NCBI RefSeq assembly: GCF_900112595.1 | Contig: NZ_FOMI01000005.1 | Location: 186,001 to 250,000, forward strand | Length of the DNA stretch: 64,000 nt | Direction: 5' to 3' | From: Algibacter pectinivorans | GTDB taxonomy: Bacteria > Bacteroidota > Bacteroidia > Flavobacteriales > Flavobacteriaceae | Shown: in pieces, positions 1 to 64,000 of the stretch | How the letters are laid out: every line of letters starts with the position of its first letter | Position numbering within the stretch: position 1 is the first letter of the stretch | Made by a program: the position numbers and the translations under genes | The notes under the pieces: generated by a model | What the model was told of the DNA's origin: nothing | The model's input: only the letters and a program-made list of their open reading frames with translations | The model's database searches: none

Positions 1-311
1 ATTTCATGCTGTATATAACGCTTTATCATTTTTCCTATAATAGGGAAAAGGGCTTCTACAACAGCATCTTGCGAGTTTTTAATTTCTTCCTTTAAAGTTT
101 TGGTAATGGTTGGTCCTAAGGTTTTAGGAATTTCCTTTATAAAGTTGTTTAGCTTATCATCAATGATAGGGTCTACCTTACCAGATAGCTTTTCCTTTTC
201 ATTAATGGTTTTTTCAAGACTTTTAATTTTTTTTTCGATAGATGAGGTAAACTCCCGCTCGTCTGTAAGCAGAATATCTTTAATGATACTTAGTTTTTCA
301 TCTTGATTCAT
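1..311 (-). CDS. conserved coiled-coil protein, N-terminal part (cut by window edge)
   Basis: Reading the minus strand from the ATG at 311-309 gives an open frame with no stop to base 1, about 103 residues, starting MNQDEKLSIIKDILLTDE. The visible part is charged and predicted helical (Glu/Lys-rich stretches around residues 15-45), with a later segment KNSQDAVVEALFPIIGKMIK. I recall flavobacterial envelope or OmpA-associated proteins with a similar N-terminus, but the diagnostic C-terminal domain lies outside the window, so function is not assigned. It starts 15 bp after the stop of the upstream coiled-coil gene at 326-688, so the two are probably co-transcribed. Confidence 0.6.
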   Translation of the reverse strand, partial: MNQDEKLSIIKDILLTDEREFTSSIEKKIKSLEKTINEKEKLSGKVDPIIDDKLNNFIKEIPKTLGPTITKTLKEEIKNSQDAVVEALFPIIGKMIKRYIQHE

Positions 312-325
312 TAGTGCAGTAGTAT

Positions 326-688
326 TTAGTCACTAATTTTCTCACCTAATTTTATAAAAAGTTCACCTAGTAATTTTCGGTTCACTTTTTTCTCATCGAG
401 GTTGTCTAATTTATCTTCAACAGATTTTTCTAAATCGGAAATTCTTATATTAATATCTGTGCTTAAGGTATCTATATTTTGTAAAATTTCAGATTCTACA
501 GTACCTATTAAGTTTTGAAGTTCTTCTTTTTTAGCTATAATATCAGCTTTTAAAGCTTCAAATTCCGAATTGTAAGCCTGAATATTTTCACCAAAAATAA
601 GTTCTTTAATGGCGTCAATTTTTGAATTAGCAGAATTAAGCTTGCCATTCAAATTTTCCGGAGTCTCTTCTTTTACTTGTTCTTTCAT
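326..688 (-). CDS. small coiled-coil hypothetical protein
   Basis: 120 residues, no signal peptide and no membrane segment. The protein is rich in Glu, Lys, Leu and Ile with heptad-like spacing over most of its length (for example the region around residues 45-100), indicating a long coiled coil. It is followed after 15 bp by the partial gene at the window edge, which is also coiled-coil rich, so the two may act together, possibly as a cytoplasmic scaffold. I do not recognise a named family. The start at 688 is the first ATG and begins MKEQVKEETPENLNG. Confidence 0.6.
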   Translation of the reverse strand: MKEQVKEETPENLNGKLNSANSKIDAIKELIFGENIQAYNSEFEALKADIIAKKEELQNLIGTVESEILQNIDTLSTDINIRISDLEKSVEDKLDNLDEKKVNRKLLGELFIKLGEKISD

Positions 689-997
689 TTTCGCAGTGGT
701 ATTAACCTATTCACACAAAAGTAGTTTAAAAAACACAATATGTGATATGTTTTTTCATTTTTTAGGTTTACGTTGGTAGAACTGTCTAGTAGTAAAGGTT
801 TGTTGCTTTAGGGTTTAATGCGTGATTAAGTTTAAAAAAAAGTGGTTGTAGAGGTATGTAGTTAATAATTCTGTTTTGTGTAAAGACTTAATTAAATGTT
901 GTAATTTTAGGTTTTTGTTATCTGTGTTTTTTTAATAAATTTTTGTTAGGAAGTAGTGGGATTGTTTTAGACTTGTATTTTCTATTTTGTAATAAAT
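689..997. other. intergenic stretch, nothing recognised
   Basis: About 310 AT-rich bases between the stop of the AraC gene and the start of the coiled-coil gene, both on the minus strand. No open frame of substance, RNA gene, clear terminator hairpin or repeat is visible. Confidence 0.5.
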
Positions 998-1885
998 TTA
1001 TTTTCTTTGACTTTGCTTGTAATTTCTGGGGGATTTTCCCATAAAACTCTTGAATATTCTTGAGAAATATAGAGGGTCGTTAAACCCTATTTGGTAGCTA
1101 ATTTCTTTAATGCTTAGATCTGTGTAACTTAAATATTCGCATGCTTTTTGTACTTTTTTTAGTTTAAAAAAAACGAGTACGGGGTAACCTGTGTTTAATT
1201 TAAATTTGGAATGTAGGTACGACTTGGAATAATTGAATTTAGAAGCAAGTTCATCTAGGGTAAAGTTTTTGTCTAAATTATTAAGTAAATAATCTTTAAC
1301 AGAATCTACTAAGTTTTTATTTTGCTGAGTATTACTAATAGACTGAAAATCGTAATAAACAAATGAACTTATAAAATTAAGACTCAATAGGTTTGCGTAT
1401 TCTATATGGTTTAATAGGTAATTATTGTTAAATAGGTCAAAGATTTTATTGAATTGGTCTATAATGCTTTTTGAAAAGGAAATGTTTTTATAATTATTGC
1501 TATCTGTTTTTGAATAGCGATTGTAAATTTCTTTACCAAAAGGCCCGTTAAAATGAAACCAGTAAATACTCCATGGGTTAGTATCATCTGCTTTATATTC
1601 ATGTTTTGTTTTTTTGGGTATTATAAAAAAACTGTTTGGAGTAATTAATGTTTTTTTGTTGTTTATAATAATTTCTCCTTTACCTTTTGTGCAATAAATA
1701 AAAATAAATTCTTTAGATCCTTTTTTTCTTGATCGAAAATGGTGATTTGCTACAGGGTAATAGCCTAGGTCACTAATATAAAAATTTTTTGAAATAGGAT
1801 TGTTTTTAATTTGTTCTAAAATGGGTTTTGGGAATGCAACCATTTTTTGCCCTAGAAAACCTTCTTTTAAATTATTTATATCCAT
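998..1885 (-). CDS. AraC-family transcriptional regulator, probable PUL activator
   Basis: 295 residues. The N-terminal half is a cupin-like sensor domain: the segment around residues 60-110 reads GKGEIIINNKKTLITPNSFF followed by an IPKKTKHEYKA motif, typical of AraC sugar-sensing domains. The C-terminal ~100 residues carry the double helix-turn-helix, with FTLDELASKFNYSKSYLHSK (first HTH) and SIKEISYQIGFNDPLYFSRI followed by FKSFMGKSPRNYK (second HTH and AraC signature). It has no membrane segment, so it is a cytosolic one-component regulator, unlike the hybrid two-component systems of many PULs. It is divergent from the PUL start at 2210, and the tandem TGTCyAT repeats in the shared intergenic region and in two other PUL promoters are its most likely targets (inference). 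Confidence 0.85.
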   Translation of the reverse strand: MDINNLKEGFLGQKMVAFPKPILEQIKNNPISKNFYISDLGYYPVANHHFRSRKKGSKEFIFIYCTKGKGEIIINNKKTLITPNSFFIIPKKTKHEYKADDTNPWSIYWFHFNGPFGKEIYNRYSKTDSNNYKNISFSKSIIDQFNKIFDLFNNNYLLNHIEYANLLSLNFISSFVYYDFQSISNTQQNKNLVDSVKDYLLNNLDKNFTLDELASKFNYSKSYLHSKFKLNTGYPVLVFFKLKKVQKACEYLSYTDLSIKEISYQIGFNDPLYFSRIFKSFMGKSPRNYKQSQRK

Positions 1886-1990
1886 TTTTTTCTGATTGTT
1901 TGGTTTTTATATAAATAGCATTGCTTTTAAGGTGTTAAAAGCTTAAATGCTTTTGTTATATGTGCTGTTTTTAAAGGTGTAAAGTAATTT

Positions 1991-2047
1991 TGTCCATGTA
2001 TATGCTTTTTTTGTCTATAGGTGGAGGGGCTTAATGCTGTAAATTTG
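1991..2047 (+). promoter_or_regulatory. putative AraC-type operator and -7 promoter element, PUL promoter 1
   Basis: Half-sites TGTCCAT (1991-1997) and TGTCTAT (2012-2018) are direct repeats with starts 21 bp apart, two helical turns, the spacing expected for an AraC-family dimer. An exact Bacteroidota -7 match, TAAATTTG, lies at 2040-2047, 28 bp after the start of the second half-site. The same geometry recurs at 11491-11547 and 28530-28586. It faces the SusE/F-like gene and would give a leader of about 155 bases. Confidence 0.6.
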
Positions 2048-2158
2048 TAAAATAACACTAAATTATTGTGTTATATTGTAAATAACGGCAAAATTTTATG
2101 ATATTGTTAATTATTGTAAGTTTAAGTAGGTCTTTTTTTTAGGAGTAAATTGTAAAAA

Positions 2159-2166
2159 TGTCTATG
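2159..2166 (+). promoter_or_regulatory. lone TGTCTATG half-site
   Basis: A single copy of the half-site found in the three paired operators, 44 bases before the first PUL gene. It has no partner 21 bp away on either side and no -7 box 28 bp downstream, so it may be an auxiliary site or chance. Confidence 0.25.
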
Positions 2167-2209
2167 TTTTGTTGTTGCCATGAATTGAATAAAACTAAAC
2201 AACTAAAAA

Positions 2210-3625
2210 ATGAAAAAAATGAAAACAAGTTTACTGTTTGTAGTCTGCATTGTTATGACTATAATGAGTTGTAATGATGAAGATGATTCTCAAGGAATAA
2301 ATTCTACCCCAGAGTTTATATCGTTTGTGGATGCTATTTCTTCTTTACCAGGTGAAACTCTTACTTTTGAAGCAGGAATTTCCGATCCGGCAGGAATTAA
2401 ATCGATTAATATTAAGTATGAGTCTTGGTTTTTAGATAAAACTATTTTTAAGGACTCTTTACCTGATGTTTATGAGTTGGCTTATGATTTTATAGTTCCC
2501 GATGATGCAGAGATGAATAGTGTGCATACTATTGTTATAACTGCATATAATGTAGGAGGGAATCAAATAACTAAAAATGTTGTGGTAACTTTAGATAAGG
2601 ATGTAACTAACCCAACGATACAAATTGTTAGCCCTACTAATCAATCAACAGTTTTAATAGGAGACGGTAATGAGATTGTATTGGATATTACTGTTTCTGA
2701 TGCAGAACTTGCTGAATTTAAAATTGAAAGTAGTGTTTTAAATGAAACTAAGGCGATTTCAGGTGAGACTTATAATTACATAAGAGCTTTAGATATAAGT
2801 ACTTTAGGTAACTATGAATTTGCAATAACTGTAACTGATGCCTCTGGGAATATAAGGACAGAAACAATATCAGTAAATGTGCTAGACGAATTGCTTTTTG
2901 AGGTTATGTATATTACAGATGTAACTAGTAATGCTGCTTTAAATGATGACTTGTTTGGTGTTCCTTATAGTACGATTGCTAGTACAGCTAGTACAGAAGA
3001 TGGTTATGTTTTTACAGGTAAATATTATTCTTCGACTCCTAATTCAGAAGTGAGATTTATTCCTCAACAAACCGCGTTCGAGCCCTATAGTTTTGGAGCG
3101 GATCCTAATGCTATGGGTGAATTGATTTTAGGTAATGATGCCTCAGTAAGTCCAATTGTTGTGCCTGGTGTTGGTTATTATGAAATAACTATGGATTTAA
3201 GAGATCAAAGTTATGTTGTAGAACCTTATGTGCCGATCGATACAGCTTTTGATCAAGTTTATGTTTTGGGTCGTGGTGTTTATCTAGACGCAACAAGCTC
3301 TACCTGCGTTGATAATTCAGATGGAAGTACAAGATGTTGGCACTTTTTGTCTGGAAAGCCTTTTATTCCAGATAGCAATAACCCGTATTTGTGGACTATA
3401 GATGTTACTGCTCAAGATCAACCTGATGATAATGGTGCTAATGGTTTTATATTAAATGCAAATCCAGAAGGTTGGGGTCCGTTTTGGAGAGTAGATGCCA
3501 ATGACCCGTCAGTAACAATACCTAATGCTGGAGCTAACTATGTTTTTGATGACAGTTCATTAAACAAGGATTATACTTTTGTGTTCGATACTCATTTAAA
3601 CAGACTCGTAGTGAAAAATAGATAA
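2210..3625 (+). CDS. SusE/SusF-like surface glycan-binding lipoprotein
   Basis: 471 residues. An SPII signal peptide ends at Cys21 (IMSC), followed by acidic residues NDEDD, the usual Bacteroidota surface-export context. Two Ig/cadherin-like domains follow: about residues 30-130 and 133-225, the latter starting NPTIQIVSPTNQSTV and ending with a TVTDASGN motif. The C-terminal half (about 228-471) resembles SusE/F outer-membrane domains, with GYVFTGKYY and YYEITMDLRDQSYVVEPY. It is likely to bind the target glycan at the cell surface beside SusC/SusD. It is the first gene of the PUL operon, 45 bp before susC. A second in-frame ATG lies three codons downstream. The role is inferred from position and architecture; sequence identity in this family is low. 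Confidence 0.75.
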   Translation: MKKMKTSLLFVVCIVMTIMSCNDEDDSQGINSTPEFISFVDAISSLPGETLTFEAGISDPAGIKSINIKYESWFLDKTIFKDSLPDVYELAYDFIVPDDAEMNSVHTIVITAYNVGGNQITKNVVVTLDKDVTNPTIQIVSPTNQSTVLIGDGNEIVLDITVSDAELAEFKIESSVLNETKAISGETYNYIRALDISTLGNYEFAITVTDASGNIRTETISVNVLDELLFEVMYITDVTSNAALNDDLFGVPYSTIASTASTEDGYVFTGKYYSSTPNSEVRFIPQQTAFEPYSFGADPNAMGELILGNDASVSPIVVPGVGYYEITMDLRDQSYVVEPYVPIDTAFDQVYVLGRGVYLDATSSTCVDNSDGSTRCWHFLSGKPFIPDSNNPYLWTIDVTAQDQPDDNGANGFILNANPEGWGPFWRVDANDPSVTIPNAGANYVFDDSSLNKDYTFVFDTHLNRLVVKNR

Positions 3626-3670
3626 AGAACTCTTGTAAATAAAAAAAATAACAAACAAACAACTAATTAA

Positions 3671-6600
3671 ATGAAACAAATAATTTTAATTATATTAGGA
3701 GTCCTTAGCTTTAGTTTTACGGCAGAAGCACAAAATATTATTGAAGGGACAATTACAGATAGCCAAGGGCAACCAATACCAGGGGTTAATGTTATAGAAA
3801 AAAACACGGTAAATGGTGTTGCCTCAGATTTTGATGGCAACTATACCATATCTACTAGAAACAACGCGATATTAGTATTTAGTTATATAGGTTATAAAAC
3901 ACAAGAAATTAGTGTAAATAGCAGAAGTAAAATACCAGTAATAATGGTAACTGACAATGCTAAGTTAGATGAAGTTGTGGTTATTGGTTATGGCTCAGTA
4001 GAAAAAGATAAAATTGCAACATCAATAGCTTCTATAGATGGTGAAGAAATATCTAAACAAGTAGCTAGTAATGCTGCTGAAGCGCTACAAGGAAAAGCAG
4101 CTGGTGTGCAGGTTTTGTCTTCTGGTGGGTCTCCAGGAGCATCGCCTAGAATTTTAGTGCGTGGTGTAACTACTATTTTAGGTAACTCGAGTCCTTTAAT
4201 AGTTGTAGATGGTGTATTGCAGCCAAGTGGCACTTCCTTAAATGCTGTGAACCCGCAAGATATAAGTAGTATGGATATTTTAAAGGATGCGGCAGCTTCT
4301 GCTATATATGGTTCTAGAGCTTCAAACGGTGTAATTCTAATTACTACAAAAAGAGGTAAGTCTGGTAAACCTGTAGTTAATTTTGATTTTAATTACGGTG
4401 TTCAGGGTTGGGATAGGATAGCAGTAGCCGATGCACAAGAGTATATAAGTGTTATTAATACTCGAAGAATAAATGATGGCACTGCACCACTTTATAATCC
4501 TGAAGACTATGGGGCAGGCACGGATTGGTGGAATGAGGTTGTTGAGGATTTTGCTCCAGTTGTTAATGCTAATTTAAGAGCGTCAGGAGGTAGTGAAAAG
4601 ATTAAATATGGCGCAAGTGTTAGTTTTTTCGATCAACAATCCAATTATAATAAAGGGTATTATCAAAGAGTTACAGGGCGTTTTAATATAGATTTTGAAC
4701 TATCGGATAGGGTTACTTTAAAACAGGATATTAGCCCTAGGTTTGAGAGCTATGAAAACACCCCTAATTTATTATTTAATACACTTAGGATAGACCCTTT
4801 AACACCTGTTTATGTTTCTCAAAGCGAACGAGTAGGGCGCAACGAATATAGTATTTTTGGTTTGTCAGAAAATTTGGTACCCAATCCAGTTGCGCAATTA
4901 GCAAGGCAGTTTACAGAAAACAAATTCTTTGGTTTGTTTTCTAATACCCAGTTAAATTTTAAAATAACACCAGACATAACTTTTACTTCTCAACTAGGTC
5001 TTAATGTAACGTCTTTAACATGGGAGGTTTTTAATCCTGAATATTTTATTGGGCCTAATCGTCAGAACGAAATTAATAACTATACTAAAAATGTAACTCA
5101 AAATTTTGATTACGTTGTTAATAATACAATAGCTTTTGATAAAACTATAAATAAAAAGCATTACTTAAATTTATTAGGTGGAATTCTGTTTGACTCAGAA
5201 AACACAAATTATTTACGTGGTTATGCCGATGGGCTTCCTAGTAATACCGACCAAAATTTATGGCAGTTAGACGCGGCAGAAGGCGAGACTATAAGAGCGT
5301 CAGGAAATCAGGGTACTCAAAATATACTTTCGGGTGTTTTTAGAACAATTTATAGCTATGATAGAAAGTATACAATTAACGCGTCAGTAAGAGTTGATCA
5401 GTCTTCTCGTTTTCCGAAAGAGAACAGGATAGGAATATTTTCTAGTGCCTCATTTGCTTGGGATGTCGATTCGGAAGATTTTTTCAAAAGTGAAACCGTA
5501 AATAATTTGCGACTTAAAATAGGAATAGGTGAAGTAGGTAATCAAAACATAAATAGAGACGGCGCAGATTTTACTATTGGTTCGGATGATTATGTTTTAG
5601 GGGGGCAGCGTGTGGTATCTAACTTCTTAGGGCAATTCGGAAACCCTAATTTAAAATGGGAAACCGTAAAAGATAAAAATTTTGGGTTTGATTTAGGGGT
5701 GTTTAATAATGAATTGACACTTTCTGCGGAGTACTATATTAAAACTTCTGAAGATTTATTAAATCAAGTTGAATTACCCAATTATACAGGTGTTCCAGGA
5801 ACGGTGGCTCAAAATGTAGGTAGTGTTGAATCAAAAGGTATTGATATAGCTTTAGGTTATAACAAAAAATGGAATGATTTTACTTTAGGACTTAATTTAA
5901 CTGTATCATCAAATGAAAGTAAAGCTGTGGAGTTAGCACCAGGTAATGAGTTGATTTTAGGACAAAGAAGACCTACTTTAGGGAATAGATTTGTAAAAAT
6001 AACTGAGTTAGGAGAGGTTGTGGGATTGTTTCAAGGGTACAAAACAGACGGTATCTTTCAAAACCAAACGGAGCTAAACTCACATACCTCTGAAAATGGA
6101 AAGGTTGTTCAGCCAAATGCACAAGTTGGGGATTTACGTTTTGTGGACCAAAACGGTGATGGTCAATTAAACGACGAAGACTTAGTGACTTTAGGAAACC
6201 CATTTCCAGATTTTTTTGGAGGTTTAAATCTAAATATGCAATATAAAAAGATAGATTTATCTATGCAATGGTATGGCACCTTCGGGAATGACGTGTATAA
6301 TGGTAATCTAGAATATATTCGAGCAGGTACACAAAATCTTAATGTGCTTGCTGGTACTACAGATGTTGTATGGACGCCAACAAATACAGATGCAAAATTT
6401 CCAAGACTAACAGAATTAGATAGAAATGGAAATTATAAGAATCCATCAGACCTTTTTATAGAGGATGGTTCTTATTTGAGATTGCGTAATATTCAGTTAG
6501 GGTATAACTTTGATGTTAAAGGTTTTCAAAAGTGTAGATTTTATGTTTCAGGGCAAAACCTTATTACAATTACAGACTATAGTGGTTTTGATCCTGAGGT

Positions 6601-6694
6601 TCAATCAGGTGGTATTATTGATGGTCTAGGAGTGGATTTTGGAAGAAACCCTGTATCCAAAACATATTTATTAGGACTAAATTTAACTTTATAA
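3671..6694 (+). CDS. SusC-like TonB-dependent outer-membrane glycan transporter
   Basis: 1007 residues, the usual SusC length. A Sec signal peptide (residues 1-20, ending EAQ) is followed by a carboxypeptidase-D regulatory-like domain (about 22-105: EGTITDSQGQPIPGVNV and FSYIGYKTQEI), the TonB plug (about 110-230: VVIGYGSVEKDKIATSIASI, the SusC motif LKDAAASAIYGSRASNGVI) and a 22-strand barrel to the C-terminus (ending YLLGLNLTL). It imports oligosaccharides into the periplasm using TonB energy, with the SusD partner encoded 5 bp downstream as lid. The tight spacing and conserved order mark this as the PUL core. No frameshift or truncation is seen. Confidence 0.95.
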   Translation: MKQIILIILGVLSFSFTAEAQNIIEGTITDSQGQPIPGVNVIEKNTVNGVASDFDGNYTISTRNNAILVFSYIGYKTQEISVNSRSKIPVIMVTDNAKLDEVVVIGYGSVEKDKIATSIASIDGEEISKQVASNAAEALQGKAAGVQVLSSGGSPGASPRILVRGVTTILGNSSPLIVVDGVLQPSGTSLNAVNPQDISSMDILKDAAASAIYGSRASNGVILITTKRGKSGKPVVNFDFNYGVQGWDRIAVADAQEYISVINTRRINDGTAPLYNPEDYGAGTDWWNEVVEDFAPVVNANLRASGGSEKIKYGASVSFFDQQSNYNKGYYQRVTGRFNIDFELSDRVTLKQDISPRFESYENTPNLLFNTLRIDPLTPVYVSQSERVGRNEYSIFGLSENLVPNPVAQLARQFTENKFFGLFSNTQLNFKITPDITFTSQLGLNVTSLTWEVFNPEYFIGPNRQNEINNYTKNVTQNFDYVVNNTIAFDKTINKKHYLNLLGGILFDSENTNYLRGYADGLPSNTDQNLWQLDAAEGETIRASGNQGTQNILSGVFRTIYSYDRKYTINASVRVDQSSRFPKENRIGIFSSASFAWDVDSEDFFKSETVNNLRLKIGIGEVGNQNINRDGADFTIGSDDYVLGGQRVVSNFLGQFGNPNLKWETVKDKNFGFDLGVFNNELTLSAEYYIKTSEDLLNQVELPNYTGVPGTVAQNVGSVESKGIDIALGYNKKWNDFTLGLNLTVSSNESKAVELAPGNELILGQRRPTLGNRFVKITELGEVVGLFQGYKTDGIFQNQTELNSHTSENGKVVQPNAQVGDLRFVDQNGDGQLNDEDLVTLGNPFPDFFGGLNLNMQYKKIDLSMQWYGTFGNDVYNGNLEYIRAGTQNLNVLAGTTDVVWTPTNTDAKFPRLTELDRNGNYKNPSDLFIEDGSYLRLRNIQLGYNFDVKGFQKCRFYVSGQNLITITDYSGFDPEVQSGGIIDGLGVDFGRNPVSKTYLLGLNLTL

Positions 6695-6699
6695 AAATT

Positions 6700-8280
6700 A
6701 TGAAAAAGATTGTATTATTTTTAACGATTATTACAGCACTAGTCTTTGTGGGGTGTGATAAAGAAGATTTTTTAGATCAGCCGGTTCAAGGCAAGCAAAC
6801 GTTGGATGATTTCTTTTCAAATGCCCAAAACGCAGAAAATTTTATCAATGGTATCTACAGAAAGATAAATGGAGAAAGTTGGTGGCAAGTTAATTTTCAG
6901 CGACAAATTAACGAAATGGCAACCGATGATAATTGGGCTGGTAATACGGAGCAACCTAGGCCAGATATTTTTGGAATAGCACAATACAACGTGTTTCCGG
7001 GTTCAACTTATTTTAATTCTTTTTGGGAAAGTCATTACATAGGAATTACACGTGCTAATATCGCTTTAGATCGTATTCCGGGTGTCGAAATTGACTTGGA
7101 GAAAAAAGAACAATATCTTGGCGAAGCCAAATTTATTAGGGCATTTTTCTATTTCGACTTAGTAAGGAATTTTGGAGGTGTACCAATAGTGTCTTCTTAC
7201 AATGAAATTTTGGACCCTTCAATTAATGACAAAACAAGAGCTTCAGTTGAAGATGTGTATGCGTTTGTAGAAGCAGATTTAAAAGAAGCTATAGGTAGTT
7301 TGCCAAGAAAAAGCGAGTATGCACCAACCGATTTAGGAAGGGCTACTAAGGGGGCGGCTCAATCCTTATTGGCTAAAGTTTACTTGTATCAAGAAAAATG
7401 GGATAAAGCGCAAACCATGGCTAAAACGGTAATGGATTCCGGTGAATATGCTTTGGAACCAGATTTTGCAAACCTTTATAAGGTAGGTTTTGCTCATGGT
7501 GTCGAATCAATTTTTGCAGTTGAGTTTATTAATAATCCAACATTTTCTGAGGTTGGAGGTCAATTCCCTATTACTAATGGTAGCCGTGGCGACCGTGGCT
7601 GGGGTTGGGGTTCACCTACAAGTGACTTAGAAAATGCTTTCTTGAGTGAAGGTGATAATATAAGGTTAAGGTCTACTATTATTAAGCATGGTGAGCCAGT
7701 ATTTGGAGATCCAGAGGTGTCCGAATTTGATGGGATACCATCTGAGAATAAATCAGGACGTACCAATAGAAAGTATTACACACCATTAGCAGATAGACCA
7801 GAGCCTTACGCAAGAGGTCAAATACCAGGACAGTACATTCATTTAAGGTTAGCCGATGTTATTCTTATTCATGCAGAGGCGGCGTATTTTAATGATGATG
7901 AAACCTCTGCACGAAACTCTATGAAATTGGTGAGAGATAGAGTTGGGTTAGATACTAATATGTCCTTATCCGGTACAGCTTTAAGGGATGCTATTTGGAA
8001 GGAAAGACGCTTGGAGCTTGCTTTAGAACAACAAAGACTTTATGATATTAGAAGACAAAAAATAAATGGTGTACCTAGAATAGCGTTAATACTAGGTCCA
8101 AACGGGTCTTTTGTTAAGTATAATACAGAAGAAAGTACAGACCCGTTTGAAACTACAAATCTTAAAGAGTCACAAGATAGTGGAGCCTTGTTTGATCCAA
8201 ATATCCATATGTTATGGCCTATTCCTCCGGAAGAAATTCAATTATCTAGAGGTAATATAAAGCAAAACCCAGGGTATTAA
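6700..8280 (+). CDS. SusD/RagB-family surface glycan-binding lipoprotein
   Basis: 526 residues. An SPII signal peptide ends at Cys19 (FVGC), then DKEDFLDQPVQG, the characteristic SusD start. The N-terminal SusD-like domain covers about 20-230 (FINGIYRKINGE; AKFIRAFFYFDLVRNFGGVP, a hallmark SusD helix) with TPR-like helices (SLLAKVYLYQEKWDKA). The C-terminal RagB/SusD domain includes LRLADVILIHAEAAYF and WKERRLELALEQQRLYDIRR, ending in IKQNPGY, the typical final motif. It caps the SusC barrel and captures oligosaccharide. It is 5 bp downstream of susC, surely in the same transcript. Confidence 0.95.
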   Translation: MKKIVLFLTIITALVFVGCDKEDFLDQPVQGKQTLDDFFSNAQNAENFINGIYRKINGESWWQVNFQRQINEMATDDNWAGNTEQPRPDIFGIAQYNVFPGSTYFNSFWESHYIGITRANIALDRIPGVEIDLEKKEQYLGEAKFIRAFFYFDLVRNFGGVPIVSSYNEILDPSINDKTRASVEDVYAFVEADLKEAIGSLPRKSEYAPTDLGRATKGAAQSLLAKVYLYQEKWDKAQTMAKTVMDSGEYALEPDFANLYKVGFAHGVESIFAVEFINNPTFSEVGGQFPITNGSRGDRGWGWGSPTSDLENAFLSEGDNIRLRSTIIKHGEPVFGDPEVSEFDGIPSENKSGRTNRKYYTPLADRPEPYARGQIPGQYIHLRLADVILIHAEAAYFNDDETSARNSMKLVRDRVGLDTNMSLSGTALRDAIWKERRLELALEQQRLYDIRRQKINGVPRIALILGPNGSFVKYNTEESTDPFETTNLKESQDSGALFDPNIHMLWPIPPEEIQLSRGNIKQNPGY

Positions 8281-8287
8281 TCTTTAA

Positions 8288-9931
8288 ATGAAATTTAGAA
8301 TTGAAACGATGTTAAAATTGAATAGGTATATTCTGTGTTTTCTAACTGTAGGAGTCTTGGCTGGATGTAGTGCTAACAGCACTACAGGTCCCAATGACCC
8401 CAAGTTTGATGTGCTGGAAGAAAGAGTAACCCTTAATTTACACAATTTATTTCAAGAAATAGATCATTTTGGAGCTTCAGGTGGTTTTCAGGACCAGTGG
8501 ATTGGGAAATGGCCTGAAACTTCTAAAAATCAAGTTGCTAAATTGCTTTTTAGTAGTGAAATGGATAGCCAGGGTAATCCCGAAGGTATTGGTCTCTCTT
8601 TATGGAGGACCATAATCGGTGATGGGGCTGCAGATCAATCTAATAGCGGTTTTTTTGCTTCCAATTGGTTTAGAGAAACAGAATGTTATCTAAACGCTAA
8701 TGGAAATTACGACTGGAGCAAGCAAAAAGGAGAGCAATGGTTTCTATCTAAAGCGAGAGAATATGGTGTGACAAAATTTACGGCCTGGGCGGGGACACCT
8801 CCTTATTTCATGACAAAAAATGGATACGTGTTTAGTACAGAAGAAGTCCCTAGTTTTAATTGCAAGGTAGATAAATATGATGATTATGCAAATTTTCTTG
8901 CCGACGTATTAAAAAACTATGAAAACCAGGGGTATAACTTTGAAACAGTGTGTCCGTTTAATGAAACACAATACGAATGGAATTCCGATGTTGGAAGTGC
9001 TCAACAGTCAGGAACTAAGGCATCGAACTCAGAAGTTGCAGCTGTTACGAGAATCATTGATAGTGTTTTTAGTAAAAAAAATATTAACACTAAAATAATG
9101 ATTCCAGAGGCAGCTCAACTAAAGTATTTGTTTGAAGGTACGAATAATACTTCAAACCAGGTAAGTGAGTTTTTTAATAGTTCAAGTGCTAATTATATTG
9201 GAGATTTAGACAATATCTCAAAACATGTAGCTGCACATAGTTATTGGAGTAATGAAACTACGAGTGAGTCTTTAAGACAACGAAAATCTTTAAAAACGAC
9301 ATTATCAAGTTATGGATTAGATTATTGGCAAACAGAATATAGTTTGCTTGGTACAGCCTACCAACAAGGAAAAGATCCTTCTGTTTTAAAAGAAATTGAT
9401 TATGCTTTGTGGTTAAGCCGTATCATTCATACTGATTTAGTATTTGGCAACGCAACAGGGTGGAGTTTTTGGACAGCATTAAATCAATCTACTTATGGTG
9501 ATCATCCCTTTCGGTTTAACCTTGTTTTGTATCAACCTAACTCTAATGGTTCATTTCATACAGATGGCACTTACAAGGAAAATAAACTTCTTTGGGCACT
9601 TGGTAATTTTAGCCGATTTGTAAGACCTGGTATGGTTCGTTTTGAAGTTTTAAATCCAGAATATAGCGATAATACTTCAGTAGAAAATTTTATGATTTCA
9701 GGCTATAGAAGTACAGTTAGCAACGATTTAGTTTTAGTATGTATTAATAATACAGATAATAATAAAGCTATTTCCTTTAAAAATTACACTAAAGACTTTG
9801 AATTGGTGGGAGATACATTTAATACCTATACCACGTCAACAATAAATAATTTAAAAAAAGCTTCCGTGGCATATGATGCTATATCAATTCCTGCTAAATC
9901 TATTGTAACGTTAAAGGGAGAGCTCAATTAG
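8288..9931 (+). CDS. GH30-like glycoside hydrolase lipoprotein
   Basis: 547 residues. An SPII lipobox VLAGC gives Cys27; an alternative ATG at 8309 would leave a signal peptide of normal length. After a Ser/Thr/Pro/Asp tether comes a clan GH-A barrel of GH30 type: FQEIDHFGASGGF at about 55-67, a probable acid/base Glu226 in CPFNETQ and probable nucleophile Glu350 in YWQTEY. The C-terminal part (about 430-547) resembles the beta-sandwich attached to GH30 barrels. It is paralogous to the enzyme at 11588, sharing GNPEGIGLSLWR versus GSPKGIGLSIWR and the WTAL segment. Substrate and GH30 subfamily are unresolved; beta-galactan, beta-fucoside or other beta-linked chains are possible. It lies 7 bp after susD, so it belongs to the core operon, and is probably surface-exposed. 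Confidence 0.8.
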   Translation: MKFRIETMLKLNRYILCFLTVGVLAGCSANSTTGPNDPKFDVLEERVTLNLHNLFQEIDHFGASGGFQDQWIGKWPETSKNQVAKLLFSSEMDSQGNPEGIGLSLWRTIIGDGAADQSNSGFFASNWFRETECYLNANGNYDWSKQKGEQWFLSKAREYGVTKFTAWAGTPPYFMTKNGYVFSTEEVPSFNCKVDKYDDYANFLADVLKNYENQGYNFETVCPFNETQYEWNSDVGSAQQSGTKASNSEVAAVTRIIDSVFSKKNINTKIMIPEAAQLKYLFEGTNNTSNQVSEFFNSSSANYIGDLDNISKHVAAHSYWSNETTSESLRQRKSLKTTLSSYGLDYWQTEYSLLGTAYQQGKDPSVLKEIDYALWLSRIIHTDLVFGNATGWSFWTALNQSTYGDHPFRFNLVLYQPNSNGSFHTDGTYKENKLLWALGNFSRFVRPGMVRFEVLNPEYSDNTSVENFMISGYRSTVSNDLVLVCINNTDNNKAISFKNYTKDFELVGDTFNTYTTSTINNLKKASVAYDAISIPAKSIVTLKGELN

Positions 9932-10047
9932 TTATTATTATTTATAAAATGCCATAAACATAAGTTATGTGTGTTTTGTTTAGAAGGTCAATTTCCAAGA
10001 CAACTAATCTTTGGTTAAAAATACAAAATAATATAAAAAATTTAAAA

Positions 10048-11481
10048 ATGAAAAAGAATAAAATAGTGGTCAAATCTTTACTAATTCTTGTATTTAGTTT
10101 TTTTTTAGGAGCCTGTAGTTCTGATGCTCCTACAGATCCTAACGATCCTAAGTTTGATGATATTGGAGATGATGATATGGAAGTGAGTATCAATACCGAT
10201 ATAACTCTTATGGTCAATGCCACTGATGGTATAGATATAAATCCAGAAATTTTTGGTGTTAATAATGATTGGAGGCAAATACCAGATAATACGTTCTCTA
10301 ATTTTGCTTCCACAGTAAATAGCATTGGTACTACAGTGTTTAGGTATCCAGGGGGATGGGAGTCTGAGTTTTATGCCTGGAGCAGTAATACAACTCCAGG
10401 ATGGGATAATACACCCTCAACCCCCGGAGCTTCAGTTTCTTCGTTAAAAAGCAACATAACTAACTACAGTATTGTTTTGCCTACGGTTGATGCTATGAAT
10501 ACAGTTATGGGGTCTTCTCAATGGAATGCGGCTTTAGCTAAATTAAAAGCTACTGCTCAAACGGCAATTACAGTTTCAGGCATTGAAAACGGTATTGTTG
10601 AAATTGGGAATGAATGGTGGTTGCAGCATGCGGGAGGTGTTTCCAGAGCGCAAAAATTAGACAAGTATGTTAATGTGGCTATGGATTTAGCGGAATATAT
10701 TAATGATGAGTTTCCTAGCCGTGAATTTAAATTATTAATAAACGGGGATTATACTCAACCACAAGAATTTACTACCATGAAAAATAAATTCACAAAGGCA
10801 TATAATGTTATTGATGGTGTTGCTTTGCATACTTATACAGGGTATTCAACAAGCACTCATAATATTGCAGATTTAGAGCAGAGAATAATAGACTGCGCTA
10901 ATAATTTTAATCCAAACAAAAACTTTACTTATTTGTCTGAATGGATGCCTTCTAGAGATTATAACGATAGAGCGCTTTATATGGAGGCGGCTAACATTAT
11001 TCCAGATATAATCCATATTTATGCAAGGGCAGGGGCAAACGCAGGTGCGTTTTGGCCACCTATAAATACATCAATTCCAGGGTTAGGTTTAACAAACTGG
11101 AATTACACTAAGGTGTTTCCGACTGGGCAAATCTTTAAAGAACTCTCAGAGTCTTATAAAGGAAAGGCATTAAAAACAACATCAAATACATTTCATTTAG
11201 CTGCGGCTTTAAATGATAGCCAAACCATGGTGTTATTTGTTACCGGAGGAAAAGAACTTTATAAAAAAGCAGGTATTATGGTGGAGGGGTTTAATGTTAA
11301 TTCTATTGAAAATGTAGAGCGTTATGTACCAGTAGATTATAGTGATACTGCTAAGGCAGAACCTTATATAATTGAAACAGCATCAGCTCAACTTAGTTCA
11401 GACAATAAAGTTGTTATAGATGTAAATAAAGAAGGGAAATACCAAATTTATAAAATTGTCTTGAAAGGAGATAAAGAGTAA
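10048..11481 (+). CDS. clan GH-A glycoside hydrolase lipoprotein of uncertain family (GH39/GH51/GH79-like)
   Basis: The start is placed at the ATG at 10048 because it gives a clean SPII signal (MKKNKIVVKSLLILVFSFFL then GAC, Cys23); the longer frame from 9967 adds 27 residues before it. The mature 455 residues begin with a short acidic tether containing TDPNDPKFDD. The barrel shows FRYPGGWESEF at about 98-108, a Gly-Asn-Glu acid/base motif in IGNEWW (Glu189) and a strand-7 nucleophile candidate Glu298 in YLSEWM, all consistent with clan GH-A retaining enzymes. FRYPGG resembles GH51/GH79. A short beta-sandwich follows from about 375. I cannot assign a CAZy family with confidence. It sits between two GH30-like genes; the operator at 11491 follows it. 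Confidence 0.7.
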   Translation: MKKNKIVVKSLLILVFSFFLGACSSDAPTDPNDPKFDDIGDDDMEVSINTDITLMVNATDGIDINPEIFGVNNDWRQIPDNTFSNFASTVNSIGTTVFRYPGGWESEFYAWSSNTTPGWDNTPSTPGASVSSLKSNITNYSIVLPTVDAMNTVMGSSQWNAALAKLKATAQTAITVSGIENGIVEIGNEWWLQHAGGVSRAQKLDKYVNVAMDLAEYINDEFPSREFKLLINGDYTQPQEFTTMKNKFTKAYNVIDGVALHTYTGYSTSTHNIADLEQRIIDCANNFNPNKNFTYLSEWMPSRDYNDRALYMEAANIIPDIIHIYARAGANAGAFWPPINTSIPGLGLTNWNYTKVFPTGQIFKELSESYKGKALKTTSNTFHLAAALNDSQTMVLFVTGGKELYKKAGIMVEGFNVNSIENVERYVPVDYSDTAKAEPYIIETASAQLSSDNKVVIDVNKEGKYQIYKIVLKGDKE

Positions 11482-11490
11482 TAGTAGTAT

Positions 11491-11547
11491 TGTCTATGTT
11501 TATTGTTTTAATGTCTATTTATTTGTTAGCTTATAAGTGTAGTTTTG
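11491..11547 (+). promoter_or_regulatory. putative AraC-type operator and -7 promoter element, PUL promoter 2
   Basis: Two identical TGTCTAT half-sites at 11491-11497 and 11512-11518 (21 bp apart), followed by an exact TAnnTTTG match, TAGTTTTG, at 11540-11547, 28 bp from the start of the second half-site. This is the same geometry as at 1991-2047. There is no recognisable -33 TTTG, as expected if an activator abuts that position. It drives the second GH30-like gene with a leader of about 35 bases. Confidence 0.65.
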
Positions 11548-11587
11548 TTAATATATCTTAGTAAATAGTAGATTTTAAAGATTTAAA

Positions 11588-13156
11588 ATGAAAAAAGCAA
11601 AAATTAATATAATACATGTTTTAGGAGTTTTTGTGTTGTTTTATATCACCTCTCAAAGCGTTAGTGCGCAATTGCAAAAAGTATATATTGATAAAAATTA
11701 TACCTTTCAAACTATAGATGGATTTGGAGCCTCTGATGCTTGGAGATGTCAATTTGTTGGTAAAAATTGGCCCAATGTAAAAAGAGAAAAGATTGCAGAA
11801 TGGTTGTTTAGTAAAGAGATTGATAAAGATGGAAGCCCTAAAGGAATTGGCTTATCAATTTGGCGATTTAATATTGGAGCAGGAACCGCAGATCAAGGTG
11901 AAGGTTCTGGTATAAGAAATGATTGGAGGCGTGCCGAATCTTTTGTAAGTATTAAAGGTAATTATAATTGGGACAAACAAGAAGGACAGCAATGGTTTCT
12001 TAAAGAAGCAAAATCTTACGGCGTTGAAAAATTCGTAGCATTTTCAATTTCTGCACCTGTGCAATGGACTAAAAATGGAAAGGGGTATAATGGCGGTAAT
12101 AAAGATGGAGAAATAAATCTAAAACCAGAATATTTTGACGATTATGCGCAATTCATGGTAGAGTTTTTAAAACATTTTAAATCTGAAGGGATTAATTTTG
12201 ATTATTTAAGTCCTATAAATGAACCGCAATGGGATTGGGAAAAAAAATCTCAAGAGGGTACGCCAGCAACTAACGACAATATTTTAGAATTAACAGAATT
12301 ACTAAATGAAGGTATTGAAAAAAATAATCTATCAAGTAAAATAGTTTTAGCCGAAGCAGCTGATTTAAGGTGGTTGTATTCAAATTATGGTAAGCCAGAA
12401 CGTGGTAGTCAAATCGATTATTTTTTTAATAAAAATAAAAATTTGAAAAACTTAAAAAGCACTATTTCAGGACATAGTTATTTTACAACTTGGCCAGTGG
12501 ACAGCTTAATTGCTGTTAGGCAAAAATTAAATAATAAGTTAAAAGAACATCAAAATCTTGAATATTGGCAGAGTGAATTTTGCATTCTTGAAAATTCAGA
12601 TGACATTGGAGGGGGACATAAACGAGACTTAGGTATGGATACAGCGTTATATGTTGCTCGGGTTATTCATGCAGATCTAACCTTGGCAAATGCCAGTTCT
12701 TGGCAATGGTGGACGGCTTTAAGTAATGCAAATTATAAAGACGGTTTAATTTATTTAGACACCGGAAATAATGGAGATATGTATAATATGAATAATATGA
12801 AATTCGACGGGAATTTTCATGATTCTAAACTATTATGGGCGGTTGGTAACTATTCTAGATTCATTAGGCCTAAAATGAAACGGATTAAAATTGAGTTAAG
12901 TGATAATAAAACCTTGAACGAAAGATATAAAGACCTAATGGTTTCCGCTTACCTAGATACAGAAACCTTAAAACTAGTGGTTGTAGCTATTAATTATGGA
13001 GAAAAAAAGCGAACTGTTGATTTTTCAGGTTATAAGATAAATTCTAAATACGAAACATCAACAGAGAAAAAATTAGAGTTCGAGAAAATAACAAGTAGAA
13101 ATATAATTTTTAGTGGTCGTACTGTTAACACACTAATTGGCAGTCTATCCTTTTGA
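11588..13156 (+). CDS. GH30-like secreted glycoside hydrolase
   Basis: 522 residues with a Sec signal peptide cleaved after about residue 27 (SVSA-Q), no lipobox cysteine, so periplasmic or released rather than anchored like its paralogue at 8288. The GH30-type barrel shows FQTIDGFGASDAW (about 40-52), acid/base Glu212 in SPINEPQW and nucleophile Glu330 in YWQSEF; a C-terminal beta-sandwich follows from about residue 430. The intact NEP motif here contrasts with NET in the paralogue. It probably cleaves beta-linked backbone or side chains of the PUL target; the GH30 subfamily cannot be set from motifs alone. It begins the second transcription unit, right after the 11491 operator, and its stop lies 17 bp before the sulfatase start. 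Confidence 0.8.
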   Translation: MKKAKINIIHVLGVFVLFYITSQSVSAQLQKVYIDKNYTFQTIDGFGASDAWRCQFVGKNWPNVKREKIAEWLFSKEIDKDGSPKGIGLSIWRFNIGAGTADQGEGSGIRNDWRRAESFVSIKGNYNWDKQEGQQWFLKEAKSYGVEKFVAFSISAPVQWTKNGKGYNGGNKDGEINLKPEYFDDYAQFMVEFLKHFKSEGINFDYLSPINEPQWDWEKKSQEGTPATNDNILELTELLNEGIEKNNLSSKIVLAEAADLRWLYSNYGKPERGSQIDYFFNKNKNLKNLKSTISGHSYFTTWPVDSLIAVRQKLNNKLKEHQNLEYWQSEFCILENSDDIGGGHKRDLGMDTALYVARVIHADLTLANASSWQWWTALSNANYKDGLIYLDTGNNGDMYNMNNMKFDGNFHDSKLLWAVGNYSRFIRPKMKRIKIELSDNKTLNERYKDLMVSAYLDTETLKLVVVAINYGEKKRTVDFSGYKINSKYETSTEKKLEFEKITSRNIIFSGRTVNTLIGSLSF

Positions 13157-13173
13157 TTTTAAAAAAATATAGA

Positions 13174-14793
13174 ATGAAATTAAGTAATAGATATAGTAAT
13201 TTGTTTCAGTTAGTTTTGAGCCTTTGTTTTGCAAGCGTTTTATTAAAAGGCTGTAAAAATAAAGATAAAAATATAGTAGATACTAGATATAAAAAGCCTA
13301 ATATCGTCTTTATACTTGCCGACGACTTAGGAGCGCACGATTTGGGTTATTCAGGTAGTAATTACTATGAAACCCCTAATATTGATGCCATTGCTTATGA
13401 GGGAGTTCAATTTACGCAAGGCTATGCGGCATGTCAAGTATGCAGTCCGTCTAGAGCAAGCCTGCTTACAGGACAATACACTGCTCAGCATGGTGTTACC
13501 GATTGGATAGGTGCAGCAACTGGTGAAGTGTGGGGAGATTATTACAACACTAAAGTAATGCCTCCAGAATATGAGCATGCTATACCAGATGAGAGTATTA
13601 CTATTGCCGAAGCGCTAAAACAAAATGGGTATAAAACATTTTTTGCTGGTAAATGGCATTTAGGAGATGAACCTTACACTCCAGAAAACAATGGATTTGA
13701 TATCAATATTGGAGGGTGGGAAGTTGGTGGCCCTAAAGGGGGGTATTATGCACCTTGGAGAAACCCTAAATTAGATTATAAATATGAAGGTGAAAACTTA
13801 ACTAAGAGATTAGCTTTAGAGACAGCCAATTTTATCTCAGAAAATAAAGATCAACCTTTTTTTGCTTACCTATCATTTTATGCCGTTCATGGTCCTATAG
13901 AAACTACAGAGAAAAAATGGGATAAGTATAGAAAAAAAGCTGAAGCCCAAGGCATTCCAGAATCAGGTTTTGAAATGGAGGCAAGGTTACCAATACGTAC
14001 CGTTCAAGATAACCCTGTTTATGCAGGATTGGTAGAATCTATGGATGAGGCAGTTGGTATTGTTACAGAAAGATTAAAGAAGCTTGGTATAGAAGATAAT
14101 ACTATAATCGTCTTCACGTCAGATAACGGAGGTGTTGCCAGCGGGGATGCATTTTCAACAACCAATTTCCCATTAAGAGGGGGTAAAGGATATCAATGGG
14201 AAGGTGGTATACGAGAACCTTACCTTATAAAAGCACCAATGCTAAAAAACGCACCAAAATCTGTTAATTACCCAGTTTCAGGAATTGATTTTTATCCAAC
14301 ATTATTGGATTTGGTTGGTGCTGAAAAAGATCCAAAACAAGTTATTGACGGTGTGAGTCTATTGCCCCTTTTAAAAGGAGAGTCACTAAATGTAAGACCA
14401 TTGTTTTGGCACTACCCACATTATGGGAATCAAGGAGGCGAACCCGTAAGTATGATTAGAAAAGAACAGTATAAACTTATTCATTATTGGGAAGATGGTC
14501 ATGATGAATTATATGATTTGTCTTCTGATCCTGGAGAGAAAAATGATATTTCAAAAACTAACAAGCAAACTGTTAGCAATTTAAGAGTAGAGCTAGATAA
14601 TTATTTAGCAAGTGTAAATGCTAGAATACCTGAAGTTTATAGTAAGTACGATGCTAAAAAAGCGGAAGTTTTGCAAGAAGAAAGAAGAACAAAGTTATTG
14701 GAGCGTTTAGAGAAACAACGTAAAGATTTTCTCGATAAAGATTTTAAACCAAACAAAGATTGGTACAATAGTAGTCTAAACACTAAAGATTAA
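13174..14793 (+). CDS. S1 family arylsulfatase, lipoprotein (sulfatase 1)
   Basis: The start is set at the ATG at 13174, which gives a lipoprotein signal (LLKGC, Cys27) and avoids overlap with the GH30 gene; an upstream TTG at 13153 is unlikely. About 539 residues. The sulfatase signature is present: metal-binding ILADDLG (about 48-54), Cys90 in CSPSRASLLTG (to be converted to formylglycine), GKWHLG, and SDNGG for the metal site. It should remove sulfate esters from the target glycan in the periplasm or at the surface. It needs a formylglycine-generating or anaerobic maturase, which is not in this window. One of three sulfatases in the PUL, which implies a sulfated algal polysaccharide. The S1 subfamily is not assignable from sight. 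Confidence 0.9.
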   Translation: MKLSNRYSNLFQLVLSLCFASVLLKGCKNKDKNIVDTRYKKPNIVFILADDLGAHDLGYSGSNYYETPNIDAIAYEGVQFTQGYAACQVCSPSRASLLTGQYTAQHGVTDWIGAATGEVWGDYYNTKVMPPEYEHAIPDESITIAEALKQNGYKTFFAGKWHLGDEPYTPENNGFDINIGGWEVGGPKGGYYAPWRNPKLDYKYEGENLTKRLALETANFISENKDQPFFAYLSFYAVHGPIETTEKKWDKYRKKAEAQGIPESGFEMEARLPIRTVQDNPVYAGLVESMDEAVGIVTERLKKLGIEDNTIIVFTSDNGGVASGDAFSTTNFPLRGGKGYQWEGGIREPYLIKAPMLKNAPKSVNYPVSGIDFYPTLLDLVGAEKDPKQVIDGVSLLPLLKGESLNVRPLFWHYPHYGNQGGEPVSMIRKEQYKLIHYWEDGHDELYDLSSDPGEKNDISKTNKQTVSNLRVELDNYLASVNARIPEVYSKYDAKKAEVLQEERRTKLLERLEKQRKDFLDKDFKPNKDWYNSSLNTKD

Positions 14794-14834
14794 CCACCTT
14801 ATAATAATTATCAATAAAACAACTAAACTTTATT

Positions 14835-16235
14835 ATGGAAAACACAAAATTCAATTTTGCATATTTACTTTTTTTAGCCTTAGTTTCTGCTATGGGAGGT
14901 TTCTTGTTTGGGTATGATTGGGTTGTTATTGGGGGAGCAAAACCTTTTTATGAATTATTTTTTGATATTAGTTTAGAACCAACATTACAAGGTTGGGCAA
15001 TGAGTAGCGCATTAATTGGTTGTATATTTGGAGCCGTTATTTCAGGCTTTGTTGCTGATAGATTTGGTAGAAAATTACCACTCATTTTTGCAGCTGCTTT
15101 ATTTACAATTTCAGCATTTGGGACTGGGTATGCGAGCCAATTTACACCCTTTATTATTTACAGGCTTATTGGCGGTTTGGGCATTGGTTTAGCGTCAACC
15201 TTATCACCCATGTATATTGCAGAAATTGCACCTGCAAAATATAGAGGGCAGTTTGTAGCTATTAATCAACTTACTTTGGTAGTAGGAATTTTAGCGGCAC
15301 AAATTGCTAACTTTTTTATAGCTGAAGCAATTCCAGAAAACTTTTCACCAGAAATGATTTTAGGGTCTTGGAACGGGCAAAAAGGATGGCGTTGGATGTT
15401 TTGGGCAGAATTAGTGCCGGCAATACTATTTTTTGTATTGATGTTTATTATACCTAAAAGCCCGAGGTTTTTAGTGAAAATTAATAATGCCGATGCTGCT
15501 AAAAATGTTTTAGCAAAAATTGGTGGAGACGCTTATGCTGCACAAGAATTAGCGAGTATTCAGCAAACACTTCAAGAAAGTGGTACTTCAAAAATTAGAT
15601 TTTCTGATTTTAAAAGTCCTAAAATTAAGCCTATTCTAATCACCGGTATTGTATTAGCCATATTTCAACAATGGTGCGGTATAAATATTATTTTTAATTA
15701 TGCTGAAGAAATATTTACTGCTGCAGGATACAGTGTAGGCGATATGCTATTTAATATTGTTATTACTGGTAGTGTGAATTTAATATTTACGCTTGTTGCA
15801 ATGCGAACTGTAGATAGTTGGGGGCGTAGAAAGTTAATGCTTCTTGGATCGATAGGTTTAGGTGTGGTATACCTCATTTTAGGTGGGGCGTATTATATGG
15901 ATTTCGCAGGTTGGCCAGTACTTGTTTTGGTTATCACAGCAATTGCCATTTATTCTATGTCTCTTGCTCCAATTACCTGGGTGGTTCTGTCAGAAATTTT
16001 CCCAAATAAAATACGAGGTTTGGCTATGTCTATAGCAACATTTGCTTTATGGGTAGCATCATTTATACTCACATTCACATTCCCAATTTTAAATGATGCT
16101 TTAGGAGCTTCAGGAACATTTTGGGTGTATAGTTTCATCTGTTTTTTAGGGTTCATATTTATAAAAAGCAAATTACCTGAAACCAATGGGAAGAGTTTAG
16201 AAGAAATTGAAATGGAATTAACCAAGGATAAATAA
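14835..16235 (+). CDS. MFS sugar porter
   Basis: 466 residues with 12 predicted membrane helices and no signal peptide: an inner-membrane transporter. Sugar-porter motifs are visible: GFLFGYDWVVIGGA in helix 1, the loop 2-3 motif DRFGRKLP, IPKSPRFLV after helix 6, DSWGRRKLM in the second half and the C-terminal PETNGKSLEEIE. It likely imports a monosaccharide released by the periplasmic enzymes (related proteins carry xylose, glucose, galactose or arabinose by H+ symport). It is 41 bp after the sulfatase and starts after the leader CAACTAAACTTTAT, which also precedes the gene at 28618. Confidence 0.9.
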   Translation: MENTKFNFAYLLFLALVSAMGGFLFGYDWVVIGGAKPFYELFFDISLEPTLQGWAMSSALIGCIFGAVISGFVADRFGRKLPLIFAAALFTISAFGTGYASQFTPFIIYRLIGGLGIGLASTLSPMYIAEIAPAKYRGQFVAINQLTLVVGILAAQIANFFIAEAIPENFSPEMILGSWNGQKGWRWMFWAELVPAILFFVLMFIIPKSPRFLVKINNADAAKNVLAKIGGDAYAAQELASIQQTLQESGTSKIRFSDFKSPKIKPILITGIVLAIFQQWCGINIIFNYAEEIFTAAGYSVGDMLFNIVITGSVNLIFTLVAMRTVDSWGRRKLMLLGSIGLGVVYLILGGAYYMDFAGWPVLVLVITAIAIYSMSLAPITWVVLSEIFPNKIRGLAMSIATFALWVASFILTFTFPILNDALGASGTFWVYSFICFLGFIFIKSKLPETNGKSLEEIEMELTKDK

Positions 16236-16247
16236 GCCAAACATCAC

Positions 16248-16991
16248 ATGAAATTTATATTGAAACAACATATCATATTAGGGCTAGTAATGCTGTTTAT
16301 TTTGAATTTTGCATGCGCACAACATAAAAGCGTAGTAGAATTAGATACAGAGATAGTCTCAACTTACCTTGATTCACTCAAAACCAAATTGAAACTAAAA
16401 TGGCCTAAAAATCATACTGTAAATTTAGTATTCCATGGCCATTCTGTGCCTACTGGCTATACTACAGGAGGTGTGTTAGATAGACTAAATGCATATCCAT
16501 ACAGAACACTAAAAAAAGTGAACGATTTTTATCCTTATTCCGTAGTAAATACCATTACAACATCAATTGGTGGAGAACAAGCAGAACAAGGAGCAAAGCG
16601 TTTTAAAGACGAAGTTTTAAATCATAAACCAGATGTACTCTTTATTGATTATGGTTTGAATGATAGAAGCATAGGTTTAGAACGCGCAAAAGTAGCATGG
16701 GAACAAATGATACAAGAAGCATTAGCCTATGGTACAAAAGTAATTCTCTTAACTCCAACACCAGATTTAATAGAAGATTTGGCTTCTGATGAAACACCAT
16801 TAGCGCAACATAGCGAGCAAATTAGAGCATTGGCAAAAAAATATAATGTTGGTCTAGTGGATAATTATACCTTGTTTAAAGCATTGGCTGCCGTTCAACC
16901 ATTAAGAGGCTATATGTCACAAAATAACCATATCAACCAAAAGGGACATCAGTTTGTTGCCGATGCCATTTTTGAATATTTCAAACTATAA
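16248..16991 (+). CDS. SGNH/GDSL-type esterase
   Basis: 247 residues with a Sec signal peptide ending about residue 24 (ACA-Q). The SGNH fold is supported by block I HGHSVPTG (Ser66 as probable nucleophile, with GHS instead of GDS), a block II glycine after TTSIGG, block III GLND and block V NHINQKGH holding the catalytic His. It probably removes acyl (acetyl or similar) groups from the glycan or oligosaccharides in the periplasm. It lies 12 bp after the transporter gene and 23 bp before a GH2, inside the operon. The substrate is unknown; the altered block I is noted separately. Confidence 0.75.
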   Translation: MKFILKQHIILGLVMLFILNFACAQHKSVVELDTEIVSTYLDSLKTKLKLKWPKNHTVNLVFHGHSVPTGYTTGGVLDRLNAYPYRTLKKVNDFYPYSVVNTITTSIGGEQAEQGAKRFKDEVLNHKPDVLFIDYGLNDRSIGLERAKVAWEQMIQEALAYGTKVILLTPTPDLIEDLASDETPLAQHSEQIRALAKKYNVGLVDNYTLFKALAAVQPLRGYMSQNNHINQKGHQFVADAIFEYFKL

Positions 16992-17014
16992 TAGAAAAAC
17001 AGAATTTAAATACA

Positions 17015-19855
17015 ATGAAGTTTTATAGAACCATAAATATCTTAACTATTTGCTTGTCAATACTTGCACTTGTTGCCTGTACAGAAAATCGGCAAAAAGA
17101 AATAGATTTAGCTGGTGAATGGAGCTTTAAAATAGATTCATTAGATGTTGGGGTTCAAAACAATTGGTTTAACGTTACTTTGGGTGATGTTGTAAAATTA
17201 CCAGGTTCTATGACAGAAAATGGTAAAGGAAATGATATTACAGTTAAAACGAATTGGACAGGTAATATGTGGAACGATAGTCTTTGGTATAAAGATCCAA
17301 AGATGAAAAAATATCGTCAAAAGGGAAACGTAAAAATCCCTTTTTGGTTACAACCTGTAAAGGATTACAAAGGTGCTGCTTGGTATCAAAAAACAGTAGT
17401 AATTCCTGAGGATTGGAATAATCAAAATATAAACCTGCATTTAGAACGTGTGCATTGGGAATCTACAGTTTGGGTAGATGATAAAAAAGTAGGTATGCAA
17501 AATACCCTAGCTACTTCGCATGATTACAGTTTAACAGGTGTTTTAAACCCTGGCGAACATACTATTTCTATTCGAGTTGATAATAGAATAAAAGATATTG
17601 ATGTTGGTAAAGATGCGCATAGTATATCAGATAATACACAGAGTAATTGGAATGGTATTGTAGGCGATATCAAACTTTCAGTTTCACCAAAATTAGCTTT
17701 AGGAACCATAAAATTATATCCTAACGTTTCAAACAAAACGGTAAAAGTTGTCGCACAGTTAAACAATTCTTCGAATGCAAAAAGTGCTCAATTAATTTTT
17801 CAAGCAAAAGAAAAATCTGTTGACGGTACTGTTGTAGAGGCACAGAAAAAAGATATTCAAATTACAGAAAATAAAGAGGTTGTTTTAGAATACAATATGG
17901 GCGATAACCCAAAACTTTGGGATGAATTCAACCCAAATCTTTATGAAATGCAAATTTCTTTACAATCTGATGCAGGAGTTGATACTAAAAGCATTGATTT
18001 TGGAATGCGTGATTTTAAAGCCGAAGGCACCGTTTTCACAATCAATGAGCGTCCTTTATATTTAAGAGGAACCTTAGAGTGTGCTATTTTTCCAAAAACA
18101 GGGTATCCGCCAACGGATGTAGATTCTTGGAAACGAATTTTCAAAATTATTAAAGCACACGGTTTAAATCACATGCGTTTTCATTCTTGGTGTCCTCCAG
18201 AAGCGGCATTTCAAGCTGCCGATGAAATGGGTGTGTATATCCAAGCTGAAGCATCTGCGTGGTTAGCTAATTTAGGCGACGGTAATCCAGTAGATAAATG
18301 GCTGTATAAAGAAGGTGAGGCTATTATTGATGCCTATGGTAACCATCCGTCTTTCGTTTTAATGACTTATGGTAATGAACCTAGTGGTAAACATCACAAA
18401 GAATACTTAATAAAGTACGTAAATCACTTTAAGGAATTAGATAACAGGCGTTTGTATACAAGTGGCGCAGGTTATCCGTATTTGGGTAATATGGATTATT
18501 ACAACCATAGAGGACCTAGAATACAAGGTTGGAATGAAAACTTAAAAAGTATCATCAATGCGAAAGCACCTCAAACTGAATTCGATTGGCATATTTTTAT
18601 CGATAAAACACCAATGCCTTATGTAAGCCATGAAATGGGACAATGGTGTGTATATCCCAACTTCAAAGAAATGTCCAAATACACAGGTGTTTTAAAACCG
18701 AAAAACTTCGAAATTTTTAAAGAAACTCTAGAGTATAATGGCATGGGTAAATTGGCTAACGAATTTCTTTTGGCCTCTGGTAAATTACAAACGCTGTGTT
18801 ATAAAGCAGATATTGAAGCAGCTTTAAGAACGAAAGGAATGGCAGGTTATCAGTTGTTAGATTTACATGATTTTTCCGGTCAAGGAACAGCTTTAGTAGG
18901 TGTTTTAGATGCGTTTTGGGATGAAAAGGGATATGTTTCTCCAGAAGAATTTAGAGCATTTAGTGGTAAAACCGTGCCCCTAGCACGTTTAAAAAAGCGC
19001 ACATTTAAAAATACAGATACTTTATTATCAACTATTGAAATTGCGCATTTCGGTGAAAATAGATTACAAAATGTTACGCCTAGATGGAGCTTAACAAAAC
19101 CTGATGGAAGTGTGTTTGATGAAGGTAGCTTAGATAAAACAACGATTACTATTGGTAATGGAATTGCCCTTGGTAGTATTAAGAAACCACTAAAATCAAT
19201 AGATAAAGCTCAAAAACTTACTTTAAACGTTATGGTTAACGATTTTAAAAACAGTTGGGATATTTGGGTGTATCCTGAAGCAAAAGCATCTATTAAAAGT
19301 GAGATAAACTATAGAGTCGCCAGTAAATTAGATGCTAAAACCATGGCTTACCTAAATAACGGTGGAACTGTGCTATTAAATATTACCAAAGGAGATATTG
19401 CACCTGAATTTGGAGGCGATATAGGAATAGGTTTTTCAAGTATCTTCTGGAATACATCATGGACCAAAGAGCAAAAACCACATACGCTTGGTATTTTGTG
19501 TAATCCAGAACATCCAGCGTTAGCAAATTTCCCAACAGAGTACCATTCCAATTGGCAATGGTGGGATGCAATGAGCCATTCAAATGCTATCATTTTTGAT
19601 GAAATACCAAAACTCAACCCAATAGTAAGAGTTATTGACGACTGGTTTAAAAATAGAAAAATAGCCCTAATTTTTGAAGCAAAAGTTGGTAAAGGGAAAA
19701 TATTATTTTCTGGTATAGACCTGCATACTGATATAGCAGACAGATTAGAAGCGCAACAGCTATTATACAGCCTTAAAAGGTATGTAGCAAGTGATGCCTT
19801 TAATCCTAAAATAACCATAGACAAAAATCAATTAAAGAAATTATTAAAATATTAA
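17015..19855 (+). CDS. GH2-family glycoside hydrolase lipoprotein (paralogue A)
   Basis: 946 residues. An SPII signal ends at Cys22 (LVAC). Domain order is GH2 sugar-binding jelly roll (about 30-220; AAWYQKTVVIPEDW, HWESTVWVDDKKVG), Ig-like domain (about 225-335), then the GH-A barrel (about 340-660) with acid/base Glu455 in YGNEPSG and probable nucleophile Glu540 in VSHEMGQW. The C-terminal 280 residues hold a beta-domain and an alpha/beta domain (GTVLLNITKGDIAPEFGG; NWQWWDAMSHSN). The same rare layout occurs in the GH2 at 24759. The specificity (beta-galactosidase, beta-glucuronidase, arabinosidase or another) is not determinable here. It probably works in the periplasm on oligosaccharides. 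Confidence 0.85.
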   Translation: MKFYRTINILTICLSILALVACTENRQKEIDLAGEWSFKIDSLDVGVQNNWFNVTLGDVVKLPGSMTENGKGNDITVKTNWTGNMWNDSLWYKDPKMKKYRQKGNVKIPFWLQPVKDYKGAAWYQKTVVIPEDWNNQNINLHLERVHWESTVWVDDKKVGMQNTLATSHDYSLTGVLNPGEHTISIRVDNRIKDIDVGKDAHSISDNTQSNWNGIVGDIKLSVSPKLALGTIKLYPNVSNKTVKVVAQLNNSSNAKSAQLIFQAKEKSVDGTVVEAQKKDIQITENKEVVLEYNMGDNPKLWDEFNPNLYEMQISLQSDAGVDTKSIDFGMRDFKAEGTVFTINERPLYLRGTLECAIFPKTGYPPTDVDSWKRIFKIIKAHGLNHMRFHSWCPPEAAFQAADEMGVYIQAEASAWLANLGDGNPVDKWLYKEGEAIIDAYGNHPSFVLMTYGNEPSGKHHKEYLIKYVNHFKELDNRRLYTSGAGYPYLGNMDYYNHRGPRIQGWNENLKSIINAKAPQTEFDWHIFIDKTPMPYVSHEMGQWCVYPNFKEMSKYTGVLKPKNFEIFKETLEYNGMGKLANEFLLASGKLQTLCYKADIEAALRTKGMAGYQLLDLHDFSGQGTALVGVLDAFWDEKGYVSPEEFRAFSGKTVPLARLKKRTFKNTDTLLSTIEIAHFGENRLQNVTPRWSLTKPDGSVFDEGSLDKTTITIGNGIALGSIKKPLKSIDKAQKLTLNVMVNDFKNSWDIWVYPEAKASIKSEINYRVASKLDAKTMAYLNNGGTVLLNITKGDIAPEFGGDIGIGFSSIFWNTSWTKEQKPHTLGILCNPEHPALANFPTEYHSNWQWWDAMSHSNAIIFDEIPKLNPIVRVIDDWFKNRKIALIFEAKVGKGKILFSGIDLHTDIADRLEAQQLLYSLKRYVASDAFNPKITIDKNQLKKLLKY

Positions 19856-19892
19856 TACACTATTTTTTTGGTGTAGTATAAATTATTAGAAT

Positions 19893-22800
19893 ATGAGAAC
19901 TGTAAAAGCCTGGGAAGAAAAAGTAATTATTCCTACTTATGAAGTTGGAACTCCTGAAAAATATCCTGTTTTTTTGGAAAAGCGCGTATATCAAGCTAGT
20001 AGTGGTGCTGTTTATCCGCATCCTGTAATAGAAAAAATTAGTGACACTAAAGTCGATAAAGAATGGAATGCCATTTTTATTGAAAACGACTATATAAAGT
20101 TAATGATTTTACCCGCCTTAGGAGGAAGAATCCAAAGAGCGTATGATAAAATTAGAAAGCGTGATTTTGTATATTATAATCATGTAATTAAACCTGCGCT
20201 TGTAGGTTTGACAGGACCGTGGATTTCTGGAGGCATAGAATTTAACTGGCCACAACATCACAGACCAAGTACTTACGATCCAACAGATTTTTTTATTGAA
20301 CATAATGAAGATGGTAGTAAAACAGTTTGGGTAAGCGAATTAGAGCGTATGTTTCGTACTAAAGGTATGGCAGGTTTTACATTACATCCAGATAAAGCCT
20401 ATATTGAAATTAAAGCACATTTATATAACAGGACGCCACATCCTCAAACATTTTTATGGTGGGCGAATCCTGCGGTAGCGGTAAACGACCATTATCAGTC
20501 CGTTTTTCCACCAGATGTAAATGCAGTATTTGACCACGGTAAACGAGATGTATCTGAATTTCCAATAGCAAAAGGCGAATATTACAAAGTAGATTATTCT
20601 CCTGGGACAGATATATCTAGATATAAAAATATTCCGGTACCAACAAGTTATATGGCTATCACATCTAAATATGATTTTGTTGGTGGTTATGAAAATGATT
20701 CAAAAGGCGGCTTGTTACATGTTGCAGACCACAATGTATCTCCAGGGAAAAAACAATGGACTTGGGGTAATGGCGAGTTTGGGAAAGCATGGGATAGAAA
20801 TTTAACAGATAAAGATGGACCATATATTGAATTGATGTGTGGTGTTTACACAGATAATCAACCTGATTTCTCTTGGATGCATCCGTATGAAGAAAAAAGC
20901 TTTAAGCAATATTTTATGCCTTATTATAACGTAGGTGTTGTAAAAAATGCAACTAAAGAAGCTTTAGTAAATCTTGAAATGGTGGATGGTAAAGCGTTAA
21001 TAAAAGTTTATGTAACGTCTACCTATGATAATTGTATAGTAACATTAAAAGCAGAAAATAAAGTGTTACACGACGAGGTTTTAAATCTTTCGCCAGAAAT
21101 AGGATTTGAAAAAGCTATAGATATTAAGCATTTTAAGTTTAACGATTTACAAATTTCGGTTAATGATAGTGCAGGAAAAGTATTAGTAGCATGGGAGCCA
21201 GACAAAGATTTATCTGAAGAAATTCCTGAGCCTGCAAAAGCTGCTAAAGACCCAAAGGATATTGATACCGTTGAAGGGTTGTATTTAAGAGGATTACATT
21301 TAGAGCAGTATAGGCATGCCACTTTTAATGCAACAGATTATTATGAAGAAGCGTTAAAAAGAGTGCCAACTGATGTGCGTTGTAATAACGCCATGGGACT
21401 TTGGTGCATGCGTAAAGGGCAATTAGAAAAGGCTATCGGGTATTTTGATACTGCTATTGAAACGTTAACAAGCCATAACCCAAACCCGTATGATGGAGAA
21501 CCGTATTTTAACAAGGGATTAGCTCTTAATTATTTGGGGAAAAAGGATGAAGCTTATGCAAGTTTCTTTAAATCGTGCTGGAATGCACAATGGCAAGATG
21601 CAGGTTATTTTAATCTAGCTCAGATAGACTGTTCTAAAGGTGATTTAGAGAAAGCTTTAGATTTGGTAGATAGAGCTTTAATTAAAAACTGGCATAACCA
21701 TAAAGCGAGACATTTAAAAGTTATTATTTTAAGAAAACAGGGTAGTGTTGAAGCTGCTAGCAAATTGATAGAAGAGTCCTTAGTTATTGATAAATTTAAT
21801 TTTGGCGTTTTATTCGAGCGTTACATTTTGTCAAGAAAACAAGCAGATTTAGAGGCTTTCAAAAGTATTTTAAGAGATTATACACATAATTACATAGAGT
21901 TTTCTTTGGATTATGCTATGGCTGGTCAGTATGATGAAGCTATTGCCTTATTAAAAGTGCATACTAATGCTAATGATAGCGTGTATCCAATGGTACACTA
22001 CTTTATGGGGTGGTATTTTACTCAAAATGGAAATGATGCTAATGCATTAGCTGCTTACAAAAAAGCATCGAAAATGCCAGATACCTATTGTTTTCCTAAT
22101 AAAATAGAAGAAGTTTTAGCGTTACAATCGGCTTGTAAAGCAAACCCTGTTGATGCCAAAGCATTTTACTACTTAGGAAACTTTTGGTACGCTAACAGAC
22201 AATATAAAAAAGCTCAAGACTGTTGGGAAACTTCTGTTAAATTAGATGATGGTTTCGCTATTACACACCGTAATTTGGCATTATTATATTACAATAAAAC
22301 AAACCAAAAAGAATTAGCAGTAATGCATTTAGAAAAAGCTTTTCAGCTTGATAATACAGATGCTAGATTATTAATGGAGTTAGACCAACTGTATAAGAAA
22401 ATCAATATTTCAGTTGATAAACGTTTAGCGCTATTAGAACAATATATAGAATTAACAAATTCTAGAGATGACTTATACTTAGAGCGTATTTCACTGTATA
22501 ATTTGAAAGGGGAATTCGAAAAAGCAAAGGAATTGATAGAAAATCGTCAGTTTCATCCTTGGGAAGGTGGTGAAGGTAAAGTGCCTTTTCAATATTTAAC
22601 AGCTTATACCGAACTTGCAAAGAAAAATATTAACTTAAAAAACTTTGATTACGCAATTAAGCTGTTAGAAGCAACAAAAACCTATCCTCATAATTTAGGA
22701 GAAGGGAAGTTACACGGTACTGTTGAAAATGATATTGACTACTGGTTAGGTTGCGCTTATGAAGGCTTAGGGAATTCTAACAAAGCAAAGGCTTATTTTG

Positions 22801-23189
22801 AATTAGCGTCAGAAGGTTTAAGTGATCCAAGTCCTGCGATTTTTTATAATGACCAACAGCCAGATAAAATTTTCTATCAAGGTTTGGCCTTACAAAAATT
22901 AGGGAAATTAAAGGAAGCAAATATAAGGTTTAATAATTTGTTAAATTACGGAAAAGCTCATATTAATGATAATGTTAAGTTGGATTATTTTGCAATTTCA
23001 TTGCCAGATTTATTGATATGGGAAGAAGACTTAAATGTAATTAACAAAATACATTGTAACTTTTTAATAGGACTAGGGCAATTAGGTTTTGGTAAAAGTG
23101 CTGAGGCCACTAAAGCATTTACGAAAGTAATACAAACTAATTTATGTCATATCCCAGCAAATATTCATGCAGAATTGGTAAATGCTTAA
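19893..23189 (+). CDS. cytosolic DUF5107-TPR protein
   Basis: 1098 residues with no signal peptide, so probably cytosolic, unlike its secreted neighbours. The N-terminal ~410 residues match my memory of DUF5107 proteins, which have an aldose-mutarotase-like beta-sandwich look: LMILPALGGRIQRAYDKIRK, GPWISGGIEFNWPQHHRPS, HPQTFLWWANPAVAVND. The remainder (about 430-1098) is a long tetratricopeptide repeat solenoid (for example GLWCMRKGQLEKAIGYFDTA and FYYLGNFWYANRQYKKAQDC). The conserved acidic/His/Trp positions in the first domain suggest a carbohydrate-active or sugar-binding role, but I know of no firm function. Spacing in the operon is 37 bp after the GH2 and 11 bp before the sulfatase. Confidence 0.75.
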   Translation: MRTVKAWEEKVIIPTYEVGTPEKYPVFLEKRVYQASSGAVYPHPVIEKISDTKVDKEWNAIFIENDYIKLMILPALGGRIQRAYDKIRKRDFVYYNHVIKPALVGLTGPWISGGIEFNWPQHHRPSTYDPTDFFIEHNEDGSKTVWVSELERMFRTKGMAGFTLHPDKAYIEIKAHLYNRTPHPQTFLWWANPAVAVNDHYQSVFPPDVNAVFDHGKRDVSEFPIAKGEYYKVDYSPGTDISRYKNIPVPTSYMAITSKYDFVGGYENDSKGGLLHVADHNVSPGKKQWTWGNGEFGKAWDRNLTDKDGPYIELMCGVYTDNQPDFSWMHPYEEKSFKQYFMPYYNVGVVKNATKEALVNLEMVDGKALIKVYVTSTYDNCIVTLKAENKVLHDEVLNLSPEIGFEKAIDIKHFKFNDLQISVNDSAGKVLVAWEPDKDLSEEIPEPAKAAKDPKDIDTVEGLYLRGLHLEQYRHATFNATDYYEEALKRVPTDVRCNNAMGLWCMRKGQLEKAIGYFDTAIETLTSHNPNPYDGEPYFNKGLALNYLGKKDEAYASFFKSCWNAQWQDAGYFNLAQIDCSKGDLEKALDLVDRALIKNWHNHKARHLKVIILRKQGSVEAASKLIEESLVIDKFNFGVLFERYILSRKQADLEAFKSILRDYTHNYIEFSLDYAMAGQYDEAIALLKVHTNANDSVYPMVHYFMGWYFTQNGNDANALAAYKKASKMPDTYCFPNKIEEVLALQSACKANPVDAKAFYYLGNFWYANRQYKKAQDCWETSVKLDDGFAITHRNLALLYYNKTNQKELAVMHLEKAFQLDNTDARLLMELDQLYKKINISVDKRLALLEQYIELTNSRDDLYLERISLYNLKGEFEKAKELIENRQFHPWEGGEGKVPFQYLTAYTELAKKNINLKNFDYAIKLLEATKTYPHNLGEGKLHGTVENDIDYWLGCAYEGLGNSNKAKAYFELASEGLSDPSPAIFYNDQQPDKIFYQGLALQKLGKLKEANIRFNNLLNYGKAHINDNVKLDYFAISLPDLLIWEEDLNVINKIHCNFLIGLGQLGFGKSAEATKAFTKVIQTNLCHIPANIHAELVNA

Positions 23190-23200
23190 GTTTTATAGAA

Positions 23201-24718
23201 ATGAATTATAAATTCCATTTTAAAAGTGCATTGTTTATATTGCTATTAACAGCCAATTATTTTGCACACTCACAAAAAGAAAAACCTAATATCGTCATCA
23301 TTTACGTTGACGACTTAGGATTTGGCGATATTGGAGTAAACGGTGCTGTTGGAGTTAAAACACCAAATATTGATACCCTTGCGGAAAATGGATTGAATTT
23401 TACCGATGCCCATTGTAGTGCATCAACATGTACACCATCTCGTTATTCATTGTTAACTGGTAGTTACGCGTTTAGAAATAATGCTGCCATTTTAGAAGGC
23501 GATGCGCCTTTAATTATAGACACCACAAAGGAAACCTTACCAAAAATGTTACAAAAAGCAGGTTACACTACGGGCGTAGTTGGTAAGTGGCATTTAGGTT
23601 TAGGAAAAGGAAAAATAAACTGGAATAAACGCATTCCCTTAGGTCCAAAGGAAGTTGGATTTGATTATAGTTTTTTAATTCCCGCTACTGGAGATAGAGT
23701 ACCGTGTGTATTTTTAGAAAATCAGAAAGTAGTGGGGTTAGATTTAAATGATCCTATTACGGTAAGTTATGGTGCAAGAATTGAAGGGTATCCTTGGGGT
23801 TTTAAGCATCCAGAATTACTAAAACAACATACAGACCCTTATCATCAAGGTGCTGTTATAAATGGTATCAGTCGTATTGGGTATATGAAAGGTGGAAAAG
23901 ATGCCCTTTGGATTGATGAAGACATTCCGTTTGTACTTTCAGAAACAGCAAATGGTTTTATAGAAGACCATAAAGACAATGCATTTTTTTTATATTTCTC
24001 ATTACACGATATTCATCAACCAAGAATAGCTAATATTAAATTTGTGGAAAGTAGTACCATGGGACCACGAGGCGATGTTATTGCTCAAATGGATTGGTGT
24101 GTTGGTCAGGTAACCCAGAGCTTAAAGAAAGCAAATGTTCTAGAAAACACTTTAATTATTTTTACAAGTGATAACGGACCTATTTTGGATGATGGCTATT
24201 TAGATTATGCAAGAGAACTCGTGGGAGAACATAAACCAGCTGGAATTTATAGAGGTTCAAAATATTCGGTTTATGAGGCAGGAACAAGAATGCCAACCAT
24301 TGTGCATTGGCCAAAAAAAGTAAAGCCAGGTGTAAGTGATGCGTTGTTATCTCAAGTAGATTTATATAAATCTTTAGCTTGCTTAGTAGGTCAAGATGTT
24401 GAAAAAGGAGCTGCGCCAGATAGTCAAGATTTTTTAAAATCGTGGTTAGGGAAATCCCAAAAAGGGCGAGAGATTTTACTAGAAGAAGCTTATACTTATG
24501 GATTAAGAATGGGGAATTGGAAATATATAAAGCCTAAAAATAAACCAGTACCTAATTGGATAGTTCAAAAATTTGTGGATCCTGGATTTAGTGAAGAAGT
24601 ACAACTATTCAATTTAGAAGATGACCCTTCCGAAAGTAATAATGTTTATAAATATCACCCAGACATTGTTAAAGTCATGGAAAGTGAATTAGTAAAAATC
24701 ATGAAACGAAAAAGTTAA
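23201..24718 (+). CDS. S1 family arylsulfatase, secreted (sulfatase 2)
   Basis: The start is chosen at the ATG at 23201, which gives a Sec signal peptide (FKSALFILLLTANYFAHSQ) and leaves an 11 bp gap from the previous gene; the longer frame from 23144 overlaps it and adds 19 residues before the signal. About 505 residues. Sulfatase hallmarks: VIIYVDDLGFGD, Cys77 in CTPSRYSLLTG (formylglycine site), GKWHLGLGKG, and the C-terminal metal-binding TSDNGP. Unlike sulfatase 1 it has no lipobox, so it is probably periplasmic. The sequence is clearly distinct from the other two sulfatases, suggesting a different S1 subfamily and sulfate position. Confidence 0.9.
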   Translation: MNYKFHFKSALFILLLTANYFAHSQKEKPNIVIIYVDDLGFGDIGVNGAVGVKTPNIDTLAENGLNFTDAHCSASTCTPSRYSLLTGSYAFRNNAAILEGDAPLIIDTTKETLPKMLQKAGYTTGVVGKWHLGLGKGKINWNKRIPLGPKEVGFDYSFLIPATGDRVPCVFLENQKVVGLDLNDPITVSYGARIEGYPWGFKHPELLKQHTDPYHQGAVINGISRIGYMKGGKDALWIDEDIPFVLSETANGFIEDHKDNAFFLYFSLHDIHQPRIANIKFVESSTMGPRGDVIAQMDWCVGQVTQSLKKANVLENTLIIFTSDNGPILDDGYLDYARELVGEHKPAGIYRGSKYSVYEAGTRMPTIVHWPKKVKPGVSDALLSQVDLYKSLACLVGQDVEKGAAPDSQDFLKSWLGKSQKGREILLEEAYTYGLRMGNWKYIKPKNKPVPNWIVQKFVDPGFSEEVQLFNLEDDPSESNNVYKYHPDIVKVMESELVKIMKRKS

Positions 24719-24758
24719 TTTGATGTGATATTTTAGAATAACCTTTAAAATTTTTCTT

Positions 24759-27554
24759 ATGAAACATAATAATAGTATACTAGTTTTTTTAATCGTATTC
24801 TCTTTTTTAAGCAGTTGTAAAGAACCAGAAGTCAATATGATTGATATCTCTGGAATATGGTCTGTACAGTTGGATTCAACAAATGTTGGAGTTACAGAAA
24901 ACTGGGCTTCTAATAAGCTTTCAGGTACTCCTATTACATTGCCAAATACCTTGGATGGTGCAGAAATTGGAACACCAAGTACGTTAGAGCCAGCATTAAA
25001 TAATTATGTAATGTCTAACCTAACACGAAAGCATCAATATATTGGTAAAGCTTGGTATCAAAAGGAAATTGAAATACCAACAGCATGGAATGACAAAAAT
25101 ATAGAGTTAGGTTTAGAGCGTATTATCTGGGAATCTTCAGTGTATGTAGATGGTAAGCTTATAGGTCGTGCTAATAGTTTGGTAGGGCGTCATAATTACA
25201 ATTTAAGTAAAAATTTAACCCCTGGAAAGCATTTACTAACCATTTGCATAGATAATTCAAACAAATTTCCGCTAATAAATGTTGCTGGAAGTATGTATCC
25301 AGATGTTGTAAATCAGGACATGGCGCATGCTTATACTAACCATACTCAAATTAAATGGAATGGTATACTGGGTGATATTACATTAGTTGCATCTGTAAAA
25401 AATGCACCAGAGAATGTACAGGTGTATCCAAACAAGCAACTAGATAAATTAAAGGTGGTTTTTAATCAATCTGAGGCTATTAAAGGAGTTGTTAGCTTAG
25501 TAGTTAAGTCTGTTGATGGTGTTGAAGTTTTTAACGATAATGTTAAAACTTCAAAAACTTCAAATAATAGCTATGCTATAGAAATTGATAAACCAAAAAA
25601 GTTGGAGTTATGGGATGAGTTTAATCCAAACCTTTATGATGTTAGCGTAATAACAAAGACCGGAGAAGCTAGCGCACGTTTTGGGTACAAGTTTGTAAGT
25701 AGTAACAAGGGTGATTTATTGCTTAATGATACGCGTATTTTTTTACGAGGAAATTTAGAGTGTGTTATTTTTCCTTTAACAGGGCATCCACCAACAGAAA
25801 AAGAAGATTGGGCCAAATTAATTAAACAAGCCAAAGATTACGGGTTAAACCACTTACGTTTTCATTCTTGGTGTCCACCAAAAGCAGCATTTGAGGCAGC
25901 CGATGAAGCAGGGTTTTATGTTCAAGTAGAGCTACCACATTGGAGTTTAAAAGTAGGTGAAGATGCTAAAACTACCGCGTTTTTAAAAGCTGAAGCTGAT
26001 AAAATATTGAAAGATTACGGTAACCATCCATCATTTATATTTATGGCTTTAGGTAATGAATTGCAAGGTGATATTAGTGTGTTAAATGATATAGTAGCAA
26101 ATTTAAAACCTAAAGATGATAGACATTTGTATGCTACAACGGCATTTTCTTTTCAGCAACCAACAGGAACGAGACCCGAACAAGAGGATGAGTTTTTTAT
26201 AGCGCAATGGACAGATAAAGGTTGGATTCGAGGACAAGGTATTTTTAATGCTAAACCGCCACATTTTGATGCTGATTATACCTCAGGTAGTGAGCATATA
26301 AACATGCCGTTAGTGTCTCATGAAATTGGGCAGTATTCTGTGTATCCAGATATGAGTGAAATTGAAAAATATACAGGTGTTTTAAAACCTTTAAATTTTA
26401 TTGCTGTAAAAAATGATTTAGATAAAAAAGGACTTTTAGATTTAGCTCCAGACTTTACATATAACTCTGGTAAGTTAGCAGCATTATTATACAAAGAAGA
26501 AATAGAGCGGGCGTTAAAAACGCCGAGTTTTGATGGTTTTCAATTGCTTCAATTACAAGATTTTCCTGGGCAAGGTACAGCATTGGTTGGTTTGCTAAAT
26601 GCTTTTTGGGAGTCTAAAGGGGTTATTTCGGCTGAAGAATTTAGTCAATTTAATAGTGAATTAGTACCATTAATTAGATTTAAAAAGGCTGTTTATGAAT
26701 TTGGAGAAACTTTTGAAGCCTCTATAGAGATAGCAAATTTCTACAAACAGTTAAACAGTCAGGCTATAGATTGGATAATTACAGATGAATCTGGTAACGA
26801 AATTAAAAAAGGAAGTTTTAATAACATTAATTTGTCTATTGGAAATAACACAAATTTGGGCACTATTAATTATGCTGTTGAAACTAAAGCAGCGAAAAAG
26901 CTAACAGTTACGGTAAGTTTAAATAATACGAAATATAAAAATAGCTGGAATATTTGGGTGTACCCAAAAGAAGTTTCAACAACGTCGAGTCATGTTTTAA
27001 TAACATCATCAATTAATCAGGCAATAAAAGCTTTAAGCGAAGGAAAAAAAGTGTTGTTAAATCCAGATCCAAAAACCTTAAAAGGAATCACAGGTCGTTT
27101 CGTTCCTGTATTTTGGAGTCCTGTGCATTTTCCTAATCAGCCAGCTACAATGGGCGTGATGTTAGATGAAAAGCACCCTGTATTTAATAAATTCCCGACC
27201 GATTCTCATACCAATTGGCAGTGGTGGGATTTATGTATTAATTCAAAATCTATCATTACAGATTCTATAAATGTTAAACCTTTAGTGCGTGTTATAGATA
27301 ATTTTGTAACCAACCACCATTTAACCAGTTTATTTGAAGCTAAAGTAGGGAAAGGGCAATTGGTGTTTTCGTCCATAGATTTATCATCAAAATTAAAAGA
27401 AAGGCCAGTGGCAAGACAGTTGATAAGTAGTGTTTTAGAGTATATGGAAAGTAAAGATTTTGCCCCTGTAAACGATATTACAATTGAAGATTTGAAAGCC
27501 TTGAAAATAGAAGGTAAACAATCTGACTTTTCAGCAAAGGATATATATAAATAA
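24759..27554 (+). CDS. GH2-family glycoside hydrolase lipoprotein (paralogue B)
   Basis: 931 residues. An SPII signal ends at Cys20 (LSSC). The domain order is as in the GH2 at 17015: jelly roll (about 30-210), Ig-like domain, GH-A barrel with acid/base Glu434 in LGNELQG and nucleophile candidate Glu522 in SHEIGQYSVYP, then beta and alpha/beta C-terminal domains ending near VFSSIDLSSKL. The two proteins share long stretches such as LNHLRFHSWCPP versus LNHMRFHSWCPP and EKYTGVLKP versus SKYTGVLKP, so they arose by duplication, but the acid/base context differs (NELQ versus NEPS), which may mean different linkages. It lies 40 bp after sulfatase 2. Confidence 0.85.
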   Translation: MKHNNSILVFLIVFSFLSSCKEPEVNMIDISGIWSVQLDSTNVGVTENWASNKLSGTPITLPNTLDGAEIGTPSTLEPALNNYVMSNLTRKHQYIGKAWYQKEIEIPTAWNDKNIELGLERIIWESSVYVDGKLIGRANSLVGRHNYNLSKNLTPGKHLLTICIDNSNKFPLINVAGSMYPDVVNQDMAHAYTNHTQIKWNGILGDITLVASVKNAPENVQVYPNKQLDKLKVVFNQSEAIKGVVSLVVKSVDGVEVFNDNVKTSKTSNNSYAIEIDKPKKLELWDEFNPNLYDVSVITKTGEASARFGYKFVSSNKGDLLLNDTRIFLRGNLECVIFPLTGHPPTEKEDWAKLIKQAKDYGLNHLRFHSWCPPKAAFEAADEAGFYVQVELPHWSLKVGEDAKTTAFLKAEADKILKDYGNHPSFIFMALGNELQGDISVLNDIVANLKPKDDRHLYATTAFSFQQPTGTRPEQEDEFFIAQWTDKGWIRGQGIFNAKPPHFDADYTSGSEHINMPLVSHEIGQYSVYPDMSEIEKYTGVLKPLNFIAVKNDLDKKGLLDLAPDFTYNSGKLAALLYKEEIERALKTPSFDGFQLLQLQDFPGQGTALVGLLNAFWESKGVISAEEFSQFNSELVPLIRFKKAVYEFGETFEASIEIANFYKQLNSQAIDWIITDESGNEIKKGSFNNINLSIGNNTNLGTINYAVETKAAKKLTVTVSLNNTKYKNSWNIWVYPKEVSTTSSHVLITSSINQAIKALSEGKKVLLNPDPKTLKGITGRFVPVFWSPVHFPNQPATMGVMLDEKHPVFNKFPTDSHTNWQWWDLCINSKSIITDSINVKPLVRVIDNFVTNHHLTSLFEAKVGKGQLVFSSIDLSSKLKERPVARQLISSVLEYMESKDFAPVNDITIEDLKALKIEGKQSDFSAKDIYK

Positions 27555-27630
27555 ATATAATACTTATCAAAACAACATGATTTAAGATGTTTATTTTAAG
27601 TGTGTTGTGGTAGTCTTAAAAATTATAATT

Positions 27631-28512
27631 ATGAATAAAAGGAAAAATTATTTTAATGGTATAGCACTTGTTTTTAGTTTTTTTTTATTGGCTTTTATGT
27701 TTTTCGCTTGTAGCGGAGATAATAGTACTTCGTCAGACGACGAGAAATTTAATGACGACGATAAAAACCCGGATGAAGTTGCTAAGCCTTTATTAAATTC
27801 TGTAAACACAAGTGGTTGGGTATTAATGTTCGAGGATAACTTTGATAAATTTGAGCCTACAAAATGGACTAAAAATAATTCAGTTAAAAGTAGAGCGGGA
27901 AGACCAAATATAGGAATTACGCAATGGTTTTGGAAACCAGAAAATGTAAGTTATGAAGATGGGAATGTGGTGTTAAAAAGCTTAAAAGTCAGTGATAATA
28001 CATTGCATTGCGGCTCTATATATTCTAATAACTTATTTGAGTTTAAGTATGGCTACATTGAAGCAAAAATTGATATTGCAGAAACTATGTTTGGAACACA
28101 TACAGCGCTTTGGCTTCAAGGTGATAATATGGGAAATGTTGATGGCACAGGGAATGACGGTGCAGAAATAGATGTATTCGAATCGGCTTGGGTTGGTAAT
28201 TTTACTAAAAGTGTAGTACATATAGATGGTTATGGTGCTTCAAAAAAAGCAAATACAAGGCGATATGAAACACCAGGGATACATTCAGGCTATCATACTT
28301 ATGGGCTTTTATGGAACGAAGATAAACTAGAAGTCTATTACGATGGTCAATTCATGACGCGTTATCAAGGTATATGGGTTCCAAAAGTTGAAGAATTCTT
28401 GTGGCTTTCTACTGGGGCTAGTTTTGGAGGAACAGCAGATTTTACATCAAGAGCTATTGGAGCGTCTACAGAAGCTAAAGTAGATTATATTCGAGTTTGG
28501 AAAATGAATTAG
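27631..28512 (+). CDS. GH16-family endo-glycanase lipoprotein
   Basis: The start is set at the ATG at 27631, giving 293 residues with a lipobox FFAC (Cys27); an in-frame GTG at 27607 is less likely. A Ser/Asp-rich tether with the sequence SSDDEKFNDDDKN follows. The GH16 beta-jelly-roll spans about 60-293: WVLMFEDNFDKFEPTKWT near the start and the catalytic motif ExDxxE as GAEIDVFES (nucleophile Glu179, Asp181, acid/base Glu184), ending VDYIRVWKMN. GH16 enzymes are endo-acting on beta-1,3/1,4 glucans or galactans (laminarin, agar, porphyran, carrageenan); this one could open the backbone at the cell surface. The subfamily cannot be fixed by eye. It is followed by a terminator hairpin. Confidence 0.9.
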   Translation: MNKRKNYFNGIALVFSFFLLAFMFFACSGDNSTSSDDEKFNDDDKNPDEVAKPLLNSVNTSGWVLMFEDNFDKFEPTKWTKNNSVKSRAGRPNIGITQWFWKPENVSYEDGNVVLKSLKVSDNTLHCGSIYSNNLFEFKYGYIEAKIDIAETMFGTHTALWLQGDNMGNVDGTGNDGAEIDVFESAWVGNFTKSVVHIDGYGASKKANTRRYETPGIHSGYHTYGLLWNEDKLEVYYDGQFMTRYQGIWVPKVEEFLWLSTGASFGGTADFTSRAIGASTEAKVDYIRVWKMN

Positions 28513-28529
28513 TAGGTAAAAAGTGTTTT

Positions 28530-28586
28530 TGTCTATGTATTGGTAATCTTAGTCCATTTAAACGTTTGTTTAATGGACTATTTTTA
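28530..28586 (+). promoter_or_regulatory. putative AraC-type operator and -7 element, PUL promoter 3
   Basis: Half-sites TGTCTAT (28530-28536) and AGTCCAT (28551-28557) start 21 bp apart, and a 7-of-8 match to TAnnTTTG, TATTTTTA, sits at 28579-28586, exactly 28 bp after the second half-site start, as in the other two promoters. The second half-site and the -7 element overlap the terminator hairpin at 28550-28585, so this call is weaker than the other two. It would drive the T9SS gene at 28618. Confidence 0.45.
28550..28585 (+). terminator. rho-independent-like terminator after the GH16 gene
   Basis: Left arm TAGTCCATT-AAAC (28550-28563, one bulged T) pairs with right arm GTTTAATGGACTA (28568-28580) across a GTTT loop and is followed by TTTTT. 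It separates the GH16 gene from the T9SS gene and overlaps the putative promoter 3. Confidence 0.7.
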
Positions 28587-28617
28587 TACCTAAATATTAA
28601 CAACTAAACTTTATATT

Positions 28618-29457
28618 ATGAAACAAAAAATTACTTTTTTATTTTTAATAAGTTGCTCCGGGTTGATTTTTGGGCAAACGATGGTTAATGATTTTGAAGC
28701 AGGTTCTTTAGCTGTTGAACCGCTTTTTGGAGCCACGGCAAGTGTAGTTGCGAATCCGCAACCTACTTCTACTGTTAATACTACGAGCAATTGTTTGCAA
28801 ATAGGAAGAACAAATGATAACTGGTTTTCTCTGGTTAGAATAAATGTTGACCCAGATATAACAATAGGTCCTACTGAGACAAAATATCTTAGTCTTTTAG
28901 TTTATAGATTAAATACCGATTTAGCGTGTCGTTTTAATGGGGATAGCGATACTAGTAATGGTTCTAATCCTGGGGTTATTAGAGCTGTTAATAGTCATTC
29001 TGGATCCGATGCATGGGAAGAATTAATTATCCCAGTAGAGTTTCCTAGAGATGCAGGTACATTCAGTTTAGGTACGCTTTTTAATCTAGTATTTCATCCT
29101 AATATTAAAAATTTTAGTAATGCAAATCCGAGCATATTAAACAATACAGATACTTTTCTTTATATTGACGAACTTAAAATTTTAGACGCTAATCCATTAA
29201 GTACAAAAGGTTTTGAATTAGAAAAGAGTATTTCTTTATACCCAAACCCTGCTCAATCTTCATTTAAAGTAACATCAAGAAATAATGTAGAAATTAAAAA
29301 TGTCTCAATTTATACTTTATTAGGAAAACAAATTAAAAGTTTAAAAAGAATAAATAAAAATGAATACGATATAAGTAGCTTAGCTTCTGGTATGTATCTT
29401 GTTAAGATGACTGATAGTAATGGAGGTGTAGCTTCTAAAAAATTAATTAAAAATTAA
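28618..29457 (+). CDS. T9SS-secreted jelly-roll-like, probable carbohydrate-binding protein
   Basis: 279 residues. The Sec signal peptide ends at about residue 20 (IFGQ). Residues about 21-195 form a beta-rich domain (VNDFEAGSLAVEP, TKYLSLLVYRLNTDLACRFN, EELIIPVEFP, FLYIDELKILDANPL) with the look of a carbohydrate-binding jelly roll, though no family is recognised with certainty. The final ~75 residues are a type A T9SS C-terminal sorting domain: ISLYPNPAQSSFKV, YDISSLASGMYLVKM and ASKKLIKN. It is therefore exported through the PorSS pathway to the surface or medium. No catalytic motif is evident. It has its own putative promoter and is closed off by a terminator at 29500, so it is a single-gene unit inside the PUL. 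Confidence 0.75.
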   Translation: MKQKITFLFLISCSGLIFGQTMVNDFEAGSLAVEPLFGATASVVANPQPTSTVNTTSNCLQIGRTNDNWFSLVRINVDPDITIGPTETKYLSLLVYRLNTDLACRFNGDSDTSNGSNPGVIRAVNSHSGSDAWEELIIPVEFPRDAGTFSLGTLFNLVFHPNIKNFSNANPSILNNTDTFLYIDELKILDANPLSTKGFELEKSISLYPNPAQSSFKVTSRNNVEIKNVSIYTLLGKQIKSLKRINKNEYDISSLASGMYLVKMTDSNGGVASKKLIKN

Positions 29458-29499
29458 GATTACAAATCTATTAGTTAATAAAATAATTTTTTTTACAAG

Positions 29500-29533
29500 A
29501 GAACAGATATGTAAAATATATCTGTTCTTTTTT
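29500..29533 (+). terminator. rho-independent terminator
   Basis: AGAACAGATAT (29500-29510) pairs perfectly with ATATCTGTTCT (29518-29528) and is followed by a T run. It ends the T9SS gene transcript. Confidence 0.8.
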
Positions 29534-29578
29534 GTTTAAATGACATAAGAATTTATAAGATTGTGTTTAGTATAGTAA

Positions 29579-32812
<3,234 letters not shown>

Positions 32813-32837
32813 AATAAAAATCTTTAAAACATTATGA

Positions 32838-34250
32838 ATGAACAGATATTTTAGATTGTTAATACCTTTTGTTTTTATTTTCTCTTGCAAGTCAAATCCA
32901 GAGCGTGTGCAAAGTGATAATATAAAAAATGAAAAACCCAATATTATTGTTGTTTTGGTTGATGATGCGGGGTATATTGACTTTGGTTTTATGGGAAGTA
33001 AAGATTTGCAAACGCCGCATATTGATGCTTTAGCAAAAAGCGGCGTAAAATTTACAGACGCTCATGTTAGTGCTACGGTTTGCGCACCGTCTAGAGCAGG
33101 CTTAATTACGGGTAAATACCAACAGCGCTTTGGTTTTGAGGCTAATGGTACTGGAGGTATTGGTTTAAGTAGCGATGTTGCTACCATTGCCGATGTTTTT
33201 AAAAGCAATGGCTATAATACTTATGCTTTAGGTAAATGGCACTTAGGTACAGATGAGTCAGATCATCCAAACCAACGCGGATTTGATGAGTTTTATGGTT
33301 TTCTTGCTGGAAGCCGTTCTTACTTTCCGTTAGAAAATCCTTCAAAAGATAAGATGTTGCAACTTAATGGCAAACGCGTAGTTTTTAAAGGTTATATGAC
33401 AGATGTTTTAGGAGACCAATCAGTGAAATATGTAGAGGCTTCAAAAGACACCCCATTCTTTATGTATTTGTCTTATAATGCTGTACATACACCAATGCAT
33501 GCTAAGGCAGATGATTTAGAAAAATTTAAAGATCATCCAAGAAAAAAATTAGCAGCAATGACTTGGAATTTAGATGAAAATATTGGCAAATTATTAGATA
33601 AACTGGAGGTATTAGGAAAAAGAGATAATACCTTGATCTATTTTTTGAGTGATAATGGTGGAGCTCATAATAATCAATCTTTAACAGGGGTATTAAAAGG
33701 ATGGAAAGGTAATAAATTTGAAGGTGGACATCGTGTGCCATTTGTTATGTCATGGCCTAAAAAGATTGCTTCTGGAAGTTCGTTTGATGGTTTAATATCG
33801 TCTTTGGATATATTTACAACATCAATAGCTGCTGCAAATATTGCTATTCCAGAAAAGCTTGAATTAGATGGTGTAAACTTAATGCCTTATTTACAAGGCG
33901 AGGCGCAAGGAGATCCTCATAAACAGCTTTTTTGGAGAAAACTAGATGAGTCGGCCGTAAGAATGGGGGATTATAAAATAATTAACCTTAGAAATTACGG
34001 TACTACTATGTATAATTTGAGTGCAGATTTAGGAGAAACTATAGATTTATCTCAAAATAACCCTAAACAATTTGACTCTATTTGGTCAGCTTATAATATA
34101 TGGGAAAAACAGTTAATAGACCCTTTGTGGCAAGAAGAACAGTATTGGATGGATGTTACATATCATATTCATAAACAGCTAATGGAAAATAAGGAGGCTG
34201 AGTATAAGGATATTTGGAGTCCTGCTTTTATAATACAAAATAATAAATAG
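32838..34250 (+). CDS. S1 family arylsulfatase, lipoprotein (sulfatase 3)
   Basis: 470 residues with a short lipoprotein signal (FIFSC, Cys17). Metal-binding VVLVDDAGYIDFG, Cys82 in CAPSRAGLITG (formylglycine site), GKWHLGTDESDHP, and LSDNGGAHNN towards the C-terminus. It is 25 bp after the LacZ-type gene and is the last gene of the PUL, before a bidirectional terminator. Its sequence is divergent from sulfatases 1 and 2, consistent with a third sulfate position. GKWHLG and SDNGG motifs are shared with S1 enzymes acting on galactans, but that alone does not set the substrate. Confidence 0.9.
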   Translation: MNRYFRLLIPFVFIFSCKSNPERVQSDNIKNEKPNIIVVLVDDAGYIDFGFMGSKDLQTPHIDALAKSGVKFTDAHVSATVCAPSRAGLITGKYQQRFGFEANGTGGIGLSSDVATIADVFKSNGYNTYALGKWHLGTDESDHPNQRGFDEFYGFLAGSRSYFPLENPSKDKMLQLNGKRVVFKGYMTDVLGDQSVKYVEASKDTPFFMYLSYNAVHTPMHAKADDLEKFKDHPRKKLAAMTWNLDENIGKLLDKLEVLGKRDNTLIYFLSDNGGAHNNQSLTGVLKGWKGNKFEGGHRVPFVMSWPKKIASGSSFDGLISSLDIFTTSIAAANIAIPEKLELDGVNLMPYLQGEAQGDPHKQLFWRKLDESAVRMGDYKIINLRNYGTTMYNLSADLGETIDLSQNNPKQFDSIWSAYNIWEKQLIDPLWQEEQYWMDVTYHIHKQLMENKEAEYKDIWSPAFIIQNNK

Positions 34251-34279
34251 GTATATAAAACCTAATGTATATATAAATT

Positions 34280-34328
34280 AAAAACATCCTTACTAAAGTT
34301 GTAATTAAGCTTTAATAAGGATGTTTTT
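34280..34328. terminator. bidirectional terminator between convergent genes
   Basis: AAAAACATCCTTA (34280-34292) pairs with TAAGGATGTTTTT (34316-34328) across a 23-base loop that is itself AT-rich. The A and T runs on the two flanks make it work for both the PUL (plus) and the FN3 lipoprotein gene (minus). Confidence 0.8.
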
Positions 34329-34347
34329 TGTATCAATAGTTGTTAGC

Positions 34348-35067
34348 CTATAGGTTGTTTACTTTAAATTCCCATGTAGGACTGGATGTTTGAGCTCCTT
34401 TGTCGTCTTTAGAAATAACTTTCCAATAGTATTTTGTATTTGCAGTATCGGCCGTTACATCTAAGGACGTATTCGAAATATTTTCGGCAACTAGAGTTAA
34501 TGCATTTTTATCTTTACCAAAATACACATTAAACTTTAAAGGATCCTCGTCAACATCAGATGCTGTCCATTCTAGATTAATCGTGCTAACATTATTAAAG
34601 TTTTGACCAACAAAAGGAGTTGTGTTTGCAGGCGAAAAAGGCAAATTATTGGTGTTTGGTACTTCTTCAGTATAGAATTGAGAAAATGGAGAATAAGCAC
34701 TTTCTATCTTTTTAGTACTCTTAGCTTTAACTCTCCAATAGTAAGCAACGCCCTTGTCTAAGGTTACGATTTTTGATAGAGACGTTTGTACTTCTGAGGT
34801 TACAATGTTTGAAAATTGATTATCAGTTGCAATTTCAAACGTGTAAATAACAGAGCTACCGTCTTCATTTGTAGAAGCGTTCCAAGTAAAATTAAGGGTA
34901 TTGTCAATACATAATTGATCTTCACTAGGAAATACCAATTGAGGTACTGTTGGTGTACTGTCTGTTCCCGAACCTTTATTACCACCATCACCGGCATCAT
35001 CACTTGATCCAGAAGAACAAGATATGGAGAGCGTACTAAAAACTAAAATATATAATAACTTTTTCAT
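34348..35067 (-). CDS. FN3-like domain lipoprotein
   Basis: 239 residues. An SPII signal ends at Cys17 (SISC), followed by an SGSSDDAGDGGNKGSG linker typical of surface-exposed Bacteroidota lipoproteins. Two fibronectin type III-like domains follow, about 45-130 (LVFPSEDQLCIDNTLNFTWN, YYWRVKAKST) and 140-239 (LPFSPANTTPFVGQ, INLEWTASDVDEDPLKFNVYF, YYWKVISKDDKG). No enzymatic motif. It starts 2 bp after the stop of the large T9SS gene upstream, so both form one transcript and may work as a pair at the surface. The family is generic; function is unknown. Confidence 0.7.
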   Translation of the reverse strand: MKKLLYILVFSTLSISCSSGSSDDAGDGGNKGSGTDSTPTVPQLVFPSEDQLCIDNTLNFTWNASTNEDGSSVIYTFEIATDNQFSNIVTSEVQTSLSKIVTLDKGVAYYWRVKAKSTKKIESAYSPFSQFYTEEVPNTNNLPFSPANTTPFVGQNFNNVSTINLEWTASDVDEDPLKFNVYFGKDKNALTLVAENISNTSLDVTADTANTKYYWKVISKDDKGAQTSSPTWEFKVNNL

Positions 35068-35069
35068 CT

Positions 35070-38000
35070 TTATTTTTTTATGATTTTAATTGTTTTTGGC
35101 GCATCTAGATTTAATCTTATAAAATATATTCCTGAAGGATTATTTTCAAGATTCATTTTAACTTTACTATTAACAACTTTATATTGTTTTGAGGATATTA
35201 ATCCAGAGGTTTGCGAATACAATTCTATTGTAACATTTTCTTTTGATTTAGGGATGTTTAATTCAATAGAATCCGTTGTTGGGTTTGGAAATGCTTTTAC
35301 TTCAAATGACGATCCAACAACTTTAGTTAGTTTACCTTCGCAAGTAGCTTTAGATTCTACTTGCACAAAATCCCCTTCCTTTACAGGAACACTAAAGTTA
35401 GTATTACTAGTTTCTAATACTTTAATGTTATTCACAGAAACAATATAAGGCGCGGTACCAGATTCTATGTTTACTTCTATTTTGTCTTCTTTTACATTAG
35501 ATGTTTTACCTGTTAACAAATTAGATGCTTCAATATTAAGAGTTACACAGTGCAAGTAGGATGAGTTAGTAATGCCAATACAAACATTGTGCGCTCCGGG
35601 CTCTAAGTTAGGAATGTTTAGCGTATTTGTAAAACTGTATTCTACACCAGCAACAGTTACATTATAGTTGTGATTATATTTAGTGTTAATTTTTAATTGT
35701 CCATTTTTGCCTTGACAAGTTTCATCGGTAATTTGAATTTCAAAGTTATCCGCTGCAACAAAAATAGTTGAGAAATCTTCATTTAAAGTGAAGTCTATAA
35801 TACCGCTACCGTAAGTTGCAAAACGTACTACATTTTCAGAATCAATAAACTGTACGTCGGTAAACGCAATAGCACTTGGTACATCTGCACCGTCCATTTT
35901 AAACCATTTGTTTTGTTGTAAAGAAAAAACCCAAGCGCCATCAAATTCGCAAGCAGCAAAAATAAATTGTCCATCAGGAGATGCTTCCATGTCAACTATT
36001 CTGTCTACAGTTAAATCACTATTATGATTTGTAAACGATTTTCCGCCATCTACAGAAATTAAAAAGTTGTTTCCTTTTCCGGCATAATATACAGTTGCTT
36101 CGTCAATAGGACTTGTAGCAATAACTGCTCTACGCTTTCTGTGTGAACTATCGCCTTGTGGCCAAGGGCCATTAAATGTTGAATTTGAGAAAGAATTACC
36201 ACCATCTGTAGAATACATGAATTTACCAGATTGTAATCCTGCATACCATCTGTTTTTGTTTACACTTGAGTATCCAAAACTATGTGCGGCTTCAGGGAAA
36301 ACAAAAGAGTGTAAAGTTCGTTCTACACTACTGCCATCATAAGTTATTTTTTGTAATTGGGTTCCCCAAGGAATATAAACAGCGTCTTCACTAGGTATTG
36401 GAGAAGGTATCATGCTTGTAGAAGCCCAGTTAGGGTAAAGGTCTCTTTTAGAGACTACTGTTCTAAAATTACCACCGTTGGTAACAGAGCTTCTTCCTAT
36501 AGCACCATAATAGTACCAGTACCATGCCGATTCTCCATCTTTTCCAATGGTTACTCTTAAAACATCGGTATTGGCTTCTCTTATGGAAGGTATGGGTAGG
36601 GTAACATCATGATTTACATTATCTAGATAACTTTGCGATCCTCTATCTTGATTTGCGGTATAAATTCTATTGTGTTTTTCACTCGTATCGGCATCGTAAC
36701 ACATGGCAGTTGGGTTACCTTTACTTACACTAACCCAAGAATTCCAGTCTTCAGGTGTTGTAGAATAGTAGGTTCCAAAATCATATCCTGAAACAGTGAA
36801 AAAACCACCATCGTCTTTATCAAAAGTTTTAAAGTGTTGTAAATCCCATACGTAAATGTCATTATTGCTTAAAACGTGTTGATTTCTTGTCCAATTTATA
36901 CCATAATCTGTCGATATCCATAATTCTACAAAACCTTTAAATACTATGTTAGGTTGTGTTGGGTGAACTTCAGTAATGTTTCTACCTGTATCACTAGATG
37001 TTACACTTCGTGTCCATGTAGCGCCTTCATCATCAGAATAATAAATATTAGTATTGCCATAACTAATATAAAAATGCGTTGTGCCACTAACTGTAGTGCC
37101 TTGTATAGATTCTAAAGTATCTATTGTTATTGTAGGTTCGTGTAATAAAATAAAGTCATCGTCATTTTCGCCCATTTTATATATAAACAGTTTAGAATCA
37201 CTGTTTCGTTTAGCAAAAAGATAAACAGCTTTACTCGTGTGAGGTTTTATTATTTCAACATCAAAAGCGTCACTTTGAAAGTCTAGTAAAGATTGTGTGT
37301 AGTTTAATCCATAATCGGTAGAGAAATAAATAAAATCGTACCAAGCGTTACTAGCCGAAGCATTTCTTCTAGCGCCATGTGCAACAATGCGTTTGCCAGT
37401 ATCTTTTTTAGTAACAACAGTTTTGTAATTTGACGACCCTTCAAAAAATGCACCATTTGCATCCATCCATGTTCTTCCTTCGTCATCAGAAAATTCCATG
37501 CCTCCATTGGTTTTCTGGTTTAACATTCTAAAAGAACCATCCGATAGGTTTACACCATTAAATTTATCACCTTCAAAACTTTTCGTTTGGTTTCTTAACG
37601 ACCATTTTATAGGTGCACTTTCATCAATTTTGTAAATATGTCCAGCAAAAGATACGATATATAGCTCTTCATTAACGGGGTCATAAAGCGATCCATCGGT
37701 TCTAAAACCACCTTCGTTATAACCAGGGTTTGTAGTAGAGGTCATGTGTAAATACTTTTGATCCCATTTTCCTGTAAGCGTATTGTTTGCATATGCATAC
37801 TCTTGGTCAGTAATTGCAGTCATATTTTGCTTTGCAGTTTCAAAGTAAGTCGTAAAGTCATTAGGGGTGCTAAACGAAAAGTTTGATTTTTCAGCATTTG
37901 TTACCCAAGCATTATATTCAGTTAATGCATCACCACTTAAATTAGAAAAATCGAATGGTTTTGGTAAAGATTGTTCATCCATTGCCATTTCATAAGCAAT

Positions 38001-38159
38001 TTCTTCTGCACTTTCTTCATAATCTTCGCCGTATTCTTCATGATGATAATCATCCTCATAATTATCATAACTATTTAATGCATTTTTATTAAAAAAGGTA
38101 AATGTTAATAGAGCTGAAAAACAAGCAAAAATTAAGATTTTAACAATATTTTTTTTCAT
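35070..38159 (-). CDS. large BNR/Asp-box (sortilin-like propeller) T9SS-secreted protein
   Basis: 1029 residues. The signal peptide spans about residues 1-25, followed by an unusual acidic, Tyr/His-rich stretch (DNYEDDYHHEEYGEDYEES). The middle consists of propeller repeats with Asp-boxes: SDDEGRTW (about 224), SDDEGATW, STDYGINW, STDGGNSF and SVDGGKSF, as in Vps10/sialidase-like beta-propellers. It then has Ig-like domains (about 820-950) and a T9SS type A sorting domain (KAFPNPTTDSIELNI; NPSGIYFIRL; KTIKIIKK at the end). I see no catalytic residues typical of sialidase (no Arg triad evident), so an adhesion or binding role is as likely as hydrolysis. Co-transcribed with the FN3 lipoprotein. 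Confidence 0.75.
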   Translation of the reverse strand: MKKNIVKILIFACFSALLTFTFFNKNALNSYDNYEDDYHHEEYGEDYEESAEEIAYEMAMDEQSLPKPFDFSNLSGDALTEYNAWVTNAEKSNFSFSTPNDFTTYFETAKQNMTAITDQEYAYANNTLTGKWDQKYLHMTSTTNPGYNEGGFRTDGSLYDPVNEELYIVSFAGHIYKIDESAPIKWSLRNQTKSFEGDKFNGVNLSDGSFRMLNQKTNGGMEFSDDEGRTWMDANGAFFEGSSNYKTVVTKKDTGKRIVAHGARRNASASNAWYDFIYFSTDYGLNYTQSLLDFQSDAFDVEIIKPHTSKAVYLFAKRNSDSKLFIYKMGENDDDFILLHEPTITIDTLESIQGTTVSGTTHFYISYGNTNIYYSDDEGATWTRSVTSSDTGRNITEVHPTQPNIVFKGFVELWISTDYGINWTRNQHVLSNNDIYVWDLQHFKTFDKDDGGFFTVSGYDFGTYYSTTPEDWNSWVSVSKGNPTAMCYDADTSEKHNRIYTANQDRGSQSYLDNVNHDVTLPIPSIREANTDVLRVTIGKDGESAWYWYYYGAIGRSSVTNGGNFRTVVSKRDLYPNWASTSMIPSPIPSEDAVYIPWGTQLQKITYDGSSVERTLHSFVFPEAAHSFGYSSVNKNRWYAGLQSGKFMYSTDGGNSFSNSTFNGPWPQGDSSHRKRRAVIATSPIDEATVYYAGKGNNFLISVDGGKSFTNHNSDLTVDRIVDMEASPDGQFIFAACEFDGAWVFSLQQNKWFKMDGADVPSAIAFTDVQFIDSENVVRFATYGSGIIDFTLNEDFSTIFVAADNFEIQITDETCQGKNGQLKINTKYNHNYNVTVAGVEYSFTNTLNIPNLEPGAHNVCIGITNSSYLHCVTLNIEASNLLTGKTSNVKEDKIEVNIESGTAPYIVSVNNIKVLETSNTNFSVPVKEGDFVQVESKATCEGKLTKVVGSSFEVKAFPNPTTDSIELNIPKSKENVTIELYSQTSGLISSKQYKVVNSKVKMNLENNPSGIYFIRLNLDAPKTIKIIKK

Positions 38160-38392
38160 AACTAAAATTTTATTTAGACTTGTAAAGTTATAGTAAAATT
38201 AAAGCTAAAACATTGATCGAAATACTTTAAATATGGATAATAATACTTATGTTTATTGGTGTCGTTCGCATTTTTTTAGTTATTTGTTTATTTATTGAAA
38301 AGGCGTTTGCGTTAAAAAATAGCGAAGTATATTTTTTGATGTATTGTTTATATGCCATTTAAATGCTGTAGGGTTTATATTTTTATATGGAA

Positions 38393-39235
38393 TCACTGTT
38401 CCTTTTTAAACCGAGAAGGACTTGTGTTTTTTATAGATTTAAATTGTCTATTAAAATTTGATATATTATTAAAACCAGAAGCTTCTGCTATTTCAATAAT
38501 TGAAAAATCTTTGTTTTTCGCTAATAACTTACATGCATGCTCAATTCGTAATTCGTTTAAAAACTGAATATATGTTTTGTTAGTTCTCTTTTTAAAGTAT
38601 TTACAAAATGCATTTTTGCTCATATTAGCAATCGCTGCAATGGTATTTAAGGTAATTTCTTTTTCAAAATTATTCATTGTAAATTCAAAAACATTTCGCA
38701 TTCTGTATCCTTCATTATCAGAGTATTTTTTATCATATATAAAAGATGTCAGACTTTCATATTGGCAATTTGAAGCAATCTTTAAGAGTTTAAGCAGTAT
38801 TAAAAAGCGATTAAATTTTGATGCACTCTCTAGTTCGAAAAACAATTCTTTAACCAGTTTTATTTGCGATGTTATTTTAAAACCATACTTAGCACGTTTA
38901 AAAAAAAGGGATACTTCTTTTAATTCTTCAAGTTCAAAAAAAAGATTTCCAAAAGATGTTTTTGTAAAAAATAGCGAAAGCATATGAGATTTAGTTGTTG
39001 CATTATTATCGCTTTTAAACACATGAGGTAAATTGCTGCCTATTATTAAAATGTCATTTTTAGTAAAACGATTTATAGAATCGCCAATAACTAAAGTGCC
39101 TCCGCCTTGCGAAATAAAACTAATCTGGATTTCTTCGTGCTGGTGTAGTTTATCATAAAATAGTGTTGAACTATCTACTTGAAAAATTAATCCATCTTCC
39201 TCGGGCTTTGGTATTTTAAAAGGTAAAACTTTCAT
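38393..39235 (-). CDS. AraC-family transcriptional regulator, probable hydroxyproline-cluster regulator
   Basis: 280 residues. The cupin sensor domain spans about 1-130 (HQHEEIQISFISQGGGTLVIGD; NDILIIGSNLPHVFK); the two-HTH DNA-binding domain covers about 180-280, with ITLNTIAAIANMSKNAFCKY and FSIIEIAEASGFNNISNFNR then QFKSIKNTSPSRFKKEQ. It is divergent from the hydroxyproline catabolic genes at 39391 with 155 bp between start codons, suggesting it controls them. Cytosolic, one-component. Other targets cannot be excluded. Confidence 0.85.
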   Translation of the reverse strand: MKVLPFKIPKPEEDGLIFQVDSSTLFYDKLHQHEEIQISFISQGGGTLVIGDSINRFTKNDILIIGSNLPHVFKSDNNATTKSHMLSLFFTKTSFGNLFFELEELKEVSLFFKRAKYGFKITSQIKLVKELFFELESASKFNRFLILLKLLKIASNCQYESLTSFIYDKKYSDNEGYRMRNVFEFTMNNFEKEITLNTIAAIANMSKNAFCKYFKKRTNKTYIQFLNELRIEHACKLLAKNKDFSIIEIAEASGFNNISNFNRQFKSIKNTSPSRFKKEQ

Positions 39236-39276
39236 TTTTAATACGTGTAATAATGTTTAAGTGTGTAGATAATACT

Positions 39277-39284
39277 CAAATATA
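39277..39284 (-). promoter_or_regulatory. -7 promoter element for the AraC gene
   Basis: On the minus strand this reads TATATTTG, an exact TAnnTTTG match, 42 bp before the ATG of the AraC gene. No clear -33 TTTG at the expected distance. Confidence 0.4.
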
Positions 39285-39390
39285 TAATTAAATATTTTTT
39301 AAAGGATAATATAGTATGTGTTTTGATTAATAAAACATCATTTATATATTAATTGTATGGATAATTTTATATAACAAAAAATATAAGATT

Positions 39391-40320
39391 ATGAGTATTC
39401 AATGGAAAGGTGTTATGCCAGCAGTTACAACACAATTTACAGCCAATGATGAATTGGATTTAGATTTATTTAAAGTAAACATACAAGCACAGTTAGATGC
39501 TGGTGTTCATGGTATTGTATTGGGCGGAACATTAGGCGAAGCAAGTACATTAAGCGAAGAAGAAGGACGTATTTTAACAAGAGAAACCGTAGCCTTTGTA
39601 AATGGTAAAGTTCCTGTATTAATGAATATTGCAGAACAAACCACAAAAGCAGCCATAAATTTAGCAAAAACAGCAGAAGAAGACGGCGCTAAAGGACTCA
39701 TGATTTTACCTCCAATGCGTTATAAAGCCAGTGATGAGGAAGTTGTACAATATTTCAAAGACGTTGCAAATAGTACAACTTTGCCAATCATGATTTACAA
39801 CAACCCTGTAGATTATAAAATCATGGTAACGATAGATATGTTTGCAGAGTTGCTAGAATCTTGTCCTAATATACAAGCCGTAAAAGAGTCCACTAGAGAT
39901 ACCACAAACATTACAAGAATAAAAAACAGATTTGGAGACAGATTAGCCATTATGTGTGGCGTAGATACCTTGGCTTTAGAGAGTTTATTAATTGGTGCAG
40001 ACGGTTGGGTGGCAGGCTTAGTAGACGCTTTTCCTGCCGAAACAGTGGCCATATACGAGCTTCAAAAAGCAGGACGCATTAAAGAAGCCATCGAAATTTA
40101 CCGTTGGTTTATGCCATTATTAGAGCTCGACATTCACACAAAATTGGTACAATACATCAAGTTTGCATCAGTTCATACAAAAATAGGGTCAGAGTTTGTT
40201 AGAGCACCAAGATTAGTTTTAAAAGGCGAAGAGCGTGCCAGAATTGAAAAAGTAATTACAAACGCGTTAGCCGTTAGGCCAACATTACCCGAGTATAAAA
40301 ATTTAGAAGTTTTTGCGTAA
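39391..40320 (+). CDS. DHDPS-family lyase, probable 1-pyrroline-4-hydroxy-2-carboxylate deaminase
   Basis: 309 residues, the size of the DHDPS/NAL superfamily. A single barrel: GIVLGGTLGEASTLS (phosphate-loop-equivalent region), IMIYNNPVDY with Tyr136, and the Schiff-base Lys165 in AVKESTRD. No signal peptide. In the hydroxyproline pathway this enzyme deaminates and dehydrates the cyclic imine to alpha-ketoglutaric semialdehyde. The assignment rests mostly on context: aldehyde dehydrogenase, 4-hydroxyproline epimerase and D-amino-acid oxidase genes follow. An alternative role as a keto-deoxy sugar aldolase or dihydrodipicolinate synthase is less likely here. It is the first gene after the divergent AraC. 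Confidence 0.8.
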   Translation: MSIQWKGVMPAVTTQFTANDELDLDLFKVNIQAQLDAGVHGIVLGGTLGEASTLSEEEGRILTRETVAFVNGKVPVLMNIAEQTTKAAINLAKTAEEDGAKGLMILPPMRYKASDEEVVQYFKDVANSTTLPIMIYNNPVDYKIMVTIDMFAELLESCPNIQAVKESTRDTTNITRIKNRFGDRLAIMCGVDTLALESLLIGADGWVAGLVDAFPAETVAIYELQKAGRIKEAIEIYRWFMPLLELDIHTKLVQYIKFASVHTKIGSEFVRAPRLVLKGEERARIEKVITNALAVRPTLPEYKNLEVFA

Positions 40321-40330
40321 ATAATACTTT

Positions 40331-40423
40331 GGGGGTTACCGCAAAAAAGCGGTCGGGCTTTACATTACAAGTCCTCGCACCTCCTACGTCGGGCTGTGGG
40401 CTTTTCATTGCAATCCCTAACCC
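40331..40423 (-). repeat. intergenic GC-rich repeat, copy A
   Basis: On the minus strand it runs from GTTAGGGATTGCAA to GCCCGACCG...GCGGTAACCCCC, matching copies B, C and D in its outer blocks. It lies within the hydroxyproline operon, between the deaminase and dehydrogenase genes. Confidence 0.6.
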
Positions 40424-40508
40424 AAAATTAAAAATGTACGGTTTACATACAGTCAACATTCAAGTAACCAATACTCAAAATTTTAAAATATAAAACATCA
40501 GTAAAACA

Positions 40509-42035
40509 ATGATAACAGGAAAAAATTATATTGGAAATACACTAAAAGCTAGCGGAAAAATAACGCATAAAACAAGTAATCCAAAGCTTAATATTGAAAA
40601 CCCAATACCATTTTACGAGGCAACTGATGATGAGGTTGACGAAGCCGTTAAATTAGCGTGGTCGGCGTTTAAAGACTACAGAAAAGTTTCAGGACAAAAA
40701 AGAGCCGAATTTTTAAACACCATTGCAGACCAAATTTTAGCCTTAGATCAAGAATTAATAGACATCTATACCTCAGAATCGGGACTTCCGGAAGGCAGAG
40801 CCATAGGCGAACGTGGACGAACCATTTTTCAACTACGTTCCTTTGCCAATTTAGTGTCTAATGAAGATTGGCGCGAAAATGCTTTTGATGCCGCAAACCC
40901 AGATAGAGAACCATTTCCTAAAGACGATTTACGGCGTACCTCAATTCCTTTAGGACCTGTTGTTGTTTTTGGCGCAAGTAACTTTCCTTTAGCATTTTCA
41001 ACCGCTGGTGGCGATACCGCTAGCGCATTAGCTTCTGGCTGTCCTGTTATTGTAAAAGTACACGAAATGCATTCTGGAACGGCAGAGTTAGTTGCTTCGG
41101 CTATAGTTAAAGCAATAGAAAAAACAGGTATGCCAAATGGTGTGTTTTCTAATTTAATGGGGCGTGGTAAAACTGTAGGGAAAGCTTTAGTTGAGCATCC
41201 AAAAGTAAAAGCAGTTGGTTTTACAGGAAGCATTTCTGGAGGTAGAGCCTTATTTGATATTGCAGCAAAACGTGACGAACCTATCCCTGTTTTTGCAGAA
41301 ATGGGAAGTATAAACCCTGTAATTATTACACCTAATGCCATAGCTAATAGAGCCGAACAAATTGCGAGTACATACGCAGGTTCAATTACTTTAGGTGCTG
41401 GGCAGTTTTGTACTAACCCAGGTTTAATTTTAACTATAGAAAGTAATAAAACGCAGCAATTCATAAAAGATTTAGCTGAAAAAACGGTAGCTATTGACGC
41501 GCAATGCATGTTACATCAAAATATTAAAGAGGGTTTTGTTAAACAAAGCAAAAGTATATCCTCTCAAAATGGAGCTGAAGTCGTCGCTAAAATTACAGGT
41601 CCTTTAGAAGACAATTATGCGCCTTCTCAAATACTAAGTGTTTCTGGAAAATATTTTTTAGCAAACCCTAAACTACATCAAGAGGTTTTTGGACCTTTTT
41701 CGTTAGTGGTTAGGGCTAAAAATGAAACAGAATTAATAGAGATTATAAACGGTTTAGAAGGTCAATTAACAGGAACTATTTTAGCCGAAAAAGAAGACTA
41801 TTCAAATCTTCATGATATTATTGATGCCTTAGAAAATAGAGTAGGTAGAATTATTTTTAATGGTGTGCCAACAGGGGTAGAGGTTTGTCCATCAATGCAA
41901 CACGGCGGGCCTTATCCTGCATCAACCGATTCTAGATTTACTGCCGTAGGCACAAATTCTATTAAACGGTGGGTGCGACCTGTAAGTTACCAATCGTTCC
42001 CAAATGAGTTGTTACCAGTAGCTTTAAAAAACTAA
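40509..42035 (+). CDS. aldehyde dehydrogenase, probable alpha-ketoglutaric semialdehyde dehydrogenase
   Basis: 508 residues. Aldehyde dehydrogenase motifs: VVVFGASNFPLAFSTAGGDT (cofactor-binding region), catalytic Glu264 in FAEMGSINP and catalytic Cys301 in GAGQFCTNPGL. It oxidises alpha-ketoglutaric semialdehyde to 2-oxoglutarate with NAD(P)+, the last step of hydroxyproline catabolism (also shared with glucarate and L-arabinose pathways). It sits 188 bp after the deaminase, the gap holding repeat copy A, and 26 bp before the epimerase. The ALDH family is certain; the substrate comes from context. Confidence 0.85.
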   Translation: MITGKNYIGNTLKASGKITHKTSNPKLNIENPIPFYEATDDEVDEAVKLAWSAFKDYRKVSGQKRAEFLNTIADQILALDQELIDIYTSESGLPEGRAIGERGRTIFQLRSFANLVSNEDWRENAFDAANPDREPFPKDDLRRTSIPLGPVVVFGASNFPLAFSTAGGDTASALASGCPVIVKVHEMHSGTAELVASAIVKAIEKTGMPNGVFSNLMGRGKTVGKALVEHPKVKAVGFTGSISGGRALFDIAAKRDEPIPVFAEMGSINPVIITPNAIANRAEQIASTYAGSITLGAGQFCTNPGLILTIESNKTQQFIKDLAEKTVAIDAQCMLHQNIKEGFVKQSKSISSQNGAEVVAKITGPLEDNYAPSQILSVSGKYFLANPKLHQEVFGPFSLVVRAKNETELIEIINGLEGQLTGTILAEKEDYSNLHDIIDALENRVGRIIFNGVPTGVEVCPSMQHGGPYPASTDSRFTAVGTNSIKRWVRPVSYQSFPNELLPVALKN

Positions 42036-42061
42036 ATGTAATAAGATTGCTTTAAAATAAA

Positions 42062-43069
42062 ATGAGTAGAAATACTTTTGTTTGTATTGACGCGCATACT
42101 TGCGGAAACCCAGTGAGGGTTATTAAAGAAGGTGGTCCTAATTTAATAGGAAACACCATGAGCGAAAAACGGCAACATTTCTTGAAGGAGTTCGATTGGA
42201 TTCGTAAAGGTTTAATGTTTGAACCGCGTGGCCATGATATGATGAGCGGAAGTATTTTATACCCGCCGCACAATCCAGAAAATGATTTTTCAATCCTATT
42301 TATTGAAACTTCGGGGTGTTTACCCATGTGTGGGCATGGTACAATAGGTACTATAACCATTGCCATTGAAGAGGACTTAATTATGCCCAAAACCCCAGGT
42401 ATAATTAAAATGGAAACACCTGCGGGTTTAGTAAATGTTGAATATAAGCAAACCGGTAAAAAAGTAGATTGGGTACGTTTAACTAATGTAAAAAGTTATT
42501 TGGCAGCAGAAGGGTTAACAGTTAATTGTCCAGAATTGGGAGCGCTAACCTTTGATGTGTCTTATGGCGGAAATTATTACGCCATTGTAGATCCTCAAAA
42601 AAACTTTTCGGGCATTCATGATTTTTCTGCTGGAAAAATTATTCAATACTCTCAAGTGCTTCGCGAAAGAATCAATAATAAATACCCAAATATGTTTATT
42701 CATCCAGAAAATAAAACGATAAGAGATGTGTCGCATATGCTTTGGACGGGAAAATCCATCGATCCGTCATCAACCGCTAGAAATGCTGTGTTTTATGGTA
42801 ATAAGGCTATAGATAGAAGCCCGTGTGGAACAGGAACATCTGCCGTTATGGCACAGCGTTATGCTAAAGGGAAACTTAAAATAAGAGAGAATTTTATTCA
42901 TGAAAGTTTTATAGGAAGTAAATTTATAGGTCGTATTGAAGAAGAAACAACTATAAATGGAAAACCAGCCGTTATACCTAGTATTCAAGGATGGGCAAAA
43001 GTTTTTGGATATAATACTATAATTATTGACGATAACGATCCTTATGCTCATGGATTTCAAGTAATTTAA
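42062..43069 (+). CDS. 4-hydroxyproline 2-epimerase (proline racemase family)
   Basis: 335 residues, the family size. Both catalytic cysteines are visible: Cys90 in MCGHGTIGT and Cys256 in DRSPCGTGTSAVMAQ, so this is the epimerase type rather than the Cys/Ser or Thr dehydratase types. It begins MSRNTFVCIDAHTCGNPVRV. It interconverts trans-4-hydroxy-L-proline and cis-4-hydroxy-D-proline in the cytosol, the entry step of the pathway. Its stop overlaps the next ATG (TAATG), so translation is probably coupled. This gene gives the operon its identity. Confidence 0.9.
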   Translation: MSRNTFVCIDAHTCGNPVRVIKEGGPNLIGNTMSEKRQHFLKEFDWIRKGLMFEPRGHDMMSGSILYPPHNPENDFSILFIETSGCLPMCGHGTIGTITIAIEEDLIMPKTPGIIKMETPAGLVNVEYKQTGKKVDWVRLTNVKSYLAAEGLTVNCPELGALTFDVSYGGNYYAIVDPQKNFSGIHDFSAGKIIQYSQVLRERINNKYPNMFIHPENKTIRDVSHMLWTGKSIDPSSTARNAVFYGNKAIDRSPCGTGTSAVMAQRYAKGKLKIRENFIHESFIGSKFIGRIEEETTINGKPAVIPSIQGWAKVFGYNTIIIDDNDPYAHGFQVI

Positions 43070-44325
43070 TGCTATTTATGAGTAAAAATGTAATTATTAT
43101 TGGAGGAGGAATACAAGGTGTTTGTAGCGCTTATTATCTTCAAAAAGAGGGGCATCAAGTTACAGTGATAGATAAATCTAATTTTTCAACAGGAGCATCA
43201 TATGTTAATGCAGGTTATATTACACCAAGTCATTTCATATCTTTAGCTGCTCCAGGTATGATTTCTAAAGGACTTAAATGGATGTTTAATCCAGCAAGCC
43301 CTCTTTATATAAAACCACGATTAAATCCAGATTTTTTAAAGTGGGTATGGGCGTTTAAAAAATCAGCAACAGCTTTTAAAGTTGAAAATTCTATAAGCCC
43401 CATTATGCATATTAACCTTTTTAGTAGACAGATGTATGAAGATATAAAACTATCAAACGATTTTAAATTTCATTACGAGCGTAAAGGACTTTTAATGTGT
43501 TATAAGACCGATAAAGTTGGAGAAGAAGAATGGGAAGTAGGTAAACGCGGCATTGAAGAAGGATTGAAGGTCGAACATTTGTCGTTAAAGGATGTTGAGG
43601 AAATAGAACCTAAAGCAAATTTAAATATTAAAGGGGCTGTTTATTATCATTCTGATGCGCACATGACACCAAATCATTTTATGCCAGAAATGATAAGGTA
43701 TTTAAAATCTAAAGGCGTGGTCTTTTTTGCAAATGAAGCCGTAGTAGATATTACGATTTCTAATAAAAGTATATCAAAAATCATTACAAATAAACAAACA
43801 TTAACTTGCGATGAGGCTGTTTTAGCCGCAGGAAGTTGGAGTCCTTTATTAACGAAAAAAATAGGATTAAAAATACCAATTCAAGCAGGTAAAGGTTATC
43901 AAATTAATGTGAATAGAAAAACGAATATTACAATTCCCGCTATTCTATGTGAAGCAAAAGTAGCTGTTACGCCTATGGATGGTTTTACGCGTTTTGCAGG
44001 AACTATGGAAATTGCAGGGATAAACCATAAAATTAATACAAACCGAGTAAATGCCATTGCTAAAGCAGCAAAATTGTATTACAGCACTATCGATATGACT
44101 TCAGAAGAATTATCAAAAGCAGAATGTGGTTTGCGTCCATGTTCACCAGATGGTTTGCCATATATAGGTAAATCTTCAATGTGTAAAAACTTAACTTTGG
44201 CAACTGGGCATGCTATGATGGGGTGGAGCTTAGGTCCAGCAACAGGAAAATTGGTTTCAGAAATTATTTCAGATAAAAAAACATCATTAGATATAAAACC
44301 TTTTCATCCCGATAGAATCTTTTAA
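43069..44325 (+). CDS. FAD-dependent D-amino-acid oxidoreductase, probable D-hydroxyproline dehydrogenase
   Basis: 418 residues (or 415 from a second ATG at 43078). The N-terminal dinucleotide fold reads IIGGGIQGVCSAYYLQKEGH, then a DAO fold with SYVNAGYITPSH; a C-terminal FAD contact GLRPCSPDGLPYIGKS and GHAMMGWSLGPATG. It should oxidise cis-4-hydroxy-D-proline to 1-pyrroline-4-hydroxy-2-carboxylate, the substrate of the deaminase, closing the set. DadA-like alanine dehydrogenases share these motifs; context favours hydroxyproline. Overlaps the epimerase stop by one base. Confidence 0.85.
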   Translation: MLFMSKNVIIIGGGIQGVCSAYYLQKEGHQVTVIDKSNFSTGASYVNAGYITPSHFISLAAPGMISKGLKWMFNPASPLYIKPRLNPDFLKWVWAFKKSATAFKVENSISPIMHINLFSRQMYEDIKLSNDFKFHYERKGLLMCYKTDKVGEEEWEVGKRGIEEGLKVEHLSLKDVEEIEPKANLNIKGAVYYHSDAHMTPNHFMPEMIRYLKSKGVVFFANEAVVDITISNKSISKIITNKQTLTCDEAVLAAGSWSPLLTKKIGLKIPIQAGKGYQINVNRKTNITIPAILCEAKVAVTPMDGFTRFAGTMEIAGINHKINTNRVNAIAKAAKLYYSTIDMTSEELSKAECGLRPCSPDGLPYIGKSSMCKNLTLATGHAMMGWSLGPATGKLVSEIISDKKTSLDIKPFHPDRIF

Positions 44326-44558
44326 AAAAAATATATAACAGTCCATTATTTTAAAAAGCTTTAGCTTTACCAGAGTTTAAAATAAGTTTTCAAGTTTATT
44401 AGTGGTTATTACAAGTAAAATAAACGTGAGGAATTTATTTTTTTTTAATTTCTATAGCGCTCTTTCTTATAGGCATTTATGCCTTTATAAATATAAATAG
44501 ATTATATATTACATTATATTTTATTGTATAAATGAATTTTTAAATAGTTGTTTAAAAA

Positions 44559-44597
44559 TAAAAACCCCAAAAACATAACGTTTTCGGGGTTTTTAAA
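44559..44597 (-). terminator. ssrA terminator
   Basis: On the minus strand: AAAAACCCCGAAAAC, loop GTTAT, then GTTTTTGGGGTTTTT. A strong stem with A/T flanks immediately 3' of the tmRNA. Confidence 0.85.
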
Positions 44598-44599
44598 AG

Positions 44600-44991
44600 T
44601 GGAGTCGGAGAGAATCGAACTCTCGTCCAAACAAGTAACCAAAGAGCTTTCTACACGTTTATTCTTTTCTTGGGTTTTCGATTATAAGCTGGTTAAAGAC
44701 AACCCACTTATAACTTAGCTTCTTTAGTTTCGTAAAAGCATCAAAGCACTACTTAAACTATATTGACATTTACGATGCCTCAAAATGGAACGCCGTCAAT
44801 CAAGGCTTTCCGGAGACATAAAGCATGTACACCTTGTGTACCTAGGCTAATCTTACTATAATTCAGATTATGCTGCTAAAGCGTAGTTATTCTCGCCGTT
44901 TAAAATTTGGTCTAGCCTTTAACGTGTTTCAATGCCATTACACGACGTGCTTACCGTTCAATTAATCTCGCTGTCAAAACCAGTCGACCCC
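44600..44991 (-). ncRNA. ssrA: tmRNA
   Basis: About 392 bases on the minus strand. The 5' end GGGGTCG (complement of 44985-44991) pairs with the 3' CGACTCC, giving a seven-base acceptor stem with one G-U pair; the discriminator A is at 44600, and CCA is not encoded. A T-arm GAGAGTTCGATTCTCTC precedes the 3' end. The tag reading frame, GGCGAGAATAACTACGCTTT then AGCAGCATAA (44897-44868), encodes GENNYALAA plus stop, so the degradation tag after the resume alanine is AGENNYALAA. Pseudoknot-like stems fill the middle. It rescues stalled ribosomes by trans-translation with SmpB (not in window). One-piece tmRNA. Confidence 0.95.
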
Positions 44992-45058
44992 AATTTAAAT
45001 GAAAAAGTAAATGTTGTCACTTCAAGTGGCCCGAATTTATTTCGGGATGTATCGAGAA

Positions 45059-45165
45059 GTGGGCGTTACCCAAAAGGGTCGGGCTCTCGGCAGTCGCTTT
45101 TTTGTGTTGCATAGGTGCAACAACACAAAAAGAGCTTCAACAAAGCCTCCATCCCTAACGCGGGC
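45059..45165 (-). repeat. intergenic GC-rich repeat, copy B
   Basis: On the minus strand it begins GCCCGCGTTAGGGATGGA and ends AGCCCGACCC then TTTTGGGTAACGCCC, with an inner hairpin-rich TTGTGTTGTTGCACCTATGC stretch. The outer GCGTTA/TAACGC ends are inverted repeats. It lies between ssrA and the next gene on the opposite strand. Confidence 0.65.
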
Positions 45166-45184
45166 AGCAAAGTTATCAAAAAAC

Positions 45185-45215
45185 TTTGTATACCACTTCA
45201 AAACTAGTACATTTA
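45185..45215 (+). promoter_or_regulatory. Bacteroidota promoter for the dehydrogenase gene
   Basis: TTTG (45185-45188), 19 bases, then TACATTTA (45208-45215), a 7-of-8 match to TAnnTTTG with the expected spacing. It would start transcription about 40 bases before the ATG at 45263. Confidence 0.55.
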
Positions 45216-45262
45216 GTTCAAAATTTATACCAAAGCAATCCCTGTCAGTAAAAAATCAATAT

Positions 45263-46471
45263 ATGAGTATCACATTTGCCATTATAAAAGAGCGTAAAAA
45301 TCCACCAGATCGTCGTGTGGTGTTTTCACCAGCCAAATTAGTACAAGCTAAAAGCCAATATCCCAATGCTACTTTTAAGGTGGAAAGCTCAGATATTCGT
45401 GTGTTTTCAGATCAAGAATATAAAAATGCCGGGTTCGAGGTAAGCACTAATGTGTCAGATTGCCAAGTTATGCTAGGCGTAAAAGAAGTTCCAATCGATG
45501 CCTTAATACCAAACAAAAAATACTTTTTCTTCTCGCATACTATAAAAAAGCAACCCTATAACCGCAAGCTATTAAAAGCTGTATTAGAAAAAAATATAGA
45601 ACTCTACGACCACGAAACTATAGTTAGCAATAAAGGATTTCGTTTAATAGGTTTTGGACGTTATGCAGGCATTGTTGGTGCTTATAATGGTTTTAGAGCT
45701 TGGGGTTTAAAATATAATACCTGGAATTTACCCAAAGCAGGCCCATTACCAAATCAAGCCGCATTAATAAACGAGCTCAATAATTTACAAATACCAAACA
45801 TAAAAATACTATTAACCGGAAGCGGAAAAGTAGCAAACGGCGCTCAAGAAATGCTAGACGCCATGCATATTAAAAGTGTTTCTGTGCAAGACTATTTAAA
45901 TAACACCTTTAACGAGCCTGTATACTGTAAAATCGATGTGTTAGACTATAACAAGCGTAAAGACGGACAGGTAATTAATAATCAAGATTTTTTCGATAAT
46001 CCACAAGAGTACGTTTCAGATTTTATGCGATTTGCTAAAGTAACCCAGTATTACATAGCCGGACATTTTTACGGGGATGGTGCACCATATTTGTATACTA
46101 GAAGCGATGTAAAATCGGCAGATTTTAACATAAAAGTAGTAGCCGATATAAGTTGCGACGTCGATGGGCCGGTAGCAACAACACTAAAAGCATCAACCAT
46201 TGCAGATCCTATTTATGGCTACGATCCATACACCGAAACCGAAATAGATTATAAAAACAATAACGCCATAACCGTAATGGCAGTCGATAATTTACCATGC
46301 GAACTTCCGCAAGATGCCAGCGAAGGTTTTGGCGAGATGTTTTTAAAACACGTTATTCCATCATTTTTTAATAACGATGCCGATGGCATTCTTAAACGTG
46401 CCAAAATTACCCAAAATGGGGAGTTAACGGAGAAATTCTCGTATTTGCAAGATTATATAAATGGAAACTAA
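45263..46471 (+). CDS. saccharopine/alanine dehydrogenase-like NAD(P) oxidoreductase
   Basis: The start is set at the ATG at 45263 (SITFAIIKERKNPPDRRVVF follows); the longer frame from 45011 runs through repeat copy B and is not credible as protein. 402 residues. The N-terminal AlaDh/PNT-like domain (about 1-135) carries the KNPPDRRV motif; a Rossmann region follows with ILLTGSGKVANGAQEMLDA (about 195-215). The C-terminal part includes VVADISCDVDGPVATT. The family includes NAD+ saccharopine dehydrogenase (L-lysine forming) and related lysine/alanine dehydrogenases; I cannot decide the substrate from sequence. Cytosolic. Preceded by a canonical promoter at 45185-45215. Confidence 0.75.
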   Translation: MSITFAIIKERKNPPDRRVVFSPAKLVQAKSQYPNATFKVESSDIRVFSDQEYKNAGFEVSTNVSDCQVMLGVKEVPIDALIPNKKYFFFSHTIKKQPYNRKLLKAVLEKNIELYDHETIVSNKGFRLIGFGRYAGIVGAYNGFRAWGLKYNTWNLPKAGPLPNQAALINELNNLQIPNIKILLTGSGKVANGAQEMLDAMHIKSVSVQDYLNNTFNEPVYCKIDVLDYNKRKDGQVINNQDFFDNPQEYVSDFMRFAKVTQYYIAGHFYGDGAPYLYTRSDVKSADFNIKVVADISCDVDGPVATTLKASTIADPIYGYDPYTETEIDYKNNNAITVMAVDNLPCELPQDASEGFGEMFLKHVIPSFFNNDADGILKRAKITQNGELTEKFSYLQDYINGN

Positions 46472-46512
46472 TATTTTTGCAATGTATAAATAAATAAAAA
46501 AATATTTTTAGC

Positions 46513-47292
46513 ATTAAAACAGCATTAGTAACAGGGGCGGGTTCTGGATTAGGTTACGAGTTAACACTTTTATTAGCAAAAGATGATTACAAATTAATCT
46601 TGGTAGATATAGATGCTCGTAGTTTAGAGCGCTGTAAATTTGAAATAGAAAGTAAATTTAATGTACCGATTATTACTTTAGTTAAAGACTTAAGTATTCC
46701 TAATATAGCTCAAGAGATAATGTTATCGCTTGGTAAAGAGTCTATTGATGTTTTAATTAACAATGCTGGATTTGGGGTGTATGGTTCTTTTAGCGAAACC
46801 GATTGGGAACGTGAATCTGCTATGTTGCATTTACATATAATAACAACAACACATTTAACAAAATTGGTGTTAGATGGTATGATTAAGCGCGGCTCAGGAA
46901 AAATTTTAAATATGGCTTCATTAGCAGCGTTTCAGCCTGGGCCTTTAATGTCTATTTATTATGCATCAAAAGGGTATATGTTATCCTTTTCTGAAGCTAT
47001 TGCTAACGAACTAAAAGGTACAGGTGTTACAGTAACGGCTTTATGCCCTGGGCCTACTAAAACGGCGTTTCAAAAGACAGTTTCAGCAAACACCTCCGAA
47101 AATAAAATATCCTTTAATATGGCATGTGCTAAAGAAGTTGCTCTCTATGGATATCAGGCTATGCTTAAAGGAAAATCTTATGCTATTCCGGGTGGTTTTA
47201 ATAAATTTCTTGCGGCTTTACCTCGCTTTATACCTAGAAATACAGCAACTTCTATTGTTAGGAAAATTCAAAAAAAAAATAGAAATAATTAA
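46513..47292 (+). CDS. short-chain dehydrogenase/reductase lacking a canonical start codon
   Basis: The frame continues upstream of the first in-frame ATG (46600) through IKTALVTGAGSGLGYELTLL, which is the essential SDR cofactor motif, so the ATG at 46600 cannot be the start. In frame, the nearest stop is at 46495 and there is no ATG, GTG or TTG between it and the motif; the ATT at 46513 sits exactly where homologues usually have Met. About 259 residues. Catalytic Ser in NMASLAAF, Tyr and Lys in YYASKGY. NAD(P)-dependent oxidoreductase of unknown substrate. It follows the dehydrogenase gene by 41 bp and converges with the DUF1361 gene. Either ATT initiates or the gene is weakly or not expressed. 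Confidence 0.75.
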   Translation: MKTALVTGAGSGLGYELTLLLAKDDYKLILVDIDARSLERCKFEIESKFNVPIITLVKDLSIPNIAQEIMLSLGKESIDVLINNAGFGVYGSFSETDWERESAMLHLHIITTTHLTKLVLDGMIKRGSGKILNMASLAAFQPGPLMSIYYASKGYMLSFSEAIANELKGTGVTVTALCPGPTKTAFQKTVSANTSENKISFNMACAKEVALYGYQAMLKGKSYAIPGGFNKFLAALPRFIPRNTATSIVRKIQKKNRNN

Positions 47293-47293
47293 C

Positions 47294-47959
47294 TTATATA
47301 GTGTCTTGCTTTATAGTTTGGTTAAAAATGCAGTACCCTAGAGTTAAAAATAAACCAAAAAGTATAGTAAATAACCAGGCTTCTTGGTGGTCAAATGGTT
47401 GTACAGCAATATTTAAAATATCAATAAACAAAACTTTTGGGTTACTTATAATTTCCCAAGAATTATAGCGCAAAAACCGACCTAAATACACACCAAATCC
47501 TGAGAGGAAAATAGTAGTTGAGCTTATGTAGTTTGCCTTCTTTTTACTTGTTAGGTTTAGTAGCATGGTTTTCATGTCGTTAATAGACAAATAGAAAAGC
47601 ATGATACCGGTTAATGCAAAGGCCATAATTACCAAAATATCTAACCATAGCAAATGGGTGGTACTTACTTTTAAATGTAATAAATCGGTTATTATGTATG
47701 GCGCGTTGGGTAAAAAAAGCAGCCATATACAAAACCATAGTATAAACACATATTTATTAAGCTTGGGAAGGCTTACTAAATATGTGGTTATGGCAAATGG
47801 TATAACGGCTAAAAATAAATTCCATACTAAAAACAAGTAGAAAAAAGAGTAGGTTAACTTCATTCTAATCATGAGTAGAAAAATGCTAAATAGTATGGAA
47901 ATGCTAACTAAAGCAAATGTTTTAAATCGGGACAAAAAGAGCTGTTTTATGTAATCCAT
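47294..47959 (-). CDS. DUF1361 family membrane protein
   Basis: 221 residues with about six or seven hydrophobic segments and no signal peptide. Recognised by the DUF1361 features FLPNAPYIITDLLHL (about 82-96) and GFGVYLGRFLRYNSWEI (about 153-170). Function unknown; inner-membrane. Its start overlaps the end of the upstream DUF2809 gene by 13 bases, so it is the last of a translationally coupled three-gene membrane-protein set. Confidence 0.8.
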   Translation of the reverse strand: MDYIKQLFLSRFKTFALVSISILFSIFLLMIRMKLTYSFFYLFLVWNLFLAVIPFAITTYLVSLPKLNKYVFILWFCIWLLFLPNAPYIITDLLHLKVSTTHLLWLDILVIMAFALTGIMLFYLSINDMKTMLLNLTSKKKANYISSTTIFLSGFGVYLGRFLRYNSWEIISNPKVLFIDILNIAVQPFDHQEAWLFTILFGLFLTLGYCIFNQTIKQDTI

Positions 47960-48324
47960 AGTTTGTAAACTTTATATTCTAAAATTATTACGCTTATAAT
48001 ACCAAGAGAATAAGCCACTAAATCTGAAATTTGAAACGTACTGCCTAAAATGAGTTTTGCTAGTTGGTTGTTATGCAAATTAAATAACTCGAGAAAATTG
48101 GTGAGTTGCAAAAACTCCACGGTAAATGCTATAGCTAAAACTATTACTGCAATTTTAAAATGATGGCCTTTTATAAAGGTTTTAAAAAAACAGTAAAGTA
48201 AGATAACGCATAAAAAATCGCCAAAGGTATGCCTAATAAAACCTGTTTTTAGGTAAATGGCTATAAGCGTTTCTATTGTAAACAAGAGTATAGTTAGTAG
48301 TAAATATGTTTTGTTGAGTTTCAT
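47947..48324 (-). CDS. DUF2809 family membrane protein
   Basis: 125 residues with four predicted helices. DUF2809 features: GFIRHTFGDFLCVILLYCF (about 28-46) and FTVEFLQLTNFLELFN (about 71-86). Function unknown; inner membrane, VanZ-like in general shape. It overlaps both neighbours (4 bases with the upstream 95-residue gene, 13 bases with the DUF1361 gene). Confidence 0.8.
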   Translation of the reverse strand: MKLNKTYLLLTILLFTIETLIAIYLKTGFIRHTFGDFLCVILLYCFFKTFIKGHHFKIAVIVLAIAFTVEFLQLTNFLELFNLHNNQLAKLILGSTFQISDLVAYSLGIISVIILEYKVYKLWIT

Positions 48325-48608
48325 AAGGTTTCAATTAAAATATAGAAATACAAAAACGCTATTGGAATGTTGGTTAATACTAGTCCTGTGGCTTGCAGTA
48401 ACGCGCTTCTGTTTTTATTATCAATTAGTCCCAATAATAGGCCAAGTAGAGCTGTTGTATTAATTATTACAGCAACAAAAATGAATATAATACCAGGATA
48501 AATTAGTTTGTATGAATTTGAAAAGTAGAGTTGTAAAGCAAACAAAATAGTGCCTATGGCAAAGCTTAAAACTGCAATGGTTTTACTGGTTGTTATCAAG
48601 TTTTTCAT
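48321..48608 (-). CDS. small membrane protein, unknown
   Basis: 95 residues with three hydrophobic segments (about 10-28, 35-58 and 72-92). No family recognised. First of the three-gene membrane-protein operon; its end overlaps the DUF2809 start by four bases (ATGA-type), so it is probably translated together with it. Repeat copy C lies just upstream of its start. Confidence 0.65.
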   Translation of the reverse strand: MKNLITTSKTIAVLSFAIGTILFALQLYFSNSYKLIYPGIIFIFVAVIINTTALLGLLLGLIDNKNRSALLQATGLVLTNIPIAFLYFYILIETL

Positions 48609-48621
48609 GTTGTTGGGTTTT

Positions 48622-48772
48622 GCGTTAGCGATTGAACGGTCTGTTTGAGCTCCCCGACGTAGGAGGGAGCGAGTAGTGAAATATTTATATTCATGAGTTC
48701 ATTAATTTAAAATAGAAAATGACGAATAAAGCGCGACCCCTCTCGATAGCTATCGGGATCGGGGTAACGCCC
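48622..48772 (+). repeat. intergenic GC-rich repeat, copy C (longest)
   Basis: Starts GCGTTAGCGATTGAACGG, shares CTCCCCGACGTAGGAGGGAG then CGAGTAGTGAAA with copy D, carries about 60 bases of AT-rich insert, then a CTCGATAGCTATCGGGAT hairpin and the end GGGGTAACGCCC. Ends GCGTTA/TAACGC are inverted. Lies between creD and the small membrane-protein gene. Confidence 0.65.
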
Positions 48773-48791
48773 ACATACTAATTTATATCAA

Positions 48792-50162
48792 TTAACCGTT
48801 GTGCCAATCTATTTTTCGAGATACAAACATAACAATGGCAAGTATTAGGAATAAGCCAATGCTGCCAACTAATAAGGCGTAGTTTTCCAACTGAATAATA
48901 ACGTAAATAAAGGCATACAGTCCTGTTAACGATAGTCCAATAAATAGTGGAAACTTAAAGGTTTTTAATATGGATTTTGAATATAACGTGATTAGTACAA
49001 TTACCGATGTGCCGGCAATTACATAGGCTTTTAGGAAATTACTGTGCTCCGATATGGATACTAATAGCGTGTAAAACATTGTTAATGCCAGCCCAATCAT
49101 TAAATACTGGAAAGGGTGAATGTGTATTTTACTTAGCGTTTGGATTAGGAAGAATACTAAAAAGGTAAGCCCAATAACTAGGAAACCGTATTTGGCAGAG
49201 CGTTCGCTTTTTTGGTATTCGTCTACCATGACCATAAATTTTGTTCCGAAGGCAAACTGACTTAGTTTAGGAATGCTTTTTAGGTGTTGTTGCGAGAAGG
49301 CTCTGTTTATATGTAGTATTTTCCAATCGGCTTTAAAGCCATCTTTTGTAATGCTTTTTGTTTCGTCGTTGGGTAGGTAGTTACCCATAAAACTTGGGTC
49401 TGCCCAATTTGAATTCATATGCATAATTGTGGTTTTTCCTACGGGAATTAACTCTATTTGGCGGCTACCATTAAAGGTCATAGAGAAGCTAAAAGGCGTG
49501 TTTTTTGTTTGGAATAAATCTTCGTTTTTAACTAGCGCAGATTCTAATACATCGAGACGGCTGTTAGTGTTTTGATTAAAATTAGTTTCGAAACTGTATG
49601 CTTTGTCTTCTAGTTTTATTTGTACTTCGCTTTTTATGCCTTTTAAGTTAGAGGTTTTAATAATTATGGAAGCGTCGTTCCAAACAATATCTTCATGCTT
49701 TATGCCTTTTGCAGTTAAATCTACAGGAATGTAGTTTCCTGTAAAGTCCATTGTTGTAGTAAATACAGCCGACTCAAAGTTACCTCGTTTTAAGGTTTTT
49801 GAATTTACATTTACTGTGGCGTTTAGGTGTTCTGGAAATATATAAGCATACTTAATATGCGTTTGTGTTTCTTTAAAATAGGTTTTAGTTTTCTCATTAA
49901 AGGTTTTTGTTTCGCTGTATGTTTTATATGGGAGTTTTAAAATGGGACCGTAAACCAAAACATCGTTTCCCCATTTTTTATTTATTTCGTTTACCACATC
50001 GTTTTGCCTAAAGGCTCTTTCGTTTATTAAGCTATTAATGTATGATAATGGAACTAATAAGATTATTACGAGAAACCCGACCATGAGCATTCTTGCTGTT
50101 ATTGAAGTTTTAAGCCAATGCCCAAATTTGTTTTGCTGCAGATTGTTGTTTTGTATTTCCAT
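48792..50162 (-). CDS. creD: CreD-family inner-membrane protein
   Basis: 456 residues. CreD architecture: one N-terminal helix (about 27-48, MLMVGFLVIILLVPLSYINS), a large periplasmic region to about residue 300 (NGSRQIELIPVGKTTIMHMN and SNWADPSFMGNYLP are family motifs) and a cluster of C-terminal helices (about 320-448). In E. coli CreD belongs to the CreBC regulon and affects envelope integrity and colicin resistance; the biochemical role is unknown. Here it is downstream of a winged-helix regulator instead of a two-component system. A palindrome at 50180-50198 sits just before its start. Confidence 0.9.
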   Translation of the reverse strand: MEIQNNNLQQNKFGHWLKTSITARMLMVGFLVIILLVPLSYINSLINERAFRQNDVVNEINKKWGNDVLVYGPILKLPYKTYSETKTFNEKTKTYFKETQTHIKYAYIFPEHLNATVNVNSKTLKRGNFESAVFTTTMDFTGNYIPVDLTAKGIKHEDIVWNDASIIIKTSNLKGIKSEVQIKLEDKAYSFETNFNQNTNSRLDVLESALVKNEDLFQTKNTPFSFSMTFNGSRQIELIPVGKTTIMHMNSNWADPSFMGNYLPNDETKSITKDGFKADWKILHINRAFSQQHLKSIPKLSQFAFGTKFMVMVDEYQKSERSAKYGFLVIGLTFLVFFLIQTLSKIHIHPFQYLMIGLALTMFYTLLVSISEHSNFLKAYVIAGTSVIVLITLYSKSILKTFKFPLFIGLSLTGLYAFIYVIIQLENYALLVGSIGLFLILAIVMFVSRKIDWHNG

Positions 50163-50179
50163 TTGATTTTGTTTTAAAG

Positions 50180-50198
50180 TACTTTGAAATTCAAAGTA
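50180..50198. promoter_or_regulatory. palindromic operator candidate upstream of creD
   Basis: TACTTTG-AAATT-CAAAGTA: seven-base arms with a five-base spacer, 17 bases before the creD ATG. The same arms and spacing recur at 51203-51221 ahead of the first gene of the group. A likely site for the winged-helix regulator encoded between them. Confidence 0.55.
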
Positions 50199-50216
50199 AA
50201 ATGATAAAAAAAATTG

Positions 50217-50510
50217 TTATTGTTTGTTTATTAATTTTTCTAGTGCGCTAATATGCTTTTTAAATTCTGCTCTGCCTAAATTTGTGGTAGAGTAGCGGGT
50301 GTTTGGTTTTCTGCCAATAAATTGTTTTTCTACTTTAATATATTCGGCTTTTTCTAGAGCTTTGGTGTGGCTAGCCAAATTACCATCGGTAGCTTCTAAA
50401 AGTTCTTTTAGCATTTTAAAATCGGCATATTCGTTTACCATTAAAATAGACATGATGCCTAATCTAATACGATGATCGAATGCTTTATTTATGTTGGTTA
50501 TTATACTCAT
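50217..50510 (-). CDS. winged-helix transcriptional regulator
   Basis: 97 residues. A single winged-helix domain of the ArsR/MarR-like type (I recall PF13601 for this group): FDHRIRLGIMSILMVNEYAD, then the recognition region ATDGNLASHTKALEKAEYIK and the wing RKPNTRYSTTNLGRAEF. Small, cytosolic and probably dimeric. It is encoded between a four- or five-helix membrane protein and creD on the same strand, and palindromes flank the group, so autogenous repression of the group is likely (inference). A -7 element TAACTTTG lies upstream at 50552-50559. Confidence 0.85.
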   Translation of the reverse strand: MSIITNINKAFDHRIRLGIMSILMVNEYADFKMLKELLEATDGNLASHTKALEKAEYIKVEKQFIGRKPNTRYSTTNLGRAEFKKHISALEKLINKQ

Positions 50511-50515
50511 ATTAT

Positions 50516-50533
50516 TTCCTGCGTAGGCGGGAA
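50516..50533 (+). repeat. short hairpin element TTCCTGCGTAGGCGGGAA
   Basis: Seven-pair stem (TTCCTGC with GCGGGAA, one G-U/T pair) around a GTAG loop, five bases upstream of the regulator ATG, so it falls in its leader where ribosomes bind. This kind of short, CG-rich hairpin is scattered in many bacterial genomes. Confidence 0.5.
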
Positions 50534-50551
50534 TCTAATTAATTTAAAGTT

Positions 50552-50559
50552 CAAAGTTA
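50552..50559 (-). promoter_or_regulatory. -7 promoter element for the winged-helix regulator
   Basis: Minus-strand TAACTTTG, an exact TAnnTTTG match, about 42 bases upstream of the regulator start. Confidence 0.45.
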
Positions 50560-50583
50560 CTGAATACTGCGACGGTAAACGGC

Positions 50584-51195
50584 CTACTTATTAACATCAT
50601 ACTTAAAATGCATCCATGTGCCATAAACAATATGCATAACTCCAAAGCCTAATACCCAAAGCCAAAAGCCATAACCCGGAAACAGAGCAGCAATTAGGCC
50701 TAAAGCTATTTGAATAAGCCCTAAATATTGGATATCGCCAATACTATATTTTGATGCGTTTACAAGTGCTAAGCCATAAAAAATAAGCATTAAACCACCT
50801 GTATGGCCATATTTGCCTTGGCTAAGTATAATTATAATATAAAGCCCACCAGCAACCATAGGAATTAAAAAGTTGTATACCAGCCTTTTTGAGGTGGCGT
50901 CCCAAATTTTGGCTCCGTGTTTTTTAGCTTTTTTGGTTGTTAATATAATTCCTGTAACGATACTTAAAAACGCTACCATGAGTAATATAAATAAACATAT
51001 TCTAAATATAGCGCCATCTAAAATTAAGTAACCTCTAACCGATGTAGTTACTAGCCAATACGCAATGGCTGCTCCAATTAAAGCATAAATACCTGCAAGT
51101 ATGCCCGATAACCCACTAAGAGAAATAAAACGAGATGATTTATTCATCATGTTTTTAATTTCGCTTATGTCTTTTAGATAATCTTTTGATTCCAT
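50584..51195 (-). CDS. membrane protein of the creD group, unknown
   Basis: 203 residues. A short soluble N-terminus (KDISEIKNMMNKSSRFISL) is followed by six hydrophobic segments (about 26-48, 63-86, 105-128, 133-150, 155-175, 177-195), with no signal peptide. No named family. It precedes the winged-helix regulator by 73 bp and has the palindromic site 51203-51221 only seven bases upstream of its start, hence probable repression by that regulator. It may act with CreD in the envelope. Confidence 0.7.
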   Translation of the reverse strand: MESKDYLKDISEIKNMMNKSSRFISLSGLSGILAGIYALIGAAIAYWLVTTSVRGYLILDGAIFRICLFILLMVAFLSIVTGIILTTKKAKKHGAKIWDATSKRLVYNFLIPMVAGGLYIIIILSQGKYGHTGGLMLIFYGLALVNASKYSIGDIQYLGLIQIALGLIAALFPGYGFWLWVLGFGVMHIVYGTWMHFKYDVNK

Positions 51196-51202
51196 ATAAA
51201 AG

Positions 51203-51221
51203 TACTTTGAAACACAAAGTA
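51203..51221. promoter_or_regulatory. palindromic operator candidate upstream of the membrane-protein gene
   Basis: TACTTTG-AAACA-CAAAGTA, identical arms and spacing to the site at 50180-50198 but a different spacer. It overlaps the region where the gene's promoter and ribosome site would be. Confidence 0.55.
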
Positions 51222-51285
51222 AGCAATTATTTTTGAATGTTGCTATATAAATTTTTGTTAATTTTATAAATACTAAAGCTTATCT

Positions 51286-51654
51286 ATGAATCCTGCCGAA
51301 GAGTACATTTTAAATCAACCGGAGCCTTATCGTGCTATCTTAATGCATATTCAGGTGCTAATTGAGCACACGATTCCTGAGGTTGAACTAAAATATAAAT
51401 GGCGAATACCTTGTTACTATATAGGAGAAACACCTATGTGTTATTTAAATGCGAGCCATAAAAAACAATTTGTCGATGTTGGGTTTTGGCATTCGGCATA
51501 CCTCGATAAATTTGATGCGTATTTGGTTAGCGAAAACCGTAAAGTGGTTAAATCGCTGCGCTATACATCTTTAGAAGATATTGATGATGGGATTTTTATT
51601 GCCATTCTAGAAGAAGCAAAAAAGCAAAAGGGGAAGTCGTTTTACAATAAATAA
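51286..51654 (+). CDS. DUF1801 domain protein
   Basis: 122 residues. DUF1801 (YdhG-like fold) features: AEEYILNQPEPYRAILMHIQ, ELKYKWRIPCYYIGETPMCY and DVGFWHSAYLD. Cytosolic. Function unknown; related folds occur in frataxin-like/YjbR-type small proteins. Monocistronic, divergent from the creD group. Confidence 0.85.
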   Translation: MNPAEEYILNQPEPYRAILMHIQVLIEHTIPEVELKYKWRIPCYYIGETPMCYLNASHKKQFVDVGFWHSAYLDKFDAYLVSENRKVVKSLRYTSLEDIDDGIFIAILEEAKKQKGKSFYNK

Positions 51655-51967
51655 ATGCCTTTAAACTGTAAAGGCAGCCTTCAAAATAATACAGTGGTCG
51701 CTAAATTTATAAATACTTTAAATGAATAAATTACTATAGGCTGTGTATTAGCTTTATGTTTTTTTAGTGGTTCCAAGTAACAATGGTAGTGATAGCGATA
51801 TTAAAAATGAAACTTAATAGAGAAGCAAGCACAATATAGAAACCAGTATTTTTGAAGGCACTTTTAGGGTGCCAGTGTGTGGGTACATATAATTAGCACA
51901 TGCTAATTGAAAAAGCCTTAGTTTTAAAACATTAATCTAAGGCTTTTTTTATTTGATATAATGCTTT
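51655..51967. other. intergenic region with inverted repeats, no gene seen
   Basis: About 313 bases. It contains an imperfect long-range inverted repeat (51677-51697 with 51843-51859), a GGCAC/GTGCC hairpin at 51857-51873, a palindrome AATTAGCA-CA-TGCTAATT at 51891-51908 and a terminator at 51910-51951. It may be a decayed element; no open frame of substance is visible. Confidence 0.5.
51910..51951. terminator. terminator between convergent genes
   Basis: AAAAGCCTTAG (51911-51921) pairs with CTAAGGCTTTT (51937-51947), with A and T runs on the flanks. It serves the DUF1801 gene and, on the other strand, the CDGSH gene. Confidence 0.8.
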
Positions 51968-52204
51968 TTAGTTATGAGAACCATCGCAATACGGCGGGTT
52001 TTTAGTGAGTTTACAAGTGCAAAGGAAGGCTGTTTTCTCTTCTTCTACCGAAAAAATTAATGGTGTTGTTGCCTTTGCTGTTTTATGAGCACCATTGCAA
52101 AACGGTTGGTTCTCGCTATGGCCACATGTGCACCATGCATAATTTTTATTCGCTTCTAATTCGCATTTAACTGGAGCGTCTCCTCCTCGTGTATTATTTT
52201 CCAT
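51968..52204 (-). CDS. CDGSH-type iron-sulfur protein (two motifs)
   Basis: 78 residues with two mitoNEET-like CDGSH cluster sites: CTCGHSENQPFCNGAH (about 25-40) and CTCKLTKNPPYCDGSH (about 62-77). Each has the three Cys and one His pattern that binds a 2Fe-2S cluster, so this is a tandem-motif, single-polypeptide form. Cytosolic, no signal peptide. The role is probably electron transfer or cluster handling; partner unknown. Confidence 0.9.
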   Translation of the reverse strand: MENNTRGGDAPVKCELEANKNYAWCTCGHSENQPFCNGAHKTAKATTPLIFSVEEEKTAFLCTCKLTKNPPYCDGSHN

Positions 52205-52338
52205 AGTATTTGTTTTAGTGACACGTAAAATACTATTTTTAATAAATTAATTGTGGTTTTAGTTAAGGTTTACGGGTAGTTAATAACGATTCTAAATTAT
52301 GTAGACACGTTAATTTTGATACGCCTAGATTAATTGTT

Positions 52339-53199
52339 TTATATCCTAAAAACCCCTCCAAAAGCAATAACACGTTGTAAATAAAGAAAGTGTTGCGATG
52401 CACTTTCGGCGGTGTTACTAGTTGTTCGAATATCTGGCATGTTAATATAACCACCTTTTAAATCGAGTTGCATAAAGAAATGCTTAAAAAACGTGAAGTT
52501 AAGTCCGGCATGTAATGACACGCCATAGCCTGCTAAGTGAAACTCGTCGTATCTGTCTTTTTGTAAAAGAGTTGTGTTGGTTTTAGGATATAGAATACCA
52601 CTAGCTAAACCTTCGGTTATATTTATTTGAAATTTATCGGTGTTTTGTAGGTTGAATAATTTTGAAATATCATCGAATCTAGAAAATTCTGCATATACAT
52701 AGTTAAGACCATTGGTATGCTCGAATTTTAAAAAATCGGATGAAATAAAAACGTCCTCATTATCGAATGTACCATTAAATTGCGAACCGGTTTCGTTAGC
52801 AGGTAAGTTAATGTAACCATCTACAGTTTGGGTTCGGTTACGGTGCATGACATATTTCATGTGGTCTAAGCCTAAGGAAACGGTGTATTTATCTGATATA
52901 AAATACCCTATTTTGGCATTGGTTTGCGGTATGGTAATACGTGTTGGGTTTAAATAATCGATATGCCAACCTTTAGGTTTGTCTTTTGCTGCAACATCTT
53001 TTATAGTAAAATTGTAATCTTTACCTTTAAAATGAATATCTGATCTGGAGAAGGATTCTCGGTTTCCGCCCCAACTAACAAAAAATTTACCTTTATTGGA
53101 GGCTGTATATTTTACGGGTTGAGTGTCTTGTGCTACAATTTTAAATGAAAGCAAAAAAAGGGCTAAGCCTAAATAAGCTTTTAAGTTCTGGGAGATCAT
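52339..53199 (-). CDS. outer-membrane beta-barrel protein, unknown
   Basis: 286 residues with a Sec signal peptide cleaved near residue 23 (IVAQ). Alternating hydrophobic/aromatic strands and aromatic girdle residues (GKFFVSWGGNRESFSRSDIH, IGYFISDKYTVSLGLDHMKY, YGVSLHAGLNFTFFKHFFMQ) and a C-terminal strand ending FGGVFRI indicate an OmpW/OmpA-sized outer-membrane barrel. No enzyme motif. It is 13 bp downstream of kdsA on the same strand. Confidence 0.7.
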   Translation of the reverse strand: MISQNLKAYLGLALFLLSFKIVAQDTQPVKYTASNKGKFFVSWGGNRESFSRSDIHFKGKDYNFTIKDVAAKDKPKGWHIDYLNPTRITIPQTNAKIGYFISDKYTVSLGLDHMKYVMHRNRTQTVDGYINLPANETGSQFNGTFDNEDVFISSDFLKFEHTNGLNYVYAEFSRFDDISKLFNLQNTDKFQINITEGLASGILYPKTNTTLLQKDRYDEFHLAGYGVSLHAGLNFTFFKHFFMQLDLKGGYINMPDIRTTSNTAESASQHFLYLQRVIAFGGVFRI

Positions 53200-53212
53200 A
53201 ATTTGGATGCTA

Positions 53213-54031
53213 TTAAAGAGAATTTACCGTTTTTCGGATGGCTACTAGGTTGCTTAATAATTTTTCTAAATTATCTAAATGTAGCATATTGGCACCATCG
53301 CTTTTTGCATTTGCAGGATCGAAGTGGGTTTCTATAAATAAACCATCTACGTTGTTTACAATACCAGCTCTGGCAATGGTTTCTATCATGTCTGGGCGCC
53401 CGCCAGTTACGCCAACCGATTGATTTGGTTGTTGTAGTGAGTGCGTTACATCTAAAACGGTTGGTGCCATTTTTCGCATGGTAGGAATACCACGAAAATC
53501 GACAATCATGTCTTGGTACCCAAACATGGTGCCTCTATCGGTTATCCAAGCTTTGTTGCTGCCAGCGTCTTTAACCTTTTGTACGGCGTGTTTCATGGCC
53601 TCTGGACTCATGAATTGTCCTTTTTTTAGGTTGACCACTTTTCCTGTTTTTGCTGCTGCAACTACAAGATCGGTTTGGCGTACTAAAAATGCTGGTATTT
53701 GCAGCACATCGACATATTGGGCTGCTTTTGCAGCATCTGAAACTTCGTGTATATCGGTTACTGTAGGTACATTGAAAGTTTCGGATACTTTTCTAAGAAT
53801 TTTTAAGGCTTTTTCGTCGCCAATTCCCGTAAAACTATCTATGCGGCTGCGGTTTGCTTTTTTAAAACTTCCTTTAAAAATATATGGAATTTCTAATTTA
53901 TTGGTAATGGTCATTACTTTTTCGGCTATACGCATGGCCATATCTTCGCCCTCAATGGCACACGGACCGCATAAAAGGAAGAAGTTATTGGAATTTGTAT
54001 GTTTTATTTTTGGTACCTCGCTTAGTTGCAT
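53213..54031 (-). CDS. kdsA: 3-deoxy-8-phosphooctulonate (KDO-8-P) synthase, metal-type
   Basis: 272 residues. KdsA motifs: CGPCAIEGED at the start, FKGSFKKANRSRIDS (phosphate/PEP site), IPAFLVRQTDLV, GQFMSPEAM, DVTHSLQQP, and ETHFDPANAKSDGAN. Cys24 in GPC aligns with the metal-binding Cys11 of the Aquifex enzyme, while the E. coli non-metal enzyme has Asn there; the His, Glu and Asp ligands (in THS, ETH, KSDG) are also kept, so this is the metal-dependent class. It condenses PEP with arabinose-5-phosphate for LPS inner core synthesis in the cytosol. Confidence 0.95.
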   Translation of the reverse strand: MQLSEVPKIKHTNSNNFFLLCGPCAIEGEDMAMRIAEKVMTITNKLEIPYIFKGSFKKANRSRIDSFTGIGDEKALKILRKVSETFNVPTVTDIHEVSDAAKAAQYVDVLQIPAFLVRQTDLVVAAAKTGKVVNLKKGQFMSPEAMKHAVQKVKDAGSNKAWITDRGTMFGYQDMIVDFRGIPTMRKMAPTVLDVTHSLQQPNQSVGVTGGRPDMIETIARAGIVNNVDGLFIETHFDPANAKSDGANMLHLDNLEKLLSNLVAIRKTVNSL

Positions 54032-54118
54032 GTGCTATAAAATTTAAGCTGCGAAGTTACAAAAACGAGTTTTAATAAAACACCAGTGTTTTGGGTTTTG
54101 ATAATTGTTGGCAAATAC

Positions 54119-54205
54119 GCCCGCGTTAGGGATTGAACGGCCTGTTTAAGCTCCCCGACCATAGGAGGGAGCGAGTAGTGAAAGCCCGACCCTTTGGGTA
54201 ACGCC
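54119..54205 (+). repeat. intergenic GC-rich repeat, copy D (shortest)
   Basis: Begins CCCGCGTTAGGGATTGAACG, passes through the CTCCCCGACCATAGGAGGGA block shared with copy C and ends AGCCCGACCC then TTTGGGTAACGCCC. GCGTTA/TAACGC termini are inverted. It lies between kdsA and a small membrane protein, both on the minus strand. Confidence 0.65.
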
Positions 54206-54237
54206 CAACTTATTGGATTTCTGTAAGTAACCTGGTT

Positions 54238-54597
54238 TTAAACGCTTTTTGCTAAACTGTTTTTTATGATCCAAAGTGCCATAGCAAAACTTGCAAAAAT
54301 AAATAGACCGCCGTAAACCATAAATTGTTTTATTGGGTAAGAAAGGCTTATGATTTGCAACATATCTGATACGAAAGCTAGAATTAAATACGACGAAATG
54401 CACATAAATGTGATGCCTAATGTGAAATTTAATTTTTTACTTGGTTTTAATATTTGCCATAAAAATGGAATAGCAAATAATAAAATTGGGTATGCTGTTA
54501 AGCCTTCGGTACGATTTACTATGGTAAACCAATACGCTGTAATGGCAATAAAATATAGGTATGGAACGAGTTTTGTATAATTGGATATGCTTTTCAT
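54238..54597 (-). CDS. small membrane protein, unknown
   Basis: 119 residues with four hydrophobic segments (about 10-26, 32-49, 57-78, 86-110). No recognised family. Located upstream of kdsA on the same strand, with repeat copy D between them, and divergent from typA. Confidence 0.65.
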   Translation of the reverse strand: MKSISNYTKLVPYLYFIAITAYWFTIVNRTEGLTAYPILLFAIPFLWQILKPSKKLNFTLGITFMCISSYLILAFVSDMLQIISLSYPIKQFMVYGGLFIFASFAMALWIIKNSLAKSV

Positions 54598-54740
54598 TAT
54601 TCTATTTTTTTTAGAGAGACTGTTTAATTATAAACGGAAAAATTAGAAAAATAGTTTTTTAAAATTATGATTATAACATATAATTAACTTTTTATGCTAG
54701 TAAAATGTTAAATTAAATAGATTTAAAATGAAATATAGCG

Positions 54741-54748
54741 TACCTTTG
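54741..54748 (+). promoter_or_regulatory. -7 promoter element for typA
   Basis: TACCTTTG, an exact TAnnTTTG match, followed by a short leader to the ATG at 54774. No clear -33 TTTG at the expected spacing. Confidence 0.5.
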
Positions 54749-54773
54749 CAGGCTTAAAATAAGGCACTATAAT

Positions 54774-56573
54774 ATGGCTACTATTAAAAACATTGCAATT
54801 ATTGCACACGTTGACCACGGTAAAACGACGTTGGTTGATAAAATTATGTATCACTGTCAATTGTTTCGTGAAAACGAAAACACAGGTGATTTAATTCTTG
54901 ATAATAATGACTTAGAGCGTGAAAGAGGTATTACAATTACCTCTAAAAACGTATCTGTAATTTATAAAGACACAAAAATTAATATTATTGATACACCAGG
55001 TCACGCCGATTTTGGCGGAGAGGTAGAGCGTGTACTTAATATGGCAGATGGTGTGTTGTTATTGGTTGATGCTTTTGAAGGGCCTATGCCACAAACACGT
55101 TTTGTATTACAAAAAGCGATCGATTTAGGTTTAAAACCATGTGTGGTTGTAAACAAAGTGGATAAAGAAAACTGTACACCAGATGAGGTGCATGAAAAAG
55201 TTTTCGATTTAATGTTTGAGTTAGGTGCTGAGGAATGGCAGTTGGATTTTCCAACAGTTTACGGTTCGGCTAAGAATAACTGGATGAGTGACGATTGGCA
55301 AAACGAAACAGAGAATATTGAGCCTTTATTAGATATGGTTATTGAGCATATTCCTGAACCAAAAATTGAAGAAGGAACTACGCAAATGTTAATTACATCT
55401 TTAGATTTCTCTTCTTTTACTGGTCGTATAGCTATTGGACGTTTAACTCGTGGTGAGTTAAAAGTTGGTCAGAATATATCTTTAGTGAAAAGAGATGGAT
55501 CTATTGTTAAAAATAAAATTAAAGAACTACATACTTTTGAAGGTTTAGGACGTTTAAAGGTCGATGAAGTTCAAACAGGAGATATTTGTGCTATTGTTGG
55601 ATTGGAAGGTTTTGAAATTGGTGATACTGTTGCCGATTTTGAAAATCCAGAAGGTTTAAAAACAATTGCTATAGACGAGCCTACAATGAGTATGTTATTT
55701 ACCATAAACGATTCGCCTTTCTTTGGACAAGACGGAAAGTTTGTAACATCTCGCCATATTAAAGACCGTTTAAATAAAGAGCTTGAGAAAAACTTAGCTC
55801 TACGTGTAAATGAAACAGATAGTGCCGATAAATTTTTAGTTTTTGGTCGTGGTGTATTACACTTATCGGTTTTAATAGAAACTATGCGTCGTGAAGGTTA
55901 CGAATTACAAATTGGACAACCTCAAGTTATTATTAAAGAAATTGATGGTGTAAAATGTGAGCCTGTTGAGGAAATGACTATTGATTTACCTGAAACTGTT
56001 TCTGGTAAAGCTATTGAAATGGTTACCCTTAGAAAAGGTGAAATGTTAAGTATGGAGGCCAAAGGAGAAAGAATGGTTTGTGAATTTATTGTACCATCTA
56101 GAGGTATTATTGGTTTACGTAACCAATTACTAACAGCTACGGCTGGTGAGGCTATTATGGCACACCGTTTTAAAGAGTACCAACCGCTAAAAGGTGGTAT
56201 TCCAGAGCGTCAAAACGGATCGTTAGTGTCTATGGAAAAAGGACAGGCTATTCCTTATTCTATTGATAAATTACAAGATAGAGGTAAGTTTTTTGTTGAT
56301 CCGGGTGAAGATATTTACGAAGGTCAAGTAATTGGAGAAAACTCTCGTGGTGATGACATGACGGTAAACGTTACTAAAACGAAAAAATTAAGTAACGTAC
56401 GTTCTTCTGGAGCAGATGATAAGGCTAAAATTGTACCAGCTATTAAATTCTCGTTAGAAGAAGCCTTAGAATACATTCAAAAGGATGAGTATGTAGAGGT
56501 TACACCAAACCACTTACGTTTACGTAAAATTTGGTTATCTGAAGTAGACCGTAAAAGAAACAAGTCTATATAA
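54774..56573 (+). CDS. typA: ribosome-associated GTPase TypA/BipA
   Basis: 599 residues, the family length. G1 [14 protein letters not shown], switch I with [12 protein letters not shown]3 [15 protein letters not shown]4 NKVDK; then the EF-G-like domains II, III and V and the BipA-specific C-terminal domain ([20 protein letters not shown]). It binds 70S ribosomes and affects assembly and stress growth (known for the family). Monocistronic, with its own promoter and a downstream terminator. Confidence 0.97.
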
Positions 56574-56636
56574 ATATAGAAACGTTTTAGCGTTTTGCGG
56601 GAGTATACTCATATTTGTTACTCCTGTTACTATTAT

Positions 56637-56671
56637 AAAAAAAGTAAACATCTTAGGTGTTTACTTTTTTT
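56637..56671 (+). terminator. typA terminator
   Basis: AAAGTAAACATC paired with GGTGTTTACTTT, followed by a T run (TTTTTTTG). Confidence 0.8.
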
Positions 56672-56832
56672 GTTTTATAGCTGTTTTAGTATGGTAATTC
56701 CCATAGTTTAATTATTGGTCTTTATAGGCGTATATGGATACGGTAGTTTTAAATAAAACAGGTTGTATAACGTGTTTTTTGTAATAAAAGCTAGGTTTTT
56801 TAAATTAAACTTTTAAACCTTAAATGATTTTG

Positions 56833-56840
56833 TATATTTG
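56833..56840 (+). promoter_or_regulatory. -7 promoter element, flippase operon
   Basis: TATATTTG, exact match to TAnnTTTG, about 95 bases before the putative start codon of the first flippase. No convincing -33 box. Confidence 0.35.
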
Positions 56841-56935
56841 GTTAATTCCTATTTGTACGAACTATAGTAGGTTTATTTAAATTGTTTGTAAAACATAAAG
56901 GCACACTAGGGGGGTAAAAGGTAACTAACGATTAA

Positions 56936-58237
56936 TTGAGAAAATTAATACAATATATAAACGATAAGGTTTTAATCAAAATTGCCTCGTTGCAAAGTGC
57001 TTCTGTATTTACAAGAATTCTAGGTGGTATACTAACATCTAAAGCTATAGCTATTTTTATAGGTGCAGAAGGTTTAGCTTTAATAGGGAATTTACGAAAT
57101 TTTGTTAGTGCTTTTCAAACTTTAGCAACGGTAGGTTTTTATAAGGGTGTAGTTAAATATATATCGGTTTTTAAAGAAGACACTGTAAACCTTAGTAAAA
57201 TACTTTCCACGAGTTATTATATAGGTTTTATTGCTACAGTAATAACTTCTTTCTTTTGCTATTTTGAAGCAGAATGGATAAACGATGTGATTTTCCCTAC
57301 CTATAATGATTATGCTTACGTAATTCGAATATTTGCCATAGTAATTCCGTTTTATTCGCTTAATATGTTTTCCTTTTCTATAATGAATGGGTTTTCAAAA
57401 TATAAAATACTCATTATAATTAACATTATTGGGCAGGTGCTAAGCGTCGCCATAGCTTTACTATTAATTTTTCAGAATAAAATTGATGGTGCCTTAATAT
57501 CGGTTGTTATAGCAGAATCGCTTATATTTTTAATTACGTTAGTTGGAATAATTAATAGAAAGAGTTTAATTGGGCATATTAAGTTAAGTGTTATTAGCTT
57601 TAATATGTTAAAAAAGCTTAGTCCTTACTCTTTAATGGGTTTGTTTACTGCAGTTTTAATGCCTTTTGTTACTATTGCAATACGCTCTTATATTATTGAT
57701 AATTTAGGTTATAAAGATGCTGGTTTTTGGGAAGCTATGACAAGAATATCCGATTATTACTTAATGTTTGTTAGCTCTTTAATTGTGTTATACCTTTTGC
57801 CTAGATTTACCGAAATTAAGGGTTTTAAAGCCTTTAAAAAAGAAGTGTTAAGTTTTTATAAAACTATAATTCCTATTATGCTTGTTGGTTTATTATTTAT
57901 TTATGTGCTAAGACATTTTATTGTTTTACTTGTTTTTTCCGATGAGTTTGCCCCAGTGGAAGATTTGTTTTTCTGGCAACTTTTGGGCGATTTTGTTAAG
58001 ATTTTATCCATTGTTATTGCATATCAGTTTTTAGCTAAAAAAATGTTTTGGCATTATATTTTAACCGAAGCTTTTCTTGTTATTATACTATATACTACAA
58101 GTGTCTATTTTATTGATTTATACGACAATGTTGAAGGCGCGGTAATTGCTCATTTTGTGAGTTACCTTATGTATTATGGTATTATACTTCTTATTTTTGG
58201 AAGTTCACTTTTCGGTTTAGCAAACCAGGAAAAATAA
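56936..58237 (+). CDS. O-antigen/polysaccharide flippase 1 (Wzx-like)
   Basis: 433 residues with 12-14 predicted helices, no signal peptide. MOP-superfamily features: RILGGILTSKAIAIFIGAEG in the first helices and the conserved C-terminal block GDFVKILSIVIAYQFLAKKM. It would flip lipid-linked sugar units for LPS O-antigen or capsule. The start appears to be TTG at 56936 (no ATG nearby; an AG-rich stretch lies 12-25 bases upstream), noted as unusual. It is followed after 8 bp by a paralogous flippase. Confidence 0.85.
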   Translation: MRKLIQYINDKVLIKIASLQSASVFTRILGGILTSKAIAIFIGAEGLALIGNLRNFVSAFQTLATVGFYKGVVKYISVFKEDTVNLSKILSTSYYIGFIATVITSFFCYFEAEWINDVIFPTYNDYAYVIRIFAIVIPFYSLNMFSFSIMNGFSKYKILIIINIIGQVLSVAIALLLIFQNKIDGALISVVIAESLIFLITLVGIINRKSLIGHIKLSVISFNMLKKLSPYSLMGLFTAVLMPFVTIAIRSYIIDNLGYKDAGFWEAMTRISDYYLMFVSSLIVLYLLPRFTEIKGFKAFKKEVLSFYKTIIPIMLVGLLFIYVLRHFIVLLVFSDEFAPVEDLFFWQLLGDFVKILSIVIAYQFLAKKMFWHYILTEAFLVIILYTTSVYFIDLYDNVEGAVIAHFVSYLMYYGIILLIFGSSLFGLANQEK

Positions 58238-58245
58238 TAAAATAG

Positions 58246-59535
58246 GTGTTTGAAAAAATATTAAACAACACTTTTATAAAAGTGTTTTCATATAATAGTA
58301 TTGTGGTTTTTGGTAAACTACTAACTTCATTTGTAGTATCAAAAGTAAGTGCAGTTTATTTAGGACCTTCTGGTTACGCTATAGTTGGCAATTTTAAAAA
58401 CCTTCTTCAAGGTATTTTAGGTATAACAGCTAGTGGGTTTCAAAGCGGCATTATTAAATATATTGCTGAAAATAAAAACAATACAGGTCAATTAAAAATT
58501 ATTATTTCTTCAGTTATAGTTTTATGTGTTGGTATTTCTTCTATAATTAGCTTATTATTAATAGTGTTTTCAAAAACTTTAAGCGTTTATGTTTTAAAAG
58601 ATGAGTCTCTAGCCTTTGTTTTTAGATGTTTAGCAGTCTTATTACCGTTAGTGTCCTTAAACTTTTTAATTGTGCATATTCTTAATGGTTTGCAGAAGTT
58701 CAAGCTATATACTGCAATTATAACACTAACGAATATTTTTAATGCCTTGTTAACCTTTCTTTTGGTATATTATTTAAGTTTAAAAGGGGCGTTGTATGCA
58801 AGCATAATTATTCCGGCGTTAGGTTTTATAACCAGTTTGTTTTTTAGTGATGTAAGGGAGTTATTAAGTGGTGTATTTAGAAGTATTAAAAATATTACAA
58901 GTGTTTTTTTAAAGTCAATATCTACTTATATTGTAATGGCAATTTATTCTTCCATACTTATAAGCTTGTCATATTTATTTATTAGAAATAAAATTATTGC
59001 AGATTTTAATACATCTATTGCTGGGTTATGGGAAGCCATGAATAAAATATCAGTTTTTTATATGATGTTTTTCTCTTCATTATTTACGCTTTATTTATTA
59101 CCGAAGCTATCAGAAAATAAAACTATTTTGGGGTATAAAAGTATTATGAAGACTTACTTTAAATATATAATTCCGTTTATAATAGTTTTGTTTTTAGTAA
59201 TATTTGTTTTTAGAGTATTTTTGATTAAAATAATTTTAACAGCAGAATTTGAGTCTATTGAGCAGTATTTTTATTTACAACTTATAGGCGATTTTATCAA
59301 AATAATAGCCTTTTCTTTAGCATATCAATTTCATGCTAAAAAAATGGTGACATTCTATTTTGTAACAGATGCCATTTTATATATATCCTTTTATTTAATT
59401 AGTATGTGCTTAATAGAGTATTTTGATTTAATGGGTGTGTTTTATTCTTATATTTTAAGCACGTTGTTATATTTAATTTCGGTCTCTCTTTTTATTTATT
59501 TTAATAACTCAAATTATTTAAAAGAATATGTTTAA
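58246..59535 (+). CDS. O-antigen/polysaccharide flippase 2 (Wzx-like), paralogue
   Basis: 429 residues with about 12 helices. It shares GDFIKIIAFSLAYQFHAKKM with flippase 1, plus a similar N-terminal VSAVYLGPSGYAIVGNFKN region, so it derives from a tandem duplication. The start is a GTG at 58246 in the available frame. It overlaps the next gene by eight bases, so translation is coupled. The presence of two flippases may mean they handle two different sugar units. Confidence 0.85.
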   Translation: MFEKILNNTFIKVFSYNSIVVFGKLLTSFVVSKVSAVYLGPSGYAIVGNFKNLLQGILGITASGFQSGIIKYIAENKNNTGQLKIIISSVIVLCVGISSIISLLLIVFSKTLSVYVLKDESLAFVFRCLAVLLPLVSLNFLIVHILNGLQKFKLYTAIITLTNIFNALLTFLLVYYLSLKGALYASIIIPALGFITSLFFSDVRELLSGVFRSIKNITSVFLKSISTYIVMAIYSSILISLSYLFIRNKIIADFNTSIAGLWEAMNKISVFYMMFFSSLFTLYLLPKLSENKTILGYKSIMKTYFKYIIPFIIVLFLVIFVFRVFLIKIILTAEFESIEQYFYLQLIGDFIKIIAFSLAYQFHAKKMVTFYFVTDAILYISFYLISMCLIEYFDLMGVFYSYILSTLLYLISVSLFIYFNNSNYLKEYV

Positions 59536-61078
59536 ACATGTTAAGTCTATATTTGTTTTAAGTCTTCCGTTAATATTTAAATATATATTCTTACTGCTTT
59601 TTATTGAATGGAATTTGTTTGATTTTAAAGATATTAAAGAGGATTGGCTATTTTTTTTAATAATTATTTTATTATTATTTAATAAAGTTTTTAAAAAACA
59701 GATTTTTGTAGATTTAGTGTGTTTTGTATATATGCTATATCTCATTTTGGAGACAACATCTTATATGGCTGTATCGGCCAATTTTTCATCGTCTTATATG
59801 TACTTGTTATTAGAGTCTAATAAACAAGAGTTAAGTGAGTTTACATCGGCTTATGTAAGTATGCCAATTGTACTGTTTATAGGTATTAGCTGTATTTTGT
59901 TTTTTGTAATTCGTAAACAGAAATTTAAAAGACTTATTAAACATCAATCTATTCTTGGAGTTTTAGGAGTATTAAGTATAATCGTTTTTTTAAAGCTTAC
60001 GGGGTTAATAGAAAGTAATGCGTACCATAATATTGTTAGAGGTACTTACGGTTATTTTGATTTACAGAATAGTGTTAAGTTTAATACTGATATTAAAAAA
60101 GATGATATCAATATTAAATCAGATAATGAAGTGTTGGTGGTAGTTATAGGTGAGTCAACTACAACTAGGCATATGCAACTATATGGATACCATAGAGAGA
60201 CTACACCATATTTGAGCTCTATTAAAGATAGTCTTTTAGTTTATAATAATGTTGTTTCTTCAGATATAATGACAACTAAGGCTGTTCCAAAAATATTAAC
60301 ATCATTGAATTATACAAAAAATAACACTATTGAAACAAACCTCATAGAAGTATTTAACTCTTCAAATTACAAAACATATTGGTTGTCTAATCAAAGGCCT
60401 ATAGGGTACCATGATAATATAGTTAGCCAAATTGCATCATTGTCATCATATTTTAAATTTTTTAATCATGATAATGAGGTTAAAACAATTATACATGATG
60501 AAATATTATTGCCAGAATTTAAACTTATCTTAAATCAAAAGGGTAAAAAAGTTGTTTTTATTAGGTTAATAGGAACACATTTTGATTATATTAATCGTTA
60601 TCCTGATTCATATAATACTTTTGATACTATTTTAGATGTATCTAAAAAAGAAAAGATTATCAATCAGTATGATAATGCTATTTTGTATAATGACTTTATT
60701 GTTTATAAATTTATTAAAGATCTTCAAAAACAAAATAGTAAAAGTGCTTTGCTCTATTTATCTGATCATGGAGAGAATGTCTATGATGATGCAGATTTCT
60801 TTGGACGTTCTGAAGAAGCATTAACTAAAAGTATGTTTGAAATCCCTTTTTTGTTATGGACGTCAGATAGTTTTGAATTCCCTGAAGATTTCGACTATCA
60901 GCCAAATAGAGCTTTTATGGCTGATCATACTTATGAAAGTATTGGTCATGTTTTTGGTGTTATGCATAAAAGTATGGATGCAAATCGAAGTATATTTAGT
61001 AATTCATTTGAACCTCGAAAGCGAAACGTTATAAATGACATTGATTTTGATAATTATTTTTTAGATAATAATAAATAA
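59528..61078 (+). CDS. phosphoethanolamine transferase, CptA-like
   Basis: 516 residues. About five N-terminal helices (to about residue 160) and a periplasmic sulfatase-fold catalytic domain from about 195: VVVIGESTTTRHMQLYGYHR (nucleophile Thr after GES), TTPYLS, later LYLSDHGENVYDD and HTYESIGHVFG as metal-binding segments. The GEST motif and LYGY run match CptA rather than EptA (GET). It likely adds phosphoethanolamine to LPS core sugar (heptose in E. coli CptA). It overlaps the flippase end and touches the GT4 start (TAATG). Confidence 0.8.
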   Translation: MFKHVKSIFVLSLPLIFKYIFLLLFIEWNLFDFKDIKEDWLFFLIIILLLFNKVFKKQIFVDLVCFVYMLYLILETTSYMAVSANFSSSYMYLLLESNKQELSEFTSAYVSMPIVLFIGISCILFFVIRKQKFKRLIKHQSILGVLGVLSIIVFLKLTGLIESNAYHNIVRGTYGYFDLQNSVKFNTDIKKDDINIKSDNEVLVVVIGESTTTRHMQLYGYHRETTPYLSSIKDSLLVYNNVVSSDIMTTKAVPKILTSLNYTKNNTIETNLIEVFNSSNYKTYWLSNQRPIGYHDNIVSQIASLSSYFKFFNHDNEVKTIIHDEILLPEFKLILNQKGKKVVFIRLIGTHFDYINRYPDSYNTFDTILDVSKKEKIINQYDNAILYNDFIVYKFIKDLQKQNSKSALLYLSDHGENVYDDADFFGRSEEALTKSMFEIPFLLWTSDSFEFPEDFDYQPNRAFMADHTYESIGHVFGVMHKSMDANRSIFSNSFEPRKRNVINDIDFDNYFLDNNK

Positions 61079-62160
61079 TGAGCAAAAGAATATGTTTACT
61101 TACTGATAGTTTAAGTTCTGGTGGAGCAGAAAAAATGGTAGCAAACCTATCCATTTCTTTATTTAATAAAGGCTACTTAATTACTATTGTTTCTATGCGG
61201 AATAATATTGATTATGAGTATAGAGGTGAACTCTATAATTTTGGTTTGGATAAGGAAACGAATAGTAAGTTCAATGCCTTTTTAAAGTTTAAAAGCTTTT
61301 TTAGTAAAAATAAGTTTGATGTTATTATTGATCATAGAGTACGTTCGAATTTTTTAAAAGAACTTGTGTTTTCTAGATTAATATTTTCGAAATGCAAAAT
61401 TATTTATTGTGTACATAATTATAAATTAAGTTACTACTTTAGTTTATTAAAATATCCAAAACTTTCTATTTTGCCACATGTAAAAAACGCTCAATTTGTG
61501 TCTGTTTGTAGCGCAATACAATCTTGTTTACTTGAAGAATTAAACCTAAATAGTACAAGGATATATAACTATGTTTTAGTGGAGAAATTGAAAAGAAAAG
61601 CATCTGAAGTTAACGCTATTTATGAAAATAAATATATTATTGGTGTAGGGCGTTTAACTAAAATAAAACAATTTGATGTGTTAATTTCTAGTTATGCTAA
61701 ATCAGATTTACCTAATAAAAATATTAAACTTATAATTTTAGGAGATGGACCTGAAAAGAAGAATTTAGAATCACTTATTTTAGAATTAAAGATGAGTGAT
61801 TATGTAGAGTTAATACCTTTTATGGATAACCCATACAAAATGATACAAGATGCTAAATGTTTAGTGTTAACGAGTAAAGTAGAGGGGTTTCCAATGGTAA
61901 TTATTGAAAGTTTAAGCTTAAGAGTGCCTGTTGTAGCTTTTAATTGTAAAAGCGGGCCTAATGAGATGATAAGGCATAATATTAATGGACTATTGGTTCT
62001 AGATCAAAATAAAGAAGAGCTAACAAAAGCTTTAAATAAATTAATTCTTGATAATTCTTTTTATAAATCTATAAAAGAAAACGTTCAAAATGGTTTGGAG
62101 CGGTTTTCTGAATCTCAAGTTATCGCAGAATGGGTTTATCTTTTTAAAAGCGAAAGATAA
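61078..62160 (+). CDS. GT4-family glycosyltransferase
   Basis: 360 residues. GT-B fold with the N-terminal GGAEKMVANLSISLFNKGY motif, VGVGRLTKIKQFDVLI at the domain junction, and the GT4 E-x7-E region EGFPMVIIESLSLRVPVV. Cytosolic or membrane-associated; retaining transfer from a nucleotide sugar to a growing surface glycan. The last 25 bases overlap the end of the convergent GT2 gene. Confidence 0.85.
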   Translation: MSKRICLLTDSLSSGGAEKMVANLSISLFNKGYLITIVSMRNNIDYEYRGELYNFGLDKETNSKFNAFLKFKSFFSKNKFDVIIDHRVRSNFLKELVFSRLIFSKCKIIYCVHNYKLSYYFSLLKYPKLSILPHVKNAQFVSVCSAIQSCLLEELNLNSTRIYNYVLVEKLKRKASEVNAIYENKYIIGVGRLTKIKQFDVLISSYAKSDLPNKNIKLIILGDGPEKKNLESLILELKMSDYVELIPFMDNPYKMIQDAKCLVLTSKVEGFPMVIIESLSLRVPVVAFNCKSGPNEMIRHNINGLLVLDQNKEELTKALNKLILDNSFYKSIKENVQNGLERFSESQVIAEWVYLFKSER

Positions 62161-63047
62161 AATGATTTTAAGTAATAGAATACCCGAATTGGTAAATAAA
62201 ACTTAATTTTTCTAATAAATGATAAATTTGAAACATCAATTTTTTCTTTATAGAATTTTACAAGTTTATCATTCCTTTCCATCTTGTAAAGAATTAAGAG
62301 TTTAAAATAAATAAAATCAATATAAGGTTTTAACGTGGCTTGATTTTTATTCGTTAAATATTTAGAGTAATCTGGCGGATTTCTTTTTATGCTTGAATTT
62401 GGTGAGGTTAATTGATTATTAAAACCTCTTAAATAATAAATTCTTTTTACTTTATAAAAAGTGATATTGTACTTTAAAAAACACCTTATAAAAAAATCTT
62501 CTTCCTCGCCGTATTTTATAGTCTCATTAAATGCTCCAATATTTTTAAAAACACTTTTTTTAATAACTAAAGCACTTGGGCCAAAAATATTTTTTTTTAA
62601 ACTAAAGTAGTTAGATACAATTTGTATTTGATTAGGCTTGAATGCAGTAGTTGATAAATTTGCCTTTTGTTTTGGTCTTAATACTTTTACTCCTGTAGCT
62701 AATACTTCAGAGCTTGGTTGGTGTTTAATTAAATTAAAAATGCACATTAAATAATCTTCACACCATAAATCGTCTGCATCTAAAAAAGCAATATATTCAT
62801 ATTTAGCATGTTTAATACCAGAATTCCTGGCATTAGATAATCCTTTGTTTTTTTGATTAAAAATTTTAATTCTGGAATCTAAAAAACGCTTAACAACATC
62901 AATACTCCTGTCGGTTGAGCCATCATTAATAATAACGATTTCAAAGTTTTTGTAATTTTGATTTAGTACACTATTTAGAGTGTTTTCAATATAATCTTCC
63001 TTATTATAAAGCGGGATAACTACAGAGAAAAAAAGTTCTTTAAGCAT
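62136..63047 (-). CDS. GT2-family glycosyltransferase
   Basis: 303 residues. GT-A fold: FSVVIPLYNKEDYIENTLNS, NDGSTDRSIDVVKRF, the DxD motif in FLDADDLWCEDY, and a C-terminal EEDFFIRC acceptor-region motif. Cytosolic. It belongs to a minus-strand set with the GT2 upstream and converges with the plus-strand GT4, overlapping it by 25 bases. Confidence 0.9.
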   Translation of the reverse strand: MLKELFFSVVIPLYNKEDYIENTLNSVLNQNYKNFEIVIINDGSTDRSIDVVKRFLDSRIKIFNQKNKGLSNARNSGIKHAKYEYIAFLDADDLWCEDYLMCIFNLIKHQPSSEVLATGVKVLRPKQKANLSTTAFKPNQIQIVSNYFSLKKNIFGPSALVIKKSVFKNIGAFNETIKYGEEEDFFIRCFLKYNITFYKVKRIYYLRGFNNQLTSPNSSIKRNPPDYSKYLTNKNQATLKPYIDFIYFKLLILYKMERNDKLVKFYKEKIDVSNLSFIRKIKFYLPIRVFYYLKSFYLSLLKR

Positions 63048-63051
63048 AATG

Positions 63052-63942
63052 TTATGAGTCTAAATCTTTATAACAGATATATGATAACTTATATAGTTGT
63101 AATATAAACATATTTGGCTTTGAGCCTAACAAATTACGCTCCATTACTTTATTAAACATCTGGTAAAAAAGGCTTATAAAGTAGTTTAATTTATATTTTT
63201 TTAGGTTAATAAATACGGAAAGCAACTTGTTGCTATGCTCAAAAAACATACGGTCATTATAAAGCTTTAATAAGACACTTATAAATTCTTTAACTTTGTT
63301 TAAATACACCTTGTTATCTTCTATTCCAAAATGATACACTTCATTATTTATGTGAAGCACATTAACCTTGTACTCTTTTAATAGCCCTCCAAAAAAAACA
63401 TCTAGACCATAACTTTTTATTTTTATTTGCGAATTTATTTTAGAAAAAATTGACTTTTTAATAAGGAAATTCGCGGAAATAACTATCTGGTAAGGATTTA
63501 AGTTGCGCTTTTTAGCATTAACTTCTTCAAAATTTTTGCCAAAATTATACCGTAAGGTTTTGTTTTTTTGAGGTTTTATATTTTTGTAAGCAAAGCCACC
63601 ATAAATAGCTTCGTAGTTGGAGTTAATATTTTCAAGATGCTTTACAATAAATTTATCAGATTTTGGCATTACATCGGCATCCAAAAATAAAAGCCAATTA
63701 AAGTTTGAATGCTCCGAGAGTATTTGTCTAGATTTTGTTCTACCATTATTTTTATTAGAATAGATAATAGAGGTGTGATCTAGACTGTCTACAAAGGCTT
63801 TGTTTATATCAACAAATTTTGTTGATCCGTCTTCAATACAAATAATTTCAAAGTTAATTTTAGCATTAGTTGCTTGCTTATGGATGTCCTCAACTAAGCT
63901 AGAAATAGAATAATTATAAACAGGTATTAGTATGGATAGCAT
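63052..63942 (-). CDS. GT2-family glycosyltransferase
   Basis: 296 residues. GT-A fold: LSILIPVYNYSISSLVEDIH, EDGSTKFVD, NWLLFLDADVMPKSD with the DxD motif, and NPYQIVISANFLIKKSIF in the acceptor half. It starts at the first ATG (63942), right after the stop of a further minus-strand frame that leaves the window. Four bases separate it from the next GT2 gene downstream, so both are in one operon. Confidence 0.9.
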   Translation of the reverse strand: MLSILIPVYNYSISSLVEDIHKQATNAKINFEIICIEDGSTKFVDINKAFVDSLDHTSIIYSNKNNGRTKSRQILSEHSNFNWLLFLDADVMPKSDKFIVKHLENINSNYEAIYGGFAYKNIKPQKNKTLRYNFGKNFEEVNAKKRNLNPYQIVISANFLIKKSIFSKINSQIKIKSYGLDVFFGGLLKEYKVNVLHINNEVYHFGIEDNKVYLNKVKEFISVLLKLYNDRMFFEHSNKLLSVFINLKKYKLNYFISLFYQMFNKVMERNLLGSKPNMFILQLYKLSYICYKDLDS

Positions 63943-63944
63943 AG

Positions 63945-64000
63945 TTAATTTTTACGTTGCACTACCTCGTAAACCTGATTCTCATCACACTTTAAAGTTT
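63945..64000 (-). CDS. 3' end of an upstream minus-strand gene (cut by window edge)
   Basis: The minus strand is open in one frame from base 64000 to the TAA at 63947-63945 and ends TLKCDENQVYEVVQRKN; the other two frames are closed. The stop is two bases before the ATG of the GT2 gene, as expected for the previous gene of a tightly packed glycosyltransferase operon. Too short to identify. Confidence 0.4.
   Translation of the reverse strand, partial: TLKCDENQVYEVVQRKN

Follow-up and report, generated by a model that had tools for sequence, protein, structure and literature searches.

Which signals control the gene units of a putative galactan PUL in the marine bacterium Algibacter pectinivorans, and does the AraC-family regulator encoded next to them act through these signals? 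An initial annotation of the 64,000-nucleotide stretch analysed here (the window, contig NZ_FOMI01000005.1) had proposed that three intergenic regions share tandem half-sites and a promoter box in one exact geometry, and that the AraC protein encoded at 998 would bind them.

Tandem elements of fixed geometry

The three sites lie where they had been placed (1991-2047, 11491-11547 and 28530-28586): their half-sites start at 1991/2012, 11491/11512 and 28530/28551, 21 bp apart in all three, and the -7 boxes follow at the spacing originally described (Table 1). The pattern WGTCYAT-N14-WGTCYAT has exactly three matches in the window, against a mean of 0.02 and a maximum of 1 in 100 shuffles; the tandem sites are confirmed and are not a product of chance. 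On its own, the heptamer TGTCYAT is frequent, with 26 occurrences in the window where shuffles average 14.24. Genome-wide, three of five exact matches fall in the window; at up to one mismatch, the heptamer pair has 17 matches versus 35 for a reversed-pattern control. The bare pair is therefore not enriched genome-wide and was abandoned as a signature in favor of a profile. The two exact matches elsewhere (L001, L005) lack TAnnTTTG at 28 or 29 bp in the stretches inspected, lie outside the PUL cluster and were set aside.

The full element is an operator of ~40 bp with the araI-type tandem layout beside a promoter (box A, seven bp and box B, directly repeated at 21 bp), followed by TAnnTTTG 28 or 29 bp after half-site 2. 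The heptamers first described stood as half-sites with amended letters, half-site 1 being mostly NRTCCAT and half-site 2 mostly NGTCTAT in our site collection, with a box A (AGTAnTAT) preceding half-site 1 and a T-tract between the half-sites. Box A, the T-tract, a weaker fourth site at 38239 (-) and a hairpin over site 3 were absent from the initial annotation.

Flavobacterial sigma-A promoters have a -33 TTTG element; 18-22 bp before the -7 box, TTTG occurs in 3 of 47 promoters and TTG in 6 of 47. The sigma-A -7 box itself, TAnnTTTG, is present at offset 28 or 29 in 38 of 53 sites that were picked without using the -7 box columns, and at no other offset from 7 to 79. Ten PUL blocks hold 31 sites above 16 bits. 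Position was checked for 22 of them, and all 22 lie outside ORFs of at least 200 aa, 80-409 bp before a start on the same strand. The exceptions among the 31 are two that overlap the araC start (G006 2388, G123 74) and one inside a GH30 gene (window 11611), which was rejected as a site (18.7 bits with the orthologue-locus matrix, 16.1 in the PUL-block scan).

Table 1. Coordinates of the regulator, gene units and predicted regulatory features in the window
Feature	Position	Strand	Details	Basis
AraC-family regulator	998..1885	-	295 aa; cupin-type ligand domain and two-HTH DNA-binding domain	Pfam PF02311, PF12833
Operator 1 (SusE/F-position gene, susCD)	1981..2021	+	half-sites TGTCCAT 1991-1997, TGTCTAT 2012-2018	predicted from sequence
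-7 box of operator 1	2040..2047	+	TAAATTTG; 28 bp after half-site 2	
Unit 1	2210..11481	+	SusE/F-position protein, SusC, SusD, GH30, ORF 9967-11481	Pfam
Operator 2 (second GH30 unit)	11481..11521	+	half-sites 11491-11497, 11512-11518	predicted from sequence
-7 box of operator 2	11540..11547	+	TAGTTTTG; 28 bp after half-site 2	
Unit 2	11588..28512	+	GH30, sulfatase, MFS sugar porter (14835-16235), GDSL, GH2, DUF5107-TPR (19893-23189), sulfatase, GH2, GH16	
Putative operator 3 (T9SS-tail gene), weak	28520..28560	+	half-sites 28530-28536, AGTCCAT 28551-28557	
Terminator-like hairpin	28550..28585	+	TAGTCCATT/AATGGACTA + T5; overlaps half-site 2 and putative -7 box of operator 3	
Putative -7 box of operator 3	28579..28586	+	TATTTTTA; 28 bp after half-site 2	
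Unit 3	28618..34250	+	T9SS-tail protein, LacZ-type GH2, sulfatase	
Unit 4	34348..38159	-	BNR-repeat T9SS protein (35070-38159), fn3/SusE-like protein (34348-35067)	
Putative operator 4 and -7 box	38183..38249	-	TATCCAT 38239-38233, GATCAAT 38218-38212, box TAACTTTA 38190-38183; upstream of 35070-38159	

Association of the sites with the AraC gene

The protein encoded at 998-1885 belongs to the AraC/XylS family (PF12833, 63.6 bits; PF02311, 53.7 bits; both above the Pfam cut-off), and its HTH2 helix aligns with that of E. coli AraC (2k9s). In leave-one-locus-out searches, all 19 named orthologue loci have a site of at least 28.6 bits upstream of the AraC gene, within ~390 bp of its start; in these loci a half-site spacing of 14 gave nine matches and the 34 other spacings together four. 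Matches to the orthologue-locus matrix were kept at 21.7 bits and above, and lower ones were dropped (among them L057 9423, 19.0 bits; L063 11167, 16.6 bits; L049 10007 and 9878).

Across 397 family genomes, the profile gave 20 matches at E ≤ 1e-5 in 12 genomes, eight of which had supplied no training site, and all 20 share a contig with this AraC or with a homologue at 44-53%. In 37 genomes, including all 12 with profile matches, AraC is matched at E ≤ 1e-50, and the 360 genomes without such a match have no profile match at E ≤ 1e-5. Where the AraC homologue falls below 61% identity, 3 of 28 genomes have a profile match at this threshold. In G346 the matches lie 7-52 kb from the AraC gene, none adjoining it. 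The sites track AraC though much gene content differs between loci. The proposal that the adjacent AraC gene encodes the regulator of these sites thus gained support, and it very probably does.

Candidate members of the regulon

Sites 1 and 2 are firm as predicted operators, scoring 38.9 and 39.4 bits with the orthologue-locus matrix and E 6.3e-13 (profile trained without the window) and 9.5e-9 in profile searches; in the sister genome, G006, GH30b is not preceded by a site. Two units are firm members of the predicted regulon, the one with susCD and the one made up of GH30-sulfatase-MFS-DUF5107-GH2-GH16, the latter treated as a single unit on gene order alone. In unit 1, DUF4625 is the sole Pfam match of the SusE/F-position protein, and ORF 9967-11481 has no Pfam match. 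The gene at 35070-38159 is probably a further member: site 4 scores 26.9 bits with the orthologue-locus matrix, 28.2 bits in the PUL-block scan and E 0.0175 with the profile, and its second half-site is degenerate, also in the sister genome (GATTAAT).

The small regulon first proposed finds support in sequence, except that its T9SS gene is doubtful as a member, because half-site 2 and the putative -7 box of site 3 also form a terminator-like hairpin with its U-run. It is an even call whether site 3 is an operator at all, or whether a terminator follows the GH16 gene, with half-site 2 as its left stem and the -7 box as its U-run, and half-site 1 is a coincidence or relic. The terminator is suggested by the folding of 28545-28585 (-13.1 kcal/mol, z -5.89), by retention of the stem in the sister genome with a G-U wobble, and by the scores of site 3 in the PUL-block scan, 17.1 bits in the window and 17.5 in the sister, versus 39.9 bits for site 1 and 41.1 for site 2 of the window, and 35.9 for site 1 of the sister. 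Site 3 scores 21.7 bits with the orthologue-locus matrix and is absent among the R1 profile matches listed. An operator is favored by the exact spacing of all boxes, by the nearly unchanged box A and half-site 1 in the sister, by sites before T9SS-tail genes in two non-sister genomes (G328, 19.0 bits; G011, 26.5 bits), and by a simple terminator scan of 28400-28700, which reported none. The T9SS/LacZ unit is possibly in the regulon.

A predicted mechanism of activation

We put at roughly 0.8 the probability that the tandem sites are operators of the 998-1885 AraC protein, bound by a dimer at two direct half-sites for class II activation. Each monomer would sit on one half-site, contacting box A and, beyond 7 bp, box B (TCCAT/TCTAT). 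The -7 box sits at -12 to -5 in flavobacterial promoters (excerpt of PMC9723704). Half-site 2 is placed at positions -40 to -34 or so, on top of the -33 region. The initial annotation's placement of AraC-type half-sites, two helical turns apart, at this region is supported by sequence. Since half-site 2 covers that region, ligand-bound AraC likely substitutes for the mostly absent -33 element and recruits sigma-A polymerase to TAnnTTTG; a galactose-type sugar imported by the MFS porter is the probable inducer.

The same position of half-site 2 would suit a repressor relieved by ligand, as would the ten loci where the araC start codon falls within half-site 1. Repression is nonetheless improbable, because the scarcity of TTTG at -33 is what is expected of activator-dependent promoters; by analogy of family and setting, the slower growth on carrageenan of Zobellia once the AraC regulator of its carrageenan PUL had been deleted (excerpt of PMC5698469) would also favor activation. 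About as improbable is that some other regulator owns the sites, for instance an unlinked HTCS or the second AraC-family protein in the window (38393-39235; homologues of it are encoded near the PUL in G381 and G346), and that the first AraC is a bystander travelling with the cluster: whole-cluster co-inheritance would yield equal co-occurrence, but the sites keep their place next to the first AraC where the gene content is different (G030, G258, G170, G162, G028, G256), the 360 genomes lacking a match to it have no profile match at E ≤ 1e-5, and their letters vary with its HTH2 helix.

Distant homologues and the half-site letters

Tandem geometry recurs in Bacteroidales and Paenibacillus. In Paenibacillus, the -10 position is ambiguous and no promoter spacing is assigned: TAAAGT lies ~29 bp and TATAAC/TAGAAC ~35 bp after half-site 2, as judged by eye. 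Among homologues with shuffle p ≤ 0.05, an HTH2 helix reading HFSK is paired with TACAT in 7/7 and one reading YFSR with TCCAT in 50/53, the site-picking matrix itself favoring TCCAT. TTTACAT pairs in L077, L082, L085 and L099 have p > 0.05 (L095, p = 0.04), and the HFSK proteins L189 and L190 show no site. The p = 0.01 of L067 reflects a wrong register, because the upstream stretch searched was too short for its known site at -383; L032 is likewise in a shifted register. Duplicates (L020-L023, of L051, L063, L055 and L061) were removed from the tree and the helix/half-site table and kept in the per-homologue counts; L100 is outside the tree, its start and HFSK helix having been read separately. 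Counts for L020-L067 and L068-L100 are not independent, because both sets hold close relatives. In the AraC tree, the helix/half-site pattern is a single group. The highest score of the background set, 37.5 bits, belongs to Spirochaetales L087, before a URO-D gene and not a sugar gene.

The steadiest neighbors of the distant homologues are the sugar porter and the DUF5107-TPR protein, not susCD/GH30, making the uncharacterised DUF5107-TPR protein (modelled with a poor N-terminal domain, pLDDT < 50 over 186-317) a possible ancestral target. More tentatively, and with the balance slightly against it, this AraC may be an ancient regulator that served a sugar porter/DUF5107-TPR unit, with an operator whose layout, and in many cases letters, persisted between Bacteroidota and Paenibacillus and whose layout matches E. 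coli araI. Complex-galactan PULs would then have been built by attaching a ready-made operator to new units, and in the subset where half-site 1 is the regulator's own start codon, operator selection would shape the N-terminus and force autoregulation.

Comparison with known systems

The initial annotation knew of no description of this site, and we found none, nor any such operator for a one-component AraC of marine Bacteroidota PULs, in the literature searched, partly available as excerpts. The architecture as such is already known, from E. coli AraC and from the direct repeats of Bacteroides HTCS. CgrA (ZGAL_3159), whose deletion shows a positive role in the Zobellia carrageenan PUL, resembles the window regulator as an AraC-family protein in a marine flavobacterial PUL; the likeness is one of family and setting, and the excerpt of PMC5698469 describes no operator. 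Operators of Bacteroides HTCS, which have an AraC-type HTH, are direct repeats averaging 21 bp (Ravcheev et al. 2013; excerpt of PMC3878776), a likeness in spacing, but HTCS are hybrid two-component proteins that combine a periplasmic sensor, a histidine kinase and a receiver in a single chain, whereas the window regulator is a one-component protein of 295 aa in which Pfam finds cupin-type and HTH domains only.

An operator that can be predicted and tested, for a one-component AraC of marine Bacteroidota PULs, would make it possible to infer regulon membership from the DNA, also for units distant from the regulator gene, and allows regulator helix and operator letters to be traced across phyla. 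The E. coli AraC half-site is TAGC-N7-TCCATA (excerpt of PMC4514859), with araI1 and araI2 at 21 bp as read from a primer table (excerpt of PMC2893085). Window site 1 parses alike, as AAGT-N7-TCCATG-N4-TGCT-N7-TCTATA, and the HTH2 helices correspond (DDQLYFSRVFK versus NDPLYFSRIFK). The two systems differ in the letters of box A, in the Bacteroidota -7 type promoter, in the position of the window regulator next to a PUL, and in its score of 108.3 bits against the E. coli AraC equivalog (NCBIfam NF007860), for which the cut-off is 208.

Conservation and distribution of the operator

The three tandem heptamer pairs and -7 boxes reported in the initial annotation were recovered at exactly the same positions, and WGTCYAT-N14-WGTCYAT matched three times in the 64-kb window against a shuffle mean of 0.02. 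The whole 3.65-Mb genome contains five exact matches, three of them inside the window; with one mismatch allowed, however, the pair was not enriched (17 matches versus 35 for a reversed-pattern control). The heptamer pair alone is therefore a weak signature.

A homologue search with the AraC gave 52 loci: 19 (L049-L067) encode orthologues (63-86% identity) in named Flavobacteriaceae, including Algibacter, Polaribacter, Winogradskyella, Hyunsoonleella, Seonamhaeicola, Wenyingzhuangia and Galbibacter, with an uncultured Algibacter (L049) the closest, and the remaining 33 are more distant (27-39%). Within the orthologue loci, which include close relatives (e.g., L050 and L057), a spacing of 14 gave nine exact matches and 34 other tested spacings gave four altogether. 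When 11 seeds were used to build a matrix, leaving out those of whichever locus was being scored, a site of at least 28.6 bits emerged 5' of AraC in 19 of 19. The consensus of 36 sites is aAGTAnTATtRTCCATrTtTannnTTTTtnTGTCTATTTnT, then TAnnTTTG; its columns -8 to -1 carry ~11 bits, equal to either heptamer, in a site set that the matrix helped to choose. In 53 sites picked without the -7 box columns (35 that score ≥21.7 bits in the window or a named locus, plus 18 from a scan of PUL blocks), TAnnTTTG starts 28 or 29 bp past half-site 2 in 38 and at other offsets from 7 to 79 in none, and TAnnTTT starts at 28 or 29 bp in 47.

A sequence-only profile (R1), built from 22 orthologue-locus sites with the window held out, detected site 1 (before the SusE/F-position gene and susCD) at E 6.3e-13, site 2 (before the second GH30 unit, GH30b) at 9.5e-9 and the weaker site 4 at 0.0175; site 3, the putative operator before the T9SS-tail gene, was absent among the matches listed. 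Across 397 family genomes, R1 gave 20 matches at E≤1e-5 in 12 genomes, of which four (G161, G123, G328, G381) represent training-site species and eight do not. An AraC match at E≤1e-50 is present in 37 genomes, and the 12 all belong to this group: nine of nine with AraC of at least 61% identity and three with AraC of 44-53%. With at most six AraC and 12 R1 candidates scored per genome under strict filters, no R1 match at E≤1e-5 occurred in the other 25 of these 37 or in the 360 genomes without an AraC match. All 20 lie on the AraC gene's contig, within about 52 kb of it, and the first match elsewhere among those listed (G328:C4) has an E of 3e-5.

A small regulon across PUL blocks

Ten PUL blocks (the window and nine genomes) contain 31 matrix sites above 16 bits, one intragenic (window 11611) and two overlapping the araC start (2388 in the sister genome, G006, and 74 in G123). 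Position was tested for 22 of these (18 block sites new relative to the named loci and four window sites), and all lie outside ORFs of at least 200 aa, 80-409 bp 5' of a same-strand start. A site precedes the SusE/F-position gene in 7/7 blocks with that gene, and GH30b in 6/7 blocks where GH30b follows a 9967-type gene; the sister has no site before GH30b, the site being missing from the gap, and in G328 GH30b follows GH30a without a site. Other susC genes are likewise preceded by sites (G161, G346, G385, G123), as is the 35070-type or GH16 unit in two blocks (window, G161) and in the named locus L060. Together, these results indicate that the operator is real and conserved and that, as first proposed, it defines a small regulon, very probably that of the adjacent AraC, for which binding is predicted.

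Inclusion of the T9SS gene in this regulon is less clear. A site precedes the T9SS-tail gene in four of seven blocks with such a gene (window, 17.1; G006, 17.5; G328, 19.0; G011, 26.5 bits), and half-site 1 and box A of site 3 are well conserved in the sister, but half-site 2 lies in the left arm of a terminator-like hairpin whose U-run makes up most of the "-7 box". The fold, T5 included, has an energy of -13.1 kcal/mol (z -5.89), and its stem recurs in the sister with a single wobble pair; a simple terminator scan did not call it. We give site 3 about even odds of being an operator. The second hairpin in the table lies just 5' of the first and overlaps half-site 1.

Features of the window
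Feature	Position	Strand	Sequence or content	Basis
AraC gene	998-1885	-
DUF5107-TPR gene	19893-23189
Terminator-like hairpin at site 3	3' of GH16 stop		TAGTCCATT...AATGGACTA, then T5	fold
Second hairpin	28510-28540		UAGGUAAAAAGUGUUUUUGUCUA
Site 4	38239	-
Second AraC gene	38393-39235	-
Hydroxyproline-like operon	39391-44325	+	DHDPS-type, aldehyde dehydrogenase, proline-racemase-type epimerase, DAO

Distant homologues and start-codon operators

We scored ~400 bp 5' of AraC at orthologue and more distant loci with the flavobacterial matrix and 200 shuffles per locus. Sites at p≤0.05 were found at 20/29 (L020-L048), 19/19 (L049-L067), 23/33 (L068-L100) and 11/21 (L172-L192) loci, counts that include many close relatives, duplicates (L020-L023) and one locus scored in the wrong register (L067). 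In Bacteroidales loci the pair reads TTTACAT-N14-NTTACAT or NTGCAT, and a TAnnTTT box follows at 28/29; nine of ten Paenibacillus loci examined (all but L078) have AATCCAT-N14-CGTCAAT within a ~45-bp conserved stretch with more variable flanks. In a MAG of the Spirochaetales that encodes an AraC homologue, an operator-like site of 37.5 bits (L087:4364, minus strand) precedes a URO-D-type gene that adjoins an efflux operon.

An MFS porter and/or a DUF5107-TPR gene accompanies AraC in 25/33 of L068-L100 (neither in L068, L070, L075, L076, L078, L080, L087 and L096), and SusC above 100 bits in 6/33; in the 11 family loci L160-L170 (AraC 35-53%, 12 kb each), the corresponding figures are 10/11 and, for close SusC (>800 bits), 3/11. 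The DUF5107-TPR protein occurs near this AraC in 23/33 of L068-L100, in Bacteroidota, Paenibacillus and one Sphaerochaeta MAG, and is 52% identical between the window and Paenibacillus.

E. coli AraC reads box B through HTH2, and the window AraC helix expected to read this box is close to its counterpart. Among homologues at p≤0.05, helix YFSR pairs with TCCAT in 50/53, which the matrix itself favours, and HFSK with TACAT in 7/7, against the matrix preference; two HFSK proteins (L189, L190) have no site. The HFSK proteins cluster in the AraC tree, so this switch counts as one event.

At L029, L031, L033, L034, L039, L040, L050, L057, L062 and L063, the araC start, ATGGAY, read on the opposite strand is half-site 1 (NRTCCAT), and box A falls within coding sequence, an overlap that predicts autoregulation. 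L036 is a weaker case, and the in-register -7 box is missing at L031, L033 and L034. Unlike these, window site 1 lies ~100 bp 5' of the araC start.

Predicted mechanism, substrate and comparison with known systems

If the -7 box occupies -12 to -5, where PMC9723704 places the flavobacterial box, half-site 1 would cover -61 to -55 and half-site 2 about -40 to -34. The half-sites themselves are arranged like those of E. coli AraC (PMC4514859 and PMC2893085). Between 18 and 22 bp before the -7 box, TTTG occurs in 3/47 promoters and TTG in 6/47. We infer class II activation, in which a ligand-bound AraC dimer would occupy both half-sites.

Two window GH2 proteins resemble the exo-beta-1,4-galactosidase BT4151 (1184 and 798 bits, under the 1500 cut-off); this likeness, with GH30, GH16 and three sulfatases, suggests from sequence a sulfated or branched beta-galactan as substrate. 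Beside this PUL, the second AraC gene adjoins an operon resembling hydroxyproline catabolism, homologues of which are also near the PUL in G381 and G346; one idea is that this bacterium might feed on hydroxyproline-rich arabinogalactan proteins.

For HTCS motifs, Ravcheev et al. 2013 (PMC3878776) describe direct repeats with a 21-bp average, the feature compared here, and direct repeats are reported for a Vibrio XylR-like regulator (PMC12125979). The AraC-type CgrA has a positive role (Ficko-Blean et al. 2017), and the consulted text of that paper (PMC5698469) gave no operator for it; nor did the literature matches listed, which cover few subscription papers, yield one for any one-component AraC from flavobacterial PULs. 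The operator and its regulon are ordinary in kind, new in member and of unusually long evolutionary reach.
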